Assembly: GCF_017916365.1 (NCBI RefSeq)
Contig: NZ_JAFMSU010000002.1
Location: 558,001-622,000, forward strand
Direction: 5' to 3'
Length of the DNA stretch: 64,000 nt
Origin: Rufibacter roseolus
GTDB lineage: Bacteria; Bacteroidota; Bacteroidia; Cytophagales; Hymenobacteraceae
Shown: piece by piece, positions 1 to 64,000 of the stretch
Numbering within the stretch: the stretch's first letter is position 1
How the letters are laid out: each line of letters opens with the position of its first letter
Notes under the pieces: model-generated
What the model was told of the DNA's origin: nothing
Seen by the model: only the letters and a program-made list of their open reading frames with translations
The model's database searches: none
Made by a program: the position numbers and the translations under genes

Positions 1-48
1 TGGGCCAGCTAGTTCTACATTAGCCATATGGGAATAACCAGAAAATAA

Positions 49-106
49 TAAGTCTGCCTGTTTAGGGGCTGTTTTGAGCAAAACAGCCCCTAAACAGGCA
101 GACTTA
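49..106. terminator. Long perfect hairpin, probable bidirectional terminator
   Basis: Two perfectly complementary 27-base arms (49-75 and 80-106) flank a 4-base loop GAGC. The hairpin lies just beyond the 3' end of the minus-strand gene at 151-672 and would also serve a plus-strand gene ending left of the window. Its inner part is one copy of the dispersed 36-bp dyad. Confidence 0.75.
60..95. repeat. 36-bp dispersed dyad element, copy 1
   Basis: Exact match to GTTT-N9-TTT-N4-AAA-N9-AAAC. This is one of the few copies that is also a perfect hairpin; it forms the core of the terminator at 49-106. Confidence 0.7.
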
Positions 107-150
107 TTTATAATCTATGGTGCGGAAATTACCGTTCGTCAAAGATTCTT

Positions 151-672
151 TCAGGATGGCATGTGAATGGATTTCTGTTTGCCTGTTTGCAGCCTTATAT
201 CCTTGACAAAGTCTTCTAACTTCTCCCTGAGCTGGTCTCTGTTCCAAATAATCCTCAAGTGGAAGATTATCAAGAATACAATCCAGGAGCACAGAATAGC
301 AGCCACCGTTAACCAGTTGGCATGTAGCATCAAGCTAATGGCTGAAAACATGGTGAGAAAGAAAATCAAGAAATAAAGCCCATAAATGTTCCTGTTGAAG
401 TAAGGGATTATTTCAGAATCCATACGAGTGCTCAACCTGTCTTGATTGTTTGTTAGGGAAATCACAACCCTCCCTTTGGTTGGTATAGTGACCTCTATTA
501 AGTTATCTCCAGTGATGCTGACTTGGTTGAAGTCAAGAGGAAAGGCGGTGAGTGTTTCTAGTAAGCTTTTCTTTTGATTCTTTTGATGTGAGATATACTC
601 CAGAATCAGTCTCCTCGGTTGTTTAACCTCTAGGGCGAATTGCCTGTGGTAGGTTCTGAATAATTTTCTCAT
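151..672 (-). CDS. Hypothetical protein with two membrane segments
   Basis: A 173-residue protein of unrecognised family. The first 95 residues are soluble and mixed-charge. Two adjacent hydrophobic segments follow at about residues 97-116 and 119-142, then a basic and amphipathic tail ending in MPS. This suggests a helical hairpin in the inner membrane with both termini on the same side; that topology is inferred. There is no signal peptide, lipobox or catalytic motif. It starts with ATG 27 bases downstream of the stop of the secreted hydrolase on the same strand and could be co-transcribed with it. The strong hairpin at 49-106 follows it. Confidence 0.6.
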   Translation of the reverse strand: MRKLFRTYHRQFALEVKQPRRLILEYISHQKNQKKSLLETLTAFPLDFNQVSITGDNLIEVTIPTKGRVVISLTNNQDRLSTRMDSEIIPYFNRNIYGLYFLIFFLTMFSAISLMLHANWLTVAAILCSWIVFLIIFHLRIIWNRDQLREKLEDFVKDIRLQTGKQKSIHMPS

Positions 673-687
673 TAAACTGAACCTTCG

Positions 688-1644
688 CTACTTAACAGAC
701 TTCACAAACGTCACCAAGGCAGGCATGAGCGGTGCGGCCAGCGGGAGAGTAGGATTGGAGTAGGTGCTGATGTTGGGGCTCCGGTCTGAGGTGGTTTCTT
801 TGAGCACGTGGTTCATGTTGTCAACCGTCACCAGTTTGCCTTTGGCTGCCGCACCTGCAAGATAATTGGCGTCTTGCATGCTCACCTGCAGATCGGCCGT
901 TCCCTGTACAACCAATACGGGAATCTTCAGCTTGGCCATCTCTGCCTGCGGATCATACCTGAACCAGGAGATGAGGTACGGTTGTACGCTGGGCCGGAAC
1001 AGGGATGCCAACATGGGATTTACCTCCGGCACGGCTTTTCCTTGGGCAAGTTGATCCAAAATAGGGAAAGCGGCCACTTGAATCATGGGTGGTTGTCCCT
1101 GCAATTGCTGCCGGATGATTTTATCAGCGGACTGTCCGGCGCCGGCGATGGAGATAAAAGCATCGGCATGAGCCTGGCGGGCAGCGATCATGCCAATCAA
1201 AGAGCCTTCGCTATGGCCCAGTACTACCACTTTGCTGAACCGGAGATCTGCCTTCAGTTTCTGTATCCAGGCGGCGGCATCCTGCACGTAATGGTCAAAC
1301 CTCAGATCGAACTCAGACATGGCTGCCTCTTTACTGGCTGCAATACCTCGTTTGTCAAACCGCACCGAGGCAATTCCCTGCGCATATAGGGCCTCGGCCA
1401 CCATTTTCAGGCTGTTGTTTTTCATGGCGGGGTTGTTGCCATCGCGGTCGGTGGGGCCAGAGCCGGAAAGGAGAAGCACTACGGGCACTTTCCCGTCTGA
1501 GGCAGGGGAGAGCAGCGTGCCTTTGATGGTGCCTTTCTGGGTATTCAGGTCAATGGGCACCCCGGCTACCGGCGCTTCTGTTTGGGCATAGGTTTTCATC
1601 AGTACCAAAAAGAGCAGAAGCGTCAGCAGCAGTGTGTTTTTCAT
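688..1644 (-). CDS. Secreted alpha/beta hydrolase
   Basis: A 318-residue serine hydrolase of the alpha/beta fold. Residues 1-20 are a signal peptide ending TYA before Gln, so export to the periplasm is likely. Visible motifs are the oxyanion loop LSGSGPTD (about residues 59-66), the nucleophile elbow GHSEG with Ser145, and a C-terminal NMNHVLK that probably carries the catalytic His. The fold resembles prolyl-oligopeptidase-like and dienelactone-hydrolase-like esterases; the substrate cannot be read. It lies 31 bases downstream of dapA on the same strand. The ATG sits inside a 36-bp dyad element (1636-1671). Confidence 0.85.
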   Translation of the reverse strand: MKNTLLLTLLLFLVLMKTYAQTEAPVAGVPIDLNTQKGTIKGTLLSPASDGKVPVVLLLSGSGPTDRDGNNPAMKNNSLKMVAEALYAQGIASVRFDKRGIAASKEAAMSEFDLRFDHYVQDAAAWIQKLKADLRFSKVVVLGHSEGSLIGMIAARQAHADAFISIAGAGQSADKIIRQQLQGQPPMIQVAAFPILDQLAQGKAVPEVNPMLASLFRPSVQPYLISWFRYDPQAEMAKLKIPVLVVQGTADLQVSMQDANYLAGAAAKGKLVTVDNMNHVLKETTSDRSPNISTYSNPTLPLAAPLMPALVTFVKSVK

Positions 1645-1671
1645 CTGTTTACCTGAAAATGGGCTTAAATC
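1636..1671. repeat. 36-bp dispersed dyad element, copy 2
   Basis: Near match to the pattern, ending AAATC instead of AAAC. The start codon of the hydrolase gene (CAT on the plus strand at 1642-1644) lies inside it at offset 6, almost the same register as in the copies at 4808 and 42159. Confidence 0.55.
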
Positions 1672-1675
1672 AAGC

Positions 1676-2554
1676 TTAGCCTAAAAGTGGAGCGGCAGCG
1701 GCCTGCACGCGTTGTATCAGGCTGGCAGAGGCAGGAGCCAGGGGCAGGCGCACGAAGGGCTCGCAGATACCCGCTTCCTTCAGGGCCAGTTTAATGCCTA
1801 CCGGGTTGGCTTCTTCGTACATGAGCGGGTTGATTTTCCCGAAGGAGCGTTGCAGGGCCCCGGCCTCGGTGAAGTTTCCTTCCAGCGCCAGGCGCGTCAT
1901 GCGGCTGAAAGCTGCTGGGAAAGCATTGGCCAATACTGAGATAATACCATCACCACCTACGGAAATCAACGGAACGGTGTGCATGTCATCGCCGGAGATC
2001 ACCAGGAAACCCTCGGGTCTTTCCTCCAGAATGGTCATGTACTGTTCCATATTGGCGCTGGCGTCTTTGGTCCCGATGATGTTAGGGTGCTGGGCCAAGC
2101 GCAGCGTGGTAGCCGCGGAAATGTTGATACCGGTTCTGCCGGGCACGTTGTACAAAATTACCGGAACCGGAGAGGCATCAGCGATGGCGGTGTAATGCAG
2201 GAATACCCCTTCCTGGGAGGGCTTGTTATAGTAAGGGCAAACCGAAAGGATGGCATCAACGCCGGTGAAGTCTATCTTCTTGAGTTGCTCCAGCACATAG
2301 TGGGTGTCATTGCTGCCGAGGCCGTACACCAGTGGTTTGCGGCCAGCAATACGTTCCTTCGCGAAGGCCAGCAACTGGGCGCGCTCCTCGGGAGAGGTGG
2401 TCACCGATTCGCCGGTGGTACCGTTCACCACCAGGTAATCCACACCATTTTCCAGGTTGAAATCAATCAGTCTCCCGAAGGCTTCTATGTCCACGGAAAG
2501 ATCGGCTTTGAAAGGAGTTACCAAGGCCACACCTGTTCCTCTTAATGCTTGCAT
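1676..2554 (-). CDS. dapA: 4-hydroxy-tetrahydrodipicolinate synthase
   Basis: Condenses pyruvate with aspartate semialdehyde, the first committed step of lysine and diaminopimelate synthesis, in the cytoplasm. The 292-residue product is full length for the family. It shows NGTTGES near the N-terminus, the proton-relay tyrosine in YNVPGRTG (Tyr135) and the Schiff-base lysine in GTKDAS (Lys163). A slightly longer frame begins with TTG at 2572, but the ATG at 2554 gives the usual DapA start MQALRGTGVALVTPF. No other dap gene is adjacent; the secreted hydrolase follows 31 bases downstream. Confidence 0.95.
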   Translation of the reverse strand: MQALRGTGVALVTPFKADLSVDIEAFGRLIDFNLENGVDYLVVNGTTGESVTTSPEERAQLLAFAKERIAGRKPLVYGLGSNDTHYVLEQLKKIDFTGVDAILSVCPYYNKPSQEGVFLHYTAIADASPVPVILYNVPGRTGINISAATTLRLAQHPNIIGTKDASANMEQYMTILEERPEGFLVISGDDMHTVPLISVGGDGIISVLANAFPAAFSRMTRLALEGNFTEAGALQRSFGKINPLMYEEANPVGIKLALKEAGICEPFVRLPLAPASASLIQRVQAAAAPLLG

Positions 2555-2654
2555 GTCTGTATGTTTGTTCAATTTTTAAATCGCGCAAAGATACAGGTTT
2601 GGATCGGTAATTAGTATGCTCTACGAACGTTTGTTCAGGATCAACGGACGAGAT

Positions 2655-2690
2655 GTTTTTGGGGCAACTTTAGGGAAACAGGCTCTAAAC
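2655..2690. repeat. 36-bp dispersed dyad element, copy 3
   Basis: GTTTTT at the left and CTCTAAAC at the right, 36 bases in all; the inner tracts are shifted by one base from the consensus. Its right arm (GGCTCTAAACG, 2681-2691) is inverted in the copy starting at 2979. Confidence 0.5.
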
Positions 2691-2861
2691 GGCTGCAGGT
2701 AGAACTGATGAGAAAGAGCACAAAGCGATAGGGTTTCTAATGGAATTCTGGCCAACAGTTATGATAAAAATCCGGCGGGCTTCAGGTCTGTTTCATTCTG
2801 TTCCCGTGCTGTTCTACTTGGCTATAAGTAAAGGGAGTCTTAATCACTGAACCCCAATTCT

Positions 2862-2923
2862 GAGGCTGTCGCCTCACTGAAGTTGCAAACTTCAGACCAT
2901 GGTAGGTCCAAGTTGAAAACTTG
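2862..2923. repeat. Cluster of three short palindromes, REP-like
   Basis: Three consecutive small hairpins: GAGGC-tgtc-GCCTC (2862-2875), CTGAAGTT-gca-AACTTCAG (2877-2895) and CAAGTT-gaa-AACTTG (2909-2923). Tandem stem-loops in non-coding DNA resemble REP elements moved by RAYT (TnpA-REP) enzymes. No RAYT gene is in the window. Confidence 0.55.
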
Positions 2924-2978
2924 AACCAGGGAAAAACAGCACTTGAACCAGAGAAATTAGAGGAAGAAACAATCTTGC

Positions 2979-3014
2979 GTTTAGAGCCTCTTTGTAGAAA
3001 AACACAACCTGAAC
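2979..3014. repeat. 36-bp dispersed dyad element, copy 4
   Basis: Begins GTTTAGAGCC and ends CCTGAAC, 36 bases. It lies immediately downstream of the response regulator stop codon on the minus strand. Confidence 0.5.
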
Positions 3015-3024
3015 GCGTCTATCG

Positions 3025-3753
3025 CTAAAGGTTCTTGCTTTCCACCCAGCGCATGAAAACCTCTTTGTAGCTGTCCCCGATGGGGATTTCCTGTTCCTTT
3101 ATTTTGATGCGGCCTTTCTCAATGCTTTCAATGTGGGTCAGCGACACGATATAGGAACGGTGCACACGCGCAAAGTCCTGCTCGGGCAGTTTCTCCATGA
3201 TCTTGTTCATGGATAAGAGCGTGATGATCTTGCGGGTTACGGTGTGGATGATGACGTAGTCTTTGAGGCCTTCAATGAAGAGAATGTCTTTGAGGTTTAC
3301 CCGCAGGGTCTTGTAATCTGCCTTCACGAAGATGAAGTCTTCGCTCTCTGTTTGGGGCAATATTGCCTGCGAAACAGCCGGGCCGGCGGGTTGCAGTTGG
3401 GCGCGCTCATAGACTTTGTTTACCGCCTTGAAGAACCGGTCGAAAGGGATGGGCTTGAGCAGGTAATCCACCGCATCCAGGGTGAAACCATCCAGCGCGT
3501 ACTGCGGATAGGCGGTGGTGAAAATAACGGCCGGGCGGTTCGAGAGCGACTGCACAAACTGCACGCCCGTGATCTCTGGCATCTCAATGTCCAGGAACAG
3601 CAGGTCTACCTGTTGCCGCTGCAAAACCGCCATGGCCTCTAAGGCGCTGGAGCAGGTCTGGACGAGCTGCAGGAACGGGATTTTACCTATGTAGGAGCGC
3701 ATGATGTCCAGGGCGAGCGGTTCATCGTCAATGGCGAGGCAGGTCAGTTGCAT
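3025..3753 (-). CDS. LytR/AlgR-family (LytTR) response regulator
   Basis: A 242-residue two-component regulator. Residues 1-120 form the receiver domain, with the acidic pair DDE at 9-11, phospho-acceptor Asp55 in LFLDIEMPE and the conserved lysine in YLLKPI. Residues about 140-240 form a LytTR DNA-binding domain with the typical RVHRSYIV segment. LytTR proteins bind pairs of roughly 9-base direct repeats. The gene starts 17 bases after the kinase stop, so the two are one operon. A matching pair of direct repeats is upstream of the divergent ABC transporter (4935-4964). Confidence 0.92.
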   Translation of the reverse strand: MQLTCLAIDDEPLALDIMRSYIGKIPFLQLVQTCSSALEAMAVLQRQQVDLLFLDIEMPEITGVQFVQSLSNRPAVIFTTAYPQYALDGFTLDAVDYLLKPIPFDRFFKAVNKVYERAQLQPAGPAVSQAILPQTESEDFIFVKADYKTLRVNLKDILFIEGLKDYVIIHTVTRKIITLLSMNKIMEKLPEQDFARVHRSYIVSLTHIESIEKGRIKIKEQEIPIGDSYKEVFMRWVESKNL

Positions 3754-3770
3754 CTGGTGAAGTTAGCGTT

Positions 3771-4817
3771 TTAAGAAAGTCTATTCAAGGTGAGCTCCGC
3801 GATAAAATCTTGGTTTTCCTGGCGGCAGGTGAAGGTGTGGGCTCCGGGGTACAGTAGCTCCAGGCGCCGTTTCAGGTTCTGCAACCCAATTCCGCCGTAA
3901 TTTTCCGGGGTGCCGCCCAGGGCTTTGATCCTGTTTCTGGTGGTGAAGGTCAGGCCTACGTCCTGAGTACACACCTGCACCTGCATAGGGGCCGTGGAAA
4001 GACCGTGTTTGAACATGTTCTCCACCAGGGGCATCAGGAGCATGGGCGGCAGCGAAAGCCCCGAAACGTTTCCTTGGACCTCCAGCGTGAGCAACTCTGG
4101 TTGCGTTAACCGGAGTCGGTGCAGGTCCAAAAGGTGTTCAACGTGCTCCAACTCGCGGGCCAGGGGCACCACGGGCGTGTTGGTTTCATAAAGTTGGTAG
4201 CGGAGCAGTTGCGAGAGCTTAAGAATGGCCTCCGGGGTAGAAGGTGCGTTCTGGTAAGAGAGTGAGTAGATGTTGTTTAGGGTGTTGAACAGGAAGTGGG
4301 GGTTTACTTGTGCCTTGAGCAAGTCCAGCTCTGTGGTGGTATGCTGCAGTTCCAGTTCCTGGCGCCGCCGCTCGGTGCGAAGGTAGTCGCCGGTGACTTT
4401 TAGGGCTGAGCCCAGGAAGATGTTCATCAGCCCCATCACGCCCAGTTGGATCATGTGGGTCTTATAGTCCAGCATGCTGGGGTGCTTGGCAATCTGCTCG
4501 GCCATTTTAGGGGTGATGCTCGCCTCCTGCGTGATCTGGAATACCTCAATGGGGCTTCGGACCGCCGCAAATAGGGCCAGGGTTGCCACCACCGCCAGCG
4601 CGTAGCCCAGCACATTGCCCTTGGCCAGAATCCGGAGCAGCACAAACCAGTTGAAGTAAAAGAGCGCTAGGTGAAACGCAAGGGTCTGTGCCACATCCAT
4701 GGCTACCCAGGACAAGGGCAGATCCAGCCGGTCAATCCCGAAATGGACCCAGAGTGACAGCCCAAGCAGACTGGTCCACAGCAAAAGGTGCAATAATAGC
4801 GGGAGCTGTTTTTTCAT
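3771..4817 (-). CDS. Sensor histidine kinase, LytS/YehU type (His_kinase family)
   Basis: A 348-residue membrane kinase, partner of the LytTR regulator. Four hydrophobic segments fill roughly residues 5-25, 40-60, 70-88 and 127-147. A short coiled region then leads to the H-box VNPHFLFNTLN with His174, and a C-terminal HATPase domain has an N-box-like VENMFKHG and a GGIGLQN G-box. ATG at 4817 (MKKQLP) directly precedes the first membrane segment; an in-frame ATG at 4850 would add 11 residues without support. The start codon sits inside a 36-bp dyad (4808-4843). The signal sensed is unknown; the neighbouring lantibiotic-type transporter suggests envelope stress or peptides, which is inference. 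Confidence 0.9.
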   Translation of the reverse strand: MKKQLPLLLHLLLWTSLLGLSLWVHFGIDRLDLPLSWVAMDVAQTLAFHLALFYFNWFVLLRILAKGNVLGYALAVVATLALFAAVRSPIEVFQITQEASITPKMAEQIAKHPSMLDYKTHMIQLGVMGLMNIFLGSALKVTGDYLRTERRRQELELQHTTTELDLLKAQVNPHFLFNTLNNIYSLSYQNAPSTPEAILKLSQLLRYQLYETNTPVVPLARELEHVEHLLDLHRLRLTQPELLTLEVQGNVSGLSLPPMLLMPLVENMFKHGLSTAPMQVQVCTQDVGLTFTTRNRIKALGGTPENYGGIGLQNLKRRLELLYPGAHTFTCRQENQDFIAELTLNRLS

Positions 4818-4843
4818 GGTTTTCTCAGAAATAAGCCCAAAAC
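4808..4843. repeat. 36-bp dispersed dyad element, copy 5
   Basis: GTTTTTTCATGG at the left and AAGCCCAAAAC at the right. The kinase start codon (CAT at 4815-4817) is at offset 7, the same register as in the copy at 42159-42194, with which it shares most bases. Confidence 0.65.
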
Positions 4844-4934
4844 TAACCATTCAGCGGAGCTTATCCCGCACAAATCCCAAGAACTAGACCAAGCGGGATT
4901 TTATATCGACGAATGGGTTGAGGGGGAAAATCAC

Positions 4935-4973
4935 GGGGTTGGTCTCTGCAAAAATGGCGTTGGTATAGTTTTG
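4935..4973 (+). promoter_or_regulatory. Predicted LytTR operator and promoter of the ABC transporter
   Basis: Two 9-base direct repeats, GGGGTTGGT (4935-4943) and GGCGTTGGT (4956-4964), are separated by exactly 12 bases, the spacing known for LytTR sites with GTT-N-R-K cores. One base later comes TAGTTTTG (4966-4973), a perfect Bacteroidota -7 element (TAnnTTTG). No good -33 TTTG exists, as expected for an activator-dependent promoter. The ABC ATPase ATG is at 5026. Confidence 0.55.
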
Positions 4974-5025
4974 TTGCGGCAAGCGAAGAGAAGGTGTTCT
5001 TTTGGACTATCCAACCCGGCTGACC

Positions 5026-5988
5026 ATGAAAGAACCGCTCATATCTACCCATCAACTTAGTTGCCGCTATGGCTCCCTGGAGATCCTCAAAGACCTGCAC
5101 CTGAAGATCCCGCAGGGCAGCATCTACGGCTTCCTGGGACCCAATGGGGCCGGAAAAACCACCACCATCCGCTTGCTCTTAGGTCTTATAAAACCGTCTG
5201 CCGGGATCATCCGGTTATTCGGACAGGAATTGGAGCGCCATCGGGTACAGGTATTGCAAAGGGTAGGGGCTCTGATAGAGACGCCCAGCCTGTACAAGCA
5301 CCTCTCGGGGAGAGACAACCTAGAGGTCATGCGGAGGATGCTGGGCCTGAAGAAAAGCCGGGTAGACGAGGTGCTGGGGATTGTACGGCTGCGGCAAGTC
5401 GCCCACCGGCCGGTGAAACAATATTCCCTGGGCATGTGCCAGCGGCTGGGCATTGCGCTGGATTTGCTCTCAGACCCAGAGGTGTTGATCCTGGATGAGC
5501 CCACGAACGGCTTGGATCCCAGCGGCATCCGGGAGATGCGGGAACTGCTCAAAGAACTGAACCAGGAGCACGGCAAGACCATTTTCCTGTCCAGCCACCT
5601 GCTAAGCGAAATTGAGAAAACGGTGACCCATGTGGGCATACTCCACCAGGGACAGCTTAGGTTCCAGGGTAGGGTGCAGGAACTGCAGAAAGCCACGCAG
5701 AGAGCCAGGACTGTTGAGGTGGAAGTGGGTAACGTGTTGCTGGCAAAAGAGATAATACTAAGCCTTGGCCATGCAGTTGAAACCCTGGATACCCATCGGC
5801 TTAGGGTAGCGGTGCAGGAAAAAGAAGAGGCTGCGGCCCTGAACCAGTTTCTGGTAGAAGGCGGGGTGGCGGTTTACAACCTCTCATTTACCGCGCAAAG
5901 CCTGGAGGAGGTCTTCCTTTCCATAACCGAGGCTCCCGCCCTTGATCCTTCTGCCAAAATCCATTTTCAACCTATCCTGCAAGCCTAA
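5026..5988 (+). CDS. ABC transporter ATP-binding protein, BcrA/lantibiotic type
   Basis: A 320-residue nucleotide-binding subunit. Walker A GPNGAGKTT is at about residues 38-46, the signature is the variant YSLGMCQRLG instead of LSGGQ, and Walker B with the D-loop is VLILDEPTNGLD. The roughly 85-residue C-terminal extension is typical of the BcrA/LanF group that drives two-component drug or lantibiotic exporters. The ATG at 5026 is preferred to one at 5002. Its stop overlaps the permease start in the sequence TAATG, so translation is probably coupled. It is divergent from the LytS/LytTR operon, which may control it. Confidence 0.9.
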   Translation: MKEPLISTHQLSCRYGSLEILKDLHLKIPQGSIYGFLGPNGAGKTTTIRLLLGLIKPSAGIIRLFGQELERHRVQVLQRVGALIETPSLYKHLSGRDNLEVMRRMLGLKKSRVDEVLGIVRLRQVAHRPVKQYSLGMCQRLGIALDLLSDPEVLILDEPTNGLDPSGIREMRELLKELNQEHGKTIFLSSHLLSEIEKTVTHVGILHQGQLRFQGRVQELQKATQRARTVEVEVGNVLLAKEIILSLGHAVETLDTHRLRVAVQEKEEAAALNQFLVEGGVAVYNLSFTAQSLEEVFLSITEAPALDPSAKIHFQPILQA

Positions 5989-6767
5989 TGACGACTACTG
6001 CAATCCTTTATGTTCGCAGAGGCCTTTCGGCGGAGGCCTTGAAAATAAAGAACACCTGGGCCCTTTGGCTGCCGGTGCTGGCGCCACTCTCGGTGGTGGG
6101 CATGACTTTCCTGGTGTTTTTCTTCAAGGGGCACCTGATCCTGAAGCCCGGTTCTGATCCGTGGTTTGCCTGGGCGGGCAACAATTTCATGGCGTCGGCG
6201 CAGTTGCTGGTGCCTTTGTTTTTGGCCTTGCTCACAGCCCTGGTAAACGGCACCGAGCACCAATCTGGTGGGTGGAAGCAGTTGTACACCTTGCCGGTAC
6301 CCAGGTGGTCGGTGTTTCTGACCAAGTACCTGCTGCTGCTGGCGCTGGTGAGTTTGGCTTATGTCACGTTTTGGTTGGGCATGTTGGGCGGCGGATACCT
6401 GTTAGGCTGGCTCCGGCCTGAGTTGGGTTTCCAGAGCTACCACCACGTGCAGAGCATCAGCCTGGGCGCCTTCCGGATTCTGTTGGGCTCGCTCTCCATC
6501 TTCACACTGCAGTTTTGCCTCAGTTTCAGGTTCAGGAGCATCGGGATGAGTATTGGCCTGGGCATTCTGTTCACGATGGCTTTCCTGATTGGGTCGCGAT
6601 GGGAGCACATCGGGTACTATCCTTACAGCTGGCCCACTTTCTCGGCGATGGCTTTCCAAGCTAAAGGTGCGACATGGTTCGTGCCGCAGATGTGGTACAG
6701 CCTGGGCAGCAGCGGTTTGCTTTTCCTGGTAGGCCTGTGGGATTCCTGCCGCCGCGAGATCCTGTAG
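5988..6767 (+). CDS. ABC transporter permease, ABC-2 / lantibiotic-immunity type
   Basis: A 259-residue integral membrane protein with about six hydrophobic segments, partner of the ATPase encoded just upstream (TAATG overlap of one base). The stretch around residues 85-105 (GTEHQSGGWKQLYTLPVPR) matches the cytoplasmic loop seen in LanE/MutE-like and other ABC-2 family permeases. The pair would export, or protect against, a hydrophobic or peptide compound; the substrate is unknown. The stop codon touches a 35-bp dyad-like element starting at 6767. Confidence 0.82.
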   Translation: MTTTAILYVRRGLSAEALKIKNTWALWLPVLAPLSVVGMTFLVFFFKGHLILKPGSDPWFAWAGNNFMASAQLLVPLFLALLTALVNGTEHQSGGWKQLYTLPVPRWSVFLTKYLLLLALVSLAYVTFWLGMLGGGYLLGWLRPELGFQSYHHVQSISLGAFRILLGSLSIFTLQFCLSFRFRSIGMSIGLGILFTMAFLIGSRWEHIGYYPYSWPTFSAMAFQAKGATWFVPQMWYSLGSSGLLFLVGLWDSCRREIL

Positions 6768-6801
6768 TTTGTGCCTCTTTTTCTTAAATCACCTTTAAAA
6801 C
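6767..6801. repeat. 36-bp dispersed dyad element, one base short
   Basis: GTTTGTGCC at the left and CTTTAAAAC at the right with TTT and AAA inner tracts, 35 bases. It starts on the last base of the permease stop codon. Confidence 0.45.
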
Positions 6802-6809
6802 AGACCGGT

Positions 6810-6998
6810 ATGAAAGTTTTATTTACGCTTGGGGTAGGAATGATGGTAGGTTGGGTCTCCGCGTTGTTTGATGCAGAAGGCCAATTGGCCTTGGAGCACC
6901 ACCAGGAGAAAGTAAACCTAAGTATGTACCAGGCTGCAGGCCCGGAGAAAGAGGGACCGGCCAAAAACTGCAGGTTCTTTTCCTTCATCTGGCCTTAA
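6810..6998 (+). CDS. Possible small protein with N-terminal hydrophobic segment
   Basis: A 62-residue frame starting with ATG at 6810, 42 bases after the permease stop on the same strand. Residues 2-20 are hydrophobic and could be a membrane anchor or signal; the rest is polar, ending FFSFIWP. I recognise no family. Its place at the end of the ABC operon is the only support, and it may be a chance frame. Confidence 0.3.
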   Translation: MKVLFTLGVGMMVGWVSALFDAEGQLALEHHQEKVNLSMYQAAGPEKEGPAKNCRFFSFIWP

Positions 6999-7014
6999 TT
7001 TCTGAGTCTCGGGC

Positions 7015-7638
7015 CTAACTTAAGGTGTAGAACGGCTCTTTTTCTTTGTCGTGCATCCTTATCTGGCCTTGCAGTACCATGTACACTAACAGGCGCTTGG
7101 CGCGTTGTTTTGACAAGTTGGCCATGTGCATGAAATCCTTGATGGTGAGTTTGCGGTATCTCTTGAGCAACTCCAGGATGCGCTGCTGCTGATGGTCCAC
7201 TATGTCTTCAAGGGTCTCGGTGGCGGGCTCCAGCGTGAGTGATTTCTCCACCAGGTTGCTTGTTTGTACACTTTCATCTTTCACCCTGATGTAGCTGCGC
7301 CAGTCATCTTCCTTCACTTTGGCCAAATGCGGTTTGGTTTCACTCTCCGGGATGATCACCTTCAGGATAATGCCCTCGTCCATGTCTACCTCTTCATAAA
7401 TAACCTGCACCGGTGGTTCGCAGAAAGAATGGATGGCCTTGTCTAGCGTGAATTTTTCCTCTTCAGGATCGGCGCCGCAGATGGTACCGTCGTCCTGCAC
7501 GCCCACCAAGATCTGGCCGCCGCGGGTGTTCGCGAAGGAGACCAGGGTGCGCGCGATGCGGGCCGGGTGGGTGATGGTTTTCTTGAACTCCAACTTCTCG
7601 CCTTCGCCCTGAAGAATCAACAGATACATTTCCTGCAT
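7015..7638 (-). CDS. AlbA_2 / Schlafen-type putative DNA-binding protein
   Basis: A 207-residue protein. Residues about 10-130 match the AlbA_2 (divergent AAA_4, Schlafen-like) domain: E-x-LEFKKT near the start, then SFANTRGGQILVGVQDDGTI and a core of alternating strands. Residues about 145-200 look like a winged helix (LLKRYRKLTIKDFMHMANLSK). Such proteins are often annotated as transcriptional regulators or putative ATP-binding proteins; the biochemical role is unsettled. A 36-bp dyad (7653-7688) lies just upstream of its ATG and overlaps the stop of the preceding SDR gene. Confidence 0.8.
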   Translation of the reverse strand: MQEMYLLILQGEGEKLEFKKTITHPARIARTLVSFANTRGGQILVGVQDDGTICGADPEEEKFTLDKAIHSFCEPPVQVIYEEVDMDEGIILKVIIPESETKPHLAKVKEDDWRSYIRVKDESVQTSNLVEKSLTLEPATETLEDIVDHQQQRILELLKRYRKLTIKDFMHMANLSKQRAKRLLVYMVLQGQIRMHDKEKEPFYTLS

Positions 7639-7652
7639 GTAACGGACGTGTT

Positions 7653-7688
7653 GTTTTAGCGGTGATTTCCCAAAAACAGCCTAAAAAC
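7653..7688. repeat. 36-bp dispersed dyad element, copy 6
   Basis: Exact match to GTTT-N9-TTT-N4-AAA-N9-AAAC. It contains the SDR stop codon (7681-7683) and shares the core GATTTCCCAAAAA with the copy at 42919-42954. Confidence 0.7.
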
Positions 7689-8529
7689 CGGTTTGTTCCG
7701 CACTAATGTCCCAGAGGCGGCGGGCCACGTGCGCATTGTTTGAATCGGCGGCGGATTTCACCTGTTTGCTGTTCTTGAAGTACTTACCGCTTACAAACTT
7801 TAGATACGGAGAAGTGGCCAGATAAATTGTGGTCTGGGCACCTTTCTCGGGCGATTTCATGAAAAGCCGGCTAAACCGGAAGAGACTCCTGATGAAAAAA
7901 TTGCTGTTGCTCCCGAAATTGGTGGCCACCACGCCCGGGTGCAGACAGTTGACGGTTAGGTTGGTGAACTCGGTGCGCCGGGCCAGCTCATAGGTGAAAT
8001 GGATGTTGGCCAGCTTAGAATCTGCGTAGGCCGTGATGGCGCTGTACTTCACGGGCTTGCCGGCGTGTTCAAAATCTATCTGCCCCAGGCGGTGGGCCTC
8101 TGAGGTCACGTTGATCACGCGGCCCTGCTCGGCAGCCAGCAGGGGGTCCATGAGCAGGTTGGTGAGCAGGAACGGAGCCAGGTGGTTTGTGGCCCAGGCC
8201 ATTTCCCAACCGTCTACCGTGGTTTCCTGGTGGCCGGGAATAAGGCCGGCGTTGTTGATGAGCACATCAATGACCGGGTAGTTCTCCTTCAGTTCCTGGG
8301 CCAGGCGCCTCACTTCTGTTAAAGAGGAGAGGTCTGCCAGGTAGAGTTTCAGGCAGGCATCGGGCACCTTCTTTTTGATATCGGCCATGGCCTGCTGGCC
8401 CTTCTGCTCGTTGCGGCAAACCATCACCACGTGAACGCCTTCTTTGGCCAATGCCTCTGCGGTGGCCTTTCCAATACCGGAGCTTGCCCCGGTGACTACC
8501 ATTACCTTTGCTTCTTTGTCTGTTGCCAT
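7681..8529 (-). CDS. Short-chain dehydrogenase/reductase, retinol-dehydrogenase-like
   Basis: A 282-residue NAD(P)-dependent oxidoreductase of the classical SDR fold. The cofactor motif TGASSGIGKAT is at about residues 14-24, NNAG follows at about 91-94, and the catalytic pair is in YADSK. The sequence around it (SEAHRLGQIDFEH, YADSKLANI) resembles the WWOX/retinol dehydrogenase subgroup. The substrate is not predictable. ATG at 8529. The AlbA_2 gene follows 42 bases downstream on the same strand. Confidence 0.88.
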   Translation of the reverse strand: MATDKEAKVMVVTGASSGIGKATAEALAKEGVHVVMVCRNEQKGQQAMADIKKKVPDACLKLYLADLSSLTEVRRLAQELKENYPVIDVLINNAGLIPGHQETTVDGWEMAWATNHLAPFLLTNLLMDPLLAAEQGRVINVTSEAHRLGQIDFEHAGKPVKYSAITAYADSKLANIHFTYELARRTEFTNLTVNCLHPGVVATNFGSNSNFFIRSLFRFSRLFMKSPEKGAQTTIYLATSPYLKFVSGKYFKNSKQVKSAADSNNAHVARRLWDISAEQTGF

Positions 8530-8623
8530 GTGCGCTGCTGCTCCAGTTTTCCTGGATAATGGGCACTACGGAAAAACGCTGCTTTTCGCTGTCTTCCGGT
8601 GCAGGATTCCTGTGGGCATAAAA

Positions 8624-8648
8624 AATGCGGCCTTTTTGGGGCCGCATT
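8624..8648 (-). terminator. Rho-independent terminator of the DUF3127 gene
   Basis: Nine-base arms AATGCGGCC (8624-8632) and GGCCGCATT (8640-8648). Read on the minus strand the stem is followed by a run of six T. Confidence 0.75.
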
Positions 8649-8674
8649 CTATAAGGTCTAAGGAAAAATCAAAC

Positions 8675-9061
8675 TTAGAAAGGAAGATCGTTGTCCATGT
8701 CATCGCTGATGAAAGACGAGCTGGATTTAACCGGCTGTTGCTGGGCATAAGGGTTTCCTGACGCTTGCGGCTGGGCGGCGCTTCCGGCGTGCTCTACTCT
8801 CCAGGCCTGCAGGTTGGTGAAGTACATGGTGGTACCGTTCTTGGTGAATGGTTTACCGCTCAGGTTGAAAGCAACCTTCACTTCATCGCCTGTTTTGTAG
8901 TTGTCAAGAATACCGCACTTGTCTTGGGTAAGCTGAAACTTGGCATATTGCGTATAAGAGCCGTCTGGGATCTCCAAAACGAATTCGCGTTTACGGAATT
9001 TTTCGCTCACTTGGGTTTCGTCAAAGATTTCGTGCAATCTTCCCTGTACATCAAAAGACAT
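8675..9061 (-). CDS. DUF3127 protein with SSB-like acidic tail
   Basis: A 128-residue protein of the Bacteroidota family DUF3127, beginning MSFDVQGRLHEIFDETQ. About 85 residues of beta-rich sequence (FRKREFVLEIPDG, DEVKVAFNLSGKPF) suggest a small barrel, possibly an OB fold. A Gln/Ala/Ser-rich linker follows, then the C-terminus SDDMDNDLPF. That tip closely resembles the acidic tip of bacterial single-stranded DNA-binding protein (DDDIPF/DDDLPF), which recruits repair and replication proteins. A DNA-maintenance role is inferred from this. ATG at 9061 is chosen because an in-frame upstream start at 9154 would add 31 unlike residues. Confidence 0.82.
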   Translation of the reverse strand: MSFDVQGRLHEIFDETQVSEKFRKREFVLEIPDGSYTQYAKFQLTQDKCGILDNYKTGDEVKVAFNLSGKPFTKNGTTMYFTNLQAWRVEHAGSAAQPQASGNPYAQQQPVKSSSSFISDDMDNDLPF

Positions 9062-9249
9062 AGGTGATAGTTTTAATAGATTAGTAAAGTAAACTCTACA
9101 AATATACAAAGAATAGAGGGTTAAGATTCCCCCAGCCGGACTTAAATTTATCAACCATCGCGGGCTAATCCGGGGAGGCGTCCGGGGCTGTAAAGCATGG
9201 GTTAGGCCGGTCTTAAACCTAACTATCTGAAATAAAGGACACCAGAATT

Positions 9250-10191
9250 ATGGAGAACAAGCAAAGATTTGCCCTTGCCCTGCATGGCGGCGCCGGAACC
9301 ATCACCAGAGCCTCATTAACCCTGCAAATGGACCAGGAATACCGCCTGGCCCTGCACCAGGCTTTGGAGATTGGCCATGCCATCTTGGAGAAGGGAGGAT
9401 CTGCTTTGGCGGCGGTGGAAGCCACCGTGGTATCACTGGAAGATTGCCCCTTGTTCAACGCCGGGCGGGGTTCTGTGTTCAACAAGCGCGGTACCCATGA
9501 AATGGACGCCGCCATCATGGACGGCAAGACCCTGGGCGCCGGGGCAATCACCGGGGTGCGGAACGTGCGCAACCCTATTAAACTGGCCAGCGAGGTCATG
9601 CGTCACTCAGACCACGTGCTGCTGTGCCAGCAGGGAGCCGAGGAGTTTGCCCGTAACCAAGGCATCGCCTTTGAGCCGGATGATTATTTCTTTACCCAGC
9701 AGCGCTATGACCAGTGGCAGGCCCTGCGGGACTCAGACGTGTACATGCTGGACCACTCCCAGGCAAAGGAAAAGAAGTTCGGGACGGTGGGGGCAGTGGC
9801 GGTGGACCAGCAGGGTAACCTGGCAGCGGCTACTTCTACCGGTGGCATGACCAATAAGAATTTCAACCGCATTGGTGACACCCCTATTATTGGAGCGGGA
9901 ACCTACGCCAACAACCGCACCTGCGCTGTCTCCTGCACCGGCCACGGCGAATTCTTCATGCGCAGTGTGGTGGCCTATGACATTTCCTGCCTCATGGAAT
10001 ACAAAGGGCTGTCGCTAACCCAGGCCTCTGACTTAATAGTGATGGACAAACTGAAAAAGCTGGGCGGCGAAGGCGGCCTCATAGCGGTGGATGCCCAGGG
10101 CAACGTAGCATTGCCTTTCAATTCTGAAGGTATGTACCGGGGCAGCTGGGTAGCAGGGCAGGAGCCAGTAGTAGCAATTTACCAGGACTAA
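9250..10191 (+). CDS. iaaA: Isoaspartyl peptidase / plant-type L-asparaginase
   Basis: A 313-residue Ntn-hydrolase of the IaaA family, which hydrolyses isoaspartyl (beta-Asp-X) dipeptides and L-asparagine. LHGGAGT sits at the N-terminus and NAGRGSVFN at about 70-78. The autocleavage and nucleophile threonine is Thr179 in FGTVGAVA, which becomes the N-terminus of the small subunit; a substrate loop GGMTNK follows. No signal peptide, so probably cytoplasmic. It is convergent with the cyanophycinase gene, whose product releases beta-Asp-Arg, a natural substrate of this family. Confidence 0.93.
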   Translation: MENKQRFALALHGGAGTITRASLTLQMDQEYRLALHQALEIGHAILEKGGSALAAVEATVVSLEDCPLFNAGRGSVFNKRGTHEMDAAIMDGKTLGAGAITGVRNVRNPIKLASEVMRHSDHVLLCQQGAEEFARNQGIAFEPDDYFFTQQRYDQWQALRDSDVYMLDHSQAKEKKFGTVGAVAVDQQGNLAAATSTGGMTNKNFNRIGDTPIIGAGTYANNRTCAVSCTGHGEFFMRSVVAYDISCLMEYKGLSLTQASDLIVMDKLKKLGGEGGLIAVDAQGNVALPFNSEGMYRGSWVAGQEPVVAIYQD

Positions 10192-10196
10192 ACCCT

Positions 10197-10232
10197 GTTT
10201 CAATTCCGATTTTAGCAAATAGGCCTTAAAAC
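10197..10232. repeat. 36-bp dispersed dyad element, copy 7
   Basis: Exact match to the GTTT-N9-TTT-N4-AAA-N9-AAAC pattern, lying in the short gap between the convergent iaaA and cphB stops. Confidence 0.65.
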
Positions 10233-10242
10233 CAAGTGGTGC

Positions 10243-11130
10243 CTATTCTACTTCTTTGGCCAGCTGCTTGGCGCCCACGCAGAAACGGCGTTCCCGGATG
10301 TCATAGTAATTCCCGAAGGCGAGCACGTGCATCCGGAAGTTCTCAATGGAGAGCGGGGTGCCCGGGGCGGCGTATGAGGTGTTGTTGTGCCTGATGTGGT
10401 GCCCATCCACCACAATCACCAGGTTAGACCCGATGGTCTCAATGACATTGCCCTGGGTAATCATGACGCCGGTGTCCTCACCCAAGCCGATGCCGATCTT
10501 GAACGGGTGCGTAGCCACCGCTTCCATGAGCCGCCCAAATCTGCCCCTTTTTACAAAATGCGAGTCAAAAATGACATTTTCCTGAAAGGCCAGTCCGCGG
10601 TCCAGTTTCACCGATCCTTTTAACAGAGAGCGCTGGCTGCTGCCGCCTTTGATCATGATATCAGACATGGCCATGGCGCCCGCGCTGGTACCCGCAATGA
10701 CAAAGCCATTCTCATGGTGGTACCGGTGCAGCAGAATGTGGTGAAAAGCAGTGCCTGAGAAAATCCTGAACAGCCTTGACTGGTCGCCGCCAGTGAACAT
10801 GACCCCGCTGGCCTTCTTCAGCCGCTCCAGGTACTCGGGCTTCTGGGCGTCATTTTCATCCCGTATATCCATCACGCTTACTTTTTTGCAGCCCAGAACC
10901 TCAAACGCGTGCAGGTACAACGCACCCAACTCCTCGGGGATCATAGACGCAGTGGTGATGACTTCCACCTGGGCCTCGTTTCCGCCCATGGCATCAATAA
11001 TGCGCTTCAGAATGCCCAGCTCAAAGAAATTAAGGTGAAACTGCTTTTTATCCCGGGGGTAGGTGCCTTTGTCTTCGTTTCCGCCTACGGCGATGAGAAT
11101 GCCTTTGGGGGCTAGCTCAAGTTTGGTCAT
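10243..11130 (-). CDS. cphB: Cyanophycinase (peptidase S51 family)
   Basis: A 295-residue serine peptidase that splits the storage polymer cyanophycin (multi-L-arginyl-poly-L-aspartate) into beta-Asp-Arg dipeptides. Visible are ILIAVGGNED near the N-terminus, TGGDQSRL (about 113-120) and the nucleophile elbow GTSAGAMAM with Ser149, as in family S51. ATG at 11130 (MTKLELAPKG) is preferred to a start at 11226. There is no signal peptide. No cyanophycin synthetase gene is nearby, so the substrate may be polymer scavenged from outside or made elsewhere in the genome. Confidence 0.9.
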   Translation of the reverse strand: MTKLELAPKGILIAVGGNEDKGTYPRDKKQFHLNFFELGILKRIIDAMGGNEAQVEVITTASMIPEELGALYLHAFEVLGCKKVSVMDIRDENDAQKPEYLERLKKASGVMFTGGDQSRLFRIFSGTAFHHILLHRYHHENGFVIAGTSAGAMAMSDIMIKGGSSQRSLLKGSVKLDRGLAFQENVIFDSHFVKRGRFGRLMEAVATHPFKIGIGLGEDTGVMITQGNVIETIGSNLVIVVDGHHIRHNNTSYAAPGTPLSIENFRMHVLAFGNYYDIRERRFCVGAKQLAKEVE

Positions 11131-11309
11131 GTATGCTACTGTTTTACCTGTAATGTTTTGATGCCTGCTTATACGGTGTTCTGTTGGTAACGGACCATCT
11201 GGTTTAAAGTGCATAAATAAGCCCATATTCTTCGGTAAACCCTTGAACTACCCTCTTTCAGGACCGTATAAAAATGACACGCTTGATTTTTCAACTAAAT
11301 AAAAGAGCT

Positions 11310-11804
11310 ATGAAATTAACATCCTTGAATGACTTGTTCATCCACCAGATGAAGGATCTCTATAACGCTGAGCAGCAACTGTTGAAAGCGATGCCAGAAA
11401 TGATGGAAATGGTTTCCAGCCCCGAGCTGGCTACTGCCCTGGAGACCCACATGCGGGAAACAGAGCAGCAGATAGCCCGGTTAGAGGAGTGTTTCAGAAT
11501 TCTGGGCATTAGCGGAGGCGGCGAGAAATGCATGGCCATGGAGGGCATCATCAAAGAAGCCCGCGAGTTCATGAAGCATGACGCCGATCAGGAAGTAATG
11601 GATGCCGGTATCATTGCCTGCGCCCAACGTGTGGAGCACTATGAGATTGCCGGCTACGGTACGGCCTGTACCTACGCCAAATTCCTGGGCCATACCGAGG
11701 TCCTGAACCACCTGAAGGAAATCCTGAACGAGGAGAAAATGACCGATGAGAAGCTCACCATGATTGCGGAAACCGCCGTGAACCGGAGAGCCGAGAACCA
11801 CTAA
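11310..11804 (+). CDS. Ferritin-like DUF892 protein, YciE/YciF type
   Basis: A 164-residue four-helix protein beginning MKLTSLNDLFIHQMKDLYNA, the hallmark start of the YciF/DUF892 family. Glu and His residues (YNAEQQLL, LETHMRETEQQ, RVEHYEIAGYG) fit a ferritin-like di-iron site. Members are induced by stress in enterobacteria, but their exact function is unknown. ATG at 11310 is chosen over 11274 because family homology begins there. A strong terminator follows at 11837-11877. Confidence 0.88.
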   Translation: MKLTSLNDLFIHQMKDLYNAEQQLLKAMPEMMEMVSSPELATALETHMRETEQQIARLEECFRILGISGGGEKCMAMEGIIKEAREFMKHDADQEVMDAGIIACAQRVEHYEIAGYGTACTYAKFLGHTEVLNHLKEILNEEKMTDEKLTMIAETAVNRRAENH

Positions 11805-11836
11805 TTATCCTTTACACACCAAAGACACCCCATTAA

Positions 11837-11877
11837 ACAGCGCAGCCCGCCGGATCAGGTCCCGCGGGCTGCGCTGT
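11837..11877. terminator. Bidirectional terminator between convergent genes
   Basis: Perfect 14-base arms ACAGCGCAGCCCGC and GCGGGCTGCGCTGT, followed by TTTTTG on the plus strand. It separates the YciF-like gene from the M1 peptidase gene. Confidence 0.85.
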
Positions 11878-11884
11878 TTTTGTC

Positions 11885-13693
11885 TCAGGGAGTCTGCAGC
11901 AGCAAAGCATCAAGGGAGCTGGTGGAAACCGAGTGGTAGTTAGGGCGCGCCTTCCTGTAAATCTCCCGGGCCAAACCAGTGCCTTCTTCTGTCTCCAGCA
12001 AAGCCTTGTACAGCGGCAACAGGAACTTGCGTCGGCCAACCCGCACCAGGAATGCCTCCAGCGCCGGATAAGCTTCTTTGTACCCGTGCCTGATACTGTG
12101 TCTGAGCCATTCGGCCTGGATCTCGGCGTTGCCCGAGGCAGTGAACCCAAAGGCCTCGTCTAGTTCTTGCATCTGGGTCAGGGAAAGGTTCTTGGGTAGG
12201 TTGCTCAGGAAATATAGCCATTCATGGGTGCTCCAATTATGGGTGGCGAGCTGGCGGGCCAGGGTGCCGGTTTCCCATCTTTGCAGCTCGGCTGCCACTT
12301 TCTCAAACAGCCTGGCTTTTTGCGGAGCAATGCCTTCTGGAATTCCCGGCGAATGAATCCAGGCAGAGGCGTTGACCTTTTGCTTCAGTTCCTCGTCTCC
12401 GTTTACCAGCTCTTTTTCCAGAAACTGCTCAAAACGGGCCGTGTCCATGGACGTGAACTGGAACGTGCTGAAGTATTTGTTCACAAAGGCATCAAAACGG
12501 GCGCGGCCCACCAGCGCCTCCAGTCGGCAAAGGAACAGGTTGCCCTTTTCGTATGCGATCTCGGTGAGGCCTTCGTCTGGGTCGCGGTTCTCCAGGTTCA
12601 GTTTGAGGCAGGTATCCTGCGGTTTTGCGCTCAGTTCCTCCAGGGTATGGCGTAAATCCTGGTAGCCCAGCCAATGAAGCATCTGGGCATAATCTTGGCC
12701 GTACAGCGCTTCCATGATGCGGCGCTCAAAGTACACCGTGAAGCCCTCATTAAGCCAGAAGTCGTTCCAGGTGGCGTTGGTCACCAGGTTCCCCGACCAT
12801 GAATGGGCCAATTCATGTGCCACCAGACTCGTAAGCGAACGGTCTCCGGCGATGATGGTAGGTGTGGCGAAGGTGAGCTTAGGGTTCTCCATCCCTCCGA
12901 AAGGGAAGCTGGGCGGAAGCACCAGCAGGTCATAGCGGCCCCAACGGTAAGGTCCATACAGGTTCTTGGCGGCCAGCAGCATCTGTTCCGTTTCGGCGAA
13001 CTCATAGGCGGCAGCTTCCAGGCTGGAGGGCTCAGCGTACACCCCGCACCGTTCGCCTAATGGAGCGAAAGCCAAATCACCTATCGCCAAGGACAACAAG
13101 TAAGACGGAATAGGCTGGTCCATCCGGAAAAAGTAAGTGCCGCTGTTGTTCTTCTCCTGCGGATTATCTGCGGACATAAGGGGCAACAGGTTGGGCGGAA
13201 CCTGAACCCGCGCTGTATAGGTGAACCTCACGCTGGGACTGTCCTGACAGGGGAGCCAGGTTCTGGCCAAAATAGCCTGGGACTGGGTGAACAGAAAAGT
13301 CTCCGTTTTGCCGGCAGTCTGTTCAGGTTCCAGCCACTGCAAGGCCCCAGATGCTGGGGTAGTCTCAAACGCAAGCCTGATTTTCTGCGTGCCTGGTTTA
13401 AGCGGGATTTGCAAACCCTGGCCCAGAAACGGCTTTTCACCCCTAAAGGTAAATTCTTCGGGTTGCTCCTCATCGTCTAGCCAGGCGCATATGATCCTTA
13501 GGTGGTGCACGTCCAACACAATTTCCGGGGCTTGCTGATGGCGGATGTGGTACACACCTGAGCCGGAGATCTTTTTCTGATCGAAGTCAACTTTTAAGTC
13601 CCAATCCACGTGGTGCACATGGGCAAGGTTAGGGTTAGAAAAACTGTGCGGGTCTTTGGAGAAAGTGTATGCTTGATTGTTGTTAAAATCCAT
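11885..13693 (-). CDS. M1-family zinc aminopeptidase
   Basis: A 602-residue gluzincin aminopeptidase. The exopeptidase motif GGMEN is at 266-270, the zinc site HELAH at 293-297 and the third ligand Glu in NEGF at about 316. The N-terminal beta domain and C-terminal HEAT-like helical region make the length and layout like leukotriene A4 hydrolase / cold-active aminopeptidase proteins. No signal peptide is seen, so it is probably cytoplasmic and acts in peptide turnover. ATG at 13693 is preferred to a TTG two codons upstream. Confidence 0.92.
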   Translation of the reverse strand: MDFNNNQAYTFSKDPHSFSNPNLAHVHHVDWDLKVDFDQKKISGSGVYHIRHQQAPEIVLDVHHLRIICAWLDDEEQPEEFTFRGEKPFLGQGLQIPLKPGTQKIRLAFETTPASGALQWLEPEQTAGKTETFLFTQSQAILARTWLPCQDSPSVRFTYTARVQVPPNLLPLMSADNPQEKNNSGTYFFRMDQPIPSYLLSLAIGDLAFAPLGERCGVYAEPSSLEAAAYEFAETEQMLLAAKNLYGPYRWGRYDLLVLPPSFPFGGMENPKLTFATPTIIAGDRSLTSLVAHELAHSWSGNLVTNATWNDFWLNEGFTVYFERRIMEALYGQDYAQMLHWLGYQDLRHTLEELSAKPQDTCLKLNLENRDPDEGLTEIAYEKGNLFLCRLEALVGRARFDAFVNKYFSTFQFTSMDTARFEQFLEKELVNGDEELKQKVNASAWIHSPGIPEGIAPQKARLFEKVAAELQRWETGTLARQLATHNWSTHEWLYFLSNLPKNLSLTQMQELDEAFGFTASGNAEIQAEWLRHSIRHGYKEAYPALEAFLVRVGRRKFLLPLYKALLETEEGTGLAREIYRKARPNYHSVSTSSLDALLLQTP

Positions 13694-13973
13694 TTTCAAC
13701 GGTTTTGTTCATGGTTGGCATTGTCAATGCTATGCTTTACCCAGAATTAAAAGCCTATTCTTACATAAACACTAGGATAATAGCGGAAGCGCTTTGGTGT
13801 TCTATATTATTACGTGTCAATCTGCCTTTAGGGCTTTATGCGTAAATATCTGCTGCTTCTTATATGTAAGTACCGCTTTATTATTTTTATCCAATTTTAT
13901 TAGGTTTCTGACGTCTAACTTTTCTGGGCTGGGCAAGTATAAGTACTACAATTCAATGATAGGAACAACCCTT

Positions 13974-15647
13974 ATGAAATCAAATAGACCTTTCATGCCT
14001 CTTTTCCTGTTTTTCCTCATTGGCCTGATGGTGATGACCGCCTGTGCCAAATCGGGGGATAAGCAGCAAAAGAAGGTAGCCCTGGCGGCGGCCAAAGACT
14101 TTCCGCAGCAGACCGATAGTGTATACGTGGTGACTTTCACCAAAAGTGACCAGGAATTCAAGAAACACCTTGACCTGATGAAGCTTTTCTACCGGGAGCG
14201 GCAGTACCGCTTTGCCTGGTTTAAAGACGGCCAGTTGGTGCCCCAGGCCTACAAATTTGTGGAGGTCCTGAACAAAGCCCACGAAGAAGGCTTGAACCCG
14301 CAGGACTACGCCAGAAAAGACCTGAAGCAGATGTTCCAGAACCTGGAGCAGGCCAAGAATGACTCGGTGCGGCACAAACTCCAGGAAGAACTGGATGTGA
14401 CCCTCACGGCCTCTTATTTCACCTATGCCAGTGATTTCTACCGCGGCACGGTTGACCCCCGCAGCATGGATAATATTGAATGGGAGGTAAAGAAAAACAA
14501 GATCAAGCTCCATAAGGCATTGCAAACCATTCTGAAGGAACGCGAGAGCCGTTACCCATACTATGAGTTTGAGGCTTTGCACCCAGACTACATCCGCTTG
14601 CGCGAGGCACTGAAACAATACCGGCAGGTGAAGCAGCAAGGTGGCTGGCCCAAAATCCAGCTGGCTAGTAAAATGATCAAACCCGGTGACTCAGCGGTGG
14701 CGGTCCTGACGCTTCGGCACAGAATCCTGGGTAAACCAGCCGAGAACACCCCTCAGAACAGAATGTATGACAATGCCCTGGCTACCGCGGTGAAGAACTT
14801 CCAGATCCGGCATGGTTTAAAACCAGACGCGGTGGTAGGAGGGGAGACCCTGCGCGTCATGAACATTCCTATTGAGGAAAGAATTGACCAGATCATTGTG
14901 AACATGGAACGGTGGCGCTGGGTACCCAAGCGATTTGAGGACCGCTACCTTTTCATCAACATCCCCGAGTACATGCTTCATGTGGTGGAGAAAGGGAAGG
15001 AAGTCATGAACATGAAAGTGGTAGTAGGAAAGGAGATGCACGCCACGCCCGTCTTCAGTGATAAACTTGAGTATATTGTGTTCTACCCTTACTGGAACAT
15101 CACCCCTCAGATTTTGGAGGAAGAGATAGCCCCGGCCCAGGCGAACAACCCTAATTACTTAGCCCGAAATGATATGGAGTTGGTGAAGGACATCGGGAAC
15201 AACAAAGTTGAGGTGATGTCACCTTCCTCGGTAGACTGGTATTCTGTTGACAAAGACTTCAAGTACCGCGTGCGGCAACGGCCGGGCAAGAAGAACCCGC
15301 TGGGCTTTGTGAAATTCATCTTCCCTAACGAACACAACGTGTACCTGCATGACACCCCTTCAGACCATTTGTTCAACCAGACGGAGCGCGGGTTCAGCCA
15401 TGGATGTATCCGGATAGAAAAACCATTTGAACTGGCCCAGTACCTGTTGAAGGATCAGAAGCAATGGACACCCTCAGCCATCAATGCCGCCATGCATGGG
15501 GGGCAGGAGAAATATGTGAACTTATCGGCCAAAGTGCCGGTGTACATTGTGTACTTCACCGCTTGGGTTGATGACAAAGGAGTTGTGAATTTCCGGGATG
15601 ATATCTACGGCCATGATCGCGATTTGGAAATGGCTTACTTTAGATAA
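13974..15647 (+). CDS. L,D-transpeptidase lipoprotein, YcbB-like
   Basis: Cross-links or remodels peptidoglycan. The product has a signal peptide and lipobox (VMTAC, Cys24), so it is probably anchored in the envelope. A YcbB-type scaffold domain comes first, then a peptidoglycan-binding-like helix region (LATAVKNFQIRHGLKPD) and a C-terminal YkuD domain whose active site is HDTPSDHLF...SHGCIRIE with Cys478. ATG at 13974 is chosen for its signal sequence; ATG at 13956 would add six residues. About 557 residues, normal for YcbB relatives. Confidence 0.9.
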   Translation: MKSNRPFMPLFLFFLIGLMVMTACAKSGDKQQKKVALAAAKDFPQQTDSVYVVTFTKSDQEFKKHLDLMKLFYRERQYRFAWFKDGQLVPQAYKFVEVLNKAHEEGLNPQDYARKDLKQMFQNLEQAKNDSVRHKLQEELDVTLTASYFTYASDFYRGTVDPRSMDNIEWEVKKNKIKLHKALQTILKERESRYPYYEFEALHPDYIRLREALKQYRQVKQQGGWPKIQLASKMIKPGDSAVAVLTLRHRILGKPAENTPQNRMYDNALATAVKNFQIRHGLKPDAVVGGETLRVMNIPIEERIDQIIVNMERWRWVPKRFEDRYLFINIPEYMLHVVEKGKEVMNMKVVVGKEMHATPVFSDKLEYIVFYPYWNITPQILEEEIAPAQANNPNYLARNDMELVKDIGNNKVEVMSPSSVDWYSVDKDFKYRVRQRPGKKNPLGFVKFIFPNEHNVYLHDTPSDHLFNQTERGFSHGCIRIEKPFELAQYLLKDQKQWTPSAINAAMHGGQEKYVNLSAKVPVYIVYFTAWVDDKGVVNFRDDIYGHDRDLEMAYFR

Positions 15648-15682
15648 TCTGAAGAAAGCCTAATCAGGTTAAAGGCGATACA

Positions 15683-15735
15683 AAGAAGCCCCGGGGCTGC
15701 TCAAAGTTTGAGCAGCCCCGGGGCTTCTTCTTTTT
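15683..15735 (+). terminator. Strong terminator after the L,D-transpeptidase gene
   Basis: Arms of 23 bases (15683-15705 and 15707-15729), GC-rich in the middle, followed by a T-rich stretch TTTTTG. Confidence 0.85.
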
Positions 15736-16038
15736 GTTTTTGGTGTTAAATACGAAAGTATTACTTAAATGCAATTAAACCAAATTGTATATCTTATATG
15801 AGTTCTTTGTTGCTTTTGAGTCATGTGAAAAAGAACATGAAAGATCCTTCAACCTTTTAGACCACCTACCTTTAGGATGTAGGAAGTTCCTGATAGTGAT
15901 TTTCCCAATTATACAGAAGTAGTCCCCGGAGGAAAGAGTGTGCCAGGTTGGCAGTTAAGGATGATAACTCAGGAGAGAAGGAAACTGCTGGTGTGTTATT
16001 GATCCAATTAGTGAAAAGTTGGGCGTAAGTATGCCTGA

Positions 16039-16099
16039 TAACAAAATTAAACCCAGTTTACATTTGTTTAACAAATGTAAACTGGGTTTAATTTTGTTA
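16039..16099. repeat. Perfect 30-bp inverted repeat with one-base centre
   Basis: Arms 16039-16068 and 16070-16099 are perfectly complementary around T16069. The stem is AT-rich with a central ACCCAG/CTGGGT block. It could be a terminator, a cruciform site or an operator. It directly abuts the AAATTGCATTTCA motif. Confidence 0.75.
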
Positions 16100-16111
16100 A
16101 ATTGCATTTCA
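16099..16111. promoter_or_regulatory. AAATTGCATTTCA box, possible operator
   Basis: A 13-base sequence repeated exactly at 16820-16832, where it is the dyad TGAAAT-TGC-ATTTCA. A shorter inverted copy (AAATGCAATT) is at 15767-15776. Here it lies about 25 bases before the -7-like element of the XRE-like gene. Confidence 0.35.
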
Positions 16112-16135
16112 GTTACAAGCATGTTTTGTGGGTAT

Positions 16136-16143
16136 TAAATTTG
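16136..16143 (+). promoter_or_regulatory. Possible -7 element of the XRE-like gene
   Basis: TAAATTTG matches the Bacteroidota -7 consensus TAnnTTTG. No TTTG is found at the usual 19-base spacing upstream. The predicted leader would be about 140 bases. Confidence 0.3.
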
Positions 16144-16289
16144 TAAAACATTAAATTTGAGAGTGGTGTGTGCTTGAAATAAATTAACGGTTTAGATAAA
16201 GAGGCTTACTAATCAACAATCAGTATCAGGAAGATCTATGCCGCGAAGCACCTTCAACAAACCAAGGGATATTAATAAATAGAAAAGGC

Positions 16290-16730
16290 GTGTCAGAATT
16301 ACTGCCCAGGATTACAGAAATATTAAGCTGGAGTTCATTAGGTCCGGCCGCTTTCGCAGATGAAATTGGCTTGGCAAGACCCGTGCTGAGCCATATACTC
16401 TCTTCCCGAAACAAAGCCAGTTTGGAAGTTGTACAGAAAATTCTGACCAGGTTTCCTGAAATCAGCCCAAGTTGGCTTTTGCTGGGTCAGGGCGAAATGC
16501 TAAGCAAATTAGGAGAGACTAAGAATTTCCCTCCCCCAGAAATCTCACTTCCGGAAACACCGGCTAACTTAAAACCACAAGAGGCTTTACCTGCTGGTCT
16601 TTCTAAAGTGCAAACAGGTAATCTGGAAGGTAAGGTCTCTGAGAAATCAAAAACAGTTTTACAGCGCCAGGTCACCAAAGTATTGCTGTTTTATTCAGAC
16701 GGTACTTTTGAAAGTTTTGACCCGAAGTAA
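16290..16730 (+). CDS. XRE-like helix-turn-helix protein
   Basis: A 146-residue putative DNA-binding protein. Residues 1-60 form a Cro/C1-type domain (FADEIGLARPVLSHILSSRNK) followed by SPSWLLLGQGEML, a common ending of this domain in Bacteroidota. The middle is Pro/Glu-rich and probably flexible. The C-terminal 25 residues are basic and then hydrophobic (VTKVLLFYSDGTFESFD). The start is GTG: no ATG exists between the upstream in-frame stop and this point, and family homology begins here. It stands alone before the fructan locus; a regulatory link to it is possible but unproven. Confidence 0.7.
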   Translation: MSELLPRITEILSWSSLGPAAFADEIGLARPVLSHILSSRNKASLEVVQKILTRFPEISPSWLLLGQGEMLSKLGETKNFPPPEISLPETPANLKPQEALPAGLSKVQTGNLEGKVSEKSKTVLQRQVTKVLLFYSDGTFESFDPK

Positions 16731-16817
16731 TTGTGAAAATAGAATGAAATAGTATCTAGAAAGTGTAAACCTGGTTACTCACTTCAGCTGCTTTAGAATT
16801 GTATTAATACTGTTTTC

Positions 16818-16832
16818 TGAAATTGCATTTCA
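16818..16832. promoter_or_regulatory. TGAAAT-TGC-ATTTCA dyad, possible operator
   Basis: A 15-base interrupted palindrome whose last 13 bases recur exactly at 16099-16111. The two sites bracket the XRE-like gene. Confidence 0.35.
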
Positions 16833-16876
16833 TGGCTGCGGTCTGAAGGGGTAAAGATTAGAATTGCAGAACTTAG

Positions 16877-16912
16877 GTTTTGAACCTCTTTTGGTAAAAT
16901 CAATCATAAAAC
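16877..16912. repeat. 36-bp dispersed dyad element, copy 8
   Basis: Exact match to GTTT-N9-TTT-N4-AAA-N9-AAAC, standing alone in the long gap between the XRE-like gene and susC. Confidence 0.65.
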
Positions 16913-17409
16913 AGAAACACGTACCTCCTCTGGTTCATATGCCGGTGGCAGATTTTATTCTTAACTCATCCTTAAGAAAAGGCCTTCCGGAAGAATTCCG
17001 TACCTCAAAAGATTTAAGTTAATGCACCGGTAGGCCTTCGTTAAACAGATGACAACCTTCTGTATCCTCTCACTTTCCTCTGTTAGAGTTTTTGGTTTGG
17101 CGATTACCATCGGGTTAGAAATGTCACCTATTCCTCCTCAAGCAGCATCTGTCTCTTAAAAGAAGCTTTAACCACAGGTTTTAAAACCATTATGGTTGAA
17201 ATAAAGGGTTCTGTTCAGGCTGCTCTGAAACCTTATACCTAGAGTTTCACCGGGTAATCAATGTCTCCTGCTTTTACCTATTATTAAAAAAGTTAAACAA
17301 AAGGGCAGGTTCTTAGAGGTACTTATAAAAGTTGAGTTCAACACATATATAGAATTTGTAAAAACAATGGGTAATTTTTGCCTAATCAAAAAAATTATGC
17401 TTGTAAAAA

Positions 17410-17440
17410 TTTGTTAATTATAATTTTATAAGTATCTTTT
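17410..17440 (+). promoter_or_regulatory. Predicted promoter of the susC operon
   Basis: TTTG (17410-17413), a 19-base spacer and TATCTTTT (17433-17440) fit the Bacteroidota housekeeping promoter TTTG-N19-TAnnTTTG with one mismatch. The expected transcript starts near 17447, giving a leader of about 155 bases that contains the palindrome GTTTATAC-N9-GTATAAAC. Confidence 0.5.
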
Positions 17441-17603
17441 GGTATTGTTTTGAAAAGCCATTTCAATTTCGGCTTCCCCCATCCTATATAGAGAGAACTT
17501 CTGGTGTTTATACAATAGAGTAGTATAAACAGATACCGCTCCCTGTAACCGCTCTGGTTAACCTATCTCTTCTCCTGCCTAGTCTTCCAAAACCTGTTTT
17601 CCC

Positions 17604-20600
17604 ATGAAAAATGGTTTACTTTTTTTGGTAATAATTCTTTTCATCCCTTTTGGTGTTTTCGCACAGGGCGTCAATGTCACTGGTAAAGTAGTGGATGAAA
17701 GCTCTGAACCCTTGATTGGAGTAACGGTACTGGTGAAAGGCTCTACCCTTAGCACCGCTACGGGGGCAAATGGAGATTTCACTTTAAGGGTTCCTGATCC
17801 TAACGCAACGCTGGTCTTCTCATTCATCAGTTACACCACCCAGGAGGTACCCCTCAACGGCCAGACTTCCATTAACGTCACCCTAAAAACCGATGTCCAA
17901 ACCTTGGGTGAGGTAGTGGTGGTGGGGTATACCTCCTCTAGGAAAGAGGAATTAACGGGTTCGGTGGCGATTGTGGAAATGGCCCCCATCAAGACCGCCA
18001 GTGTGAGTACGGGTAACCCCATGCAAGCCATGCAGGGCCGGGTGGCGGGCCTTTACATTGAGAAAACGGGAACACCGTCTGGGGAGAACAGCCGTATTTT
18101 GGTGCGGGGTGTCAATACCTTGGGTAACACAGACCCTCTGTATATTATTGACGGGGTGCCTACCAAGCGGACGCAGGTTTTCCAGAGCATCAGCCCCAGT
18201 GCCATTACTTCGGTGCAGGTCCTGAAAGACGCCTCCTCGGCTTCCATTTACGGAGCCCGGGCCTCCAACGGCGTTATCATTGTGACCACCAGCAACGGGG
18301 GCAATACAGACGGGAAGATCAACGTGAACTTCAACACCAGCATCTCGGCGCAATCTGAGAATTCCCAGCGCTTTGAGATGCTGAATGCCGTGGAAAGGGG
18401 CAGGGCGCTCTGGCAAGCCTCCGTCAACGACCGCGTGGATCCTGAATCGGGGTACGGCGAGATCTATGATTTTGACTGGAACGGTGATTTCAATAACCCG
18501 GTGCTGAACAGCGTTACCGTCAAACCCTTTGTGGGTGGAAACCAGCAGGTACCTGTGGGGGATACAGACTGGCAGGATGTGATGTACGATGTGGGCTGGG
18601 TGAACAACAACGATCTTACCTTGTCCGGTGGCACGCCCAATTCCTCGGTTCTGATCAACCTGGGGTACATACACAATTCAGGCATGCTGGCCTTTACCAA
18701 TTACCACCGGTACAGCGGCCGCCTCAATGCCAACACCAGCATGTTTGACGGTAAGTTCATGATGGGAGTCAATGCCCAGGTGGCAAGTTCAAAGGAAACC
18801 CTGGCCACCCAGGACCTGGGAAGCGCCTGGACTCCGGGTACCGCCATCACGCTTGCGCCCACCATCCCCGTCTATACCACCGATGGCCGCTACGCCGGCC
18901 CCCTGGGTTCTGGTTACTCAGACCGGAACAACCCCTTGCACATGCAGGACATCAACCAGGATGATTTCACCCGCCGTTCCTTTATCTTCGGGAATGTCTT
19001 TGCCGAACTGGAGCCGGTAAACCAATTGATTCTGAGAACGTCTGTTGGCGGCGATTTTGCGCAAAACAAGGTCAGAAACATTGAGAAATCCTTCACTGAA
19101 GGGTTTATTGCCAGGTCCCTGAACAGTTTGTCTCTGGCCACCACCAACTTCTCCAGCATCACCTGGTCCAATACCGCCCGGTACATGTTGGAACTGGGCC
19201 AGAACCGCTTCAATTTCCTGGCCGGTGTTGAAGCCATTTGGGACAACGGCGATGATGTGACTGCCTACCGCGAGAACTTCGCCAACCAAAACGTAAATTA
19301 CTTTGTACTGAACGCCGGTTCTGGAAACACCAATGCTATTGGGGGCTCCACTGGTAGCAGGCTTTTGTCCCAGTTCGGGCGTATTGATTACGCCTTTGGG
19401 GAGAAATACCTGGCTGCGGTGACGCTGCGCAGAGATGGTTCCTCCCGTTTTGGCGAGGAAAACCGGTTCGGGTTTTTCCCGGCCTTTTCCATTGGGTGGC
19501 GCATTGACCAAGAACCTTTCATGCAAGGGGTGCCGCTGATCAGTGGCCTGAAACTAAGGGCCGGTATTGGCCGGATCGGGAACCAGGACATCGGGGATTT
19601 GGCGCGGTTTGGGTTGTTTGAGCCTAGGTATGGGGCTAGAGCCTCTGAGGTGCCCGGTGGGCACAATGATTTCTTTGACCGGTATTGGAACGTAGGAACC
19701 GCCTATGATTTAAATGGCACCAACACGGGGGCTTTGCCCTCTGGTTTCGTCTCCATCCAGGCCGAGAACCCTGCCCTGAAATGGGAGGAAACAGATGAAC
19801 TGAACTTGGGCCTGGACTTCTCCTTCCTGGACGGAAGTATCACCGGCTCCTTTGATTATTTCACCCGAGAGACCCGAGACATCCTGATTCAGCCACCCGT
19901 GGCCTCTGCAGTGGGTGAAGGCCAGTTGAAGTATGTGAACGGCGCCACCAAAACAAACAAAGGTTGGGAGATCTCGGCCGCTTACACCAGCCCCGCCGAC
20001 AAGCCATTCAAGTACACCCTTTCCGGCAATGTTTTCCGTTTCCGGGACAAAATCACAGAACTGCCCGAAGAAGTTCGGTCTGCTTTCCCGGGCAACGCCG
20101 TGACTACCATTTTGGGTAGGTCTCAATTGGATTTGTTTGGCTACCGCACTGACGGCATTTTCCAGAACCAGCAGGAAGTGGATGCGCATGCCAGCCAGGT
20201 AGGGGCGGCCCCGGGCCGTATCCGGTACGTTGACCTGAACGATGACGGGAAAATTGATGACCTTGACCAGGAGTTCTTCGGGACGCTGCTGCCTTCCTTC
20301 AGCTATGGCCTTCGGGTGGACGTGGGTTATAAGAACTTTGACTTATCCCTGTTCGGGGCCGGGGTGGCCGGCCGTACCGGCAATGATCCCTACACCTTCT
20401 ACAATGACTTCATCAGGGGCCGTGATAACGTGGGAACCGGGGTGTTCAGGGCCTGGACTCCGCAGAACCCGGGTTCATCGGTACCCGCCCTCACCCTAGC
20501 CGATGCCAACAACGAGACCAGAAGCTCAGATTACCTGTTGGTCAACACTTCCTATTTCAAGCTGCGCAATGCCCAAATAGGCTATAGTCTGCCCACTACC

Positions 20601-20768
20601 TCCATTAACCGGTTCATAGGCTTGCAGCAGCTGCGGGTCTTTTTCATGGTAGATAACGTCTTCTGGATCAAAAGCAATGAGTTTCAGGGACCTGACCCTG
20701 AGCGGACCAGCATTGATGTGATTCCCGTTCCCCGGACATTCTCTTTTGGTGTAAACGTATCGCTTTAA
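17604..20768 (+). CDS. susC: SusC/RagA-family TonB-dependent outer-membrane transporter
   Basis: A 1054-residue importer, full length for SusC proteins. A signal peptide ends at FGVFA (residue 20). Residues about 25-105 form a carboxypeptidase-regulatory-like beta sandwich (VTGKVVDESSEPLIGVTVLVKG). A TonB-box-like EVVVVGYTS follows, then the plug (RILVRGVNTLGNTDPLYIIDG and SIYGARASNGVIIVTT) and the 22-strand barrel ending in the aromatic-rich FSFGVNVSL. It pairs with the SusD gene 20 bases downstream. The rest of the locus points to fructan oligosaccharides as the cargo, an inference from context. Confidence 0.95.
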   Translation: MKNGLLFLVIILFIPFGVFAQGVNVTGKVVDESSEPLIGVTVLVKGSTLSTATGANGDFTLRVPDPNATLVFSFISYTTQEVPLNGQTSINVTLKTDVQTLGEVVVVGYTSSRKEELTGSVAIVEMAPIKTASVSTGNPMQAMQGRVAGLYIEKTGTPSGENSRILVRGVNTLGNTDPLYIIDGVPTKRTQVFQSISPSAITSVQVLKDASSASIYGARASNGVIIVTTSNGGNTDGKINVNFNTSISAQSENSQRFEMLNAVERGRALWQASVNDRVDPESGYGEIYDFDWNGDFNNPVLNSVTVKPFVGGNQQVPVGDTDWQDVMYDVGWVNNNDLTLSGGTPNSSVLINLGYIHNSGMLAFTNYHRYSGRLNANTSMFDGKFMMGVNAQVASSKETLATQDLGSAWTPGTAITLAPTIPVYTTDGRYAGPLGSGYSDRNNPLHMQDINQDDFTRRSFIFGNVFAELEPVNQLILRTSVGGDFAQNKVRNIEKSFTEGFIARSLNSLSLATTNFSSITWSNTARYMLELGQNRFNFLAGVEAIWDNGDDVTAYRENFANQNVNYFVLNAGSGNTNAIGGSTGSRLLSQFGRIDYAFGEKYLAAVTLRRDGSSRFGEENRFGFFPAFSIGWRIDQEPFMQGVPLISGLKLRAGIGRIGNQDIGDLARFGLFEPRYGARASEVPGGHNDFFDRYWNVGTAYDLNGTNTGALPSGFVSIQAENPALKWEETDELNLGLDFSFLDGSITGSFDYFTRETRDILIQPPVASAVGEGQLKYVNGATKTNKGWEISAAYTSPADKPFKYTLSGNVFRFRDKITELPEEVRSAFPGNAVTTILGRSQLDLFGYRTDGIFQNQQEVDAHASQVGAAPGRIRYVDLNDDGKIDDLDQEFFGTLLPSFSYGLRVDVGYKNFDLSLFGAGVAGRTGNDPYTFYNDFIRGRDNVGTGVFRAWTPQNPGSSVPALTLADANNETRSSDYLLVNTSYFKLRNAQIGYSLPTTSINRFIGLQQLRVFFMVDNVFWIKSNEFQGPDPERTSIDVIPVPRTFSFGVNVSL

Positions 20769-20788
20769 CCCTTTAGAAGCTGTGAGTC

Positions 20789-22498
20789 ATGACAAAACGA
20801 TGGATTTATATCACCTTAACAGCGAGTCTGGGCTTATTAGTTGCTTGCGAAGATATGCTGGACTACGAGCCGAAAGGGGCCCTTACCGCGGGCGATGTCA
20901 CCACGCCTGAGAACGCAGAGGCCCTGGTCAACGCGGCCTATGCCGGGGTGGGAAACGATGACATGATTGGGCCTATGACCAGTATGTGGGTCTATGGCAG
21001 CGTCCGTTCCGATGACGCCTACAAAGGCGGTGGCGGGGTGGCCGACGTGGCGGAGGTGAATTTCTACGAGCAGTACAACCTCACTCAGGCCAACCTGAAT
21101 TTTATGCACCCCAACACCTGGGAAAACTTCTACCGGGCCATTTCCCGGGCGAATTTGGCGATCAGGACCATAAACAACATTTCTGATGCGGATTTTCCCA
21201 TGAAGAACACCCGGCTTGGCGAGCTCAGGTTCCTGAGGGGGCATTCCTATTTCATGATGAAGATTCTCTTCAAGTACATTCCGTACGTGGATGAAACCAT
21301 GACCGCCGAGCAGATCCTGCAAACCTCTAACCGTGAATATTCCAATGACGAACTATGGAGTAAGATAGGAGAGGATTTTGAGTTCGCCATGGACAACTTG
21401 CCCGAAAACCAACCCCAGGTGGGAAGGGCCAACAAGTTTGCCGCGGCGGCTTACCTGGCTAAGTTGCGGCTGTACCAGGCGTATGAACAGAACGAGCAGC
21501 ACCAGGTGGTGAACATCAATTCCGCCCGGTTGCAGGAGGTAGTGGACCTCACGCAGATGGTCATCAGCTCGGGGAAATATGCTCTGCAACCAGACTTCGC
21601 GGAGAACTTCCTCTACGGCTATGACAACGGTCCCGAGTCAATCTTCGCCATTCAGTACTCCATCAATGACGGTACTTCTTTGGGGAGGATCAGCACGGTG
21701 ACCGGCTTGAATTATCCGCATGGGGCGCCACAGTACGGCTGCTGCGGGTTCCACCAGCCCAGCCAGAACCTGGCCAACGCCTTCGGGACCGATGCCAACG
21801 GCCTGCCCAAGTTTGACACGTTCAACAATGGCATTATCAACTTTGCCACGGCCACGGTAGACCCAAGGGTAGACCACACCATCGGTATTGACGGGCACCC
21901 CTATAAATACAATCCGGCCATTCCGTTCAGTAACAGCTGGGTAAGGGACCCCGGGGTGTACGGTTTTTTCCAAAGCATGAAGGAGCAGCAGCTCGCTGAC
22001 TGCCCCTGCTACAAGAAGGAAGGACCTTTCATTGGCACGGCCAAAAACATTGACATCATCCGGTACGCCGATGTGTTGCTGTGGCAGGCCGAGGCTTACA
22101 TTGAATTGGGGCAGCAGGATTTGGCATTGCCGTTGATCAACCAGATCAGGCAAAGGGCGGCCCAAAGCACCGGGCGGACTAAAAAAGCCGATGGAACCGA
22201 TCCTTCAAATTACCTGATCAGGCCCTATCCCGCCACTAACTGGACCCAGGACTACGCCCGCCAGGCCTTGCAGTGGGAACGGCGGCTAGAGTTTGCCATG
22301 GAAAGCCCGCGTTTCTTTGACCTGGTGCGCTGGGGAATAGCCGAACCAACCTTGAACGCCTACCTGGCGGTAGAGAAAACCCGTAGAACGTTCCTGAATA
22401 ATGCCCGTTTTACGGCCGGCAGAGATGAATACCTGCCCATTCCGCAAAGGGAAATCACGTTCACCAAAGGGTTGTATCAGCAGAACCCGGGTTTTTGA
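20789..22498 (+). CDS. susD: RagB/SusD-family surface glycan-binding lipoprotein
   Basis: A 569-residue lipoprotein with lipobox LLVACE (Cys20). SusD proteins cap the SusC barrel and bind the glycan at the cell surface. TPR-like helices appear in the N-terminal half (AEALVNAAYAGVGN, LGELRFLRGHSYFMMK), and the family ending is present (ERRLEFAMESPRFFDLVRWG, then YLPIPQREI). Twenty bases separate it from susC, so the two form one operon. Its stop codon lies in a hairpin that is a copy of the 36-bp dyad (22491-22526), which could lower expression of the genes downstream. Confidence 0.95.
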   Translation: MTKRWIYITLTASLGLLVACEDMLDYEPKGALTAGDVTTPENAEALVNAAYAGVGNDDMIGPMTSMWVYGSVRSDDAYKGGGGVADVAEVNFYEQYNLTQANLNFMHPNTWENFYRAISRANLAIRTINNISDADFPMKNTRLGELRFLRGHSYFMMKILFKYIPYVDETMTAEQILQTSNREYSNDELWSKIGEDFEFAMDNLPENQPQVGRANKFAAAAYLAKLRLYQAYEQNEQHQVVNINSARLQEVVDLTQMVISSGKYALQPDFAENFLYGYDNGPESIFAIQYSINDGTSLGRISTVTGLNYPHGAPQYGCCGFHQPSQNLANAFGTDANGLPKFDTFNNGIINFATATVDPRVDHTIGIDGHPYKYNPAIPFSNSWVRDPGVYGFFQSMKEQQLADCPCYKKEGPFIGTAKNIDIIRYADVLLWQAEAYIELGQQDLALPLINQIRQRAAQSTGRTKKADGTDPSNYLIRPYPATNWTQDYARQALQWERRLEFAMESPRFFDLVRWGIAEPTLNAYLAVEKTRRTFLNNARFTAGRDEYLPIPQREITFTKGLYQQNPGF

Positions 22499-22526
22499 GG
22501 TATTTCTCCGAAATCACCTCAAAAAC
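22491..22526. repeat. 36-bp dispersed dyad element, copy 9 (hairpin at susD end)
   Basis: A nearly perfect inverted repeat, TTTTTGAGGT / ACCTCAAAAA with inner ATTTC / GAAAT, around a TCC loop. It contains the SusD stop codon. It may act as an attenuator between susCD and the sugar porter. Confidence 0.7.
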
Positions 22527-22665
22527 GGGAATTTAGAAAATGCGGTACGGCAGCGATTTTCTTCTTAGTTTAACCTTATCAAACTGAACATCAGCTCGCC
22601 GGAATGAATTTGTGATCTGATTGATTACCGTTTCACTCCACGAGGCTACCTTAATCCTTGGAAAA

Positions 22666-24000
22666 ATGTCAAGTAGAAAAGTGTTTTTTTGGTCGGTGGT
22701 GGTAGCCTTGGGAGGCTTTTTGTTCGGCTTTGACACGGCCGTTATCTCGGGGGCCGAAAAGGCTATCCAGCAGCTCTGGAATCTAAGTGTGTTTGAGCAC
22801 GGACTCACGGTGGCCATCGCGCTGATAGGAACGGTTTTCGGGGCCTTGTTTGGGGGGTGGCCCTCTGATAAGTTCGGGCGGAAAGCCACCCTGTACGGCA
22901 TTGCCTTGCTGTATTTGCTGTCCTCGCTGGGCACTGCTTTGGCGCCTAACTGGTACTTCTTTCTGGTGTTCCGGTTTCTGGGCGGCATTGGGGTGGGCGT
23001 TTCCTCGGTGACGGCGCCGCTGTACATCTCTGAGATTGCCCCGGCCAAAGACCGCGGGAGGCTGGTGGGGTTGTTTCAGTTCAATGTGGTGCTGGGTATT
23101 TTGATTGCGTATGTTTCCAATTACCTTTTTGGCGGGGCCGGTGATCAGGACTGGCGCTGGATGCTGGGGGTGCAGGCGTTTCCCTCTTTCCTGTTTCTGG
23201 TGGCCATCTTCTTCGTGCCCGAGAGTCCGCGGTGGCTCATCATCAGGCGCAACCGGGTGGAAGAGGCGAAAGGTACCCTGGCCATCGCCAACCCAGGTGC
23301 CAATATTGACCAGATGGTGCATGAGATACAGCATTCCGCCGAAGACGAGCATGGCGGAAAAGACAAGACACCTTTGTTCTCCAGGAAATATTCACTACCG
23401 GTGACCCTGGCCGTGCTGTTTGCCTTCTTCAACCAGGCCTCTGGGATCAATGCCATCATCTACTACGCGCCGCGCATCTTTGAAATGGTGGGGCTGGGAA
23501 AAAGCTCGGCTTTGCTTTCCTCGGCCGGCATCGGGTTTATCAATTTCGTGTTTACCCTGCTGGCCATCAATTTCATTGACCGGTTTGGCCGGAGGGTGCT
23601 CATGCTGGTGGGGTCCTGCGGCCTGATCATCACCCTGGCCTTGGTAGCCAAGGCGTTCTACCGGGAGGAGTTCAACAGCATTGCCGTGCCTATTTACCTG
23701 TTTGTGTACATCGCATTTTTCGCGTTCTCGCAAGGGGCGGTGATCTGGGTGTTCATTTCCGAGATCTTCCCCAACCAGGTGCGGGCACAGGGACAGGCCT
23801 TGGGCAGTTTCACCCATTGGTTTATGGCGGCGCTTATCGCGTTTACGTTCCCGTACATCGCGGAGACTCTGGGCGGGGGCAATACCTTCCTGATCTTTAG
23901 TTTTATGATGCTGCTGCAGCTGCTGTTTGTCTGGCGCATGATGCCCGAGACCAAGGGAACTTCCCTAGAGAAACTGGAGCAGAAAGTTGTTTTTCACTGA
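22666..24000 (+). CDS. MFS sugar porter, probable fructose or hexose importer
   Basis: A 444-residue, 12-helix major-facilitator transporter of the sugar porter subfamily. It shows GFLFGFDTAVISGA in helix 1, the loop 2-3 motif GGWPSDKFGRK, PESPRW after helix 6, GRR in loop 8-9 and PETKGTSLEKLE at the C-terminus. It would bring the monosaccharide released by the GH32 enzyme across the inner membrane, as in the B. thetaiotaomicron fructan locus. ATG at 22666 is preferred to a TTG at 22621. Its stop codon overlaps a 36-bp dyad. Confidence 0.92.
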   Translation: MSSRKVFFWSVVVALGGFLFGFDTAVISGAEKAIQQLWNLSVFEHGLTVAIALIGTVFGALFGGWPSDKFGRKATLYGIALLYLLSSLGTALAPNWYFFLVFRFLGGIGVGVSSVTAPLYISEIAPAKDRGRLVGLFQFNVVLGILIAYVSNYLFGGAGDQDWRWMLGVQAFPSFLFLVAIFFVPESPRWLIIRRNRVEEAKGTLAIANPGANIDQMVHEIQHSAEDEHGGKDKTPLFSRKYSLPVTLAVLFAFFNQASGINAIIYYAPRIFEMVGLGKSSALLSSAGIGFINFVFTLLAINFIDRFGRRVLMLVGSCGLIITLALVAKAFYREEFNSIAVPIYLFVYIAFFAFSQGAVIWVFISEIFPNQVRAQGQALGSFTHWFMAALIAFTFPYIAETLGGGNTFLIFSFMMLLQLLFVWRMMPETKGTSLEKLEQKVVFH

Positions 24001-24024
24001 TTTTTGGGAATTCGGCCTGAAAAC
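23989..24024. repeat. 36-bp dispersed dyad element, copy 10
   Basis: GTTTTTCACTGA at the left and GGCCTGAAAAC at the right; 36 bases with TTT at 14-16 and a degenerate AAT at 21-23. It contains the sugar porter stop codon (23998-24000). Confidence 0.6.
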
Positions 24025-24052
24025 GAAGTTCAATTAACCTGATCTCACCTCT

Positions 24053-24955
24053 ATGGAACAAAGCATCATCTGTTTTGGGGAAACGCTCTGGGACGTGCTA
24101 CCCTCCGGGAAAATGCCGGGTGGCGCCCCTATGAATGTCGCCATTCATCTTACCTACCACGGGTATTCGCCCCTGGTGATCAGCCGGGTGGGGAACGATG
24201 ATTTGGGGCGGGAGCTACTGGCGTTTCTGGAGAAGAAAAAGGTTTCCACCCTGTACATCCAAACGGGTCAGACGCATTTGACCGGGGTGGTGAAAGCCAA
24301 CATCAGCAACAAAAATGAGGTCACCTATAAGATAGTTGAGCCCGTGGCCTGGGACTACATCCAATATGACGAGGAGGTAGCCAGACTGGTAGCCCACAGC
24401 AATGTTTTCATCTACGGCAGCCTGGCCGCCCGGAACCCCACCACCCAGGAGACTCTGCTGAAATATTTACCGGTTGCGAAGCTTCGGGTCTTTGATGTCA
24501 ACCTTCGGCCGCCTTATTACAACCAGGAGCGGATAGGGCTTCTGCTGCAATTTGCTGACATCGTGAAGATGAACCACCAGGAACTGGCCGAGATCACCGA
24601 ATGGTTCGGGCTGCAAGAGGGTGGGGAGCAGGAGCAAATGCAGGCGGTGAAAGAGAAATTCGGGTTACAGTTGGTGATTGTGACCCGGGGAGAGAACGGC
24701 GCCGCCGCGCTTACTCAAGAGGGCTATTTTGAGCACCCTGGCTTCAAAGTGGAGGTGGCCGATACTATTGGGAGCGGAGATGCCTTTCTGGCCACGTTTC
24801 TGAGCAATTATCTACAGCAGCAACCCATCCAGGAAACCCTGAAACGAGCAAGCGCGGTGGGGGCTTTTGTGGCTACCCGGCCCGGGGCAACCCCAGAATA
24901 TTCTACCTCTGATCCTGAAAGCCTACTGATTCTGAACAATGCCCCCAAAGCATAA
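24053..24955 (+). CDS. PfkB-family carbohydrate kinase, probable fructokinase
   Basis: A 300-residue sugar kinase that probably phosphorylates imported fructose to fructose 6-phosphate. The start CFGETLWDVLPSG and the following GGAPMNVAIHL match the first PfkB region of fructokinases. The C-terminal anion-hole and catalytic signature DTIGSGDAFLATFLSNYL carries the base Asp. It lies between the sugar porter and the GH32 gene (12 bases to the next start), an order consistent with fructan catabolism. Confidence 0.92.
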   Translation: MEQSIICFGETLWDVLPSGKMPGGAPMNVAIHLTYHGYSPLVISRVGNDDLGRELLAFLEKKKVSTLYIQTGQTHLTGVVKANISNKNEVTYKIVEPVAWDYIQYDEEVARLVAHSNVFIYGSLAARNPTTQETLLKYLPVAKLRVFDVNLRPPYYNQERIGLLLQFADIVKMNHQELAEITEWFGLQEGGEQEQMQAVKEKFGLQLVIVTRGENGAAALTQEGYFEHPGFKVEVADTIGSGDAFLATFLSNYLQQQPIQETLKRASAVGAFVATRPGATPEYSTSDPESLLILNNAPKA

Positions 24956-24967
24956 ACCCGTCATCCC

Positions 24968-26551
24968 ATGAAACTCAGTTGCCCGCTTTACCTATGGATT
25001 TTTTTACTTCTTGGCACCGCTTGTAAGGAAAGCAAGAAAGAGGAAACCCACGTTCAGGCCGTTACCTCCGCGGATGAGAATTCCTATAATGAAACTCACC
25101 GGCCGCAGTTTCACTTCTCGCCACCCGCCAAATGGATGAATGACCCCAACGGCATGGTGTACCACAACGGCGAGTTTCACTTGTTTTACCAGCACCACCC
25201 CGATAGCTCCGTCTGGGGACCTATGCACTGGGGCCATGCCGTGAGCAAAGACCTGGTGCGTTGGGAGAATCTGCCCATTGCCCTGTACCCGGATAGCCTG
25301 GGAACTATTTTCTCGGGCAGCGCCGTGTTTGATCAGCAGAATACCTCCGGCCTGGGCACCGCCAGTAACCCGCCTTTGGTCGCCATTTACACCTACCATT
25401 TAACCGCCGGGGAGAAGGCCGGTCGTAAGGATTTCCAAACTCAGGGAATCGCCTATAGTACAGATAATGGCCGAACCTGGAAAAAACACCCCAAAAACCC
25501 GGTGCTGCCCAACCCCGGCCAGAAGGACTTCCGGGACCCCAAGGTTTCCTGGCACAATGCCTCCAAGCAATGGGTGATGGCCTTGGCGGTGGGGGACCAC
25601 ATTGAATTCTACGGCTCCAAAAATCTGACCAGCTGGCAAAAGCTTAGCCAGTTTGGGGGCAAGGGAATAGGACACCACGGCGGCGTCTGGGAGTGCCCGG
25701 ACCTGTTTCCGTTGACCGTGGATGGCCAGCAAAAATGGGTGCTTTTCGTGAGTATCAATCCGGGTGGGCCGCAGGGCGGTTCTGCCACGCAGTATTTCGT
25801 GGGAAACTTCAACGGCAAGGAATTCCAGTGGGACCGGAAGCCGGCCACGCCGCAGTGGGTAGATGAGGGAGCTGACAATTATGCCGGGGTCACCTGGTCA
25901 AATGTGCCTGCCACTGACGGCCGGCGGTTGTTTTTGGGCTGGATGAGCAACTGGCAGTACGCCGAGGTAGTGCCCACAGAGGTCTGGCGAAGTGCCATGA
26001 CCATTCCCCGTGAATTAAAATTGGTAAGCAGACCGGCAGGGTATAGGCTCACCAGTACACCCGTGAAGGAATTGCAGACCCTCCGCTCTAAAACGGTGGC
26101 CCTAAAAGCCCAGCAGCTCACAAATCAACTGGACCTGGACCAGGCAGCCGGGTTGGATAGTCCTTTGCTGGAGCTGGAACTGAACTTGGACATGGCCGCC
26201 TCTGATGAGGTAACGCTTCGGTTCTCCAACGGGAAAGGCGAGCACCTGGACGTGGGGTATTCTAAAAAAGCGCAGCAACTCTTCATTGACCGGTCAAAAG
26301 CCGGTAAAGTCAGCTTCAAACCCGAGTTTGCCGCCCGGCACACGGCACCGCTTCCCCTGGACAACAACAAACTCCGACTCCATCTTTTCCTGGATGTGGC
26401 CTCCGTAGAAGTCTTTGCCAACAACGGCATAGGCGTAATGACCGACATCTTTTTCCCAACGGAGAATTTTACCCAAGTGGCGATGATTTCCAAAGGCGGC
26501 AGGGTGCTGGACGGAAGTAAAGTGCACGTGCTCCGGTCTATCTGGCGGTGA
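24968..26551 (+). CDS. Glycoside hydrolase family 32 lipoprotein (fructanase/levanase-type)
   Basis: A 527-residue enzyme that hydrolyses beta-fructofuranosyl links in levan, inulin or sucrose. Lipobox LLGTAC (Cys19) anchors it to a membrane. The GH32 active site is complete: nucleophile Asp59 in WMNDPNG, the transition-state Asp in FRDPK and the acid/base Glu in WECPDLF. A five-bladed propeller is followed by the usual C-terminal beta sandwich. Whether it cuts endo or exo, and levan or inulin, cannot be read. It is the only glycosidase of the locus. Confidence 0.95.
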   Translation: MKLSCPLYLWIFLLLGTACKESKKEETHVQAVTSADENSYNETHRPQFHFSPPAKWMNDPNGMVYHNGEFHLFYQHHPDSSVWGPMHWGHAVSKDLVRWENLPIALYPDSLGTIFSGSAVFDQQNTSGLGTASNPPLVAIYTYHLTAGEKAGRKDFQTQGIAYSTDNGRTWKKHPKNPVLPNPGQKDFRDPKVSWHNASKQWVMALAVGDHIEFYGSKNLTSWQKLSQFGGKGIGHHGGVWECPDLFPLTVDGQQKWVLFVSINPGGPQGGSATQYFVGNFNGKEFQWDRKPATPQWVDEGADNYAGVTWSNVPATDGRRLFLGWMSNWQYAEVVPTEVWRSAMTIPRELKLVSRPAGYRLTSTPVKELQTLRSKTVALKAQQLTNQLDLDQAAGLDSPLLELELNLDMAASDEVTLRFSNGKGEHLDVGYSKKAQQLFIDRSKAGKVSFKPEFAARHTAPLPLDNNKLRLHLFLDVASVEVFANNGIGVMTDIFFPTENFTQVAMISKGGRVLDGSKVHVLRSIWR

Positions 26552-26639
26552 CAGCGCTTACAGTAAGTGATCTGTTTATAAAAGGTGTAGCCTTCTGGGC
26601 AAAATAAGAAGGAAAAGGCTTTTTCTTGATCTTTCAGAA

Positions 26640-27437
26640 ATGGACTACAAAGCCATCTTCCTTGATGTAGACGGAACACTCTTAACCGATGATCTCACCA
26701 TTGCCCTGGGTTCCGTTAAGATACTGAGTAGCCTAGCGCGCCGAGGTTTGCTGATCTGCGTAGTAACGGCCAGGCCACCGGCAGCCTCTTTGTTTATTTA
26801 TGACCAGCTGGGTATTCCGCAAAACCCTATCATCTGCTTCAACGGGGCATTGATCCTGCAAGAGAACAGAATCTTACACGAGGAAACCATCGCCACGCCT
26901 CAGTTGCTCCAGATTCTGGAGGAAGTCAAAGGCTATGTGGTGCGCCCAAGTCTTTACCGGCACCATGATTGGTTGACCGAGGAAGTGGACCGATGGGTGC
27001 ACCAGGAAATGGAGATAACGCAAACCACCCCAACGCAAACTGAATTCAACCATATCTTATCCGCTGATTTCCGGCCAAACAAAATCCTCTGCATGGGAGA
27101 ATCTTCGGAAATAGATGCCTTGGAACACCATTTGAAGCAGATGGACTTGCCTGATCTGAACTTCCATAAATCCAAGCCCACGTATCTGGAGATCATGAAC
27201 CGGCGTGCTTCCAAAAGCAAAGGGATTGAGAGGGTGATTTCAGCGTGGCAGGTCAAACGGGAAGAGATCATTGCCATTGGGGACAACTTCAATGATCTGG
27301 ACATGCTGCGGTACGCCGGCACAAGTGTTGCGATGGACAACGCGCCGGATGAGGTTAAAAACTCAGCCACCTTCGTCACGGATTCCAACAACCAGGAAGG
27401 TATTCTGAAAGCTTTGGAGAAGCTGATTCCTTTGTAA
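26640..27437 (+). CDS. Cof-type HAD-IIB phosphatase
   Basis: A 265-residue haloacid-dehalogenase phosphatase. Motif I is FLDVDGTLL (Asp9 and Asp11), motif II lies around VVTARPP, the HAD-IIB cap covers about residues 85-185, and motif IV is GDNFNDLDML. Cof-like members hydrolyse sugar phosphates or cofactors such as FMN and PLP. It lies 88 bases after the GH32 gene on the same strand and may be the last gene of the fructan operon, removing excess sugar phosphate; this link is inferred. Confidence 0.9.
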   Translation: MDYKAIFLDVDGTLLTDDLTIALGSVKILSSLARRGLLICVVTARPPAASLFIYDQLGIPQNPIICFNGALILQENRILHEETIATPQLLQILEEVKGYVVRPSLYRHHDWLTEEVDRWVHQEMEITQTTPTQTEFNHILSADFRPNKILCMGESSEIDALEHHLKQMDLPDLNFHKSKPTYLEIMNRRASKSKGIERVISAWQVKREEIIAIGDNFNDLDMLRYAGTSVAMDNAPDEVKNSATFVTDSNNQEGILKALEKLIPL

Positions 27438-27590
27438 AGAGGGAAAGTGTTTGAATTGAATGGCTGAAACTCAGCCAATACCAATAATAATTTAGCAGGT
27501 AGTTTGGCTAGAACTGCTTCTGACAGGGCAATAACAGGGAAAGGGAAGAATATAGTGCAGAACCTGATAACGAAAACCTTTGAAAACGAA

Positions 27591-27616
27591 AAAGCCTCTC
27601 ATTTCTGAGAGGCTTT
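27591..27616. terminator. Terminator of tRNA-Asp copy 1
   Basis: Ten-base arms AAAGCCTCTC and GAGAGGCTTT around a six-base loop. On the minus strand it follows the tRNA closely; on the plus strand it would also end transcription from the HAD gene. Confidence 0.75.
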
Positions 27617-27618
27617 TT

Positions 27619-27739
27619 GCGGTCCGGACGGGACTCGAACCCGCGACCTCCGCCGTGACAGGGCGGCATTCTAACCAACTGAACTACCGGACCAACATCC
27701 TCTGGAGACCTGTTGTCCCCGTTTGATGCTGCAAATATG
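27619..27739. repeat. 121-bp direct repeat, copy 1 (tRNA-Asp and promoter)
   Basis: Matches 31819-31939 with three mismatches, at an offset of exactly 4200 bases. It covers the whole tRNA, its leader and its -7 element. Confidence 0.85.
27620..27693 (-). tRNA. tRNA-Asp (GTC), copy 1
   Basis: On the minus strand the cloverleaf is complete: acceptor GGTCCGG pairs with CCGGACC, the anticodon stem is CCGCC/GGCGG with loop CTGTCAC (anticodon GTC), and the T arm contains GTTCGAGT. The discriminator is G and CCA is not encoded. The sequence is identical to the copy at 31820-31893. Confidence 0.97.
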
Positions 27740-28134
27740 TAGGTTTAATTTTTACGATGCAAACAAAAGTGTTCAAAACAGTGAAAATTATCGATCTCAT
27801 TCTGCCGGTCGTTTTGCAGGCCTTTTCCAAAGAAGAGGCTTGAAAAGCGTGGACTAACTGATATCTGATTCTTTACCAGAAGGTTTGGGCTTTGTAGAAA
27901 GCGCAAGCTAAGTCCTTTATCGGGCCTGAATATTTTTAAAGCCTCTTAGCCAATAGGCCCAAAATTTTTTATTTCATCTTTATTCAGAGTCAGAAGGTTG
28001 ACATATTGAAGAAACAGGCAATACAGAATCTGCTTAGAAGCTATAGCAGGTGAAAAGGTGAATAGGCTGAGGCCCTTTAAATTGGTGGCGTTTAGTTATG
28101 GAGGGGATATAGGCGATCTTTTTCTAAAATAGAA
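27694..28134. other. Intergenic region between tRNA-Asp 1 and the 109-residue gene
   Basis: Apart from the tRNA leader and promoter (27694-27763), I see no gene, hairpin or clear repeat. Confidence 0.5.
27732..27763 (-). promoter_or_regulatory. Predicted promoter of tRNA-Asp copy 1
   Basis: On the minus strand TTTG (27760-27763), a 20-base spacer and CATATTTG (27732-27739). The same elements and spacing occur before tRNA copy 2, although the spacer sequences differ. Confidence 0.5.
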
Positions 28135-28464
28135 TTATAATGTATCTGGTTCCTCGGTAAGTTCTGCCAAAGCGGTTTCCTTCAGGAAGAAGGTGATCAC
28201 AGACTTAGTGAATGCAAGGCCTTCTTCCACCTCTTCGTTCTCAATCTGCTTTTTGGCGAACTCAAGTTTCATGATGCAGTAGTTGATCACGTGGCTGGGT
28301 TGTTCCTGGGTGTACCCATTCCGGAACATGTATCTGAATACATCTAGCGCGTTGTGAAGATGCCCCAGCAGCAGAGAAGCTGTTTCCTCCAAACCAACTT
28401 CCAATAAATTCAGCTTCCCCAGAATCTGTTGTAACTCCTCTAAGCTTTTCTCCTGTGTTTCCAT
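28135..28464 (-). CDS. Hypothetical all-helical protein
   Basis: A 109-residue acidic protein of unrecognised family. The whole chain looks helical with heptad-like hydrophobic spacing (LEELQQILGKLNLLEVG, HNALDVFRYMF, INYCIMKLEFAKKQI). This suggests a small four-helix bundle. There is no signal peptide. It stands alone on the minus strand with long gaps on both sides and lies inside the interval bounded by the two tRNA-Asp genes. Function unknown. Confidence 0.6.
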   Translation of the reverse strand: METQEKSLEELQQILGKLNLLEVGLEETASLLLGHLHNALDVFRYMFRNGYTQEQPSHVINYCIMKLEFAKKQIENEEVEEGLAFTKSVITFFLKETALAELTEEPDTL

Positions 28465-28669
28465 TCTATGTGCCTTTCTGTTTTGAGGCTATTTATTAAA
28501 GATCATAACCTAACCCAATAGGCTAAGCCAGGGATTGATCGGCAAGTACTTGGGGGAGAAGAAATGCTGATTTACTGTTAACAAAGATAGGCTTATTTAT
28601 CAGTTTCCATGGGCTGGGCAGGAGTTTTAATTACATCCTGGTGAAAAGAGGTATTGTGTGAAAGCATAC

Positions 28670-29761
28670 CTATTGTGAGCCTTTTGAGAAAAGGTGCTTG
28701 ATCTTGTCCATCCATTTCGGCTCTTCCACGTCATCCTCCAGCAAAAAGCCATAGGGGTGCAATTTGGGTACGTGGTCACAGATGATCCTGATTATGGCGA
28801 AGAGCGGTTCAAAAAGGATCATACCGGGTATGCCCCAGATCAATTCACCGAGCACAATGGCAAAGATGGTCATGATGGGGCTGATGTTCAGCTTAGACCC
28901 CATCACGATAGGCTCTATAAGGTTGTTGTCAATGACCTGGGCAACTACCAGAACGGCTATGACAGGCAGGACCATTCCCGTGGATCCGCTGACAAAAGCC
29001 ATCAAGATAGGGAATGCCCCTCCAATGATGGAGCCCACATAAGGGATAATGGTAGGCAGAACCGCAATGAGGCTGATGAGCAATGCGTTTTCAATGCCAA
29101 TAATAGAGAACCCAATGGCGTAGCAAATAGCCAGGAAAAACATGGAGATAATCCTACCCGTCAGATACTGGGCAGCCACCTTGTTTATCTGCTGCAGGGT
29201 CTCCTTGGTCACTGGTCTCTCATCACCTGAAAAGACCCACAGGAAAAAAGTCTCATACTTTTCTCGTTTCCACATCAGGAAGAAAAGGTAAAGAATCACC
29301 AGGGCAAAAGAAGTGATGAGGCCCATTGCTCCTTTCACCCAGGATGTAAGAAACTTGTTGGCCGACTGTGAGAACTTAGAGATCTGCTCCTGCACAAAGG
29401 CAATCTGCTCTTGTGGGGCCACCCCATACTTCTGCTGGATCCACTGCTGTACCTGCGTGATGGTCTGCGATAACTTGCGCTGGATCTGAGGCAGGTCTTC
29501 TGAGAAACTGACAGCCTGCAGCGATATGGCCAGGAAAATGCCCGCAATGAACAGCAGGAGCATAAGGATGCAAAGCAGCGTTGCCGGAATGCGGCTAACT
29601 CCCTTTACCTCTAGCCATCGGCTCACCGGTGTTAAAAGCATGGCTAAGATGATAGCAAAGGAAAGGGGGATGAAAAAGACTTTCCCATAGTACAAAGCCA
29701 CCACAAACAATATCCCAAAAAGTAAAAAGGCGTTTACCCGGTGAAGTGAGATTTCTTTCAT
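28670..29761 (-). CDS. AI-2E family transporter
   Basis: A 363-residue inner-membrane protein of the AI-2E (TqsA/PerM) family. Two or three N-terminal helices are followed by a soluble amphipathic insert (about residues 90-160, QIQRKLSQTITQVQQWIQQ) and a C-terminal block of helices with the typical DNNLIEPIVMGSKLNISPI and ELIWGIPGMILFEP. Members export autoinducer-2 or serve as Na+/H+ antiporters, so the substrate is open. ATG at 29761 (MKEISLHRVN) is chosen; a frame extension to 29887 is unlike the family. Confidence 0.88.
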   Translation of the reverse strand: MKEISLHRVNAFLLFGILFVVALYYGKVFFIPLSFAIILAMLLTPVSRWLEVKGVSRIPATLLCILMLLLFIAGIFLAISLQAVSFSEDLPQIQRKLSQTITQVQQWIQQKYGVAPQEQIAFVQEQISKFSQSANKFLTSWVKGAMGLITSFALVILYLFFLMWKREKYETFFLWVFSGDERPVTKETLQQINKVAAQYLTGRIISMFFLAICYAIGFSIIGIENALLISLIAVLPTIIPYVGSIIGGAFPILMAFVSGSTGMVLPVIAVLVVAQVIDNNLIEPIVMGSKLNISPIMTIFAIVLGELIWGIPGMILFEPLFAIIRIICDHVPKLHPYGFLLEDDVEEPKWMDKIKHLFSKGSQ

Positions 29762-29916
29762 AATGATTTTTGCTTTTGCGTTAAACCGCACCTTTTCCTT
29801 ATACGGCTCATGTGAGCAAGATAAAAGGTCTATAATTATATAAAAGAATGAGTAGGCAGGTTTAGGTAACTTTTCTAACCCAAGCACTATATACTTAAGA
29901 AAACTAAAAACAACCC

Positions 29917-30501
29917 ATGAAAGCTATCATTCTCCAGGGCACCTTAAAAAAGGAAAGCCTGTCTAACACCCAGGCATTATCTGAGTTCCTGGCAGGCGTT
30001 CTCCGCAAGCACCAGGTGGAATGCCAAATCATAAAGCTGGTGGAGCATAATATCCCGGCAGGCACTTACAGCGACATGGGGCTGGGAGATGAGTGGCCCG
30101 CCATCCTGGAACAACTGCTCGCCGCCGACATCCTTATTTTTGCCACCCCAATCTGGTGGAATAACCAATCCTCTGAAATTCAAAGGGTGATTGAAAGGCT
30201 GGATGAGTTGCATGACGAGGTATTGGCTGGCAAGCCCTCCAGGCTGGAGGGCAAGGTAGGCGGTATCGTCATCACAGGCGACTCAGACGGAGCCCAGCAC
30301 GTGATCGCCAACATCAGTAACTTTTTCAACGCTATTGGCATCACCCTGCCTCCGTATGCTACGCTGTCTGTGCTGTGGGAGAAACAAGCCAAGGGCGTAA
30401 AGACCAGCCGGGAGGAGTTGTTTGAGAAGTATGAGAAGGAGTATGGCAAAACAGCCGAAACGATGGTAGCGCAACTCATTAAGTTTCTGCCCAAAAAGTA
30501 A
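29917..30501 (+). CDS. Flavodoxin-fold NAD(P)H-dependent oxidoreductase
   Basis: A 194-residue FMN-binding protein of the NADPH-dependent FMN reductase type. It has the phosphate-binding loop near the N-terminus (LQGTLKKESLSNTQAL), the isoalloxazine-contacting segment TPIWWNNQSSEIQRVIERLD and a later GIVITGDSDGAQH. Such enzymes reduce quinones, azo dyes or flavins; the physiological substrate is not predictable. It is divergent from the AI-2E transporter with a 155-base shared upstream region. Confidence 0.8.
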   Translation: MKAIILQGTLKKESLSNTQALSEFLAGVLRKHQVECQIIKLVEHNIPAGTYSDMGLGDEWPAILEQLLAADILIFATPIWWNNQSSEIQRVIERLDELHDEVLAGKPSRLEGKVGGIVITGDSDGAQHVIANISNFFNAIGITLPPYATLSVLWEKQAKGVKTSREELFEKYEKEYGKTAETMVAQLIKFLPKK

Positions 30502-30868
30502 CCAGACCAAAGATAATGAGTGTAATAAGGTGCGATCTACCGGCAGTTGTGGTTTTTACGATGTTTTCTCTTGTTCCGGTAACAAATACGGAGGAGGCCC
30601 GGTAAAATAAAGGGTTATCTTAATAAAAGGTAATAAGCATTGTTCCACTTTTTTTCAAACAGATCCTGATTTTGAAAAACCGCCTTTAAAGCAGAAAGGC
30701 AGGATAAAGCTTTTTTTTAAAAGGAAACCTGTGTTGAGGAAGATCCTGATTAAGGGCTACTTTTCTGAAATAAGGCTTAAAACACAGCACTCCTGCGGCT
30801 GAAAGGTGCAGAAATGGCGGGAGCTGTCCATACTCAAAGTGTATAAGTAAACCCAAAACGAATTTAAG
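30502..30868. other. Intergenic region upstream of the second SDR gene
   Basis: No gene is seen. There is a weak six-base stem GCCTTT/AAAGGC (30682-30700) before a T-rich run, and AGATCCTGATT occurs twice (30661-30671 and 30741-30751). Confidence 0.4.
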
Positions 30869-31738
30869 ATGGGAAACAGATTAGAAGGCAAAGTAGCCAT
30901 TGTCACCGGCGGCGGAGCCGGAATAGGAGAGGCCATTAGTAAGAAATTCGCCCGGGAAGGCGCCAGCATAGTAGTGGCCGGCTTACCAGAAGACCCGGTA
31001 GAGCAGGTAGCCAAAGAGATCATGGAAGAAGGCGGTACGGCCATTCATTTTACTGGAGACCTTTCTATATGGCCGGTGGCCCAGAGCTGCGTTGAGTTGG
31101 CGGTGAAACAACACGGCAAGCTGGACATTCTCATCAACAACGCGGGCGTTTTCGTGGAAACTAATTTCCTAACTGATTACACCGAGGAGGCCTTTGACTA
31201 CATGATGAAGAACAACGTGAAAACCACCTTCCTGATGTCTAAGGCGGCCCTGCCGGAATTGCAAAAAAACAAAGGCAACATAGTTTCCGCGGGCTCTGAG
31301 GCCGGGGTGTTGGGCATCCCGCAGAACGCGCCTTACGGCGGCACGAAGGGCTTTGTCATTGCGTTCACCAAAGGTTTGGCGGCCGAACAGGCTGCTTACG
31401 GGGTGCGTTGCAACGTAGTAGGGCCTGGCCCGATTGATACCGCCTGGACCCATAAGGAACTAGGCCCCATGGACGCCAAGATGGAGAAACTGAACAAGCA
31501 GGCCAATCTCACCGGCCGCCGTGGCACACCTGAGGAAGTGGCCAACGTGTACTTGTTCCTCGCCTCAGAGGAGGCCTCGTTTGTAACCGGCGCCCTTTAC
31601 ATGGTGGATGGCGGCATTACCATTGCCAAAGGCCCTGCGGGAGAAGAGGCGGATTCTTCCTTCAAACAGGAGCCCGAGAGTGACCTGAACCTTCGGCATT
31701 CCATGGACGGACACACCTCCATCCGGGAAAAATCCTGA
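30869..31738 (+). CDS. SDR family oxidoreductase with C-terminal extension
   Basis: A 289-residue classical short-chain dehydrogenase. TGGGAGIGEAI binds the nucleotide (about residues 13-23), NNAG is at about 90-93, the catalytic Ser lies in VSAGSEAG and the Tyr/Lys pair in YGGTK. The family core ends at MVDGG near residue 250. About 35 further polar residues (EADSSFKQEPESDLNLRHS) are unusual and of unknown role. The substrate is unknown. The bidirectional terminator at 31777-31810 follows. Confidence 0.88.
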   Translation: MGNRLEGKVAIVTGGGAGIGEAISKKFAREGASIVVAGLPEDPVEQVAKEIMEEGGTAIHFTGDLSIWPVAQSCVELAVKQHGKLDILINNAGVFVETNFLTDYTEEAFDYMMKNNVKTTFLMSKAALPELQKNKGNIVSAGSEAGVLGIPQNAPYGGTKGFVIAFTKGLAAEQAAYGVRCNVVGPGPIDTAWTHKELGPMDAKMEKLNKQANLTGRRGTPEEVANVYLFLASEEASFVTGALYMVDGGITIAKGPAGEEADSSFKQEPESDLNLRHSMDGHTSIREKS

Positions 31739-31776
31739 CATCGGGAAAGAGCCTTAGAAGAAGGCATGTAAAAGCA

Positions 31777-31810
31777 AAAAGCCCTGTAAGAATATTCTTA
31801 CAGGGCTTTT
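31777..31810. terminator. Bidirectional terminator between SDR gene and tRNA-Asp 2
   Basis: Sixteen-base arms AAAAGCCCTGTAAGAA and TTCTTACAGGGCTTTT with a TA loop, flanked by A and T runs. Confidence 0.8.
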
Positions 31811-31818
31811 CTTTTTAA

Positions 31819-31939
31819 GCGGTCCGGACGGGACTCGAACCCGCGACCTCCGCCGTGACAGGGCGGCATTCTAACCAACTGAACTACCGGACCAACTTCT
31901 TCTGGAGACCTGTTGTCCCCGTTTGATGATGCAAATATG
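31819..31939. repeat. 121-bp direct repeat, copy 2 (tRNA-Asp and promoter)
   Basis: Same orientation as 27619-27739, three mismatches. Outside this block the flanks are unrelated. Confidence 0.85.
31820..31893 (-). tRNA. tRNA-Asp (GTC), copy 2
   Basis: Identical in every base to the tRNA at 27620-27693, with the same anticodon GTC, acceptor stem and uncoded CCA. Confidence 0.97.
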
Positions 31940-31962
31940 GGGGGCAGATTGTTACCGCACAA
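31932..31962 (-). promoter_or_regulatory. Predicted promoter of tRNA-Asp copy 2
   Basis: On the minus strand TTG (31960-31962), a 20-base spacer and CATATTTG (31932-31939), matching the layout of copy 1. Confidence 0.5.
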
Positions 31963-32083
31963 CAGGCACTCCTAAAAAAGAGCAAAAGAAAACGGCTAAT
32001 GAAGGTAACGGGTTCATTTTCAAACCGAAAAAATTCAGGTAAACTTGAAAAAACTCGTGCTACTAAACTTTGCAAGTTTCGTT

Positions 32084-32091
32084 TACCTTTG
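32084..32091 (+). promoter_or_regulatory. Possible -7 element of accA
   Basis: TACCTTTG is a perfect TAnnTTTG, 35 bases before the accA ATG. No TTTG is found at the usual upstream spacing. Confidence 0.35.
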
Positions 32092-32126
32092 TAGTCACAC
32101 TTTAGCTAAACGTAAGGGGCATTACT

Positions 32127-33074
32127 ATGCTGTTAGATTTTGAACAACCCATTGCTTCTCTTGAAGGGAAACTAGCCGAAATGAAGAAACTGGCCTCTGA
32201 GAGCCAGGTAGACGTAAGCGAGGCAGTTTTGGCCCTGGAAGAGAAAATAAAGTCTCTGAAGAAAGAAACCTATGCCAACCTTACCCGCTGGCAACGGGTG
32301 CAGCTTTCCCGCCATATAGAGAGACCCTACACCCTGGACTATATCAAGGGACTGTCCTCTACCTTCGTGGAACTGCACGGCGACCGCAATGTGCGCGATG
32401 ACAAAGCCATGGTGGGCGGATTTGGCGAGATCAACGGCAAAACCGTGATGTTCATTGGCCAGCAGAAAGGTCGGAATACAAAAGAGCGCCAATACCGCAA
32501 CTTCGGGATGGCCAACCCGGAAGGGTACCGCAAGGCGCTGCGCCTCATGAAACTCGCTGAGAAATTCAACAAGCCCATCATCACTTTCATTGACACGCCC
32601 GGCGCCTTCCCAGGTCTGGAAGCCGAGGAAAGAGGACAGGGGGAGGCCATCGCCCGCAACCTGAAAGAGATGTTCATGCTCAAAGTGCCCGTGATCTGCA
32701 TCATCATTGGGGAAGGCGCCTCGGGCGGAGCTTTGGGCATAGGCATTGGGGACCGCGTGTACATGCTGGAGAACACCTGGTACTCGGTGATTTCGCCAGA
32801 GTCTTGCTCTTCAATCTTATGGCGCAGCTGGAACTACAAAGAGCAGGCCGCCGAGGCCCTCAAACTCACCGCCAAAGACATGCTGGGCAATAAATTGGTA
32901 GACGGCATCATCAAAGAGCCGCTGGGTGGCGCACACGTGAACCCAGAGAAAATGATCAGAACCCTGCAGAAAAAGATCCTTTCCACCCTGGAAGAACTGG
33001 AAGCCTTTACCCCGGAAGAACGCATCATGCAACGCATTGAGAAGTTCGGGGAGATGGGCGTGGTGACTGAGTAA
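32127..33074 (+). CDS. accA: Acetyl-CoA carboxylase carboxyltransferase subunit alpha
   Basis: A 315-residue subunit that, with AccD, transfers the carboxyl group from carboxybiotin to acetyl-CoA to give malonyl-CoA for fatty acid synthesis. The helical N-terminus ([20 protein letters not shown]) and the RPYTLDYI...ELHGDRN segment are typical. The crotonase-like core contains [20 protein letters not shown] and [17 protein letters not shown]. Normal length. No accD is nearby, which is usual in this phylum. A 36-bp dyad follows just after the stop. Confidence 0.96.
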
Positions 33075-33078
33075 TTCT

Positions 33079-33114
33079 GTTTCCGGGCTCCTTTCTTAAA
33101 AACAGGCTTAAAAC
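33079..33114. repeat. 36-bp dispersed dyad element, copy 11
   Basis: Exact match to GTTT-N9-TTT-N4-AAA-N9-AAAC. It fills most of the 48-base gap between accA and the MBL-fold gene. Confidence 0.7.
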
Positions 33115-33122
33115 AACCTTTC

Positions 33123-33971
33123 ATGGCATTGACCCTTCACCCCATCCATACCGGTAATTTTAAATTAGACGGCGGCGCCATGTTTGGGGTGGTGCCAAAA
33201 TCCATCTGGCAGCGCACGAACCCGGCAGACGAAAACAATCTCTGTTCCTGGGCCATGCGCTGCCTTTTGGTGGAAAGCGGTAACCGCTTGGTCTTGATTG
33301 ACAATGGCATAGGGGACAAGCAGGACGCTAAGTTCTTCAGCCACTATTACCTGCACGGCGATTATTCGCTGGAAAAGTCTTTGAAGGATACCGGTTTCGG
33401 GTTTTCAGACATCACCGATGTTTTCCTCACCCACCTGCACTTTGACCATTGCGGCGGATCGGTGAGGTACGGCAAAGACGGCAGTTCCCTGGAAACGGTT
33501 TTTCCCAATGCCCGCTACTGGAGCAACCAGGACCATTGGCTTTGGGCTACGCAGCCCAACCCGCGGGAAAAGGCGAGTTTCATCAAGGAGAACATTCTGC
33601 CCATTCAGGAGAGCGGCCAGTTGGAGTTTCTGTCTGTAGGTCAGGAGCAGTTCATTCCAGATTTTGACGTGCTGTACGCCGATGGCCACACCGACAAGAT
33701 GATGCTCCCCAAGATCCATTACAAAGGCCATACCCTGGTGTTTGTGGCCGATCTGCTGCCCTCAGTGGGGCACCTGCCGTTGCCTTATGTCATGGGTTAT
33801 GACACCCGGCCGCTCCTGACGCTGCAAGAGAAAGAAGCTTTCCTGAAGCAGGCCGCCGATGAAAAATGGGTTTTATTTTTTGAGCACGATGTCCAAAACG
33901 AGTGCTGTACCGTACAGCATACCGACAAAGGAGTTAGGGTAGACCAGGTTTTCCCTTTGTCGGCTTTGTAA
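33123..33971 (+). CDS. MBL-fold metallo-hydrolase
   Basis: A 282-residue metallo-beta-lactamase-fold hydrolase. The metal-binding motif HLHFDH (His104, His106, Asp108, His109) is intact. A further ligand, probably in YADGHTDKMM, and a late FFEHDV complete the pattern. No signal peptide. The substrate is unknown; the sequence resembles lactonase- or ribonuclease-like MBL proteins in general only. It is 48 bases after accA and only 3 bases before the patatin gene, so the three probably share a transcript. Confidence 0.87.
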   Translation: MALTLHPIHTGNFKLDGGAMFGVVPKSIWQRTNPADENNLCSWAMRCLLVESGNRLVLIDNGIGDKQDAKFFSHYYLHGDYSLEKSLKDTGFGFSDITDVFLTHLHFDHCGGSVRYGKDGSSLETVFPNARYWSNQDHWLWATQPNPREKASFIKENILPIQESGQLEFLSVGQEQFIPDFDVLYADGHTDKMMLPKIHYKGHTLVFVADLLPSVGHLPLPYVMGYDTRPLLTLQEKEAFLKQAADEKWVLFFEHDVQNECCTVQHTDKGVRVDQVFPLSAL

Positions 33972-33974
33972 CCG

Positions 33975-34742
33975 ATGCACAGATTAGGACTATGTTTGTC
34001 TGGCGGAGCCGCCAGGGGAGTAGCCCATTTAGGGGTTTTGCAGGCGTTAAAGGAAATGGGAATTCCCATCCACGCCATATCAGGAGTTAGCTCCGGCGCC
34101 ATCGTCGGGGCTTTTTTTGCAGCCGGTTACACACCGGAGGAAGTGCTGGAAATGGTTTGCTGTCTGCCCTTGCCCAAACTCCTCAGGCCAGCCCTGAACC
34201 GGGGAATTTTGCATACGCATGCTTTGCACAAGATTTTTGAGGAGCACCTGAAGGAAAGGACCTTTGAAGAACTTCCTATCAAACTCACCATCTCTGCCCT
34301 GGACCTGGTAGAAGGAAGCACCGTGTATTTCACACAGGGTTCTTTGGTGGAGGCCTTGAAAGCGTCTTCGGCGGTGCCGGTCTTGTTCAAGCCTATGCAA
34401 ATAGAGAAAAGACTGCTGGTAGATGGTGGCATCGTCAATAACCTGCCGGTGGAATGCATTACCGGGGAGTGCGACAAAATCATAGGGGTACACGTAAACC
34501 CCACCCTGCACAACGCCGAGATCAACAGCATTAGGCAGGTGACCGAACGCATCTTCCACCTGGCGGTGCATGCTAACATCCAGAGCCGGATTTCCCTCTG
34601 CGACCTGCTGCTGGAGCCACCCAAACTCACCGAGTACCATATTTATGACCTGAAAAGGGCCAAGGAAATGTACAACGTAGGCTACGAGTACACTTTAGGC
34701 TTAAGGTCTGAAATTGAGGTGCTTCTGGATAATAAAAAATAG
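33975..34742 (+). CDS. Patatin-like phospholipase, RssA type
   Basis: A 255-residue lipid acyl hydrolase. The oxyanion loop is SGGAARGVAHLG, the nucleophile elbow GVSSG has Ser39, and the catalytic dyad is completed by Asp150 in VDGG. It has no signal peptide, so it is probably cytoplasmic, like E. coli RssA and bacterial relatives of YchK. It starts 3 bases after the MBL-fold stop. The natural lipid substrate is unknown. Confidence 0.9.
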   Translation: MHRLGLCLSGGAARGVAHLGVLQALKEMGIPIHAISGVSSGAIVGAFFAAGYTPEEVLEMVCCLPLPKLLRPALNRGILHTHALHKIFEEHLKERTFEELPIKLTISALDLVEGSTVYFTQGSLVEALKASSAVPVLFKPMQIEKRLLVDGGIVNNLPVECITGECDKIIGVHVNPTLHNAEINSIRQVTERIFHLAVHANIQSRISLCDLLLEPPKLTEYHIYDLKRAKEMYNVGYEYTLGLRSEIEVLLDNKK

Positions 34743-34874
34743 TTTCACTATATTTTAAAAGTCCTATAAGATAGTTTGAAAAGTGAACTTTCTTGCAGAA
34801 GCTACTCCGTAATAGTCAAAATAAAGGTCAGGCTCACCCGTTCTAAGGTTTTACGTTCCACCTTATTTGACTCT

Positions 34875-35492
34875 ATGAAAAAGTTGCTCTACCTCATTGC
34901 TTTCCTTTTGGTATTCACCCACGCCAGAGCCCAGGAAAACCGGGGGACTTTGGTTCCCGCCAAGATCTTCCAACGTTCCGTCATGGTGGGCGGCAGCGTG
35001 TCTGGTTCCTATAAAAGAATCAATATCACCAGCAACAGTGAACCCATCACAGGGCACCGCCAGCAGTATGACATGGATGCCAAGGTGGGTTATTTTGTGC
35101 TGAGTGATTTTGCAGTGGGCCTGAAAGGGTCTGTCTACCATTACAAAGAGAAGATGGCTGACCAGATTCCCACGCAGGCTACCAACATCCTTGCAGGTCC
35201 ATTCGTGCGCTATTACCTCAACAATGGTGTTTTTGGAGAAGCCAGCGCCGCAGTAGGGATCAACAACCGACCTAACGCTTCCAAAACCGATCTCATGGAA
35301 TATAGGGGCGGAGTTGGGTATGCCATTTTCATTAACCCTAAAATTGCCGTGGAGCCAGCCCTCATGTTTTCTTATTATCAGGAGAAACGTCCTGCTGAGG
35401 GCAACCGCAAATTGACGGAATGGGGACCATCGGTTAACGTGGGCTTACAGGTGTATTTGTTCAGGGAGCGTAAATTCCACTTAACACGGTAA
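34875..35492 (+). CDS. Small outer-membrane beta-barrel protein
   Basis: A 205-residue exported protein. The signal peptide ends FTHARA before Gln. The mature part alternates polar and aromatic residues in strands (YDMDAKVGYFVLSDFAVGLKG, GPFVRYYLNNGVFGEASAAVG), as in eight-stranded porin-like barrels (OMP_b-brl family). ATG at 34875 gives the signal sequence; an in-frame ATG at 34776 would place 33 unrelated residues ahead of it. Function unknown. A terminator follows at 35514-35540. Confidence 0.8.
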   Translation: MKKLLYLIAFLLVFTHARAQENRGTLVPAKIFQRSVMVGGSVSGSYKRINITSNSEPITGHRQQYDMDAKVGYFVLSDFAVGLKGSVYHYKEKMADQIPTQATNILAGPFVRYYLNNGVFGEASAAVGINNRPNASKTDLMEYRGGVGYAIFINPKIAVEPALMFSYYQEKRPAEGNRKLTEWGPSVNVGLQVYLFRERKFHLTR

Positions 35493-35513
35493 CCGGTAAA
35501 CATAATATGAAGG

Positions 35514-35540
35514 AAAACCAGCTGAACGGCTGGTTTTTTT
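35514..35540 (+). terminator. Terminator after the beta-barrel gene
   Basis: Nine-base arms AAAACCAGC and GCTGGTTTT followed by a run of T. Confidence 0.8.
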
Positions 35541-35571
35541 GTAATATTGTTGTTGGATTCACTTATATGTT

Positions 35572-36120
35572 ATGTTTGGAAAGGCTTTAGCAAAGGTCAT
35601 ATTTAAAGTTGCCGGTTGGAAGTTGAACGGAGCCATGCCTCCGGGGGTAAAGCAAGCCATCATGGTGGCCGCCCCGCACACCAGTAATTGGGATTTTGTA
35701 TACGCCCGCGCTGCTTTTTACCTTATGGATGTGCCCGTAAAGCTCACCATTAAAAAGGAGGCTTTCTTTTTCCCAATGGGCGCTTTGCTCAGGTCCATGG
35801 GTGCTGTACCCGTAGACCGGAAAAAGAACAACAACCTGGTAGCCGCCATGATTGATATCTTCAAACAAAACGAAGAGATGGTGATGCTGGTAACCCCCGA
35901 GGGAACCCGCAAATACCAACCCCGCTGGAAAAAAGGCTTCTACCACACGGCAGTTGGCGCCGTGGTTCCTATTGTCTTAGGTTACTTGGATTACGCCAAG
36001 AAAGAAGCCGGCATAGGCCCCACCATTTACCCCACCGGAGATTTTGACGCTGATATGCAGAAGATTTTGGCTTTCTATCGCACCGTAACTCCTAAATTCC
36101 CTAGCCAGGGAGTTAGGTAG
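35572..36120 (+). CDS. Lysophospholipid acyltransferase (PlsC-like)
   Basis: A 182-residue acyltransferase of the PlsC superfamily. It carries the HX4D catalytic motif (His36 to Asp41 in HTSNWD) and the glycerophosphate-binding EGTR (110-113). It is shorter than classical PlsC and belongs to the compact soluble or peripheral group common in Bacteroidota. The probable role is acylation of a lysophospholipid or related acceptor at the membrane. It follows the beta-barrel gene after a terminator, so it has its own promoter. Confidence 0.87.
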   Translation: MFGKALAKVIFKVAGWKLNGAMPPGVKQAIMVAAPHTSNWDFVYARAAFYLMDVPVKLTIKKEAFFFPMGALLRSMGAVPVDRKKNNNLVAAMIDIFKQNEEMVMLVTPEGTRKYQPRWKKGFYHTAVGAVVPIVLGYLDYAKKEAGIGPTIYPTGDFDADMQKILAFYRTVTPKFPSQGVR

Positions 36121-36135
36121 TTTTAATAGAAGAAC

Positions 36136-36187
36136 AAAGAAGTGTTAAGAGGCTGTTTTTCTGAAAGCAGGCTCTTAACACTTCTTT
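36136..36187 (+). terminator. Terminator of the acyltransferase gene
   Basis: Sixteen-base arms AAAGAAGTGTTAAGAG and CTCTTAACACTTCTTT around an 20-base inner part, with T-rich sequence after it. Confidence 0.75.
36144..36179. repeat. 36-bp dispersed dyad element, copy 12
   Basis: GTTAAGAGGCTG at the left, CAGGCTCTTAAC at the right, inner TTT and AAA tracts in place. It forms the core of the terminator at 36136-36187. Confidence 0.6.
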
Positions 36188-36290
36188 TGTTTTATAAGCA
36201 GGATAACCAGGATTATTCATGATTATGCGGATTATCTAAAGAAGACTATTTGATACACCTCCTTTTAGAAAACAAAACCAAATTTAGGTA

Positions 36291-36356
36291 GAGACCAGGC
36301 ACCGCCTTGTCTCCACGTTAGCTGATTAAAGTAGGGGCAATCACTTGTGGTTGCCC
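36291..36356. repeat. Pair of REP-like palindromes
   Basis: First GAGACCAGGC-acc-GCCTTGTCTC (36291-36313, one mismatch in the stem), then GGGCAA-N10-TTGCCC (36335-36356) with an inner CAC/GTG. Stem-loops opening GTAGAGAC and GTAGGGGCAA are of the kind that recur as REP elements in many bacteria. Confidence 0.55.
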
Positions 36357-36682
36357 TTGGGTTTACCCGCGTAGTCATGGTTGTTGGTGATAAAACCAAC
36401 AATGGAACTAAACACCAATAATAAGTTGAACTGGGCGAGCACCAATAGTGAGCCCTTGAAACAAATACAGACCTCCTCTCATTTGTATCCTGAAAGGATC
36501 TTGTTGGCAAGTGGCAGTAGCAGAGATTCTATGTTTTTCTAGTTCGCCCACAAGATCTTTCCAAGATGACAATGAGAGGGGACAAACCAAGATGATTAGG
36601 AGGGTTAGGGCAAAATGATAAAGCCGGAAAGAACCGATGATCTATAGGAATAGAGATACCATTGAATCTCTCCTTCAATAAA

Positions 36683-36741
36683 AAAGCGTCTGCCGTTTAG
36701 AGCCTGCTTTCATGAAACAAGACCTAAACGGCAGACGCTTT
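36683..36741 (-). terminator. Terminator of smc
   Basis: Eighteen-base perfect arms (36683-36700 and 36724-36741), T-rich on the minus strand after the stem, just downstream of the smc stop. Confidence 0.8.
36695..36729. repeat. 36-bp dispersed dyad element, one base short
   Basis: GTTTAGAGCCTG at the left and ACCTAAAC at the right, 35 bases, inside the smc terminator. Confidence 0.5.
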
Positions 36742-36757
36742 AAATTAATAAGTCTTT

Positions 36758-39700
36758 CTAAGCAGACATAGCCGCTTCTGTCACTGGTTCCGGAGCCAGG
36801 TCTCTCAGATCAACCGGAATTACCCTTGAAACCCCCACTTCCAGCATGGTGATGCCGTAGATCACATCGGTGGAGACCATGGTGCGTTTGTTGTGCGTCA
36901 CCACGATGAACTGCGAATCGTTGGAGAACTTCTTCACGATGTTGTTGAACTTGTCAATATTGGCATCGTCCAGCGGGGCGTCCACCTCATCGAAGATACA
37001 GAACGGCGCGGGCTTGAGCAGGTAGATGGCGAACAGCAGCGAAATGGCCGTCAGTGTTTTCTCACCCCCGGAAAGCTGGTTGATGGTCAAAGGACGCTTC
37101 CCTTTGGGACGGGCCATGATCTCGATCTTCGACTCCAGCGGGTTGCTGGGGTCCGCGATGTACAGGTCACAGGTATCTTCATCTGAGAAGAGGGACCGGA
37201 ATACGCGCATGAAGTTCTCCTTGATCTGGTCAAAGGCGGCCAGGTATTTCTCCTTGGCCACGGTGTCAATCTCCGCGATGGTGTCCATCAGCTGGGTCTT
37301 TGCATCCAGGAGGTCATTTTTCTGCGTGAGGATGAATTGGTTACGGGTATCGATTTCCTGGTAAGCCTCGGCGGCCATTGGATTCACCGGCCCGATGTTC
37401 TCCAGTTTCCCCTTCACGCTGTGCACCTGCTGGCTCAGTTCCTCGTTGCTGATGTCTAGCTTCTCGGTAGGGGCCTCGGCCAGATCCTCAGGGTTCATGT
37501 TGAACTCCGCCGACAGACGCTCAATCACGGACACCAACTTGATGCGGGTATCGGTGATGGCCTGGTTCATGGACTGGAATACCTCATCGGTGTTCTGCTT
37601 CTTGCGCTGCAGTTCTCGGATGCTCTTTTCCTTTTCGTCTATTTCGCCGCGCAGGGTGAAATAGGCTTTCTCAATCTCCTCCAACTCGCGGGCCATTTCC
37701 TTGCGGGCCACCATGCCTTCTTCCAGCAGTTGGTTCTGGTCTTCCACAAACTGATCCAAAGAGACAGTCTCATCCTCGGCGCGGTTCAGCTCGTCCTGCA
37801 GTTGCACCAGGCGCTCCTGGTGGTTCATGACAGTCTTCTGCTTGTAGGCCAGTTCCTGCTGGATGCTTTGCAGCCGGTTCTTCAATTGGTGGAACTTAAT
37901 GTTCTCCTGGTTGAAGATGCCGCTGACTTCGGTGATGATTTCGTTCTGTTTTTCCAAAACCTGGCTTAAACCAGAGAGCTCCTGCTCGTAGCTATTCAGG
38001 GCCAGGTTCTTGCTCTCGGCTTCAGGCATCAGGTCGGCTAGCTTGTCGCCCAGGTCCTGGATTTTCTCGAAGAGCTCGTCTTTCTTGCTGGCCTGGTTCT
38101 GCTGGTTCAAGAGGAACTGCTCATAGCGCACTTTGTGGCTCACCAACTCCTGCTGCAGGTTGTTGATGTCACGTTCCTGCAAACGGATCTGCTCCTGTTG
38201 GGTAGATTCCTTCTGGTTTTGCAGCACCTGCTGTAGCGTGGTGATCTTCAGCTTTATCTTTTCCTGCTCCTCCTGCAGTTCCTCTAACTCCTCGGCCAAT
38301 TGCTCCAGGTTCTGCTTGCGGCCTAATCGGTTCCCGTCAAACAAGCCAACAGATCCGCCGGCCAAACTCAGCGGCTTCTTGATCGCGGAGCCATCCGTGA
38401 GGATGTAGGTTCGGCCGTCGTTGAGGAAAAGCTCGGTTTCCGCGGAATCAGTGAGATAGACTTCGCTGAGCATGAAGCGCAGGAGAGAATGGTATTTCTC
38501 TTCGGCGGCCACCACCTCCAGCGCTGCTTTGTATTTAGGCGTGCTGATGGTATCCGGGATCTCCATTTCCTCTACCTCGGAGAGGATGATGAAGCTGGCG
38601 CGGCCCTTGTTCTGCTCCTTCAAGAGTTCAATGGCTTCTACGGCTTCCTCCGGGGAGTCCACCACGAAGAAGTTCATGTACGGCTCCAGGTACGTCTCAA
38701 TGAGGTTTTTGTACTCTGGGTCGCAGGAGATGATGTCTGAGAGGAGCGGGGCTGGTTTTTCCCAGTTATCAGACTTATATAGGAATTTGATGGCCTCGGG
38801 GAAACCTTCCAGGTTGTCCACCAACGACTTCATCAGGTTGTACTGGTTTTTCTTCGCGTCGTGCTCGCGGTTCAGGTCAATGAGGTGCTGACGGTGCTCG
38901 TGCAGCGTTTCCTCGGTTTTGGTCATCTCGGTGCGGAGTTGGTTTTCCGCTTCCTGCAGCTCGGCCAGGTTTTCCTGGGCCTCTTCCAGCAACATTTTGG
39001 TTTCGGCCAGGGAAGCTTCGTGCTGCTGCGCGATCTCGTTCTCGTGGCCTTCCATTTCCTGCAGGCGCTCCAGCTCCAAACGGTGGCTCTGCATCTGCAC
39101 CTGCGTGATCTCTATGCTTTTGTTTACCGTGAACGCCTCGTTCTGCACTTGGCGCTGGGCCATGGTTTTTTCCTGCAGCTGGCGGTTCAGGTCGGCTTTC
39201 TGCTGGTTCACGTGCTCCAGCTCTTTCTTGGTGAGGCCCAGCTGTTCCTCAGAAATGAGCAGTTCTTCCTGGATCTGCTCCAAATCGTTCTGCAGCTGAC
39301 CCAGGCTGTGCTCGGTTTGCGTGATGCTGGCAGTGTCAAGATTGATCTGCATGTGCAAGGTTTTCACCCGGTCCTGCAGGTACAGGTTGCGCTCGCTTTT
39401 CAACTTGATGTCGTTCTCCTGTTGGCGAAGCTGAGCAGTATGCTCGTGCACCTCTTTCTGCTTGTTTTGCAGATTCAGCTGCGTGCGGTCCAGCAGGGTT
39501 TTCTGCTCCTGAAGCATATCTTCAAGTTGGGTCAATTCCTCTGAATAGGAGCCTTTGCGTTCGGTTTCCTTCTGAAGCTCGTTCTCCAACCGCTCCAGCG
39601 CCTCCTGGTGGTGGCCTATGTTGCGGCGGGCGTACTCCAGGCTCAGTTTCTTGTATTCGTCTTTGAGGTTGAGGTAACGCTCGGCGGTTTTAGCCTGGCG

Positions 39701-40318
39701 CTCCAGGCTCTTGAGGTTTTTGCCTATCTCGAACAGCACATCTTCCACGCGCTCCAAGTCGGCATCGGTCTCCTCCAGTTTCTTCAGCGTCTGTTTTTTC
39801 CGCACCTTGAACTTGGAGATCCCAGCGGCTTCCTCAAACAGGTTCCGGCGCGAGTTGTCCTTGTCGGTGAGGATGTCGTCCACCATCTTCAGCTCGATGA
39901 TGGCGTAGGAGTCAGAGCCTATCCCGGTGTCCAAGAACAGGTCGTTGATGTCTTTGAGGCGGCAGGTGACGTTGTTGAGCAGGTATTCGCTCTCACCGGA
40001 CCGGTAGTAGCGACGGGTGATGGTCACCTGCGAGTACTCGGTGGGCAGGATGCCCTTGTTATTGTTGAACGTGAGCGACACCTCGGCCATCTGCTGCGGC
40101 TTCCGGTTTTTGGTACCGTTGAAAATCACGCTCTCCATCTTATCGGAGCGCAGGTTCCGTGTCTTCTGCTCGCCCAGCACCCACCGGATGGCGTCCACGA
40201 TGTTGGACTTGCCACAACCATTGGGCCCTACAATACCCGTAATGCCGCTGTCAAAGTTAATGGTGACTTTGTCGCCGAAACTCTTGAAGCCTTTGATCTC
40301 TAATCTTGCTAATTCCAT
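36758..40318 (-). CDS. smc: Chromosome segregation protein SMC
   Basis: A 1186-residue condensin ATPase that compacts and helps segregate chromosomes. The N-terminal head has Walker A GPNGCGKSN (31-39). Two long coiled coils (about 170-500 and 680-1000) flank a hinge near 510-680 with glycine-rich turns. The C-terminal head has the signature LSGGEKTLTA and Walker B FCIFDEVDAPLDDAN. Full length for the family. ATG at 40318 (MELARLEIKGFKSFG) fits the usual SMC start; an ATG two codons upstream is also possible. No scpA or scpB is adjacent. Confidence 0.97.
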   Translation of the reverse strand: MELARLEIKGFKSFGDKVTINFDSGITGIVGPNGCGKSNIVDAIRWVLGEQKTRNLRSDKMESVIFNGTKNRKPQQMAEVSLTFNNNKGILPTEYSQVTITRRYYRSGESEYLLNNVTCRLKDINDLFLDTGIGSDSYAIIELKMVDDILTDKDNSRRNLFEEAAGISKFKVRKKQTLKKLEETDADLERVEDVLFEIGKNLKSLERQAKTAERYLNLKDEYKKLSLEYARRNIGHHQEALERLENELQKETERKGSYSEELTQLEDMLQEQKTLLDRTQLNLQNKQKEVHEHTAQLRQQENDIKLKSERNLYLQDRVKTLHMQINLDTASITQTEHSLGQLQNDLEQIQEELLISEEQLGLTKKELEHVNQQKADLNRQLQEKTMAQRQVQNEAFTVNKSIEITQVQMQSHRLELERLQEMEGHENEIAQQHEASLAETKMLLEEAQENLAELQEAENQLRTEMTKTEETLHEHRQHLIDLNREHDAKKNQYNLMKSLVDNLEGFPEAIKFLYKSDNWEKPAPLLSDIISCDPEYKNLIETYLEPYMNFFVVDSPEEAVEAIELLKEQNKGRASFIILSEVEEMEIPDTISTPKYKAALEVVAAEEKYHSLLRFMLSEVYLTDSAETELFLNDGRTYILTDGSAIKKPLSLAGGSVGLFDGNRLGRKQNLEQLAEELEELQEEQEKIKLKITTLQQVLQNQKESTQQEQIRLQERDINNLQQELVSHKVRYEQFLLNQQNQASKKDELFEKIQDLGDKLADLMPEAESKNLALNSYEQELSGLSQVLEKQNEIITEVSGIFNQENIKFHQLKNRLQSIQQELAYKQKTVMNHQERLVQLQDELNRAEDETVSLDQFVEDQNQLLEEGMVARKEMARELEEIEKAYFTLRGEIDEKEKSIRELQRKKQNTDEVFQSMNQAITDTRIKLVSVIERLSAEFNMNPEDLAEAPTEKLDISNEELSQQVHSVKGKLENIGPVNPMAAEAYQEIDTRNQFILTQKNDLLDAKTQLMDTIAEIDTVAKEKYLAAFDQIKENFMRVFRSLFSDEDTCDLYIADPSNPLESKIEIMARPKGKRPLTINQLSGGEKTLTAISLLFAIYLLKPAPFCIFDEVDAPLDDANIDKFNNIVKKFSNDSQFIVVTHNKRTMVSTDVIYGITMLEVGVSRVIPVDLRDLAPEPVTEAAMSA

Positions 40319-40725
40319 ACGCATCGGCCAGAAAACCCGACCCCAACTTCAAAAATACAAAAAAGAGCGTTGAGTTAAACAATTCAGGAGCTGGATTGAG
40401 GAGGATGTTTGTTTTCGGGCCCTTTCCTGTAAAAGGGCCCGAAATCATAATCCGTTTTTCTCGCCAAAAGCCTGTCCAAAGCCACGAATGCACCACCTTA
40501 TATATGCCTCTGTTTTGAAAGGCATAACCCTGTGATAGGAAAAAGTGTTCATCCTTTTGGCGCCTGAGAGACCGAATAAACCGCAACTACAAGATTATGA
40601 CTGGTTTAAAGAAGCCGCTCAAATAACTGTAGGTACATTACCCCGTATAGAAAACGAAGAATTCCCGGAGATAAACCCAGAGCGAAAGATGTGCATTCTC
40701 GTTTTCTAACCATTTATATAAAATT
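40319..40725. other. Intergenic region between smc and wrbA
   Basis: A divergent promoter region of 407 bases without a gene. The only clear structure is the hairpin and dyad at 40411-40446. Confidence 0.5.
40411..40446. repeat. 36-bp dispersed dyad element, copy 14 (hairpin)
   Basis: Thirteen-base perfect arms TTTCGGGCCCTTT and AAAGGGCCCGAAA inside the 36-base frame. It ends AAATC rather than AAAC. Confidence 0.6.
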
Positions 40726-41355
40726 ATGGCAAACGTAAATTTAGCGGTGATCTATTACAGCGCTACCGGTACCAACTACCAACTAGCCCAATGGGCGGCC
40801 GAAAGTGCCAAAGCCGCCGGCGCGGAAGCAAAGATTCTGAGGGTTCAGGAGTTAGCTCCACCAGAAGCCATTGAGCGCAACCCGGCCTGGAAAGCGCACA
40901 CCGATGCTGTGAAAGATGTGCCGGTGGTTTCATTGGCTGACCTGGAGTGGGCCGATGCCATTATTTTCAGTATGCCTACCCGCTACGGGAACGTGCCCGC
41001 GCAGTTGAAAGAGTTTCTGGACAGTACCGGCGGATTGTGGTTTCAGGGCAAACTGGCTAATAAGGTGGTAAGCGCCATGACTTCTGCCCAAAATCCCCAC
41101 GGCGGCCAGGAAGCCACCACGCTGGCGCTGTATACCACCATGTACCACTGGGGCGCCATCATTGCCGCCCCTGGCTACACCGACCAGTCGCTGTTCCCGG
41201 CGGGAGGTAACCCCTACGGAACCAGCGTAAGCGTGGGCCAGGATGGCAGCATCTCCCCAGACGCCCGCGGGGCAGTGGAGCACCAGGCCAGACGTACCGT
41301 AATGGTTGCCTCCTGGGTAAAACAAGGTTTAGGCCAAGGGGTAACGCAAGGGTAA
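40726..41355 (+). CDS. wrbA: NAD(P)H:quinone oxidoreductase, WrbA type
   Basis: A 209-residue flavodoxin-like enzyme that reduces quinones by two electrons using FMN and NAD(P)H, and so protects against redox cycling. The FMN phosphate loop is YYSATGTNYQLA, followed by SMPTRYGNVPAQLKEFLD and MTSAQNPHGGQEATTLALYTTMYHWG, all WrbA signatures. No signal peptide; cytoplasmic. Single gene with its own terminator at 41383-41417. Confidence 0.94.
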   Translation: MANVNLAVIYYSATGTNYQLAQWAAESAKAAGAEAKILRVQELAPPEAIERNPAWKAHTDAVKDVPVVSLADLEWADAIIFSMPTRYGNVPAQLKEFLDSTGGLWFQGKLANKVVSAMTSAQNPHGGQEATTLALYTTMYHWGAIIAAPGYTDQSLFPAGGNPYGTSVSVGQDGSISPDARGAVEHQARRTVMVASWVKQGLGQGVTQG

Positions 41356-41382
41356 TCGCCAACGCATATAGAATATAAAAGA

Positions 41383-41417
41383 AAAGGGCTGGTTGCTTTA
41401 TGCAGCCAGCCCTTTTT
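41383..41417. terminator. Terminator between wrbA and the DUF4159 gene
   Basis: Ten-base arms AAAGGGCTGG and CCAGCCCTTT with a T run on the plus strand; usable in both directions. Confidence 0.8.
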
Positions 41418-41427
41418 AATGGGGTGA

Positions 41428-41463
41428 GTTTAATAGCCATTTTTTACTTAAAGCCATTAAAGT
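41428..41463. repeat. Degenerate 36-bp dyad element
   Basis: GTTTAATAGCC then TTTTTT, TTAAAGCC and ATTAAAGT. The spacing is right for the family, but the right end departs from AAAC. Confidence 0.3.
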
Positions 41464-41502
41464 AGAGAGTAGCTTTAAATGGATGGTAGCTAAGAGAATA
41501 GC

Positions 41503-42168
41503 CTAAAAATTAGTCAAAGCATAAGAGATCAGGTTGGCGCCCATGCGCAGGGCCGCCTGGTGCTTTTCTACCGGGTCATTGTGCACCGACTGGTCCTCCC
41601 AACCGTTACCTAAATCGCACTCATAGGAATAGAAACACACCAGCCGTCCCTGGTAGATGATCCCGAAGCCCTGGGGAGGTTTGTTGTCATGCTCGTGGAT
41701 TTTAGGCAGGCCACGGGGAAAATCAAACTTCTGGTGGTACACGGGGTGGTTAAAAGGCAGCTCTATGAAATCCAGTTCCGGGAAAACCTTCTTCATCTCG
41801 CGCCGCGCGAATTTGTCCAAGCCGTAGTTATCATCTATGTGCAGAAAGCCGCCGCCGGTAAGGTATTTTCTCAGGTTCTGGACCTCGGCCTCAGTGAAGA
41901 TCACGTTGCCGTGGCCCGTCATGTGCACAAAGGGGTAGTCCAGCAACTCGGGGCTGCCGGGTTCCACGGTCTCTTCCTGCGGCGCGATGTTGGCCTTCAG
42001 TTCCTGGTTACAGAAAGCAATGAGGTTAGGCAACGAGGTTTTGTTTGCGTACCAGTCACCGCCACCGCCGTACTTGAGGCGGGCAATCCGGAAACTAGGC
42101 CGCTGGGCCCAGGCCGCGCCGGTTCCCAGTAATATAAGTAAGAACCAGAGGAGAAGCCGTTTTTGCAT
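41503..42168 (-). CDS. DUF4159 domain protein, exported
   Basis: A 221-residue protein with a signal peptide ending GAAWA before Gln. It matches DUF4159, a Bacteroidota and planctomycete family with a glutamine-amidotransferase-like fold: RIARLKYGGGGDWYANK, then FVHMTGHGN, LTGGGFLHIDDNYG and a late SYECDLGNGWED. The catalytic residues of amidotransferases are not evident. The function is unknown; relatives often sit beside MoxR and DUF58 genes, not seen here. The start codon lies inside a 36-bp dyad. It follows rsmE by 27 bases on the same strand. Confidence 0.85.
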   Translation of the reverse strand: MQKRLLLWFLLILLGTGAAWAQRPSFRIARLKYGGGGDWYANKTSLPNLIAFCNQELKANIAPQEETVEPGSPELLDYPFVHMTGHGNVIFTEAEVQNLRKYLTGGGFLHIDDNYGLDKFARREMKKVFPELDFIELPFNHPVYHQKFDFPRGLPKIHEHDNKPPQGFGIIYQGRLVCFYSYECDLGNGWEDQSVHNDPVEKHQAALRMGANLISYALTNF

Positions 42169-42194
42169 GGTTTTTCAGAAAAGAAGCTTAAAAC
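42159..42194. repeat. 36-bp dispersed dyad element, copy 15
   Basis: Exact match to the family pattern. The start codon of the DUF4159 gene (CAT at 42166-42168) is at offset 7, as in the copy at 4808-4843; it fills the gap to rsmE. Confidence 0.7.
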
Positions 42195-42195
42195 G

Positions 42196-42909
42196 TTAAA
42201 CGTCTAATAGTACGTGAATGGTATGGCAGGCGGCTAAAGCGGCAGTCTCGGTCCGCAAGCGGCTCTGCCCTAATGTAACGGGTTTATAGCCCGCCTGCAA
42301 AGCCTGTGTCACTTCCTCCGGGCTGAAATCACCCTCCGGCCCGATCAGGATGGTATACGTATCCTCACCCGAGATGCTTTTGGCCAAGGAGTGCCGTTCC
42401 TGGCCTTCCACCAGATGCGCAATGAACCGCTGCCCGGTGGCGGGCTGTTGCAGAAAATCCGCATAACGGGTCAAAGGGTGCAGGGTAGGCAAATACGCTT
42501 TCACAGATTGCTTCATGGCGCTCACCGCGATTTTCTCTATGCGCTCCAGGTTAAGGTTTTTGCGTTCAGAGCGGGCACAATGCAGAAAGGTGATCTCGTC
42601 AATACCCATCTCTACGGCCTTCTCCACAAACCACTCCATGCGGTCCATGTTCTTGGTGGGCGCCACCGCCACATGAATTCTGTAGCCCCGCTTCTGGTAC
42701 TCCGGGTGGCTCTGTAAGATACTTATTTTCGTTTTCTTAGGGTTGGCCTCTGCAATCTCTGCTTCAAATAAACCGCCCCGGCCGTCTACCAGCGTCACCG
42801 CATCGCCCTGGGCCAACCTTAACACCCGGGCGCAGTGCTTGGACTCCTCCTCAGATAAGGTGTAAGACGCGTCATTGGGTTGCAGGTCAGGGGTGAAGAA
42901 GAGGTGCAT
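42196..42909 (-). CDS. rsmE: 16S rRNA m3U1498 methyltransferase
   Basis: A 237-residue SPOUT-class methyltransferase that makes N3-methyluridine 1498 in 16S rRNA using SAM. The N-terminal PUA-like domain begins MHLFFTPDL and contains ESKHCARVLRL. The knotted C-terminal domain has ILIGPEGDFSPEE and LGQSRLRTETAA, which form the SAM site. The frame stays open upstream into pckA on the same strand, but homology starts at ATG 42909. A 36-bp dyad (42919-42954) lies just upstream. Confidence 0.93.
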   Translation of the reverse strand: MHLFFTPDLQPNDASYTLSEEESKHCARVLRLAQGDAVTLVDGRGGLFEAEIAEANPKKTKISILQSHPEYQKRGYRIHVAVAPTKNMDRMEWFVEKAVEMGIDEITFLHCARSERKNLNLERIEKIAVSAMKQSVKAYLPTLHPLTRYADFLQQPATGQRFIAHLVEGQERHSLAKSISGEDTYTILIGPEGDFSPEEVTQALQAGYKPVTLGQSRLRTETAALAACHTIHVLLDV

Positions 42910-42918
42910 GGGGTTTAA

Positions 42919-42954
42919 GTTTAAAAGCCGATTTCCCAAAAATACGGCAAAAAC
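42919..42954. repeat. 36-bp dispersed dyad element, copy 16
   Basis: Exact match to the family pattern, 10 bases before the rsmE start. It shares GATTTCCCAAAAA with the copy at 7653. Confidence 0.7.
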
Positions 42955-42979
42955 GCTCAGGGTGGCGGGGTAAATAAAA

Positions 42980-43006
42980 AAAGCCTTCCATAGGATGGAA
43001 GGCTTT
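42980..43006 (-). terminator. Terminator of pckA
   Basis: Twelve-base arms AAAGCCTTCCAT and ATGGAAGGCTTT with an AGG loop; T-rich on the minus strand. Confidence 0.8.
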
Positions 43007-43033
43007 AATAAGGTGAAGGAAATAATTAAAATT

Positions 43034-44647
43034 TTAGGCTTCAACAGCAATCTCAGGGGCTCCGGCCAGGATCTCCTGGTTCGCGTAGTCGGCGTATTTG
43101 TTGAAGTTTTTGACGAAGGCTTTGGCCAAGTCGTTGGCTTTATGGTCGTAGGCATCTTTGTCGGCCCAGGTATTGCGCGGGTCAAGGATGTCTGAAGGTA
43201 CGTTGGGGCAGGTAGTAGGCATCTCCACACCAAACACCGGGTGCTTTTTGAAGGACACGTCCAGCAGGTCGCCGTTGAGGGCAGCGGTGATCATGGCCCG
43301 GGTGTAGCTAAGCTTCATTCTGGAGCCCACGCCGTACACGCCGCCTGTCCAGCCGGTGTTCACCAGCCAAACGTTCACGTTGTGGTCCGTCATCTTCTTG
43401 CCCAGCATCTCGGCATAGGTGGTGGGGTGCAAAGGCAGGAACGCCGCCCCAAAGCAAGCCGAAAAAGTGGTCTGCGGCTCGGTTACGCCCACCTCGGTAC
43501 CGGCTACCTTGGCGGTATAACCTGAGATGAAATGGTACATGGCCTGGCACTTGTTCAGGCGCGAGATAGGAGGCAGCACCCCGAAGGCATCGGCGGTAAG
43601 GAAGAAGATGTTCTTGGGAATATCTGCCCTTGAGGGTTCTACCGCGTTGTCAATATGGTGAATAGGATAAGCCGTGCGGGTGTTCTCGGTAACGGATTTG
43701 TTTGTATAGTCAACGGTGCGGGTGCCGGGTTTAAAGCGTGTATTCTCCACAATGGCCCCAAACCGGATAGCATCCCAGATTTGAGGTTCTTTCTCGCGGG
43801 TAAGGTCAATGACTTTGGCGTAGCAGCCTCCCTCAAAGTTGAAGACGCTGTCCTCGGTCCAGCCGTGCTCATCGTCCCCAATCAGGCCGCGGTTTGGATC
43901 GGCGGAGAGCGTGGTCTTGCCCGTGCCGGACAGTCCGAAGAAGATGGCGGTGTCGCCGTCTTTGCCTACGTTGGCCGAGCAGTGCATAGATAAGGTATTG
44001 CGCTTGTGCGGCAGCAGGTAATTGAGCACCGAGAATATACCTTTCTTCATTTCGCCGGCATAGCCTGTGCCACCCAACAAGATCATCTTGCGGCTGAAGT
44101 TGATGATGGCGAAGTTGCTTTGGCGGGTACCATCCACGGCCGGATCAGCGAAGAAATCAGGGGCATTGATGATGGTGAAGTCAGGGGTATGGTGCTCAAG
44201 TTCTTCTTCACTCAGCCGCAGGAACATGTTATGGCAGAAAAGGTTGTGCCAGGCCAGGGTATTGACAATCCGGAGGTTTAGTCGGTACTCTGGGTGGGCA
44301 CCCGCGTAGGCATCGCGTACGTATAACCTGCGGCCTTCCAGGTGGGCCAGCATTTTCTGGTGAAGGGCATCAAATTTGGCTGGGTCAAAGGCTATGTTTA
44401 CATCGCCCCACCATACAGAATTCTCTGTTTCCGCATCGCGTACCACAAACCGGTCTTTGGGGGAACGGCCGGTAAAAGTGCCGGTGTCGCACATCAATGC
44501 CCCGTTGTCTGTGAGATAGCCTTCCCCGTTTTTCAGAGCTTCTTCCACTAACTCTGCGGGGGACAGGTTCCAGAGGACCTCTTTAGCCTGCACAATCCCT
44601 ACGCCTGATAATTCCATGGTGCCTGACTTTTTGCCAATTTCTTTCAT
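43034..44647 (-). CDS. pckA: Phosphoenolpyruvate carboxykinase (ATP)
   Basis: Interconverts oxaloacetate and phosphoenolpyruvate with ATP, a key step of gluconeogenesis and, in this phylum, often of CO2 fixation during sugar fermentation. The 537-residue chain is full length. It shows TGRSPKDRFVV at 59-69, the kinase-1a loop GLSGTGKTTL (238-247), the metal-binding GDDEHGW and the ATP-type RPYPIHH-like segment (RTAYPIHH). A lone gene with a terminator, divergent from the peptide transporter. Confidence 0.97.
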   Translation of the reverse strand: MKEIGKKSGTMELSGVGIVQAKEVLWNLSPAELVEEALKNGEGYLTDNGALMCDTGTFTGRSPKDRFVVRDAETENSVWWGDVNIAFDPAKFDALHQKMLAHLEGRRLYVRDAYAGAHPEYRLNLRIVNTLAWHNLFCHNMFLRLSEEELEHHTPDFTIINAPDFFADPAVDGTRQSNFAIINFSRKMILLGGTGYAGEMKKGIFSVLNYLLPHKRNTLSMHCSANVGKDGDTAIFFGLSGTGKTTLSADPNRGLIGDDEHGWTEDSVFNFEGGCYAKVIDLTREKEPQIWDAIRFGAIVENTRFKPGTRTVDYTNKSVTENTRTAYPIHHIDNAVEPSRADIPKNIFFLTADAFGVLPPISRLNKCQAMYHFISGYTAKVAGTEVGVTEPQTTFSACFGAAFLPLHPTTYAEMLGKKMTDHNVNVWLVNTGWTGGVYGVGSRMKLSYTRAMITAALNGDLLDVSFKKHPVFGVEMPTTCPNVPSDILDPRNTWADKDAYDHKANDLAKAFVKNFNKYADYANQEILAGAPEIAVEA

Positions 44648-44864
44648 AAAGGAAGGTTTATTTTTTAAATTTTCAAAACGGAAGAGTAGATAAGAATTTT
44701 GATTTTCAAAATTATAAAAAAACTAACGTATGTTATCTTTTTTACAAAATTAATTGAAATGGCATCAGGCCTTGGTGGAGGTTTGCCCTTTCGGCCTGAT
44801 TATGGTATATTTACCTTTTTGGTAAAACCCTCTTTTAAACAAACAATACTTTAATCCTTACTTT

Positions 44865-46448
44865 ATGTCTCAAAGAGTTCATCCGCTTAATGACCAAGTC
44901 AGTAAGCATAACATTCCCTACGGAGAGCATCCCGTGGAAATTGAGAGCGGGCACCCTCCCGGGTTGTTTGTGCTCTTCTTTACCGAGATGTGGGAGCGCT
45001 TTAGTTATTATGGAATGCGGGCGCTTTTCGTGCTCTTTCTTACGTCTACTATTGCCAATGGGGGCTGGGCCTGGCAGCGCGATGAGGCCTTGCAGCTTTA
45101 TGGTATCTATACCGGTCTGGTGTACTTGACCCCAATTGCGGGTGGTTTCATTGCCGACCGATTTCTGGGTTACCGAAAATCCATCATCTTCGGAGCCCTG
45201 CTCATGACCTTGGGCCATGCCAGTATGGCCATGGAATCTGAGATGTTCTTTTACCTTGGTTTAGGGCTTATAATTCTGGGGAACGGGTTGTTTAAACCCA
45301 ATATCTCTTCTATGGTGGGTCAGTTGTACGCCAAGAACCCGGCTAAGAAAGATGCCGCTTACACCATCTTCTATATGGGTATCAACTCCGGTGCCTTCCT
45401 GGGGATCTTGCTTTGCGGTTACATAGGGGAGAAAGTAGGCTGGAGCTGGGGCTTTGGTCTGGCTGGTATCTTCATGCTGTTTGGCATGCTGCAGTTTGCC
45501 TTCTCTAAAAAGCTGTTCGGGAACATTGGCTTGGCCACTAAAAACCAGATTGACACTGGAGCCGAAACTGAGGTGAAAGCCCCTGAGGAGCCAGCACACG
45601 TAGTGAGAGACAGGATCATTGTTATTTCGGTACTGGCATTCTTTGTAATCTTTTTCTGGATGGCGTTTGAGCAGGCGGGTGGTTCTATGACCATTTTTGC
45701 CGCAGATTACACGAATAGAGTATTGGTAGGCAGTAGCGGAACCCTCTTCAAGTGGGCCAACGCAACCTTGGTGGTGGTGCCTATGTTGATTTTAACCTTT
45801 GTGCTGGGTAACCTCTTCAAACAAACCTATAAAAGCATTCCTTTTTCCAACCTGTTCCTGGGCCTAAGTTTCGTGATTATCTGGGGAATCATCATCTGGA
45901 TGCTGCAACGTGAATTCAGTTCAGATGCCACAGAGGTGCCTGCTTCTTGGTTCCAGATTTTGAACTCGTTCTTTATCATTTCCTGCGCACCTATCTTCTC
46001 CAAAATATGGGAAAGCCGTTTTAACCCTTCCGGTCCGGTGAAGTTCGCGATTGGCTTGTTTCTGTTAGGAATTGGTTTCGGTATCCTGGCTTACGGTGGT
46101 CTTTCTATTCCGCAGGGTGCCAAGACTGCCTCAGTAAGTATGATCTGGCTGATTCTGGCTTATTTTTTCCATACCATGGGCGAACTGTGTATCTCTCCGG
46201 TGGGCTTGTCTTACGTGAGTAAGCTGTCTCCGCCTAGATTGGTAGGCTTGATGTTCGGGATCTGGTTTATCGCCAACTTCGTGGCCAACTACCTGGCTGG
46301 TTTAACCGGTTCTTTCATTGACCCAATCATTGAGAACTATTCCATCACCGTCTTCTTCCTCATTTTCACCATTCTTCCAATGCTGGCCGGGCTTGTTATG
46401 CTGGGCCTGAACGGAACCCTGAAAAAGAAAATGCACGGTATCCAATAA
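44865..46448 (+). CDS. Proton-dependent oligopeptide transporter (POT/PTR2 family)
   Basis: A 527-residue major-facilitator protein that imports di- and tripeptides with protons. It has the ExxERFxYY-type motif in helix 1 (MWERFSYYGMR), GGFIADRFLGYRKSI in loop 2-3 and FYMGINSGAFLG in helix 5. About 13-14 membrane helices are expected, with an interdomain insertion around residues 225-260. A TTTC-N19-TACCTTTT sequence (44789-44819) upstream could be the promoter. Followed by a strong terminator. Confidence 0.94.
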   Translation: MSQRVHPLNDQVSKHNIPYGEHPVEIESGHPPGLFVLFFTEMWERFSYYGMRALFVLFLTSTIANGGWAWQRDEALQLYGIYTGLVYLTPIAGGFIADRFLGYRKSIIFGALLMTLGHASMAMESEMFFYLGLGLIILGNGLFKPNISSMVGQLYAKNPAKKDAAYTIFYMGINSGAFLGILLCGYIGEKVGWSWGFGLAGIFMLFGMLQFAFSKKLFGNIGLATKNQIDTGAETEVKAPEEPAHVVRDRIIVISVLAFFVIFFWMAFEQAGGSMTIFAADYTNRVLVGSSGTLFKWANATLVVVPMLILTFVLGNLFKQTYKSIPFSNLFLGLSFVIIWGIIIWMLQREFSSDATEVPASWFQILNSFFIISCAPIFSKIWESRFNPSGPVKFAIGLFLLGIGFGILAYGGLSIPQGAKTASVSMIWLILAYFFHTMGELCISPVGLSYVSKLSPPRLVGLMFGIWFIANFVANYLAGLTGSFIDPIIENYSITVFFLIFTILPMLAGLVMLGLNGTLKKKMHGIQ

Positions 46449-46468
46449 ACAGGATTTACATTGTTCTG

Positions 46469-46505
46469 AAAGCCTTTGCCGCCTTTGCGGCAAAGGCTTT
46501 TTTAT
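46469..46505 (+). terminator. Terminator of the peptide transporter gene
   Basis: Fourteen-base arms AAAGCCTTTGCCGC and GCGGCAAAGGCTTT with a CTTT loop, followed by T residues. Confidence 0.85.
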
Positions 46506-46604
46506 TAGAAACCGGATTGGTTTAAAAGAATTGGTAAATTTGTAGAGAGAAGAAGGCAGCAACAACCGCCCTTCACCGTTGTTGGAAATAAATATAAAAA
46601 ACCC

Positions 46605-47432
46605 GTGCCCCCACGTAAACGACTTGCAAAAGCAACTTCCCGCAAGAAACAGGCGCCTACCGGTACCTGGTGGAAGCCGCTGTCCTTGGGGGTTGGGGCC
46701 TTTCTTTTGCTGTGCCTGGGCATTGAATACTTCAAGGAAGGTGGACGCCTGGCTTTCCTGCGCCATAAAGTGGAGGAGGCTACCCAGACCAATACCATTT
46801 CCACTTTCAGCCCGGCCGGGTACGAAGTCACCGGACTTGATATATCACACCACCAGCAGCAGATTGACTGGAAAGCCGTCAAATCCCAGAAGATCAAATT
46901 TGCCTTCATCAAGGCCACTGAGGGCATTACGCACCAGGACCGGTATTTTGCCAGGCACTGGCGCCAGGCCAAGAAGCACGATGTGCTCCGGGGCGCTTAC
47001 CATTTCTTTCTGCCCGCCCGTGATGCCGAGGAACAGGCCAGAAGCTTTCTTAAAAGAGTGAAGCTGGAGGCCGGGGATTTACCGCCTGTGCTGGATGTGG
47101 AGGTCACGAACCACCAATCAGATGAGGAGATCCGCGCCGGGGTGCAGCTCTGGCTGGATATGGTGGAGGAGAAATACAACCTCAAGCCCATCATCTACAC
47201 AAACTACGCTTTCTATGAGAAGCACCTGGCAGGCCATTTCGATGATTACCCTCTATGGATTGCCCATTACAATCCTGACAAGAGCCACCAGGTGGCCGAC
47301 CACAAGTGGGTTTTCTGGCAGCACACAGAACGGGGCAAGCTGAAAGGAGTGAAGGGCAACCTGGACCTGAATGTTTTCAACGGCACCATGGAGGACCTAT
47401 ACAATATGTGCTATGAGCCAGAAAGCATGTAA
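46605..47432 (+). CDS. GH25 muramidase (lysozyme), membrane-anchored
   Basis: A 275-residue peptidoglycan hydrolase of the GH25 family. A basic N-terminus (RKRLAKATSRKK) precedes one hydrophobic segment at about 26-43, which is probably an uncleaved anchor with the enzyme in the periplasm. The catalytic domain begins GLDISHHQ (Asp79), continues IKFAFIKATEG and has the DVE pair in PPVLDVEVTNH. The start is GTG at 46605; no nearby ATG fits. Probable role in cell-wall remodelling. Confidence 0.88.
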   Translation: MPPRKRLAKATSRKKQAPTGTWWKPLSLGVGAFLLLCLGIEYFKEGGRLAFLRHKVEEATQTNTISTFSPAGYEVTGLDISHHQQQIDWKAVKSQKIKFAFIKATEGITHQDRYFARHWRQAKKHDVLRGAYHFFLPARDAEEQARSFLKRVKLEAGDLPPVLDVEVTNHQSDEEIRAGVQLWLDMVEEKYNLKPIIYTNYAFYEKHLAGHFDDYPLWIAHYNPDKSHQVADHKWVFWQHTERGKLKGVKGNLDLNVFNGTMEDLYNMCYEPESM

Positions 47433-47549
47433 CCTATCTTTTCTTACATTTCATTTAAACCTGAAACTTAGGGAAGTTTAAATAAAACCGAACTATCTGG
47501 CTTTAGATGCGGTTGCGCTTGCATAAATTGCGACAACCTATCTAAACCC

Positions 47550-48143
47550 ATGAAATCCTTTATTACCAAAGTGCCATTGCTGCTGGCAATGCCGTTCCTG
47601 CTTTTGTCCTGTGAAGAAGTTGAAGATGCTGTAAAACCCCAGAACCCCGAAGTAGAAGAAGGCACCACCTACGTGATCAACCCGGGAGGGCATGAAACGA
47701 CCAATCCACTCAAACTGGTCACCGCCAACTCCATGAAGTTTGAAGTGGCCTTCGATTCTACCGCGATCTACAGCACCAAGAATCCCAATAACCAGGCCGA
47801 CATCAACAAACTGTATGGCATGTCAGACTGCGGTACCTTTCACCATGAGAACAGTGCCCGCTTTGGCTGGCGCTGGTATAAAAACAAACTGGAACTGCAC
47901 GCTTACTCCTACAAAGGCGGCAAAAACACCTCCACCTTTATCACGGCCATTGACCTGAAGAAAACCTATACCTGCGAGCTTACCCTCACAGATACCAAAT
48001 ACATCTACAAAGTAGGAGACAAGACGGTGGAGCATGAGCGAGCCTGTACCGGAGAAGGGAAAGGCTATCAACTGTACCCGTATTTCGGGGGAGATGAGAC
48101 CGCGCCGCATGAAATCAAGATCATGATCAAAGTCTTGAAGTAA
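47550..48143 (+). CDS. Hypothetical lipoprotein
   Basis: A 197-residue lipoprotein of unrecognised family. Lipobox LLLSCEE (Cys21) is followed by a Glu/Pro-rich linker to about residue 40. The remainder is beta-rich, with regular aromatic and charged alternation (KNKLELHAYSYKGG, YTCELTLTDTKYIYKVGDK) that suggests a jelly-roll or concanavalin-like sandwich, possibly carbohydrate binding. Three further cysteines could form a disulphide. Its neighbours give no functional hint. A very strong palindromic terminator follows. Confidence 0.7.
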   Translation: MKSFITKVPLLLAMPFLLLSCEEVEDAVKPQNPEVEEGTTYVINPGGHETTNPLKLVTANSMKFEVAFDSTAIYSTKNPNNQADINKLYGMSDCGTFHHENSARFGWRWYKNKLELHAYSYKGGKNTSTFITAIDLKKTYTCELTLTDTKYIYKVGDKTVEHERACTGEGKGYQLYPYFGGDETAPHEIKIMIKVLK

Positions 48144-48149
48144 GCAGCC

Positions 48150-48185
48150 GTTTCAGGGCCGTTTTTAGTTAAATAGCTCTAAAAC
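48150..48185. repeat. 36-bp dispersed dyad element, copy 17
   Basis: GTTTCAGGGCCG at the left and GCTCTAAAAC at the right; TTT tract in place, AAA shifted by one base. It starts seven bases after the lipoprotein stop. Confidence 0.55.
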
Positions 48186-48189
48186 ACCT

Positions 48190-48237
48190 AATAAAAGAAA
48201 AGGCCCCGGTTCATGAACCGGGGCCTTTTCTTTTATT
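48190..48237. terminator. Perfect 48-bp palindromic terminator between convergent genes
   Basis: Two 24-base arms meet without a loop at 48213/48214, with a GC core GGCCCCGG and A/T-rich ends. It serves both the lipoprotein gene and groEL. Confidence 0.9.
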
Positions 48238-48261
48238 ATTCAGCGTGCGCTGAGGGGCAGA

Positions 48262-49905
48262 TTACATCATGCCACCCATGCCGCCCATGCCGCCTGGCAT
48301 TCCGCCACCGGCTGCTGCACCACCTTCTTCAGGCTCGTCAGCAATTACACACTCAGTAGTCAGCAACAGGGAAGCTACGGAAGCAGCGTTCTCCAGGGCC
48401 AGACGGGTAACTTTGGTTGGATCAATAATACCAGCGGCGAACATGTTCTCGAACTTGTCATCGCGGGCGTTGTAACCAAAGTCAGCTTTACCGGCACGTA
48501 CCTGGTTCACGATCACAGAACCTTCGCCACCGGCGTTGGCTACAATCGTTCTCAGTGGAGACTCCAAAGCGGTGCGGATGATCTGCACACCAGTTTTCTC
48601 GTCTTCGTTGCGGGTATCTACGTCGTCCAAAGCATCCAGGGCGCGGATGAGGGCAACACCACCACCAGCTACGATACCTTCTTCAACGGCAGCTCTTGTA
48701 GCGTGCAAGGCATCATCCACACGGTCTTTCTTCTCTTTCATTTCTACTTCAGTAGAGGCACCAATGTAAAGGATAGCCACACCGCCAGACAGTTTAGCCA
48801 AACGCTCTTGCAGTTTCTCTTTGTCGTAGTCAGAAGTGGTTTTCTCAATCTGCGCTTTGATCTCGTTTACGCGAGCCACGATACCGTCTTTGGTACCCCG
48901 TCCGTTCACGATGGTAGTGTTGTCTTTGTCAATGATCACGCGCTCAGCCTGGCCAAGGTACTCTAAAGTAGCGTTGTCCAGTTTGTAGCCGCGCTCCTCA
49001 GAAATAACAGTACCACCAGTAAGGATAGCGATGTCTTCCAGCATTGCCTTACGACGGTCACCAAAACCTGGGGCTTTCACCGCCGCGATTTTCAATGAAC
49101 CACGCAGTTTGTTTACTACCAGGGTAGCAAGAGCTTCGCCGTCAACATCTTCAGAGATGATCACCAATGGCTTACCGGTTTGTACCACTTGCTCCAGAAC
49201 TGGAAGCAATTCTTTCATGGTAGAAACTTTCTTGTCGTAGATCAGGATGTAAGGGTTGTCAAACTCCGCTTCCATTTTCTCTGGGTTGGTCACGAAGTAA
49301 GGAGACAGGTAACCGCGGTCAAACTGCATACCTTCTACAGTCTTCACTTCGGTCTCAGTACCTTTGGCTTCTTCAACGGTGATTACGCCGTCTTTACCAA
49401 CTTTGTCCATCGCATCGGCAATCATTTGTCCGATCTCGGTGTCGTTGTTGGCAGAGATAGTACCAACCTGGGCAATCTCAGAAGAGTTCTCTATTTTCTT
49501 AGACTGAGCTTTCAGGTTCTCAACCACTTTGTGAACCGCTTTGTCAATACCGCGCTTCAGGTCCATTGGGTTGGCACCAGCAGCCACGTTCTTAGAACCA
49601 GCCACATAGATGGCCTGGGCCAAAACAGTAGCGGTAGTAGTACCGTCACCGGCCATATCGGCGGTTTTAGAGGCTACTTCTTTCACTAACTGAGCGCCCA
49701 TGTTCTCCACGGCGTCTTTCAGTTCAATTTCTTTGGCAACAGTAACACCGTCTTTGGTAATGCTAGGCGCACCAAATTTTTTGTCGATGATTACGTTGCG
49801 GCCTTTAGGGCCTAAAGTTACTTTCACGGCGTTGGCCAGCGTATCAACGCCTTTCTTTATCTTATTGCGCGCGTCTACGTCGAAAGTGATGTTTTTAGAT
49901 GCCAT
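48262..49905 (-). CDS. groL: Chaperonin GroEL
   Basis: The 547-residue 60-kDa chaperonin subunit; two seven-membered rings fold proteins with ATP and GroES. The ATP-site sequence [10 protein letters not shown] and [12 protein letters not shown], the apical substrate region, the family signature [12 protein letters not shown] and the C-terminal GGM repeats ([14 protein letters not shown]) are all present. It follows groES by 44 bases. Transcription probably starts at the sigma54-type promoter before groES. Confidence 0.99.
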
Positions 49906-49949
49906 AGTTTCTTATGATAGATTATGGTTGATGATAGGAATTTGTAAGA

Positions 49950-50237
49950 TTAAAGAACCGCCAGGATGTCTGACTCTTTCATGATCAGGTAGTCTGATCC
50001 GTCTAGAGAAATCTCTGTGCCTGCATATTTACCATAAAGAACCTCGTCACCAGTTTTAACGGTTGGCTTCTTTCCTTCTCCGTCTTCAGCGGAGATCGCC
50101 ACTACCGTACCTTTCTGGGGTTTCTCTTTGGCAGTGTCTGGGATGTACAGGCCAGAAGCAGTTTTTTCTACCGCAGGAGCCGGTTCTACAATAACTCTGT
50201 TTGCAGTTCCAGCAATTGGTTTGATGTTTAATGCCAT
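49950..50237 (-). CDS. groES: Co-chaperonin GroES
   Basis: The 95-residue lid of the GroEL chamber. It begins [20 protein letters not shown] and contains the mobile loop ([18 protein letters not shown]) and the end [13 protein letters not shown]. Normal length. First gene of the groESL operon. The 60-base leader runs back to a sigma54-like -12/-24 element at 50310-50325, an unusual promoter class for a chaperonin operon. Confidence 0.98.
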
Positions 50238-50309
50238 AGGTTGTTATGATATTAGGTTAAGTTAACGAATATGCCCGGCAGTTCTGGGCCGGTGACGCAA
50301 TGCCTAATA

Positions 50310-50325
50310 GCGATTCCTGTGCCAA
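50310..50325 (-). promoter_or_regulatory. Sigma54 (-24/-12) promoter of groESL
   Basis: On the minus strand TTGGCAC-AGGAA-TCGC. The invariant GG and GC are exactly 10 bases apart and the -24 block TTGGCAC is perfect; the -12 block has TCGC instead of TTGC. Transcription would start near 50298, 60 bases before the groES ATG. Confidence 0.65.
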
Positions 50326-50352
50326 CTCCACATTTCTGCCAAACTTGGCACA

Positions 50353-50440
50353 TTTTGTCAGTTCAAGGACTGTCAGAGCCGGATGATGTCTGACAACGCC
50401 ACCTGGCAGGGCTTAAGTTTTGTCAGGTTTAAGACTGCCA
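50353..50440 (-). promoter_or_regulatory. Candidate activator-binding boxes upstream of groESL
   Basis: TTTTGTCAG occurs at 50353-50361 and 50418-50426, each followed seven bases later by ACTGTCAG (50369-50376) or ACTGCCA (50434-50440). Between them lies the small palindrome TGTC-T-GACA (50387-50395). They are 28-115 bases upstream of the -24 element, as expected of sites for a sigma54 activator. Confidence 0.5.
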
Positions 50441-50496
50441 CTTTTTGTTTTTTGCCTGTTCTTATAAAACTAGCCACAAAACACCGGAAATGAAAA

Positions 50497-50524
50497 GAGC
50501 CCGAACCAAGAAAGGGTCGGGCTC
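50497..50524 (-). terminator. Terminator of secG
   Basis: Eight-base GC-rich arms GAGCCCGA and TCGGGCTC, downstream of secG on the minus strand. Confidence 0.65.
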
Positions 50525-50552
50525 CAATAAAGGGTTGTCAGTATCGGCTTTG

Positions 50553-50942
50553 TTATTGGTTTGCCGAGTCTCCAGCTGGGGCAGTGGCCGGGGCCGGAGT
50601 AGCAGTTCCCGGTGTAGCGTTTTGCTGCGGGATTGCTGGAGCGGCAGGAGCAGGGGCTGGAGCCGCCTGGCCGGCACGTTGCTCATTAATAGTGCGGTTA
50701 TCAACTCCGCCACCATCATTGACAATAGTATGGGAAGCCAAGGTCAATACAATGATCCCGATCGCGAAACCCCAGGTAAGCTTCTCCAGAAGGTCACCGG
50801 TACGTTTAACACCCATCAATTGGCTGGTGCCGCCGCCGCCAAACTGGCTGGATAAACCGCCGCCTTTGGAGTTCTGGGACAATACCACCAAAACCAACAG
50901 CACGCACAGGAAAATAATTACGCTGATCAGAGCAAGGTACAT
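50553..50942 (-). CDS. secG: Preprotein translocase subunit SecG
   Basis: A 129-residue subunit of the SecYEG channel. Two membrane helices (about 3-21 and 56-73) flank the conserved loop with SQNSKGGGLSSQFGG. After the second helix comes a 50-residue tail very rich in Ala, Pro and Thr (APAPAPAAPAIPQQ), longer than in E. coli but common in Bacteroidota. It starts 7 bases after the upstream TPR gene on the same strand, so the two are co-transcribed. Confidence 0.93.
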   Translation of the reverse strand: MYLALISVIIFLCVLLVLVVLSQNSKGGGLSSQFGGGGTSQLMGVKRTGDLLEKLTWGFAIGIIVLTLASHTIVNDGGGVDNRTINEQRAGQAAPAPAPAAPAIPQQNATPGTATPAPATAPAGDSANQ

Positions 50943-50949
50943 AATTGGA

Positions 50950-52545
50950 CTATTCGTTTCTTAATTTTTCAATTTGTTCAGCAAAGTAACTCTTTTTTTC
51001 GGGAAACTTCACTATAAGTTGTTCATAAATTTTGATGGCTTTCTTGCCTTTTCCTTGTTTAATAAGAATGAGGGCAAGGTTTTCAGACACCAGGTTCTTC
51101 TTGATCTTGGAGCTCTTGGCAGACAGATCCTCCTGCGGCTCTTGACTTAGCTGGGCGTTGGCCAGGGTTTTCCGTTTGGGCGTAGCCTTCAGGAACTGGT
51201 TGATGATATCCAGTTGCATATCCAGCTTGGCGGTTGGGCTAACCTCTGGCGCCGGCGCCGGGGCGTTCTTTTCCTTTACGTGCTCTATGATCAACTCCGG
51301 CTGGAAGTAGAAGGGAGTCTGTGAAGTGAGGTCGTCCTTGAGCTGGATACTTTCGCCCAAGCGGCTGGAGCCCATCCAATAAGCCAGATTGTTCTGGGTG
51401 AAGATGGAAAGGTAAGGGTCCTGGTTCTCCTGGGTGGCTGGGTTCTGGTTAACCTCAGGCAGCTTTAAAGTAGGAAACTCGTAACCGGAGGTATCATACA
51501 AAGAGTCAAGTTCAGCAATCTCCAGATAAGCGCTCAGGCCTTTGTCTTCTTCTTTACCGGTGAGGGCCACGCCGTGCGGAGGTAAGGTAGAGGCCAGGAA
51601 AGCTGTCTCTTCCTCGGTATAGGTGGTTTCACCGGGTGAGGTTAGCTCGGATACAATCTCCTCATGCGAGAGATTTACACTGGGAATGGGTGCGCTGAAA
51701 GAGGTAAGGCTACTGATCTGGATCAGCTCCAGCAACTCGTCCAGGTTGTCTTCTTCCTCGGAAAGCGAGAGGTCAATATCAACCTCAACCTCTAATTCTT
51801 CATCCACCACCTCTGCAAGAACTGCCTTATCAGGGGTATCTAACACCGCTTCCGGTTCCTCAACAAAAGGCAACTCAATCGATGCAGATTCTTCAGCCTG
51901 GTAATCTTCTACCACCGCCTGTTCAGGCTCAGTAGTTTCCGTCTCAAGAACAGGTGTCTCAAGCGTAGACTCAATTTCCTCAGGAGGGGTTTCTACTGCT
52001 TCTTCGGTGACTGGCTCTTCTTCCACCTGAGCAGAAAGGGGCTCCTCCTCCGCCAATGGAAGTTCTATCACCGGTTGTTCCTCTTCTAATGGTGAATAGA
52101 AGGCCTCGTTTTCTGTTTCTGTGTTTTCCTGGGTTTCGTAACCGGCTGCTGTTTCTACTGCTTCGGTTTCCGGTTCGACAGAAAGAATTGTGTCTTCCTC
52201 CTCAAAGGCCAGCAGCTCGTTTTGAGGCTCATTTTCAGAAATTGGCTCAGAACCGATTTGGATGATGGTTTCCTCTTCCTCAGCTGCGAGGAAAGGCTCT
52301 TCTTCTACGGCTGGGGTGGCGTACACCAGTTGTTTGAGTAACTGCCGGTTTGAGACGTGGGCGGCGGCTCTTCTCAGTTTCTGGGTAGAGAGCATGCTGC
52401 CGCGGTCATAGGCAGCTTTTGCCAACAGAACATGGGCGGTTTGGCAGTACGGAAAAGACACCACCAACCGTTCCAGGTCATCAACTTCCTGGTCCTGGAT
52501 AGGGGCAACCTGCCGGACAATATTTAAAAACGCCGCTTTGTTCAT
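50950..52545 (-). CDS. Glu-rich TPR-containing protein, conserved beside secG
   Basis: A 531-residue acidic protein. Residues 1-75 are a conserved helical domain (FLNIVRQVAPIQDQEVDDLE, PYCQTAHVLLAKAAYD). Residues about 80-285 are a low-complexity stretch dominated by Glu, Thr, Pro and Val. The end (NLALILIKQGKGKKAIKIYEQLI) is a single tetratricopeptide-like unit with a charged tail. There is no signal peptide. The function is unknown; its place between lptE and secG, as in other Cytophagales, may mean a link to envelope or secretion, which is inference. Confidence 0.75.
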   Translation of the reverse strand: MNKAAFLNIVRQVAPIQDQEVDDLERLVVSFPYCQTAHVLLAKAAYDRGSMLSTQKLRRAAAHVSNRQLLKQLVYATPAVEEEPFLAAEEEETIIQIGSEPISENEPQNELLAFEEEDTILSVEPETEAVETAAGYETQENTETENEAFYSPLEEEQPVIELPLAEEEPLSAQVEEEPVTEEAVETPPEEIESTLETPVLETETTEPEQAVVEDYQAEESASIELPFVEEPEAVLDTPDKAVLAEVVDEELEVEVDIDLSLSEEEDNLDELLELIQISSLTSFSAPIPSVNLSHEEIVSELTSPGETTYTEEETAFLASTLPPHGVALTGKEEDKGLSAYLEIAELDSLYDTSGYEFPTLKLPEVNQNPATQENQDPYLSIFTQNNLAYWMGSSRLGESIQLKDDLTSQTPFYFQPELIIEHVKEKNAPAPAPEVSPTAKLDMQLDIINQFLKATPKRKTLANAQLSQEPQEDLSAKSSKIKKNLVSENLALILIKQGKGKKAIKIYEQLIVKFPEKKSYFAEQIEKLRNE

Positions 52546-52613
52546 GGAACTCGTGAATGCATTGCCGCTGGATAGGCAAGCTCAAATTACTAGTTATTAG
52601 GGAAATACAGGAG

Positions 52614-52648
52614 AAAGGCACTGAAATTTATGTTTTCAGTGCCTTTTT
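52614..52648 (-). terminator. Terminator of lptE
   Basis: Thirteen-base perfect arms AAAGGCACTGAAA and TTTCAGTGCCTTT between lptE and the TPR gene, so the TPR-secG pair is a separate unit. Confidence 0.8.
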
Positions 52649-52664
52649 GATCCTGCAAAGATAC

Positions 52665-53201
52665 TTACCAATTTGCTACCGTTTTGGTAAAAACGCTGTA
52701 AATAATGCGTTCTGTGATCTGTCTGATCTGCGCCTGGCTTATCTGGTTGATATCCAGAGAGGGAGGGAAATCGGCGAAACCGGAGAAACTTTGGTCAAAG
52801 TTGTTGGCGGGGTTCTTGGTGTCTGTATAGTTGATCTGCACCACAATAGTCAAACGGTTAGCCCCGGCCTGGTCCAGCCCTATGTTGCTGCCCGTGGGGA
52901 TGTCGCTGCGCTGGATAGCCGCCGGACTAAAAGTATAGCTCAGGATTTGGCCCTCAATCTGTAAATCCCCGGCCTGCGGCAGGATGCGCAGGTTGGTGTT
53001 CCGCTGGAAGTAATCTTTGAAGTCTTCAGTGACAAACTGCTGTAAATTAGCCGGTCCCTGACCAGAGGCATTGTTGAAGTTGGTAATGGAAATGCTTTTC
53101 ACGTCCGGCGAAATGTTGGTGCCAGTAAAGGAATAGCAACCGCTCAGCAGCAAAGGAAGGCAGAGCAGCAAAAAGTACTTCAAAGGGTTATAGATCTTCA
53201 A
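52665..53201 (-). CDS. lptE: LptE-family LPS-assembly lipoprotein
   Basis: A 178-residue outer-membrane lipoprotein that plugs LptD and helps place LPS on the surface. It has a signal peptide with lipobox LLSGCYSF (Cys22), then ISITNFNNASGQGPANLQQ and the end ITERIIYSVFTKTVANW typical of Bacteroidota LptE. The start is TTG at 53201, overlapping the end of the sigma54 activator gene by 14 bases; the next candidate is TTG six codons later. The overlap suggests translational coupling. No lptD is in the window. Confidence 0.87.
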   Translation of the reverse strand: MKIYNPLKYFLLLCLPLLLSGCYSFTGTNISPDVKSISITNFNNASGQGPANLQQFVTEDFKDYFQRNTNLRILPQAGDLQIEGQILSYTFSPAAIQRSDIPTGSNIGLDQAGANRLTIVVQINYTDTKNPANNFDQSFSGFADFPPSLDINQISQAQIRQITERIIYSVFTKTVANW

Positions 53202-54456
53202 GGTCGTATTGTTTTAATTTCCGGTACAAGGTGCGTTCTGAGATGCCCAGGTCTTTGGCGGCGTATTTCCGTTTGTTCCCGTGCTTCTTTAACGCTTTCA
53301 GGATCATTTCCTTTTCTTTATGCTCCAAAGAAAGACTTTCTTCTTCGGTCTCATGGGAAATGTCTTCTACTTTGTCCTCGTATTCCTCTGGTTCGTCCAC
53401 AGAGAGCATGTAGCCATCGCGGCGGTCTGGGGCGCGGTACACGGGTTGCTCATAGGGGCCCATCTCCTCAAACAAATGCCGATTATTCTTAAGAAGTTCC
53501 GCGTCTTCCTGCTGGTGTGAGAGCAGATCAAATACTACCTGCTTGAGGTCGTTCATGTCTTTGCGCATGTCAAAGAGCACTTTGTAGAGCAGGTCCCGCT
53601 CTGAGATGCCGCCGGGACCATCGGCCGTGGCGTTGGGGTGGAAGAGGGCGGGCAATTGGTTCTGCTGCTCCTGCGGCAGGTACTTGCGCAGGGTGGCGGC
53701 GTTGATCTCGCGCTCATACTCCAGCACCGAGATCTGCTCCACTATGTTCTTCAACTGCCGGATGTTGCCCGGGAAGCGGTAGCGCAGCAGTTCCTGCACC
53801 GCATCGGGCAGCAGTGTGATGGGCTTCACGTGGTAGCGCTCTGAGAAATCACTGGCGAACTTGCGGAACAGCAGGTGCGTGTCTTCGCCGCGCTCGCGCA
53901 AAGGCGGCACCGTAATAGGGACAGTGTTGAGGCGGTAATACAGGTCCTCGCGGAACTGTCCGCGCTCCACTGCCTGCATCAGGTTCACGTTGGTGGCCGC
54001 TACCACGCGCACATCGGTCTTCTGCACTTTGGAGGAACCTACCTTGATGAACTCGCCGTTTTCCAGCACGCGCAAAAGGCGGGCCTGCGTTCCGAGGGGC
54101 ATTTCCCCGATCTCGTCCAAAAAGATGGTACCGCCGTTCGTGACCTCAAAATACCCTTTGCGGGCTTCAGCGGCGCCAGTGAAAGAGCCTTTCTCGTGCC
54201 CGAACAATTCTGAGTCAATGGTACCCTCTGGAATGGCGCCACAGTTAATGGCAATGAACTGGCCGTGCTTGCGCGGGCTCAGGTGATGGATGATCTTGGA
54301 GAAGGATTCTTTTCCGCTACCGCTTTCGCCGGTAATGAGCACGGTCATATCAGTAGGGGCTACCTGCACCGCCACCTGAATGGCGTAGTTCAGCAAAGGC
54401 GAGTTCCCGATGATGCCAAACCGCTGCTTCACCGACTGTATCTCTATATCACGCAT
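53188..54456 (-). CDS. Sigma54-dependent transcriptional activator without receiver domain
   Basis: A 422-residue bacterial enhancer-binding protein. It starts directly with the AAA+ domain: Walker A GESGSGKE (43-50), the sigma54-contact loop as GSFTGA (90-95, usual form GAFTGA), Walker B IFLDEIGEM (Asp114, Glu115) and an arginine-finger region FREDLYYRLN. A linker of about 120 residues leads to a C-terminal Fis-type helix-turn-helix (ILKALKKHGNKRKYAAKDLGISERTLYRKLKQY). Without a receiver or sensor domain its activity must be set by partner, level or linker. Lies between miaB and lptE. The groESL promoter 3 kb away is a candidate target. Confidence 0.93.
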   Translation of the reverse strand: MRDIEIQSVKQRFGIIGNSPLLNYAIQVAVQVAPTDMTVLITGESGSGKESFSKIIHHLSPRKHGQFIAINCGAIPEGTIDSELFGHEKGSFTGAAEARKGYFEVTNGGTIFLDEIGEMPLGTQARLLRVLENGEFIKVGSSKVQKTDVRVVAATNVNLMQAVERGQFREDLYYRLNTVPITVPPLRERGEDTHLLFRKFASDFSERYHVKPITLLPDAVQELLRYRFPGNIRQLKNIVEQISVLEYEREINAATLRKYLPQEQQNQLPALFHPNATADGPGGISERDLLYKVLFDMRKDMNDLKQVVFDLLSHQQEDAELLKNNRHLFEEMGPYEQPVYRAPDRRDGYMLSVDEPEEYEDKVEDISHETEEESLSLEHKEKEMILKALKKHGNKRKYAAKDLGISERTLYRKLKQYDLEDL

Positions 54457-54459
54457 GAA

Positions 54460-54551
54460 GTAGATTTGAAGATTAGAAAATGTGGAGATTTGGAAATGAG
54501 TGAGTGGGAGACTGAATTTTCAAACCTCCACATCTCCAAATTTTCTCATTA
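54460..54551. repeat. Purine-rich repeat, imperfect inverted copies
   Basis: Units like AGATTTGGAGATGTGGAG run forward at 54460-54500 and inverted at 54513-54551 between miaB and the sigma54 activator gene. The same degenerate unit recurs at 62599-62665 and 62800-62843. Confidence 0.5.
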
Positions 54552-55982
54552 TAAAACTGGTTCCCCGAACAAGGTGCCTACGGAGCAGTCAGTGATGAGC
54601 ACGTTTACGTAGTCGCCTTTCTGGAAGTGCATTTTGGGGAAGATCACTACTTTGTTCTGGTCGTTGCGGCCGCTGAGCATCTCGTCTGAGCGCTTGGAGA
54701 AGTTCTCCACCAGCACCTTTGACACTTTGCCTACATCCAACTTATTCCGCTCCAGAGAGTAGTGGCGCTGCTTGTCAATGATTTCTTGCAGACGGCGTTT
54801 TTTCGTTTCCAGCGGAACATCGTCTTGAAGTTTGCGGGCCGCCAGGGTGCCGGGGCGCTCAGAATAGAAGAACATGTACGCGTAGTCATACTGCACGTAA
54901 TCTATCAGCGAGAGGGTGTCCTGGTGCTCTTCTTCGGTTTCCGAGCAGAAGCCGGCAATCATATCGGTGGAGATTCCGCATTCCACGCCCAGGATCCGGC
55001 GGATGGCGTCTATGCGCTCCATGTACCAGGCACGGTCATAGGTGCGGTTCATAAGTTCCAGCACGCGAGAGTTGCCGCTCTGGGCCGGCAGGTGGATGTA
55101 TTTGCAGATGTTGTCGTACTTTTTCATGGTGTACAACACGTCATCCGTGATGTCTTTGGGGTGGGAGGTGGAGAACCTTACGCGCAAGTCTGGGCTGATC
55201 AAGGCCACCATCTCCAGTAGTTGGGCAAAGTTCACGCGCTCCAATCCGTCCTCAGAAGCCCATTTATAGGAGTCCACGTTCTGGCCCAGCAAGGTCACTT
55301 CTTTGTAGCCCTGGTTGACCAGTTCCTGCGCCTCACGCACGATGGAATGGGCATCTCTGGAGCGCTCACGGCCTCGCGTGAATGGCACTACGCAGAAAGA
55401 GCACATATTGTCGCAGCCCCGCATGATGGAAACGAAGGCACTCACGCCGTTGCTGTTCAAGCGGATTGGGTTGATGTCGGCGTAGGTTTCCTCGCGGGAG
55501 AGGAGCACGTTCACGGCTTTCTGGCCGCCGTCTACTTCATTGATGAGCGAGGGAAGGTCGCGGTAGGCATCCGGGCCAACCACCAGATCCACCATTTTCT
55601 CTTCTTCCAGCAGGTTCTTTTTCAGGCGCTCGGCCATGCAGCCCAACACGCCCACCACCAGACCGGGTTTCTTTTTCTTCAAATGCTGCAGCTGCGTAAG
55701 GCGGTGCCGCACGGTCTGCTCGGCCTTCTCCCGGATAGAGCACGTGTTCAGCAACACCAGGTCCGCGTTGGTCACTTCTGACGTTGTGTCAAAGCCGGCC
55801 TCAAACAAAATGGAGGAAACGATCTCACTGTCAGAGAAATTCATCTGGCAGCCGTAGCTCTCAATATAAAGCTTGCGCTGACGTCCGGTGTTGGAGTCAA
55901 CCGTTACTTTGGTGTCACACGCGGCTGCCTGCTCCGGCGTGCGGTTATCAATGAAGTCTAAGTCCAGAATGGGTGCGTGCAT
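54549..55982 (-). CDS. miaB: tRNA-2-methylthio-N6-dimethylallyladenosine synthase
   Basis: A 477-residue radical-SAM methylthiotransferase that adds the 2-methylthio group to i6A37 of tRNAs reading UNN codons. The N-terminal UPF0004 domain holds three cluster cysteines ([26 protein letters not shown]). The radical-SAM core has [17 protein letters not shown] and the C-terminal TRAM domain ends [22 protein letters not shown] at 55982 is chosen over 56003. The MiaE gene, for the next step of the pathway, is at 62849-63442. Confidence 0.96.
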
Positions 55983-56054
55983 AGCTTGCAAGTAAAAACA
56001 CAAAGATAAGCATATTCATGCGCTTATGACAGAATGGCAGGCAATATTTTATAG

Positions 56055-56090
56055 GAAAAGCGCCTGTTCTCTGAAAAACAGACGCTAAAC
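56055..56090. repeat. 36-bp dispersed dyad element, copy 19
   Basis: Right half CAGACGCTAAAC fits the family; the left end GAAAAGCGCC is degenerate. GCGCCTGTT and AACAGACGC form a hairpin downstream of pabB. Confidence 0.45.
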
Positions 56091-56138
56091 GAACATCCCG
56101 GTAGTCCAGAGCAAAAACAGGTTCAGTACCAAACAGGC

Positions 56139-57431
56139 CTAAGGCTTCTCCAGCACGTTCCTGATGGCGGCAGCTTTTAAAAGGCATTCCTGGTATTCCT
56201 GCTCCGGGTCTGAGTCATAGGTGATGGCGCTTCCTACCTCAAAGGAAAGGTAACCCGTATGGGCATTGTACTGCAGGCTACGGATAACCACATTGAAGTC
56301 AAAATCCCCGTTGGGCAGGAAATACCCGAAGGAACCGGAGTAAAGGCCACGCCTGATTTTTTCGTACTGCTCAATCAGTTCCAGCGCCCTGATCTTCGGG
56401 GCCCCTGTCATGCTACCCATCGGGAAGGTCGCTTTGAGAACTTCCACGGCATTCACGTCTGCTGAGATCTGGCCAGTCACGGTGGAGATCATCTGCCAGA
56501 CGTATTGGAACCCGTACATGCCAAACAGTTCCTCTACCTGAACGGTACCGGTCTGGGCCACCCGATTCAGGTCATTCCGCACCAGGTCCACGATCATCAT
56601 GTTCTCGGCCTGTTCCTTCTCGCTCGTCGCCAGAAGGGTTCTCTGGCGTTGGTCGTCAGCAGGAGTGGAGCCACGGCGGATGGTGCCTTTGATAGGCTGG
56701 GAAATGAGCAGGTTGTTTTTCTTCTTTAAGAATCTTTCCGGGCTGGCACAGAGCAAGTAACGATCATCTAGTTTAAGAAAGCCTGCGAATGGGGTAGGTG
56801 AAGCTGCGTTCAGTTTCCAGAAGAGGGGGAGTGGGTTCAAGGAAACATTTTCGGCGTAGAACTCCTGGCAATAATTCACCTCATACACATTCCCTTCAAG
56901 GATGTGCTGGCGCAGACTTTCCACGTCATGCAGGTAATTCTCCCGGGAAACCCGCGGTTGCGTTCTGATGCTGTTTTGGGAAAAAGTGCCGGAAAACGGA
57001 GTGCGTCCGATGGCTTTGGCAATGGCCTCCGGTTCCTCTACGCTGGAGTGAATGGTCACGGAATCCTCGCCCCAGAGAAGCCAGGTCTCTGGATGGAAAA
57101 AGTACAGTTCCGGAAATCCTACGTAATCTGGGTGCTGGCTGTGCAGTTGCTCCAATCCGTTTTTCAGATCGTAGGTCAGGAACCCGAATAACGGGGTATC
57201 TCTCTCCTGACTAAGATTTTCCTGCAGCGCAACCCAGGATGTGATATCCCCGGGACTTTTATGCCGGCGCATGCCCAGCATGTTTGCAAAAGCGCCGTGC
57301 CGATAAGGTATGTTGTTGGGTTCATAGTAGGCCACTACCTCATGCTGCCGGGTTGTCCAGGCCAGGGCTTGCTGTTTCCATTGGAGAACAGAAACCGGGA
57401 GTGAGGCAAAAAGCAAAGTCAACTGGTGCAT
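56139..57431 (-). CDS. pabB: Aminodeoxychorismate synthase component I / anthranilate synthase-like
   Basis: A 430-residue chorismate-using enzyme. It probably aminates chorismate to 4-amino-4-deoxychorismate for folate synthesis. The chorismate-binding domain shows SPERFLKK, QPIKGTIRRG, DLVRNDLNRVA, FPMGSMTGAPKIRALELI and the final SAITYDSDPEQEYQE. The PIKGT form favours PabB over TrpE (which has PIAGT). No pabA or pabC is adjacent. ATG at 57431 is preferred to a TTG at 57461. Confidence 0.88.
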   Translation of the reverse strand: MHQLTLLFASLPVSVLQWKQQALAWTTRQHEVVAYYEPNNIPYRHGAFANMLGMRRHKSPGDITSWVALQENLSQERDTPLFGFLTYDLKNGLEQLHSQHPDYVGFPELYFFHPETWLLWGEDSVTIHSSVEEPEAIAKAIGRTPFSGTFSQNSIRTQPRVSRENYLHDVESLRQHILEGNVYEVNYCQEFYAENVSLNPLPLFWKLNAASPTPFAGFLKLDDRYLLCASPERFLKKKNNLLISQPIKGTIRRGSTPADDQRQRTLLATSEKEQAENMMIVDLVRNDLNRVAQTGTVQVEELFGMYGFQYVWQMISTVTGQISADVNAVEVLKATFPMGSMTGAPKIRALELIEQYEKIRRGLYSGSFGYFLPNGDFDFNVVIRSLQYNAHTGYLSFEVGSAITYDSDPEQEYQECLLKAAAIRNVLEKP

Positions 57432-57523
57432 GGTGGCAACGGAAAAGAAATAAGGCGACAAATATAAGGATATTCTCCGTGGTGGTTTGCTGCCTGCTTT
57501 GGTGCCAAACCAACCTTAATCCT

Positions 57524-57559
57524 GTTTAAAGGCGGTTTTCGGGAAAACAGGGCACAAAC
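57524..57559. repeat. 36-bp dispersed dyad element, copy 18
   Basis: Exact match to GTTT-N9-TTT-N4-AAA-N9-AAAC, in the gap between pabB and the zinc-ribbon gene. Confidence 0.65.
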
Positions 57560-57614
57560 GCAGCATTGAATAAATACACCATTTGCCTGGAGAGAATTGG
57601 AAAGAGAGCATAAA

Positions 57615-57642
57615 AAAAGGATGGTAGTCACACCATCCTTTT
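57615..57642 (-). terminator. Terminator of the zinc-ribbon/Nif3 operon
   Basis: Eleven-base arms AAAAGGATGGT and ACCATCCTTTT; a T run follows on the minus strand. Confidence 0.8.
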
Positions 57643-57666
57643 CACTATATAAACCAATTTGTCTGT

Positions 57667-58401
57667 TTACACGATAGCTTTCTGCTCCACATCGGCCAGG
57701 ATACGGCCGCAGTGCTCACATACAGTAATCTTTTTGTGGGCAGCAATGTCAGACTGACGCTGTGGGGGAACGGTGTTGAAGCATCCGCCGCAGGCATCGC
57801 GCTTCACGGTTACCACGGCCAGGCCGTTACGTACGTTCTTCCGGATCCGGTTGTAGGCGAAAAGAAGGCGCTCTTCAATATGCTTCATGGCCTCTTCCTT
57901 CTCCTCATTGAGCTTGCGCTCATCTTCCTCGCTCTCGTTCACCATCACCTGCAGCTCGGCATTCTTGGTGTTGAGGTCTTTCTGGCGCTCCTCCAGGCGG
58001 TTTTTGGTTTCCTGGATTTCCTGGTTTTTCTGCTCTATCTGGAAATTAGCCTCGCGGATTTTTTTCTCGTTGATCTGGATTTCCAGTTTCTGAAGTTCAA
58101 TCTCTTTGGTGATGGCGTCAAACTCGCGGTTGTTACGCACATTCTCCTGTTGCTCTTCGTATTTCTTGATCAGTTTCTCAGCGTCTTTGATGCCTTGTTT
58201 GCGGTTGGCAATTGCTTGGTGCAACTCAGCGATCTCGTCATCAAATTTGCTTACGCGTACTTGGTAGCCGGCAATCTCATCTTCCAGGTCACGAACCTCT
58301 TCCGGTAGGTCGCCTCTAATTTGTAGAATCTTGTCCAATTGAGAATCTAAGCTCTGAAGTCTTAGAAGTGCATCTAACTTACTTGCTACAGTACTTTCCA
58401 T
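57667..58401 (-). CDS. Zinc-ribbon coiled-coil protein (zf-RING_7 / CdsZ-like)
   Basis: A 244-residue protein. Residues 1-185 are a long helical hairpin coiled coil (LRLQSLDSQLDKILQIRGDL, then EIELQKLEIQINEKKIREAN). Residues about 195-240 form a C4 zinc ribbon with CGGC and CEHC pairs. The family is widespread; a chlamydial member regulates transcription, but the general role is unclear. It starts 7 bases after the Nif3-like gene stop, and this pairing is conserved in many bacteria. Confidence 0.85.
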   Translation of the reverse strand: MESTVASKLDALLRLQSLDSQLDKILQIRGDLPEEVRDLEDEIAGYQVRVSKFDDEIAELHQAIANRKQGIKDAEKLIKKYEEQQENVRNNREFDAITKEIELQKLEIQINEKKIREANFQIEQKNQEIQETKNRLEERQKDLNTKNAELQVMVNESEEDERKLNEEKEEAMKHIEERLLFAYNRIRKNVRNGLAVVTVKRDACGGCFNTVPPQRQSDIAAHKKITVCEHCGRILADVEQKAIV

Positions 58402-58408
58402 GTATAAT

Positions 58409-59506
58409 TTAGCTGTGTCTTACGGGATTTGTGTCAGTGTATGACAAATCAACCGCAAAATTAGGAAAAGATTTTGTAAGTATATCATAAAAAAGCTCCT
58501 TCGTATAAACTTCGCTTTCGTAGTGTCCCACGTCTACCAAAGCCATTTGGTCGGTGGCTTCAAAGAACTCATGGTACTTCAGGTCGGCGGTGAGGAAAAT
58601 ATCAGCATTAGCTGCTTTGGCCTGGCGGATGAGGAAACTGCCGGCCCCGCCGCAGACTGCCACCCGCTTGATGGGCTTCTGCGGCCAAGCGGTATGCCGG
58701 AAAGTTCTAATATTCAACTTCTCTTTCACGTGCCGCACTAATTCCTCAGGGGATAGCGCATCTTCCAGTTCACCCACCATGCCGGCGCCTACTTCCTGGT
58801 TCTCGTTCTGCAGGGCCACCAGGTAATGCGCCACTTCCTCATAGGGGTGCGCCTTCATTAGGGCTCGCATGATCTGGTTTTGCTTGAAGGTGGGGAAGAT
58901 CACCTCAATTTTGTTTTCAATGGTTTCCTCAGTCTTACAAGGCTCCCCAATGTGCGGATTGGCCTGCGCCGAGGGTGTGAACCGGCCCGTACCCGTGATC
59001 CGGAAGCTGCAGTCGGTGTACTCGCCAATCTGTCCGGCCCCGGCCTGATGCAGCGCGTCCAAGACTTTCTCGGTGTCATCAAGGGGCACGTAGGTCTCCA
59101 GTTTGGTCAGGAGCTGGGTTTTGGGCGAAAGCACTTTGGGGTTCAGGATGCCCAGCTTCTCGCAAAGCTTGGCGTTGACGCCGTTGTGCACGTGGTCCAA
59201 ATTGGTGTGGCAGGCGAAAATGGCCACCTGGTGTTGCAGAGCCTTGAGCAGGATGCGTTCTACCGGGGTTTTGCCGGTGAGGCTTTTAAGCGGTTTGAAG
59301 ATAACTGGGTGGTGGGCCACTATAAGGTTACAACCGCGGTCTACGGCCTCCTGCACTACTTCCAGGGTACAATCCAAGGTTAACAGTACGCCCGTCAGGG
59401 TTGTCTCTGGGTCCCCGATCTGCAGCAAGGCGTTGTCATAAGATTCCTGATAAGCGGGAGGCGCATACCGCTCCAGCATCTGCACCACTTCTTTTATCTT
59501 CGTCAT
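58409..59506 (-). CDS. Nif3-like dinuclear metal-centre protein (GTP cyclohydrolase 1 type 2 family)
   Basis: A 365-residue protein of the Nif3/YbgI family, which forms hexameric toroids with a two-metal site. Metal ligands are seen in LIVAHHPVIFKP, FACHTNLDHV and near the end in DVGHYESE. The insertion between the halves (about 130-235) is the PII-like domain present in the longer members (HPYEEVAHYLVALQN). The in vivo function is unsettled. Operon with the zinc-ribbon gene; divergent from lpxK with a 60-base gap. Confidence 0.9.
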   Translation of the reverse strand: MTKIKEVVQMLERYAPPAYQESYDNALLQIGDPETTLTGVLLTLDCTLEVVQEAVDRGCNLIVAHHPVIFKPLKSLTGKTPVERILLKALQHQVAIFACHTNLDHVHNGVNAKLCEKLGILNPKVLSPKTQLLTKLETYVPLDDTEKVLDALHQAGAGQIGEYTDCSFRITGTGRFTPSAQANPHIGEPCKTEETIENKIEVIFPTFKQNQIMRALMKAHPYEEVAHYLVALQNENQEVGAGMVGELEDALSPEELVRHVKEKLNIRTFRHTAWPQKPIKRVAVCGGAGSFLIRQAKAANADIFLTADLKYHEFFEATDQMALVDVGHYESEVYTKELFYDILTKSFPNFAVDLSYTDTNPVRHS

Positions 59507-59566
59507 TCTATAGGTTTAAAGCCGTTGAGGGCAAAGAAAGGCAAAATTCATGTACTTTTGTTCCTT

Positions 59567-60637
59567 ATGCCCGCTATACCGCATCTGCTTCCTTTCCTGC
59601 TTTCTCCGTTCGCATTGGTCTACGGGGGCGTTGTGCGGCTGCGTAACCTGCTATACGGTAAGGAGGTGTTCGCTGTCTATGAGGCACCCATCCCAGTGAT
59701 CTGCGTGGGTAACCTGAGCGTGGGCGGCACGGGTAAAACCCCGCAGGTAGAGTACCTGGCCCGCCTGCTGCAACCCCGCAAGATTGCCCTCCTTAGCCGG
59801 GGCTACAAACGCACCACCAAAGGGTTTGTATTGGCAGACGCCAAGGCCACGGCAACTACCTTGGGCGATGAACCTTTCCAGTACACCCAAAGCCTGCCGG
59901 GCGTCATTGTAGCGGTTTGCGAGAAAAGGAAAGTGGGCATTCAACGTTTGTTGGAGCTTTTCCCGGATCTAGAAGTGATTTTACTAGATGATGCTTTCCA
60001 GCACCGCGCGGTGAAGGCCTCCAGGTATTTGCTGCTGACGGATTACAATCGGCTTTTCACCCAGGATTACCTGCTGCCCGTAGGGCGTTTGCGGGAACCC
60101 AGAACCGGGGCTGATCGGGCTCATGCCGTGGTAGTGACCAAATGCCCAGATGCGGTTTCCCTGGAGCAACAAGCCCAAATCAGGAGGCAGATTCAGCGTT
60201 ATACTTCCCTAGAGACACCCATCTTTTTCTCGCAAATAGTCTACGGTGCGGCTGTACCTGTTGGGCCCGTAAAAACGTTAGGGAAAAGGTTGATCCTGGT
60301 GACCGGCATCGCCAATGCCCGGCCGCTGGTGCAGCACCTGGCCCAATCTGGTTTTGAACTGGTGCGGCACTTTGAATGGGCAGACCACGCGGCCGTAACC
60401 CGGGAGCGGGTAGAAGAGGTGGTGACTTATTACCAAACTTTGCAGGAACCGCAGGTAAGTATTTTGATGACGCAGAAAGATGCCGTGAAATGGCAGACGC
60501 CTGAGCTAGAAACCCTCTGGCATGGGCTCCCGGTATTCTACATGCCTATCACCAATTCATTTGCCGCGCAGGAACCCTCATTTGATGAAACCATGAGCGG
60601 ATGGGTACTTCCATCTGGTTCAGATTTTAATTCTTAA
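59567..60637 (+). CDS. lpxK: Tetraacyldisaccharide 4'-kinase
   Basis: A 356-residue inner-membrane kinase that phosphorylates the lipid A precursor at the 4' position. A short hydrophobic N-terminus (LLPFLLSPFALVYGGVV) is followed by Walker A NLSVGGTGKTP (about 49-59), a Walker-B-like EVILLDDAFQHR and VGRLREP. ATG at 59567 is preferred to TTG at 59525. The porin gene follows 8 bases downstream, so both probably serve the outer membrane from one transcript. Confidence 0.93.
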   Translation: MPAIPHLLPFLLSPFALVYGGVVRLRNLLYGKEVFAVYEAPIPVICVGNLSVGGTGKTPQVEYLARLLQPRKIALLSRGYKRTTKGFVLADAKATATTLGDEPFQYTQSLPGVIVAVCEKRKVGIQRLLELFPDLEVILLDDAFQHRAVKASRYLLLTDYNRLFTQDYLLPVGRLREPRTGADRAHAVVVTKCPDAVSLEQQAQIRRQIQRYTSLETPIFFSQIVYGAAVPVGPVKTLGKRLILVTGIANARPLVQHLAQSGFELVRHFEWADHAAVTRERVEEVVTYYQTLQEPQVSILMTQKDAVKWQTPELETLWHGLPVFYMPITNSFAAQEPSFDETMSGWVLPSGSDFNS

Positions 60638-60645
60638 TTTTGGAC

Positions 60646-62592
60646 GTGACTTATAAGAAACTTTTAGCTGCGGCTTTTCTGGTTTGGCTGGGTACCTTTT
60701 TCCCGGCATCTGCGCAAATCCTCAATGATTCTACCAAAGCCATCTATGGCTCGGCAACCACCAATGTGATCTATGAGGCAGATATTTTCAAGGGGAATCT
60801 CAAACCATCTCGCATTGACACGTCTTTAACCAACCTGCAGAATTTCCGGCATTGGTACTATGACACCACCCTTCAGCAGAACTTGGGCAACGTGGGTACG
60901 GCTTCACAGCCGCTTTTCTGGCGCATGCCTACTAAACTGGGTAACCGGTTAGGCCGAAACGCCTTTGATCCCTACGTGGTAAACCCCAACACCTTGCCAT
61001 ATTATGATACCAAGTCGCCGTTTACGTTCCTGAACTACATGCAAGGTAGCCTGGGTGAGTCAATCTTCCGGGCCAAGCACACGCGTAACGTTACAGCCAA
61101 CTGGAACGTGGGCATTGGTTATGAGCGGGTAGGCACAGAACGTCAAATTGGTGCTTTCAGCAACCGCAACGGCATGATCAGTCATTACGGCATTCAGGCT
61201 TTTACGCACTACTTCAGTAAGAATGAACGGTACCGTCTCATGGCCAACTTCAACCAGACCAGCCATGAGCAGATTGAAAGCGGCGGCATCAGGCCGCAAG
61301 TAGGTGATAGTGTAGACAACCTCTTCGACTATACCGATGAACCGGTTTGGCTTCAGAAAGCCGCTACAAATGAAAAACGCGCCGATTTCCACGCCACACA
61401 ATGGTACAAGCTCCTGGGCGCCGGTCTGCAGCTGTACCATACGGTGGATGTGAATTCCCAGAACAATGATTACTCTGACCAGGAGTTACCCTATGACTCC
61501 GAAGGAAACAATCGGGTCCTGAAGTTTTATCCCCAAACCCTGAGGGATTCCACCCGCACCTATGATGATTCTTACTTCAAACAGCTGGAGAACACCTTCG
61601 GGGTGATGGGCAGCACCAAATATTTTGTGTACCGTGCCTACGCCAAACGCCGTGACGGTTCCTATAAAGTCACCGCAGAAGGTGGTGATTATATTGATCA
61701 GCCAAATGGTGAGGATAATTGGGTTTATTACTTGGACCAGGAGAAAAGAACCATTGCGGATAACTTCATTGGCGGAGATGCTCAGTTCCGGCTCAAAAAC
61801 GACATCTATGTTAATACTGATGCTGAGTTCCAGATTGGCGGCGGCGATTACCGCCTCAACGCCCAGGCCCGTTATAAATTCCTGACCCTGCGCCAGACCC
61901 GCACTTCTTACTCCCCATCGCTTCTGCAGCGGGTGTTCATCAGCAACCATTTTGAGTGGTTCAGAGATTTTGAGAATACCCAAGCTACCCAAACCGCAGC
62001 TTCTCTGGAGGCGGGCTACAAGGGCCATTACCTTAACTCGCAGCTGCAGTACACCAACCTGCAGAATTACGTTTACTACCAGGACTCTTTACAGGGCAGG
62101 AAAACGGTTTGGGCCACGCCGGCGCAGGAGACCAGCGGGATCAACCTGGTGCAGGCTAGCGTGCGCTATAAATTCAATGTAAAATCCTTCGTGCTGGACA
62201 ACACCGTCTACTACAACAAAGTATCGGGGCCGGATGTGATTAGGATGCCGGAATGGTACGTCAACTCCAAGGCCTATGTGCAGGGACCGCTTTTCAAAGG
62301 TGCCATCAACGTGCAGACTGGGGTGGAGATGAACTGGCACTCCAGCTACTACGCCGAGGGGTACATGCCCGTGACCCAGCAGTTCCACCTGCAGAACACC
62401 TTCCTGGTTACCCGTTACCCCACCCTGGACCTGTTCCTGAACACTGACATCAAAACTGTTAACCTGTTCCTAAAGCTGAGTAACCTTAACACCGTGACCA
62501 GTGCCTGGGAACAAGGCTACTTCACCACGCCTTACTACCCAGCCAACCCCTTCAGCTTCATCTTCGGTCTGCAGTGGAACTTTTACGACTAA
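60646..62592 (+). CDS. Putative outer-membrane porin (Porin_10 type)
   Basis: A 648-residue exported protein. The signal peptide ends FFPASA before Gln. The mature chain is rich in aromatic and Asn residues in alternating strands (YYLDQEKRTIADNF, YRLNAQARYKFLTLRQTRTS) and ends with the classical barrel terminus SFIFGLQWNFYD. It matches the putative porin family common in Bacteroidota next to lpxK. The start is not ATG: GTG at 60646 or TTG at 60640, 2-8 bases after the lpxK stop. The substrate is unknown. Confidence 0.82.
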   Translation: MTYKKLLAAAFLVWLGTFFPASAQILNDSTKAIYGSATTNVIYEADIFKGNLKPSRIDTSLTNLQNFRHWYYDTTLQQNLGNVGTASQPLFWRMPTKLGNRLGRNAFDPYVVNPNTLPYYDTKSPFTFLNYMQGSLGESIFRAKHTRNVTANWNVGIGYERVGTERQIGAFSNRNGMISHYGIQAFTHYFSKNERYRLMANFNQTSHEQIESGGIRPQVGDSVDNLFDYTDEPVWLQKAATNEKRADFHATQWYKLLGAGLQLYHTVDVNSQNNDYSDQELPYDSEGNNRVLKFYPQTLRDSTRTYDDSYFKQLENTFGVMGSTKYFVYRAYAKRRDGSYKVTAEGGDYIDQPNGEDNWVYYLDQEKRTIADNFIGGDAQFRLKNDIYVNTDAEFQIGGGDYRLNAQARYKFLTLRQTRTSYSPSLLQRVFISNHFEWFRDFENTQATQTAASLEAGYKGHYLNSQLQYTNLQNYVYYQDSLQGRKTVWATPAQETSGINLVQASVRYKFNVKSFVLDNTVYYNKVSGPDVIRMPEWYVNSKAYVQGPLFKGAINVQTGVEMNWHSSYYAEGYMPVTQQFHLQNTFLVTRYPTLDLFLNTDIKTVNLFLKLSNLNTVTSAWEQGYFTTPYYPANPFSFIFGLQWNFYD

Positions 62593-62598
62593 GTTTTT

Positions 62599-62665
62599 CA
62601 GATTTGAAGATTGGGCAATTGGGAGATGTGGAGATTAGAAGATTTGAAGATGTGGAAATAATTAG
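62599..62665. repeat. Purine-rich repeat, forward arm
   Basis: Degenerate tandem units such as AGATGTGGAGATTAGAAG and ATTTGAAGATGTGG just after the porin stop. They are inverted relative to 62800-62843, with 134 bases between. Confidence 0.5.
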
Positions 62666-62799
62666 ATGGCTTTTTCTAACCTAAATCCGTCTGGCCTAGC
62701 TTTGTTTTTGAGCCGTTTATATAAAATATGCTTTAAAACATCAGGCCTTCATAATTTAACTTCTGATCCGAGAAACAAACACATTTGAGTTAACCAATC

Positions 62800-62843
62800 A
62801 TCCTGCATCTTCTAATTTCCAAATCTTCTAATTTTCAAATCAA
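62800..62843. repeat. Purine-rich repeat, inverted arm before miaE
   Basis: CATCTTCTAATTTCC and AAATCTTCTAATTTTC are the reverse complement of the units at 62599-62665. The copy ends six bases before the miaE GTG. Confidence 0.5.
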
Positions 62844-62848
62844 CCAAA

Positions 62849-63442
62849 GTGGCCAAGTCAATTCTTAAACTTCAACTACCCACCGATCCCCGCTGGGTGA
62901 ACATCGCGGAGATGAACATCCAGGATATTCTGGTGGACCATGCGTATTGTGAGCAGAAAGCCGCCACCTCAGGCATTTCCCTTATAGTAAAGTACCCAGA
63001 CAAGACGAAGCTGGTGGAGGAGATGACTGCCCTTGTGGCCGAGGAATGGAGCCACTTTGAGCGGGTGTTGGAGGAGCTGAAAAAACGTGGTTACGAGCTA
63101 GGCCGCAACCGCCCCGATGAGTACGTGGTGCAACTGAGCAAACACATCCGGAAAGGAGACAAACGAGAACGTCAGCTCATGGACCACCTGTTGGTCAATG
63201 CCCTCATTGAGGCACGTTCCTGCGAGCGTTTCAAGCTGCTCTGGAAGAACCTCAAAGACGAGGACCTGCAAAAGTTTTATTATGAACTCATGGTCTCAGA
63301 AGCCGGCCATTACGTGAGCTTTGTGAAACTGGCCAAAGAATACATGCCCAAAGAAACCGTAGACGCCCGCCTCCAGGAACTACTACAAATTGAAGCAGAC
63401 ATTATCGCCAACCTGGAGCACCGCCCAGACAGGATTCATTAA
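62849..63442 (+). CDS. miaE: tRNA-(ms2io6A)-hydroxylase
   Basis: A 197-residue diiron monooxygenase that hydroxylates the isopentenyl side chain of ms2i6A37 in tRNA. It is a ferritin-like four-helix bundle with metal ligands in DHAYCEQKA, EEWSHFERVLEEL, LIEARSCERF and SEAGHYVSF. The start is GTG at 62849, with MAKSILKLQL as the family start. MiaB, which makes the substrate, is encoded 7 kb upstream on the other strand. MiaE is patchily distributed among bacteria. Confidence 0.93.
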   Translation: MAKSILKLQLPTDPRWVNIAEMNIQDILVDHAYCEQKAATSGISLIVKYPDKTKLVEEMTALVAEEWSHFERVLEELKKRGYELGRNRPDEYVVQLSKHIRKGDKRERQLMDHLLVNALIEARSCERFKLLWKNLKDEDLQKFYYELMVSEAGHYVSFVKLAKEYMPKETVDARLQELLQIEADIIANLEHRPDRIH

Positions 63443-63533
63443 ACTAGATTCGGGGGAAGAATAGGGGATGAACTTTTAGAAATACCTAACAGATTTAATG
63501 AACAATAGGGGCAAGCCGTTGTAAAATTGTCTC

Positions 63534-63541
63534 TATATTTG
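63534..63541 (+). promoter_or_regulatory. Possible -7 element of the ABC-F gene
   Basis: TATATTTG fits TAnnTTTG. No matching -33 element is seen; the predicted leader is about 110 bases. Confidence 0.3.
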
Positions 63542-63620
63542 CCAGCACACCATTAGCCACCTCCTACAGATGTAATAAACAATTTCTTTCAGAAGTGTGA
63601 AAGCCACCAACTGCTTAGCG

Positions 63621-63657
63621 GTTTAGGGGGCTGTTTTTACCATTTAAGAAAGAAATC
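63621..63657. repeat. Degenerate 36-bp dyad element before ABC-F
   Basis: The left half GTTTAGGGGGCTGTTTTT fits the family; the right half is degenerate (GAAAGAAATC). It ends directly at the ATG. Confidence 0.4.
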
Positions 63658-64000
63658 ATGTTGATTTTACAGAACATCTCCTACACTCATCCCAATAAGG
63701 ATTTACTGTTTTCTGATATAAATCTGACAGTAAATGCCCACCAGAAAATCGCTTTAATCGGGAATAACGGCTCAGGGAAGTCTACGTTGCTGCGGATTAT
63801 CGCGCAAGAACTAAAGCCTTCAGGCGGACAGGTACAGGTGGAGGCTGAGCCATACTATGTGCCTCAGGTATTCGGGCAGTTCAACCAACTCACCGTCGCT
63901 CAGGCATTAAGGATAGAACCCAAATTGAAGGCCTTACACGAAATCCTGGAAGGGAACACGTCTGAAGAAAATTTCCATCTGCTGAACGATGACTGGACGG
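63658..64000 (+). CDS. ABC-F family ATP-binding protein, N-terminal part
   Basis: The first 114 codons of a gene that runs off the window. It begins MLILQNISYTHPNKDLLF and has Walker A GNNGSGKST about 39 residues in, then an antenna-free stretch with VPQVFGQFNQLT (Q-loop). This is the usual start of soluble duplicated-ATPase ABC-F proteins (Uup/EttA-like), which act on ribosomes or in antibiotic protection. The linker and the second ATPase domain are outside the window. Confidence 0.8.
   Translation, partial: MLILQNISYTHPNKDLLFSDINLTVNAHQKIALIGNNGSGKSTLLRIIAQELKPSGGQVQVEAEPYYVPQVFGQFNQLTVAQALRIEPKLKALHEILEGNTSEENFHLLNDDWT

Follow-up and report, generated by a model that had tools for sequence, protein, structure and literature searches.

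A dispersed palindromic element at gene ends in Rufibacter chromosomes and its possible role as an architectural protein-binding mark

The genomes of Rufibacter contain a dispersed, symmetric DNA element of about 40 bp that recurs in large numbers, lies mostly at the ends of genes and is kept at corresponding places in different species. It was noticed in a stretch of 64,000 nucleotides from Rufibacter roseolus (contig NZ_JAFMSU010000002.1, positions 558,001 to 622,000; hereafter the window), where an earlier note, made from the sequence alone, described about 20 copies of a 36-base frame, GTTT-N9-TTT-N4-AAA-N9-AAAC. Our analysis confirms this dyad as real and finds it more extensive than described there. 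Recognition of the sites by a protein is well supported, and we put at roughly 0.5 the probability that the copies are the sites of one sequence-specific DNA-binding protein special to Rufibacter, the set as a whole forming a chromosome-wide architectural mark; from their placement, the sites may function to mark the ends of chromosomal transcription units.

Results

Abundance and restriction to the genus

The exact frame, with its 14 fixed bases, occurs 523 times in the source genome, as against 0 for its reversed control, and 186–1561 times in each of 15 congeners, all Rufibacter genomes examined being positive (16/16). Outside the genus it falls to 0–3 copies per genome in the same family (188 genomes) and to 0–4 elsewhere in the phylum (394 sampled genomes). 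The eight exact copies claimed for the window were all found in place, whereas ten simulations with a second-order Markov model averaged 0.0 and the reversed pattern was absent; the frame is far above chance, as had been supposed.

A symmetric 40-bp weight matrix, applied with a site threshold of 14 bits, identifies 33 sites in the window with scores of 14.0–42.8 bits. They comprise the 20 places listed before, all of which reach the threshold, although one of the 35-base versions begins at 6766 and not 6767, and 13 added sites, six between genes and seven within called genes. The sites at 30657 (14.0 bits) and 13395 (14.2 bits) are borderline, and retraining the matrix on the full sample leaves 31 of the 33. 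Matrix-site density is about 0.57 per kb. Across 464 kb there are 268 sites, 235 of them scoring at least 20 bits against none in reversed or simulated sequence; 900 kb of another genome, G007, which has 607 exact-frame copies, yield 362 sites and a reversed control of 0. Counts stand far above those of simulated sequence. An Rfam scan of the window returned only two tRNAs at gathering score, and no RNA family for the motif. The sites of the window are listed below without a strand; as a set, sites show no orientation relative to genes. 'Added' denotes those absent from the earlier list.

60–95: exact frame in longer palindrome (composite terminator-like stem), 42.8 bits
1636–1671: 4 bp beyond stop, minus-strand genes on both sides, kept in genomes G004 and G003, 30.0 bits
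2655–2690: intergenic, 29.9 bits
2979–3014: intergenic, 10 bp beyond stop, 23.0 bits
4808–4843: divergent gap, kept in G004 and G003, 24.7 bits
6766–6801: 35-base version of the earlier list (6767), at stop codon in convergent gap, 30.5 bits
7653–7688: exact frame filling short tandem gap, 38.7 bits
7842–7877: added, within short-chain dehydrogenase gene, 21.3 bits
10197–10232: exact frame, convergent gap, 27.4 bits
12401–12436: added, within M1 peptidase gene, 26.5 bits
13395–13430: added, weak, same M1 peptidase gene as 12401, lost in G003, 14.2 bits (at threshold)
16877–16912: exact frame, intergenic, 30.7 bits
22491–22526: tandem gap, on gene's stop codon, 31.9 bits
23989–24024: tandem gap, on gene's stop codon, 28.4 bits
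27811–27846: added, convergent gap, 24.6 bits
28480–28515: added, intergenic, degenerate in G004, 19.2 bits
30657–30692: added, weak, intergenic, 14.0 bits (at threshold)
30748–30783: added, intergenic, 34.5 bits
33079–33114: exact frame filling 48-bp gap behind accA, 39.1 bits
36144–36179: convergent gap, in longer palindrome (composite terminator-like stem), 31.2 bits
36695–36730: 35-base version of the earlier list, same convergent gap as 36144, close to the stop of the second gene, flanks palindromic, 28.7 bits
37937–37972: added, within SMC-family gene, kept in G004 and G003, 27.5 bits
40411–40446: divergent gap, 29.6 bits
42159–42194: exact frame, gene boundary, 32.6 bits
42919–42954: exact frame, gene boundary, 31.1 bits
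43729–43764: added, within PEP carboxykinase gene, 22.8 bits
48150–48185: convergent gap, 36.7 bits
50447–50482: added, intergenic, 32.9 bits
52219–52254: added, within 531-aa ORF with no Pfam match, 32.6 bits
56055–56090: degenerate, intergenic, 17.7 bits
56962–56997: added, within chorismate-binding enzyme gene, 29.7 bits
57524–57559: exact frame, intergenic, 35.3 bits
62704–62739: added, intergenic, 29.8 bits

Architecture of the site

The fixed 36-base frame is genuine but falls short of the full unit, which extends over about 40 bp, with C-Y preceding GTTT and R-G following AAAC, and whose inner tract is mostly four T/A rather than the TTT/AAA first proposed. Four CYGTTTT boxes make up each site, one pair direct and one pair inverted in a symmetric whole, with tract centres spaced 11, 9 and 11 bp apart. 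The information content of the motif is 22.8–52.1 bits. Both ends are symmetric (C-Y-GTTT / AAAC-R-G) and neither carries a GTAG/CGTC tag.

That the spacing of the tracts is conserved, rather than an RNA stem, is upheld: arm pairing in most copies equals that of arms shuffled between copies, without base-pair covariation, and no part of the site is more constrained between species than the tracts. Protein recognition of DNA, which had been favoured, fits this combination. An RNA hairpin is not supported, the arms being mostly unpaired beyond the shuffled level. The pairing excess is limited to copies whose arms pair completely (9 of 9; 11 against 0.2) and falls mostly in composite stems. Sites inside longer terminator-like palindromes, which had been missed before, number 53 of 729 pooled from 16 genomes; the arms pair in 40 of these 53 and in 143 of the 676 others, and a T/A run is present in 29 of the 53 longer palindromes. 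The order of the core, T before A, is the reverse of that in an intrinsic terminator.

Conservation between species

The tracts are kept by purifying selection, also at third codon positions of intragenic sites. In comparisons with G004 and G003 respectively, tract identity is 140/154 and 78/84 (91–93%) and arm identity 151/198 and 78/108, while the central four bases drift (20/44 and 12/24); identity at four-fold sites, for comparison, is 0.661 and 0.544. Because the arms are no better conserved than alignable flanks (0.763 against 0.823, and 0.722 against 0.804), only the tracts clearly stand out. At the third positions of intragenic sites, core identity is 71/84 against 2713/3920 in the rest of the same genes for G004 (p = 0.0018), and 54/72 against 2177/3502 for G003 (p = 0.027).

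Positions are conserved between copies and also between species. Syntenic gaps in 68 non-independent genome pairs contained a site in both species in 319 cases, in one in 112 and in neither in 290, and sites in shared gaps differ in position by a median of 3 bp. Only five of the 112 one-sided gaps differ by 30–50 bp, and none of nine alignments inspected shows clean presence or absence of a site between intact flanks. The species possess what may be called dialects, in that the consensus shifts species-wide while the sites keep the same gaps, and in high-information genomes the site set looks homogeneous.

Placement on chromosome and plasmid

Genes were called with a simple caller made for this analysis (coding fraction 0.76–0.80), so the intergenic share is only approximate. 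The location at gene boundaries described at the outset holds for most sites, which lie at gene ends, but of the 268 sites across 464 kb, 56 have their centre within a called gene. In tandem gaps 68 of 129 sites overlap the upstream stop or fall at most 60 bp beyond it, and in convergent gaps 44 of 52 are within 60 bp of a stop. Gap occupancy is highest for convergent and lowest for divergent orientation in both data sets, roughly 40% of divergent gaps having a site. The 3′ side of accA bears a recognisable site in 16/16 Rufibacter genomes, where several Pontibacter relatives have instead a terminator that, judged by eye, looks ordinary.

Spacing is more even than in a gap-matched null (CV 0.82 against 0.94 ± 0.04), with 88 spacings below 600 bp where the null gives 109.5 ± 6.3; long spacings (>3 kb) match it (88 against 86.5). 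Evenness is not seen everywhere, the CV in 900 kb of G007 being 1.04, a value with no null beside it. In the stretches seen, sites are not restricted to one chromosomal region. Plasmid 1 of R. tibetensis, the one plasmid in question and examined in full, is nearly site-free, with 2 sites in 230 kb against 112 expected from the 39 sites in 80 kb of R. tibetensis chromosome.

Comparison with known systems

The opinion that no named family fits holds after family tests and literature searches. Like parS/ParB, Noc and matS/MatP, the Rufibacter sites are dispersed chromosomal palindromes with one predicted reader protein, and their centre has a TTTC/GAAA flavour similar to that of parS and Noc sites; unlike them, they differ in spacing, number thousands rather than tens and are not regional in the stretches seen. 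ParB is single and ordinary, with one ParB-HTH match (PF17762) in each of 16 Rufibacter genomes and no extra ParB-type protein, and MatP was found in 0/29 genomes. With the architectural sites of HU/IHF the element shares a length of about 36 bp, symmetry and phased A/T tracts, and IHF/HU kink spacing resembles the 9 bp between inner tract centres. Its sequence preference is, however, far stronger than that of HU, and genomes inside and outside Rufibacter mostly have one ordinary HU-family gene (PF00216: a single strong match in each Rufibacter genome, no different from the other genera covered, and no extra paralogue). A partial survey listing 26 basic soluble proteins from 900 kb of G007 provided no obvious binding candidate.

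Known uptake sequences (DUS and USS) are short, asymmetric words and not palindromic, in contrast to the four-box palindrome of about 40 bp in Rufibacter, which also differs in its strong gene-end bias and occurs in a genus with no type IV pilus ATPase match above cut-off. The sections used here of a study of Neisseriaceae describe dialects of the uptake sequence, a permissive choice of position, copies lying within genes and, at terminators, copies paired in inverted orientation (PMC3630211); on that account the Rufibacter sites resemble the DUS of Neisseriaceae and USS of Pasteurellaceae in their many lineage-specific copies, dialects, occurrence in and between genes and some terminator-like inverted copies. 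REP sequences, as characterised in the relevant part of PMC3733652, are high-copy small intergenic palindromes preferring convergent and tandem gaps, features that the Rufibacter sites share; these, unlike REP/RAYT systems, lack the GTAG/CGTC tag, have mostly no pairing constraint, are conserved in position genus-wide and appear independent of a Y1 transposase gene. Genome scans have also turned up unexplained spaced motifs between genes; one example, GCTTAT(N)5AAGCG of A. ebreus (about 100 copies), is likewise spaced, mostly intergenic and commoner in convergent than divergent gaps, but has another sequence, far fewer copies and, in the portion of the report drawn upon, no comparative or selection data (PMC5217627); the words 'Bacteroid' and 'Cytophaga' do not occur in its main text.

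Discussion

If the sites are an architectural mark, the boxes would lie on one helix face and be recognised either by a tetramer or by a dimer that has two reading heads for each arm, and the bound protein would bend or wrap the DNA. At transcription-unit ends it could set boundaries and organise the nucleoid, for instance by holding transcription-driven supercoils, and species dialects would derive from drift in its specificity. HU has been proposed as an insulator of transcription units (PMC4992867). Several points count against the architectural reading: the families and proteins surveyed gave no binding protein special to the genus, spacing is not even in G007 and long spacings follow the null elsewhere, the arms do not surpass their flanks in conservation, the information content far exceeds the ~12 bits needed for finding a few thousand sites, an excess not predicted by simple binding-site selection, and selecting site by site to shift thousands in step is demanding. 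More tentatively, the set might amount to a chromosome-identity code, in which a predicted genus-specific protein would read thousands of 40-bp palindromes at transcription-unit ends, missing from plasmid DNA, the whole set altering its spelling at fixed places together with the protein as species diverge; as a kind of bacterial boundary element it would have no described counterpart.

The main rival is that the sites are a 'self' mark, recognised in DNA uptake or other transfer and accumulating by molecular drive as preferred fragments are imported and recombined, with dialect shifts proposed to arise by biased conversion following a drifting receptor preference. Species dialects at conserved places, thousands of intragenic and intergenic copies, near-absence from the plasmid, high information content and the link between some copies and terminator stems all agree with this, each being a feature reported for uptake sequences or anticipated from them. 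We nevertheless regard it as unlikely, given the palindromic form and the lack of any above-cut-off match to PF00437 (type IV pilus / type II secretion ATPase) in 16 Rufibacter genomes (0/16, with weak partial matches in 8/16), which therefore appear to lack the pilus-type apparatus that known users of such sequences have; were it true, a large palindrome would be serving for self-recognition in a phylum without a pilus of known kind. Less probable still are terminators or roadblocks that stop transcription at gene 3′ ends through an RNA hairpin or bound protein. The concentration of sites at gene ends and in convergent gaps, the site behind accA where several Pontibacter relatives have a terminator that looks ordinary by eye, and the 53 terminator-like stems speak for such a role, as did a first test, in which intrinsic terminators occurred in 9/39 convergent gaps of G000 with a site and 13/24 without. 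A replacement terminator is not supported, however, since this exclusion vanished in G000, G007, G013 and G014 once only gaps of 120 bp or more were considered and the scanning window was lengthened (all p ≥ 0.18); mostly unpaired arms, conserved sites inside coding genes such as the SMC family member, and the occupied divergent gaps are further objections.

Relics of a small mobile palindrome, the other origin suggested in the earlier note, are improbable. In favour of a REP- or MITE-like element, spread by RAYT (Y1 transposase) or another transposase and now decaying, the palindrome is dispersed, of REP size and mainly intergenic, high-information genomes look homogeneous, and RAYT-like genes do occur in 15/16 Rufibacter genomes, 16 of 18 fetched examples having a site within 700 bp (a figure with no ordinary-gene control). 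Yet G007 is without a Y1 match despite its 607 exact copies, other genera have the Y1 gene and not the motif, positions are kept across the genus, one-sided gaps lack the 40-bp length step, the tracts are under selection, and the unit is symmetric with no tag tetranucleotide at one end. We give least credence to an operator of an ordinary global regulator acting on adjacent genes: the element is palindromic, recognition appears protein-like and genome-wide site sets are known for some regulators, but promoter-rich divergent gaps are avoided in favour of convergent ones, sites are near stops and not starts, and most neighbourhoods have them regardless of gene function.

If the architectural reading is true, sequence-defined boundary elements stand at a large share of Rufibacter gene ends, which would make transcription-unit insulation and nucleoid folding testable site by site. 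Because close species differ in dialect at the same places, they would offer a natural experiment on how a protein and its sites, in their thousands, change jointly. The motif also seems usable for separating chromosomal from plasmid contigs in Rufibacter.

Results

The 36-bp frame GTTT-N9-TTT-N4-AAA-N9-AAAC, which an earlier note placed at 20 positions in the window, eight of them exact, is an abundant and genus-restricted feature. All eight exact copies were confirmed in place, against a mean of 0.0 in simulated sequence, which excludes a chance origin, and a genome-wide scan of R. roseolus returned 523 exact copies compared with none for the reversed pattern. The frame is also abundant in 15 other Rufibacter genomes (186 to 1561 exact copies each) and nearly absent elsewhere, with 0 to 3 copies in 188 other genomes of the family and 0 to 4 in 394 others sampled across the phylum. 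Scored with a symmetric 40-bp matrix, the underlying palindromic unit (the site) occurs 268 times in 464 kb at 14 bits or more, where simulated sequence gives approximately 1 and reversed sequence 6, and 235 times at 20 bits or more compared with 0 in the controls; extrapolation from matrix density puts the genome total at about 3,000. The window itself holds 33 matrix sites, comprising all 20 of the positions already noted and 13 further, two of these at threshold. The accA neighbourhood of the window has its best matches in R. hautae (98%) and R. roseus (93%). In 29 loci from other genera the matrix returned 4 sites compared with 2 in the reversed control, and dyad counts in Pontibacter, Hymenobacter and Algoriphagus-group loci placed no dyad with similar T/A tracts in the 14 highest entries listed; the top dyads of these loci are GC-rich and may represent shared conserved genes.

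The consensus reads C Y G T T T T R G G S C T G T T T T C N N followed by its mirror. The CYGTTTT box stands at positions -1 to 5 and again, 11 bp on, at 10 to 16, and the other half carries both boxes in mirror image. This gives spacings of 11, 9 and 11 bp between tract centres, which would place them on about one face of the helix; the arms between tracts are rich in G and C. When copies were chosen by their left half only, or by their outer ends only, the other tracts still appeared, and the pattern is therefore not an artefact of selection. Phasing of A-tracts is linked to curvature of the DNA (PMC3940949). We suggest that a protein might bend or wrap the DNA of the site.

Site centres in R. 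roseolus fall between genes in 212 of 268 cases and within them in 56, as judged with a simple gene caller, and in 900 kb of another Rufibacter genome, G007, the corresponding numbers are 337 and 25 of 362. Across seven stretches, sites occupy approximately 80% of convergent gaps (reconstructed from rounded fractions), about half of tandem gaps and approximately 40% of divergent gaps, and the ranking is the same in G007. Of the 129 sites in tandem gaps, 68 overlap the upstream stop codon or lie within 60 bp past it. Sites are spaced more evenly than under a null matched for gap type and length (CV 0.82 vs 0.94), with 88 spacings under 600 bp compared with 109.5; long spacings do not depart from that null, and the CV of 1.04 for the 900 kb of G007 stands without one. 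Long site-free stretches in R. roseolus were considered as foreign islands and this was rejected; proteins checked there include GldL/M/N, PorP/SprF and prolyl-tRNA synthetase. Three sites of the window illustrate particular settings:

33079-33114, site in a tandem gap of 30-60 bp
36144-36179, site in a convergent gap, approximately 25 bp from a stop codon
36695-36730, second site in the same convergent gap, approximately 25 bp from a stop codon

A site is present in 0.41 of the 37 tandem gaps that measure 30-60 bp compared with 0.16 of the 38 that measure 60-100 bp, as if very short gaps had shrunk onto the site. In the convergent gap, each of the two sites is flanked by complementary sequence specific to that gap, as though one site belonged to each gene end.

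A scan of 230 kb of R. tibetensis plasmid 1 (G009:C2, 235,438 bp) gave 2 sites, equal to the reversed control, where the density of the R. tibetensis chromosome predicts 112. In stretches of 20 kb from each of two other extra contigs there was one site on G013:C2, whose putative plasmid status is suggested solely by a traM-like match, and none on G000:C4, an unassigned contig of R. roseolus. 'Plasmid 2' of R. tibetensis (G009:C3, NZ_CP012645.1, 12.5 kb) carries three sites together with genes for 23S and 5S rRNA, dihydroorotase and glycosyltransferase; against its first 7.5 kb (locus L267), the R. roseolus counterpart (L270, on G000:C5) has three sites at corresponding places. NZ_CP012645.1 therefore looks like a chromosomal, rRNA-flanked fragment that was wrongly closed.

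Comparison with R. hautae and with a further Rufibacter genome, G003, shows the tracts to be more conserved than the alignable flanks, and the arms not. Inside genes, third codon positions within the site core are more often identical than elsewhere in the same genes, which are ordinary (an SMC family member, PEP carboxykinase, M1 peptidase and others).

Identity with R. roseolus. The rows on tracts, arms and central four bases cover the intergenic ungapped sites counted in the column heads; gapped, coding and unaligned sites were left out.
Class	R. hautae (11 sites)	G003 (6 sites)
Tracts	140/154	78/84
Arms	151/198	78/108
Central four bases	20/44	12/24
Alignable flanks	0.823	0.804
Four-fold degenerate sites (R. 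hautae: same region)	0.661	0.544
Third codon positions, core of intragenic sites	71/84 (p = 0.0018)	54/72 (p = 0.027)
Third codon positions, elsewhere in same genes	2713/3920	2177/3502

The positions of sites are likewise stable. Alignments took in 25 (R. hautae) and 19 (G003) of the window's 33 sites, of which 24 and 18 respectively are recognisable in the relative. In 68 genome pairs with at least five gaps in common, which are not independent, comparison of the shared gaps gave a site in both species in 319 cases, in one in 112 and in neither in 290, and the distance of the site from the neighbouring gene has a median difference of 3 bp (264 one-to-one pairs). By eye, a site lies a few bases past the accA stop codon in 16/16 Rufibacter and 0/15 relatives of other genera. 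The spelling varies by species: the consensus is CCGTTTTCGGGCTCATTTCC in G013, CCGTTTTTGGCCTGTTTTC in G014 and G007, and CCGTTTAGGGGCT-TTTTTC in G005, and retains little beyond the tracts in R. roseolus, G003, R. hautae and R. tibetensis. Information content ranges from 22.8 to 52.1 bits, in a comparison to which G001, G002, G008, G010-G012 and G015 supply only 14-20 kb each. The G013 spelling is present at the same gaps as the sites of other species; hence, the set changes in step and in place.

Discussion

The earlier note concluded that the unit is not an RNA stem. For most copies this stands and a stem is rejected, since their arms pair at the level of shuffled arms; for a minority with extended palindromes it does not, and a stem is kept. 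In R. roseolus the class that departs from arms shuffled between copies is the fully paired one (9/9 pairs: 11 vs 0.2). Over 16 genomes, complementary flanks extend the palindrome at 53 of 729 sites; arms are paired in 40 of these 53 compared with 143 of the other 676, and a T or A run adjoins 29 compared with 132. Therefore, approximately 7% of sites resemble a site incorporated into an intrinsic terminator. An initial hint of terminator replacement was lost on retesting with longer gaps (at least 120 bp), and this reading was rejected.

The note's other suggestion, relics of a small mobile palindrome, is contradicted by the age of the shared positions, by selection on the tracts and by gap lengths, a step of approximately 40 bp being found in only 5 of 112 one-sided gaps; mobile insertion was rejected on these grounds. 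G007 keeps its copies without a Y1 transposase. Separately, RAYT-like Y1 proteins of approximately 190 aa occur at 1-6 per genome in 15/16 Rufibacter (e.g. L217 2884-3474; similar loci L216-L233), and a site lies within 700 bp of the RAYT-like gene in 16/18 fetched loci, a proximity for which ordinary genes give no baseline.

Recognition of the sites by a protein is very likely. For their function we favour, with a probability of about 0.5 for all parts together, a role as architectural boundaries where chromosomal transcription units end, in which a sequence-specific protein would insulate these units at fixed gene-end sites. HU has been proposed as an insulator of transcription units in E. 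coli (PMC4992867); a Rufibacter protein that did this with sequence specificity and at fixed gene-end sites would be a new form of such insulation. The leading alternative is a mark for transfer or uptake, maintained by molecular drive, which accounts more easily for the dialects and the excess information, but its known machinery is missing in Rufibacter; pilus-based uptake was rejected because 0/16 Rufibacter have a PF00437 match above cut-off.

As to the protein of the favoured boundary role, HU-family, Y1 transposase, type II/IV secretion ATPase, ParB HTH and MatP searches (29-39 genomes each) revealed none special to the genus, and HU, ParB and MatP were rejected as readers of the mark for want of a genus-specific member. 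A list of 26 basic soluble proteins from 900 kb of G007 included no obvious binder candidate, although this survey took in less than a quarter of a single genome, used a crude filter and therefore excludes little. Dispersed recognition-site sets are already a known kind, and for each named family tried the Rufibacter mark does not pass the tests that define it. A literature search, with most subscription papers outside its reach, found no account of such repeats in Rufibacter or Hymenobacteraceae.

The window also contains two tRNA genes of equal Rfam score (70.4 bits):

27620-27693, minus strand, tRNA gene
31820-31893, minus strand, tRNA gene

Sequence near 27.6 kb has alignments at several points of the accA region in relatives, which suggests a possible local duplication there.
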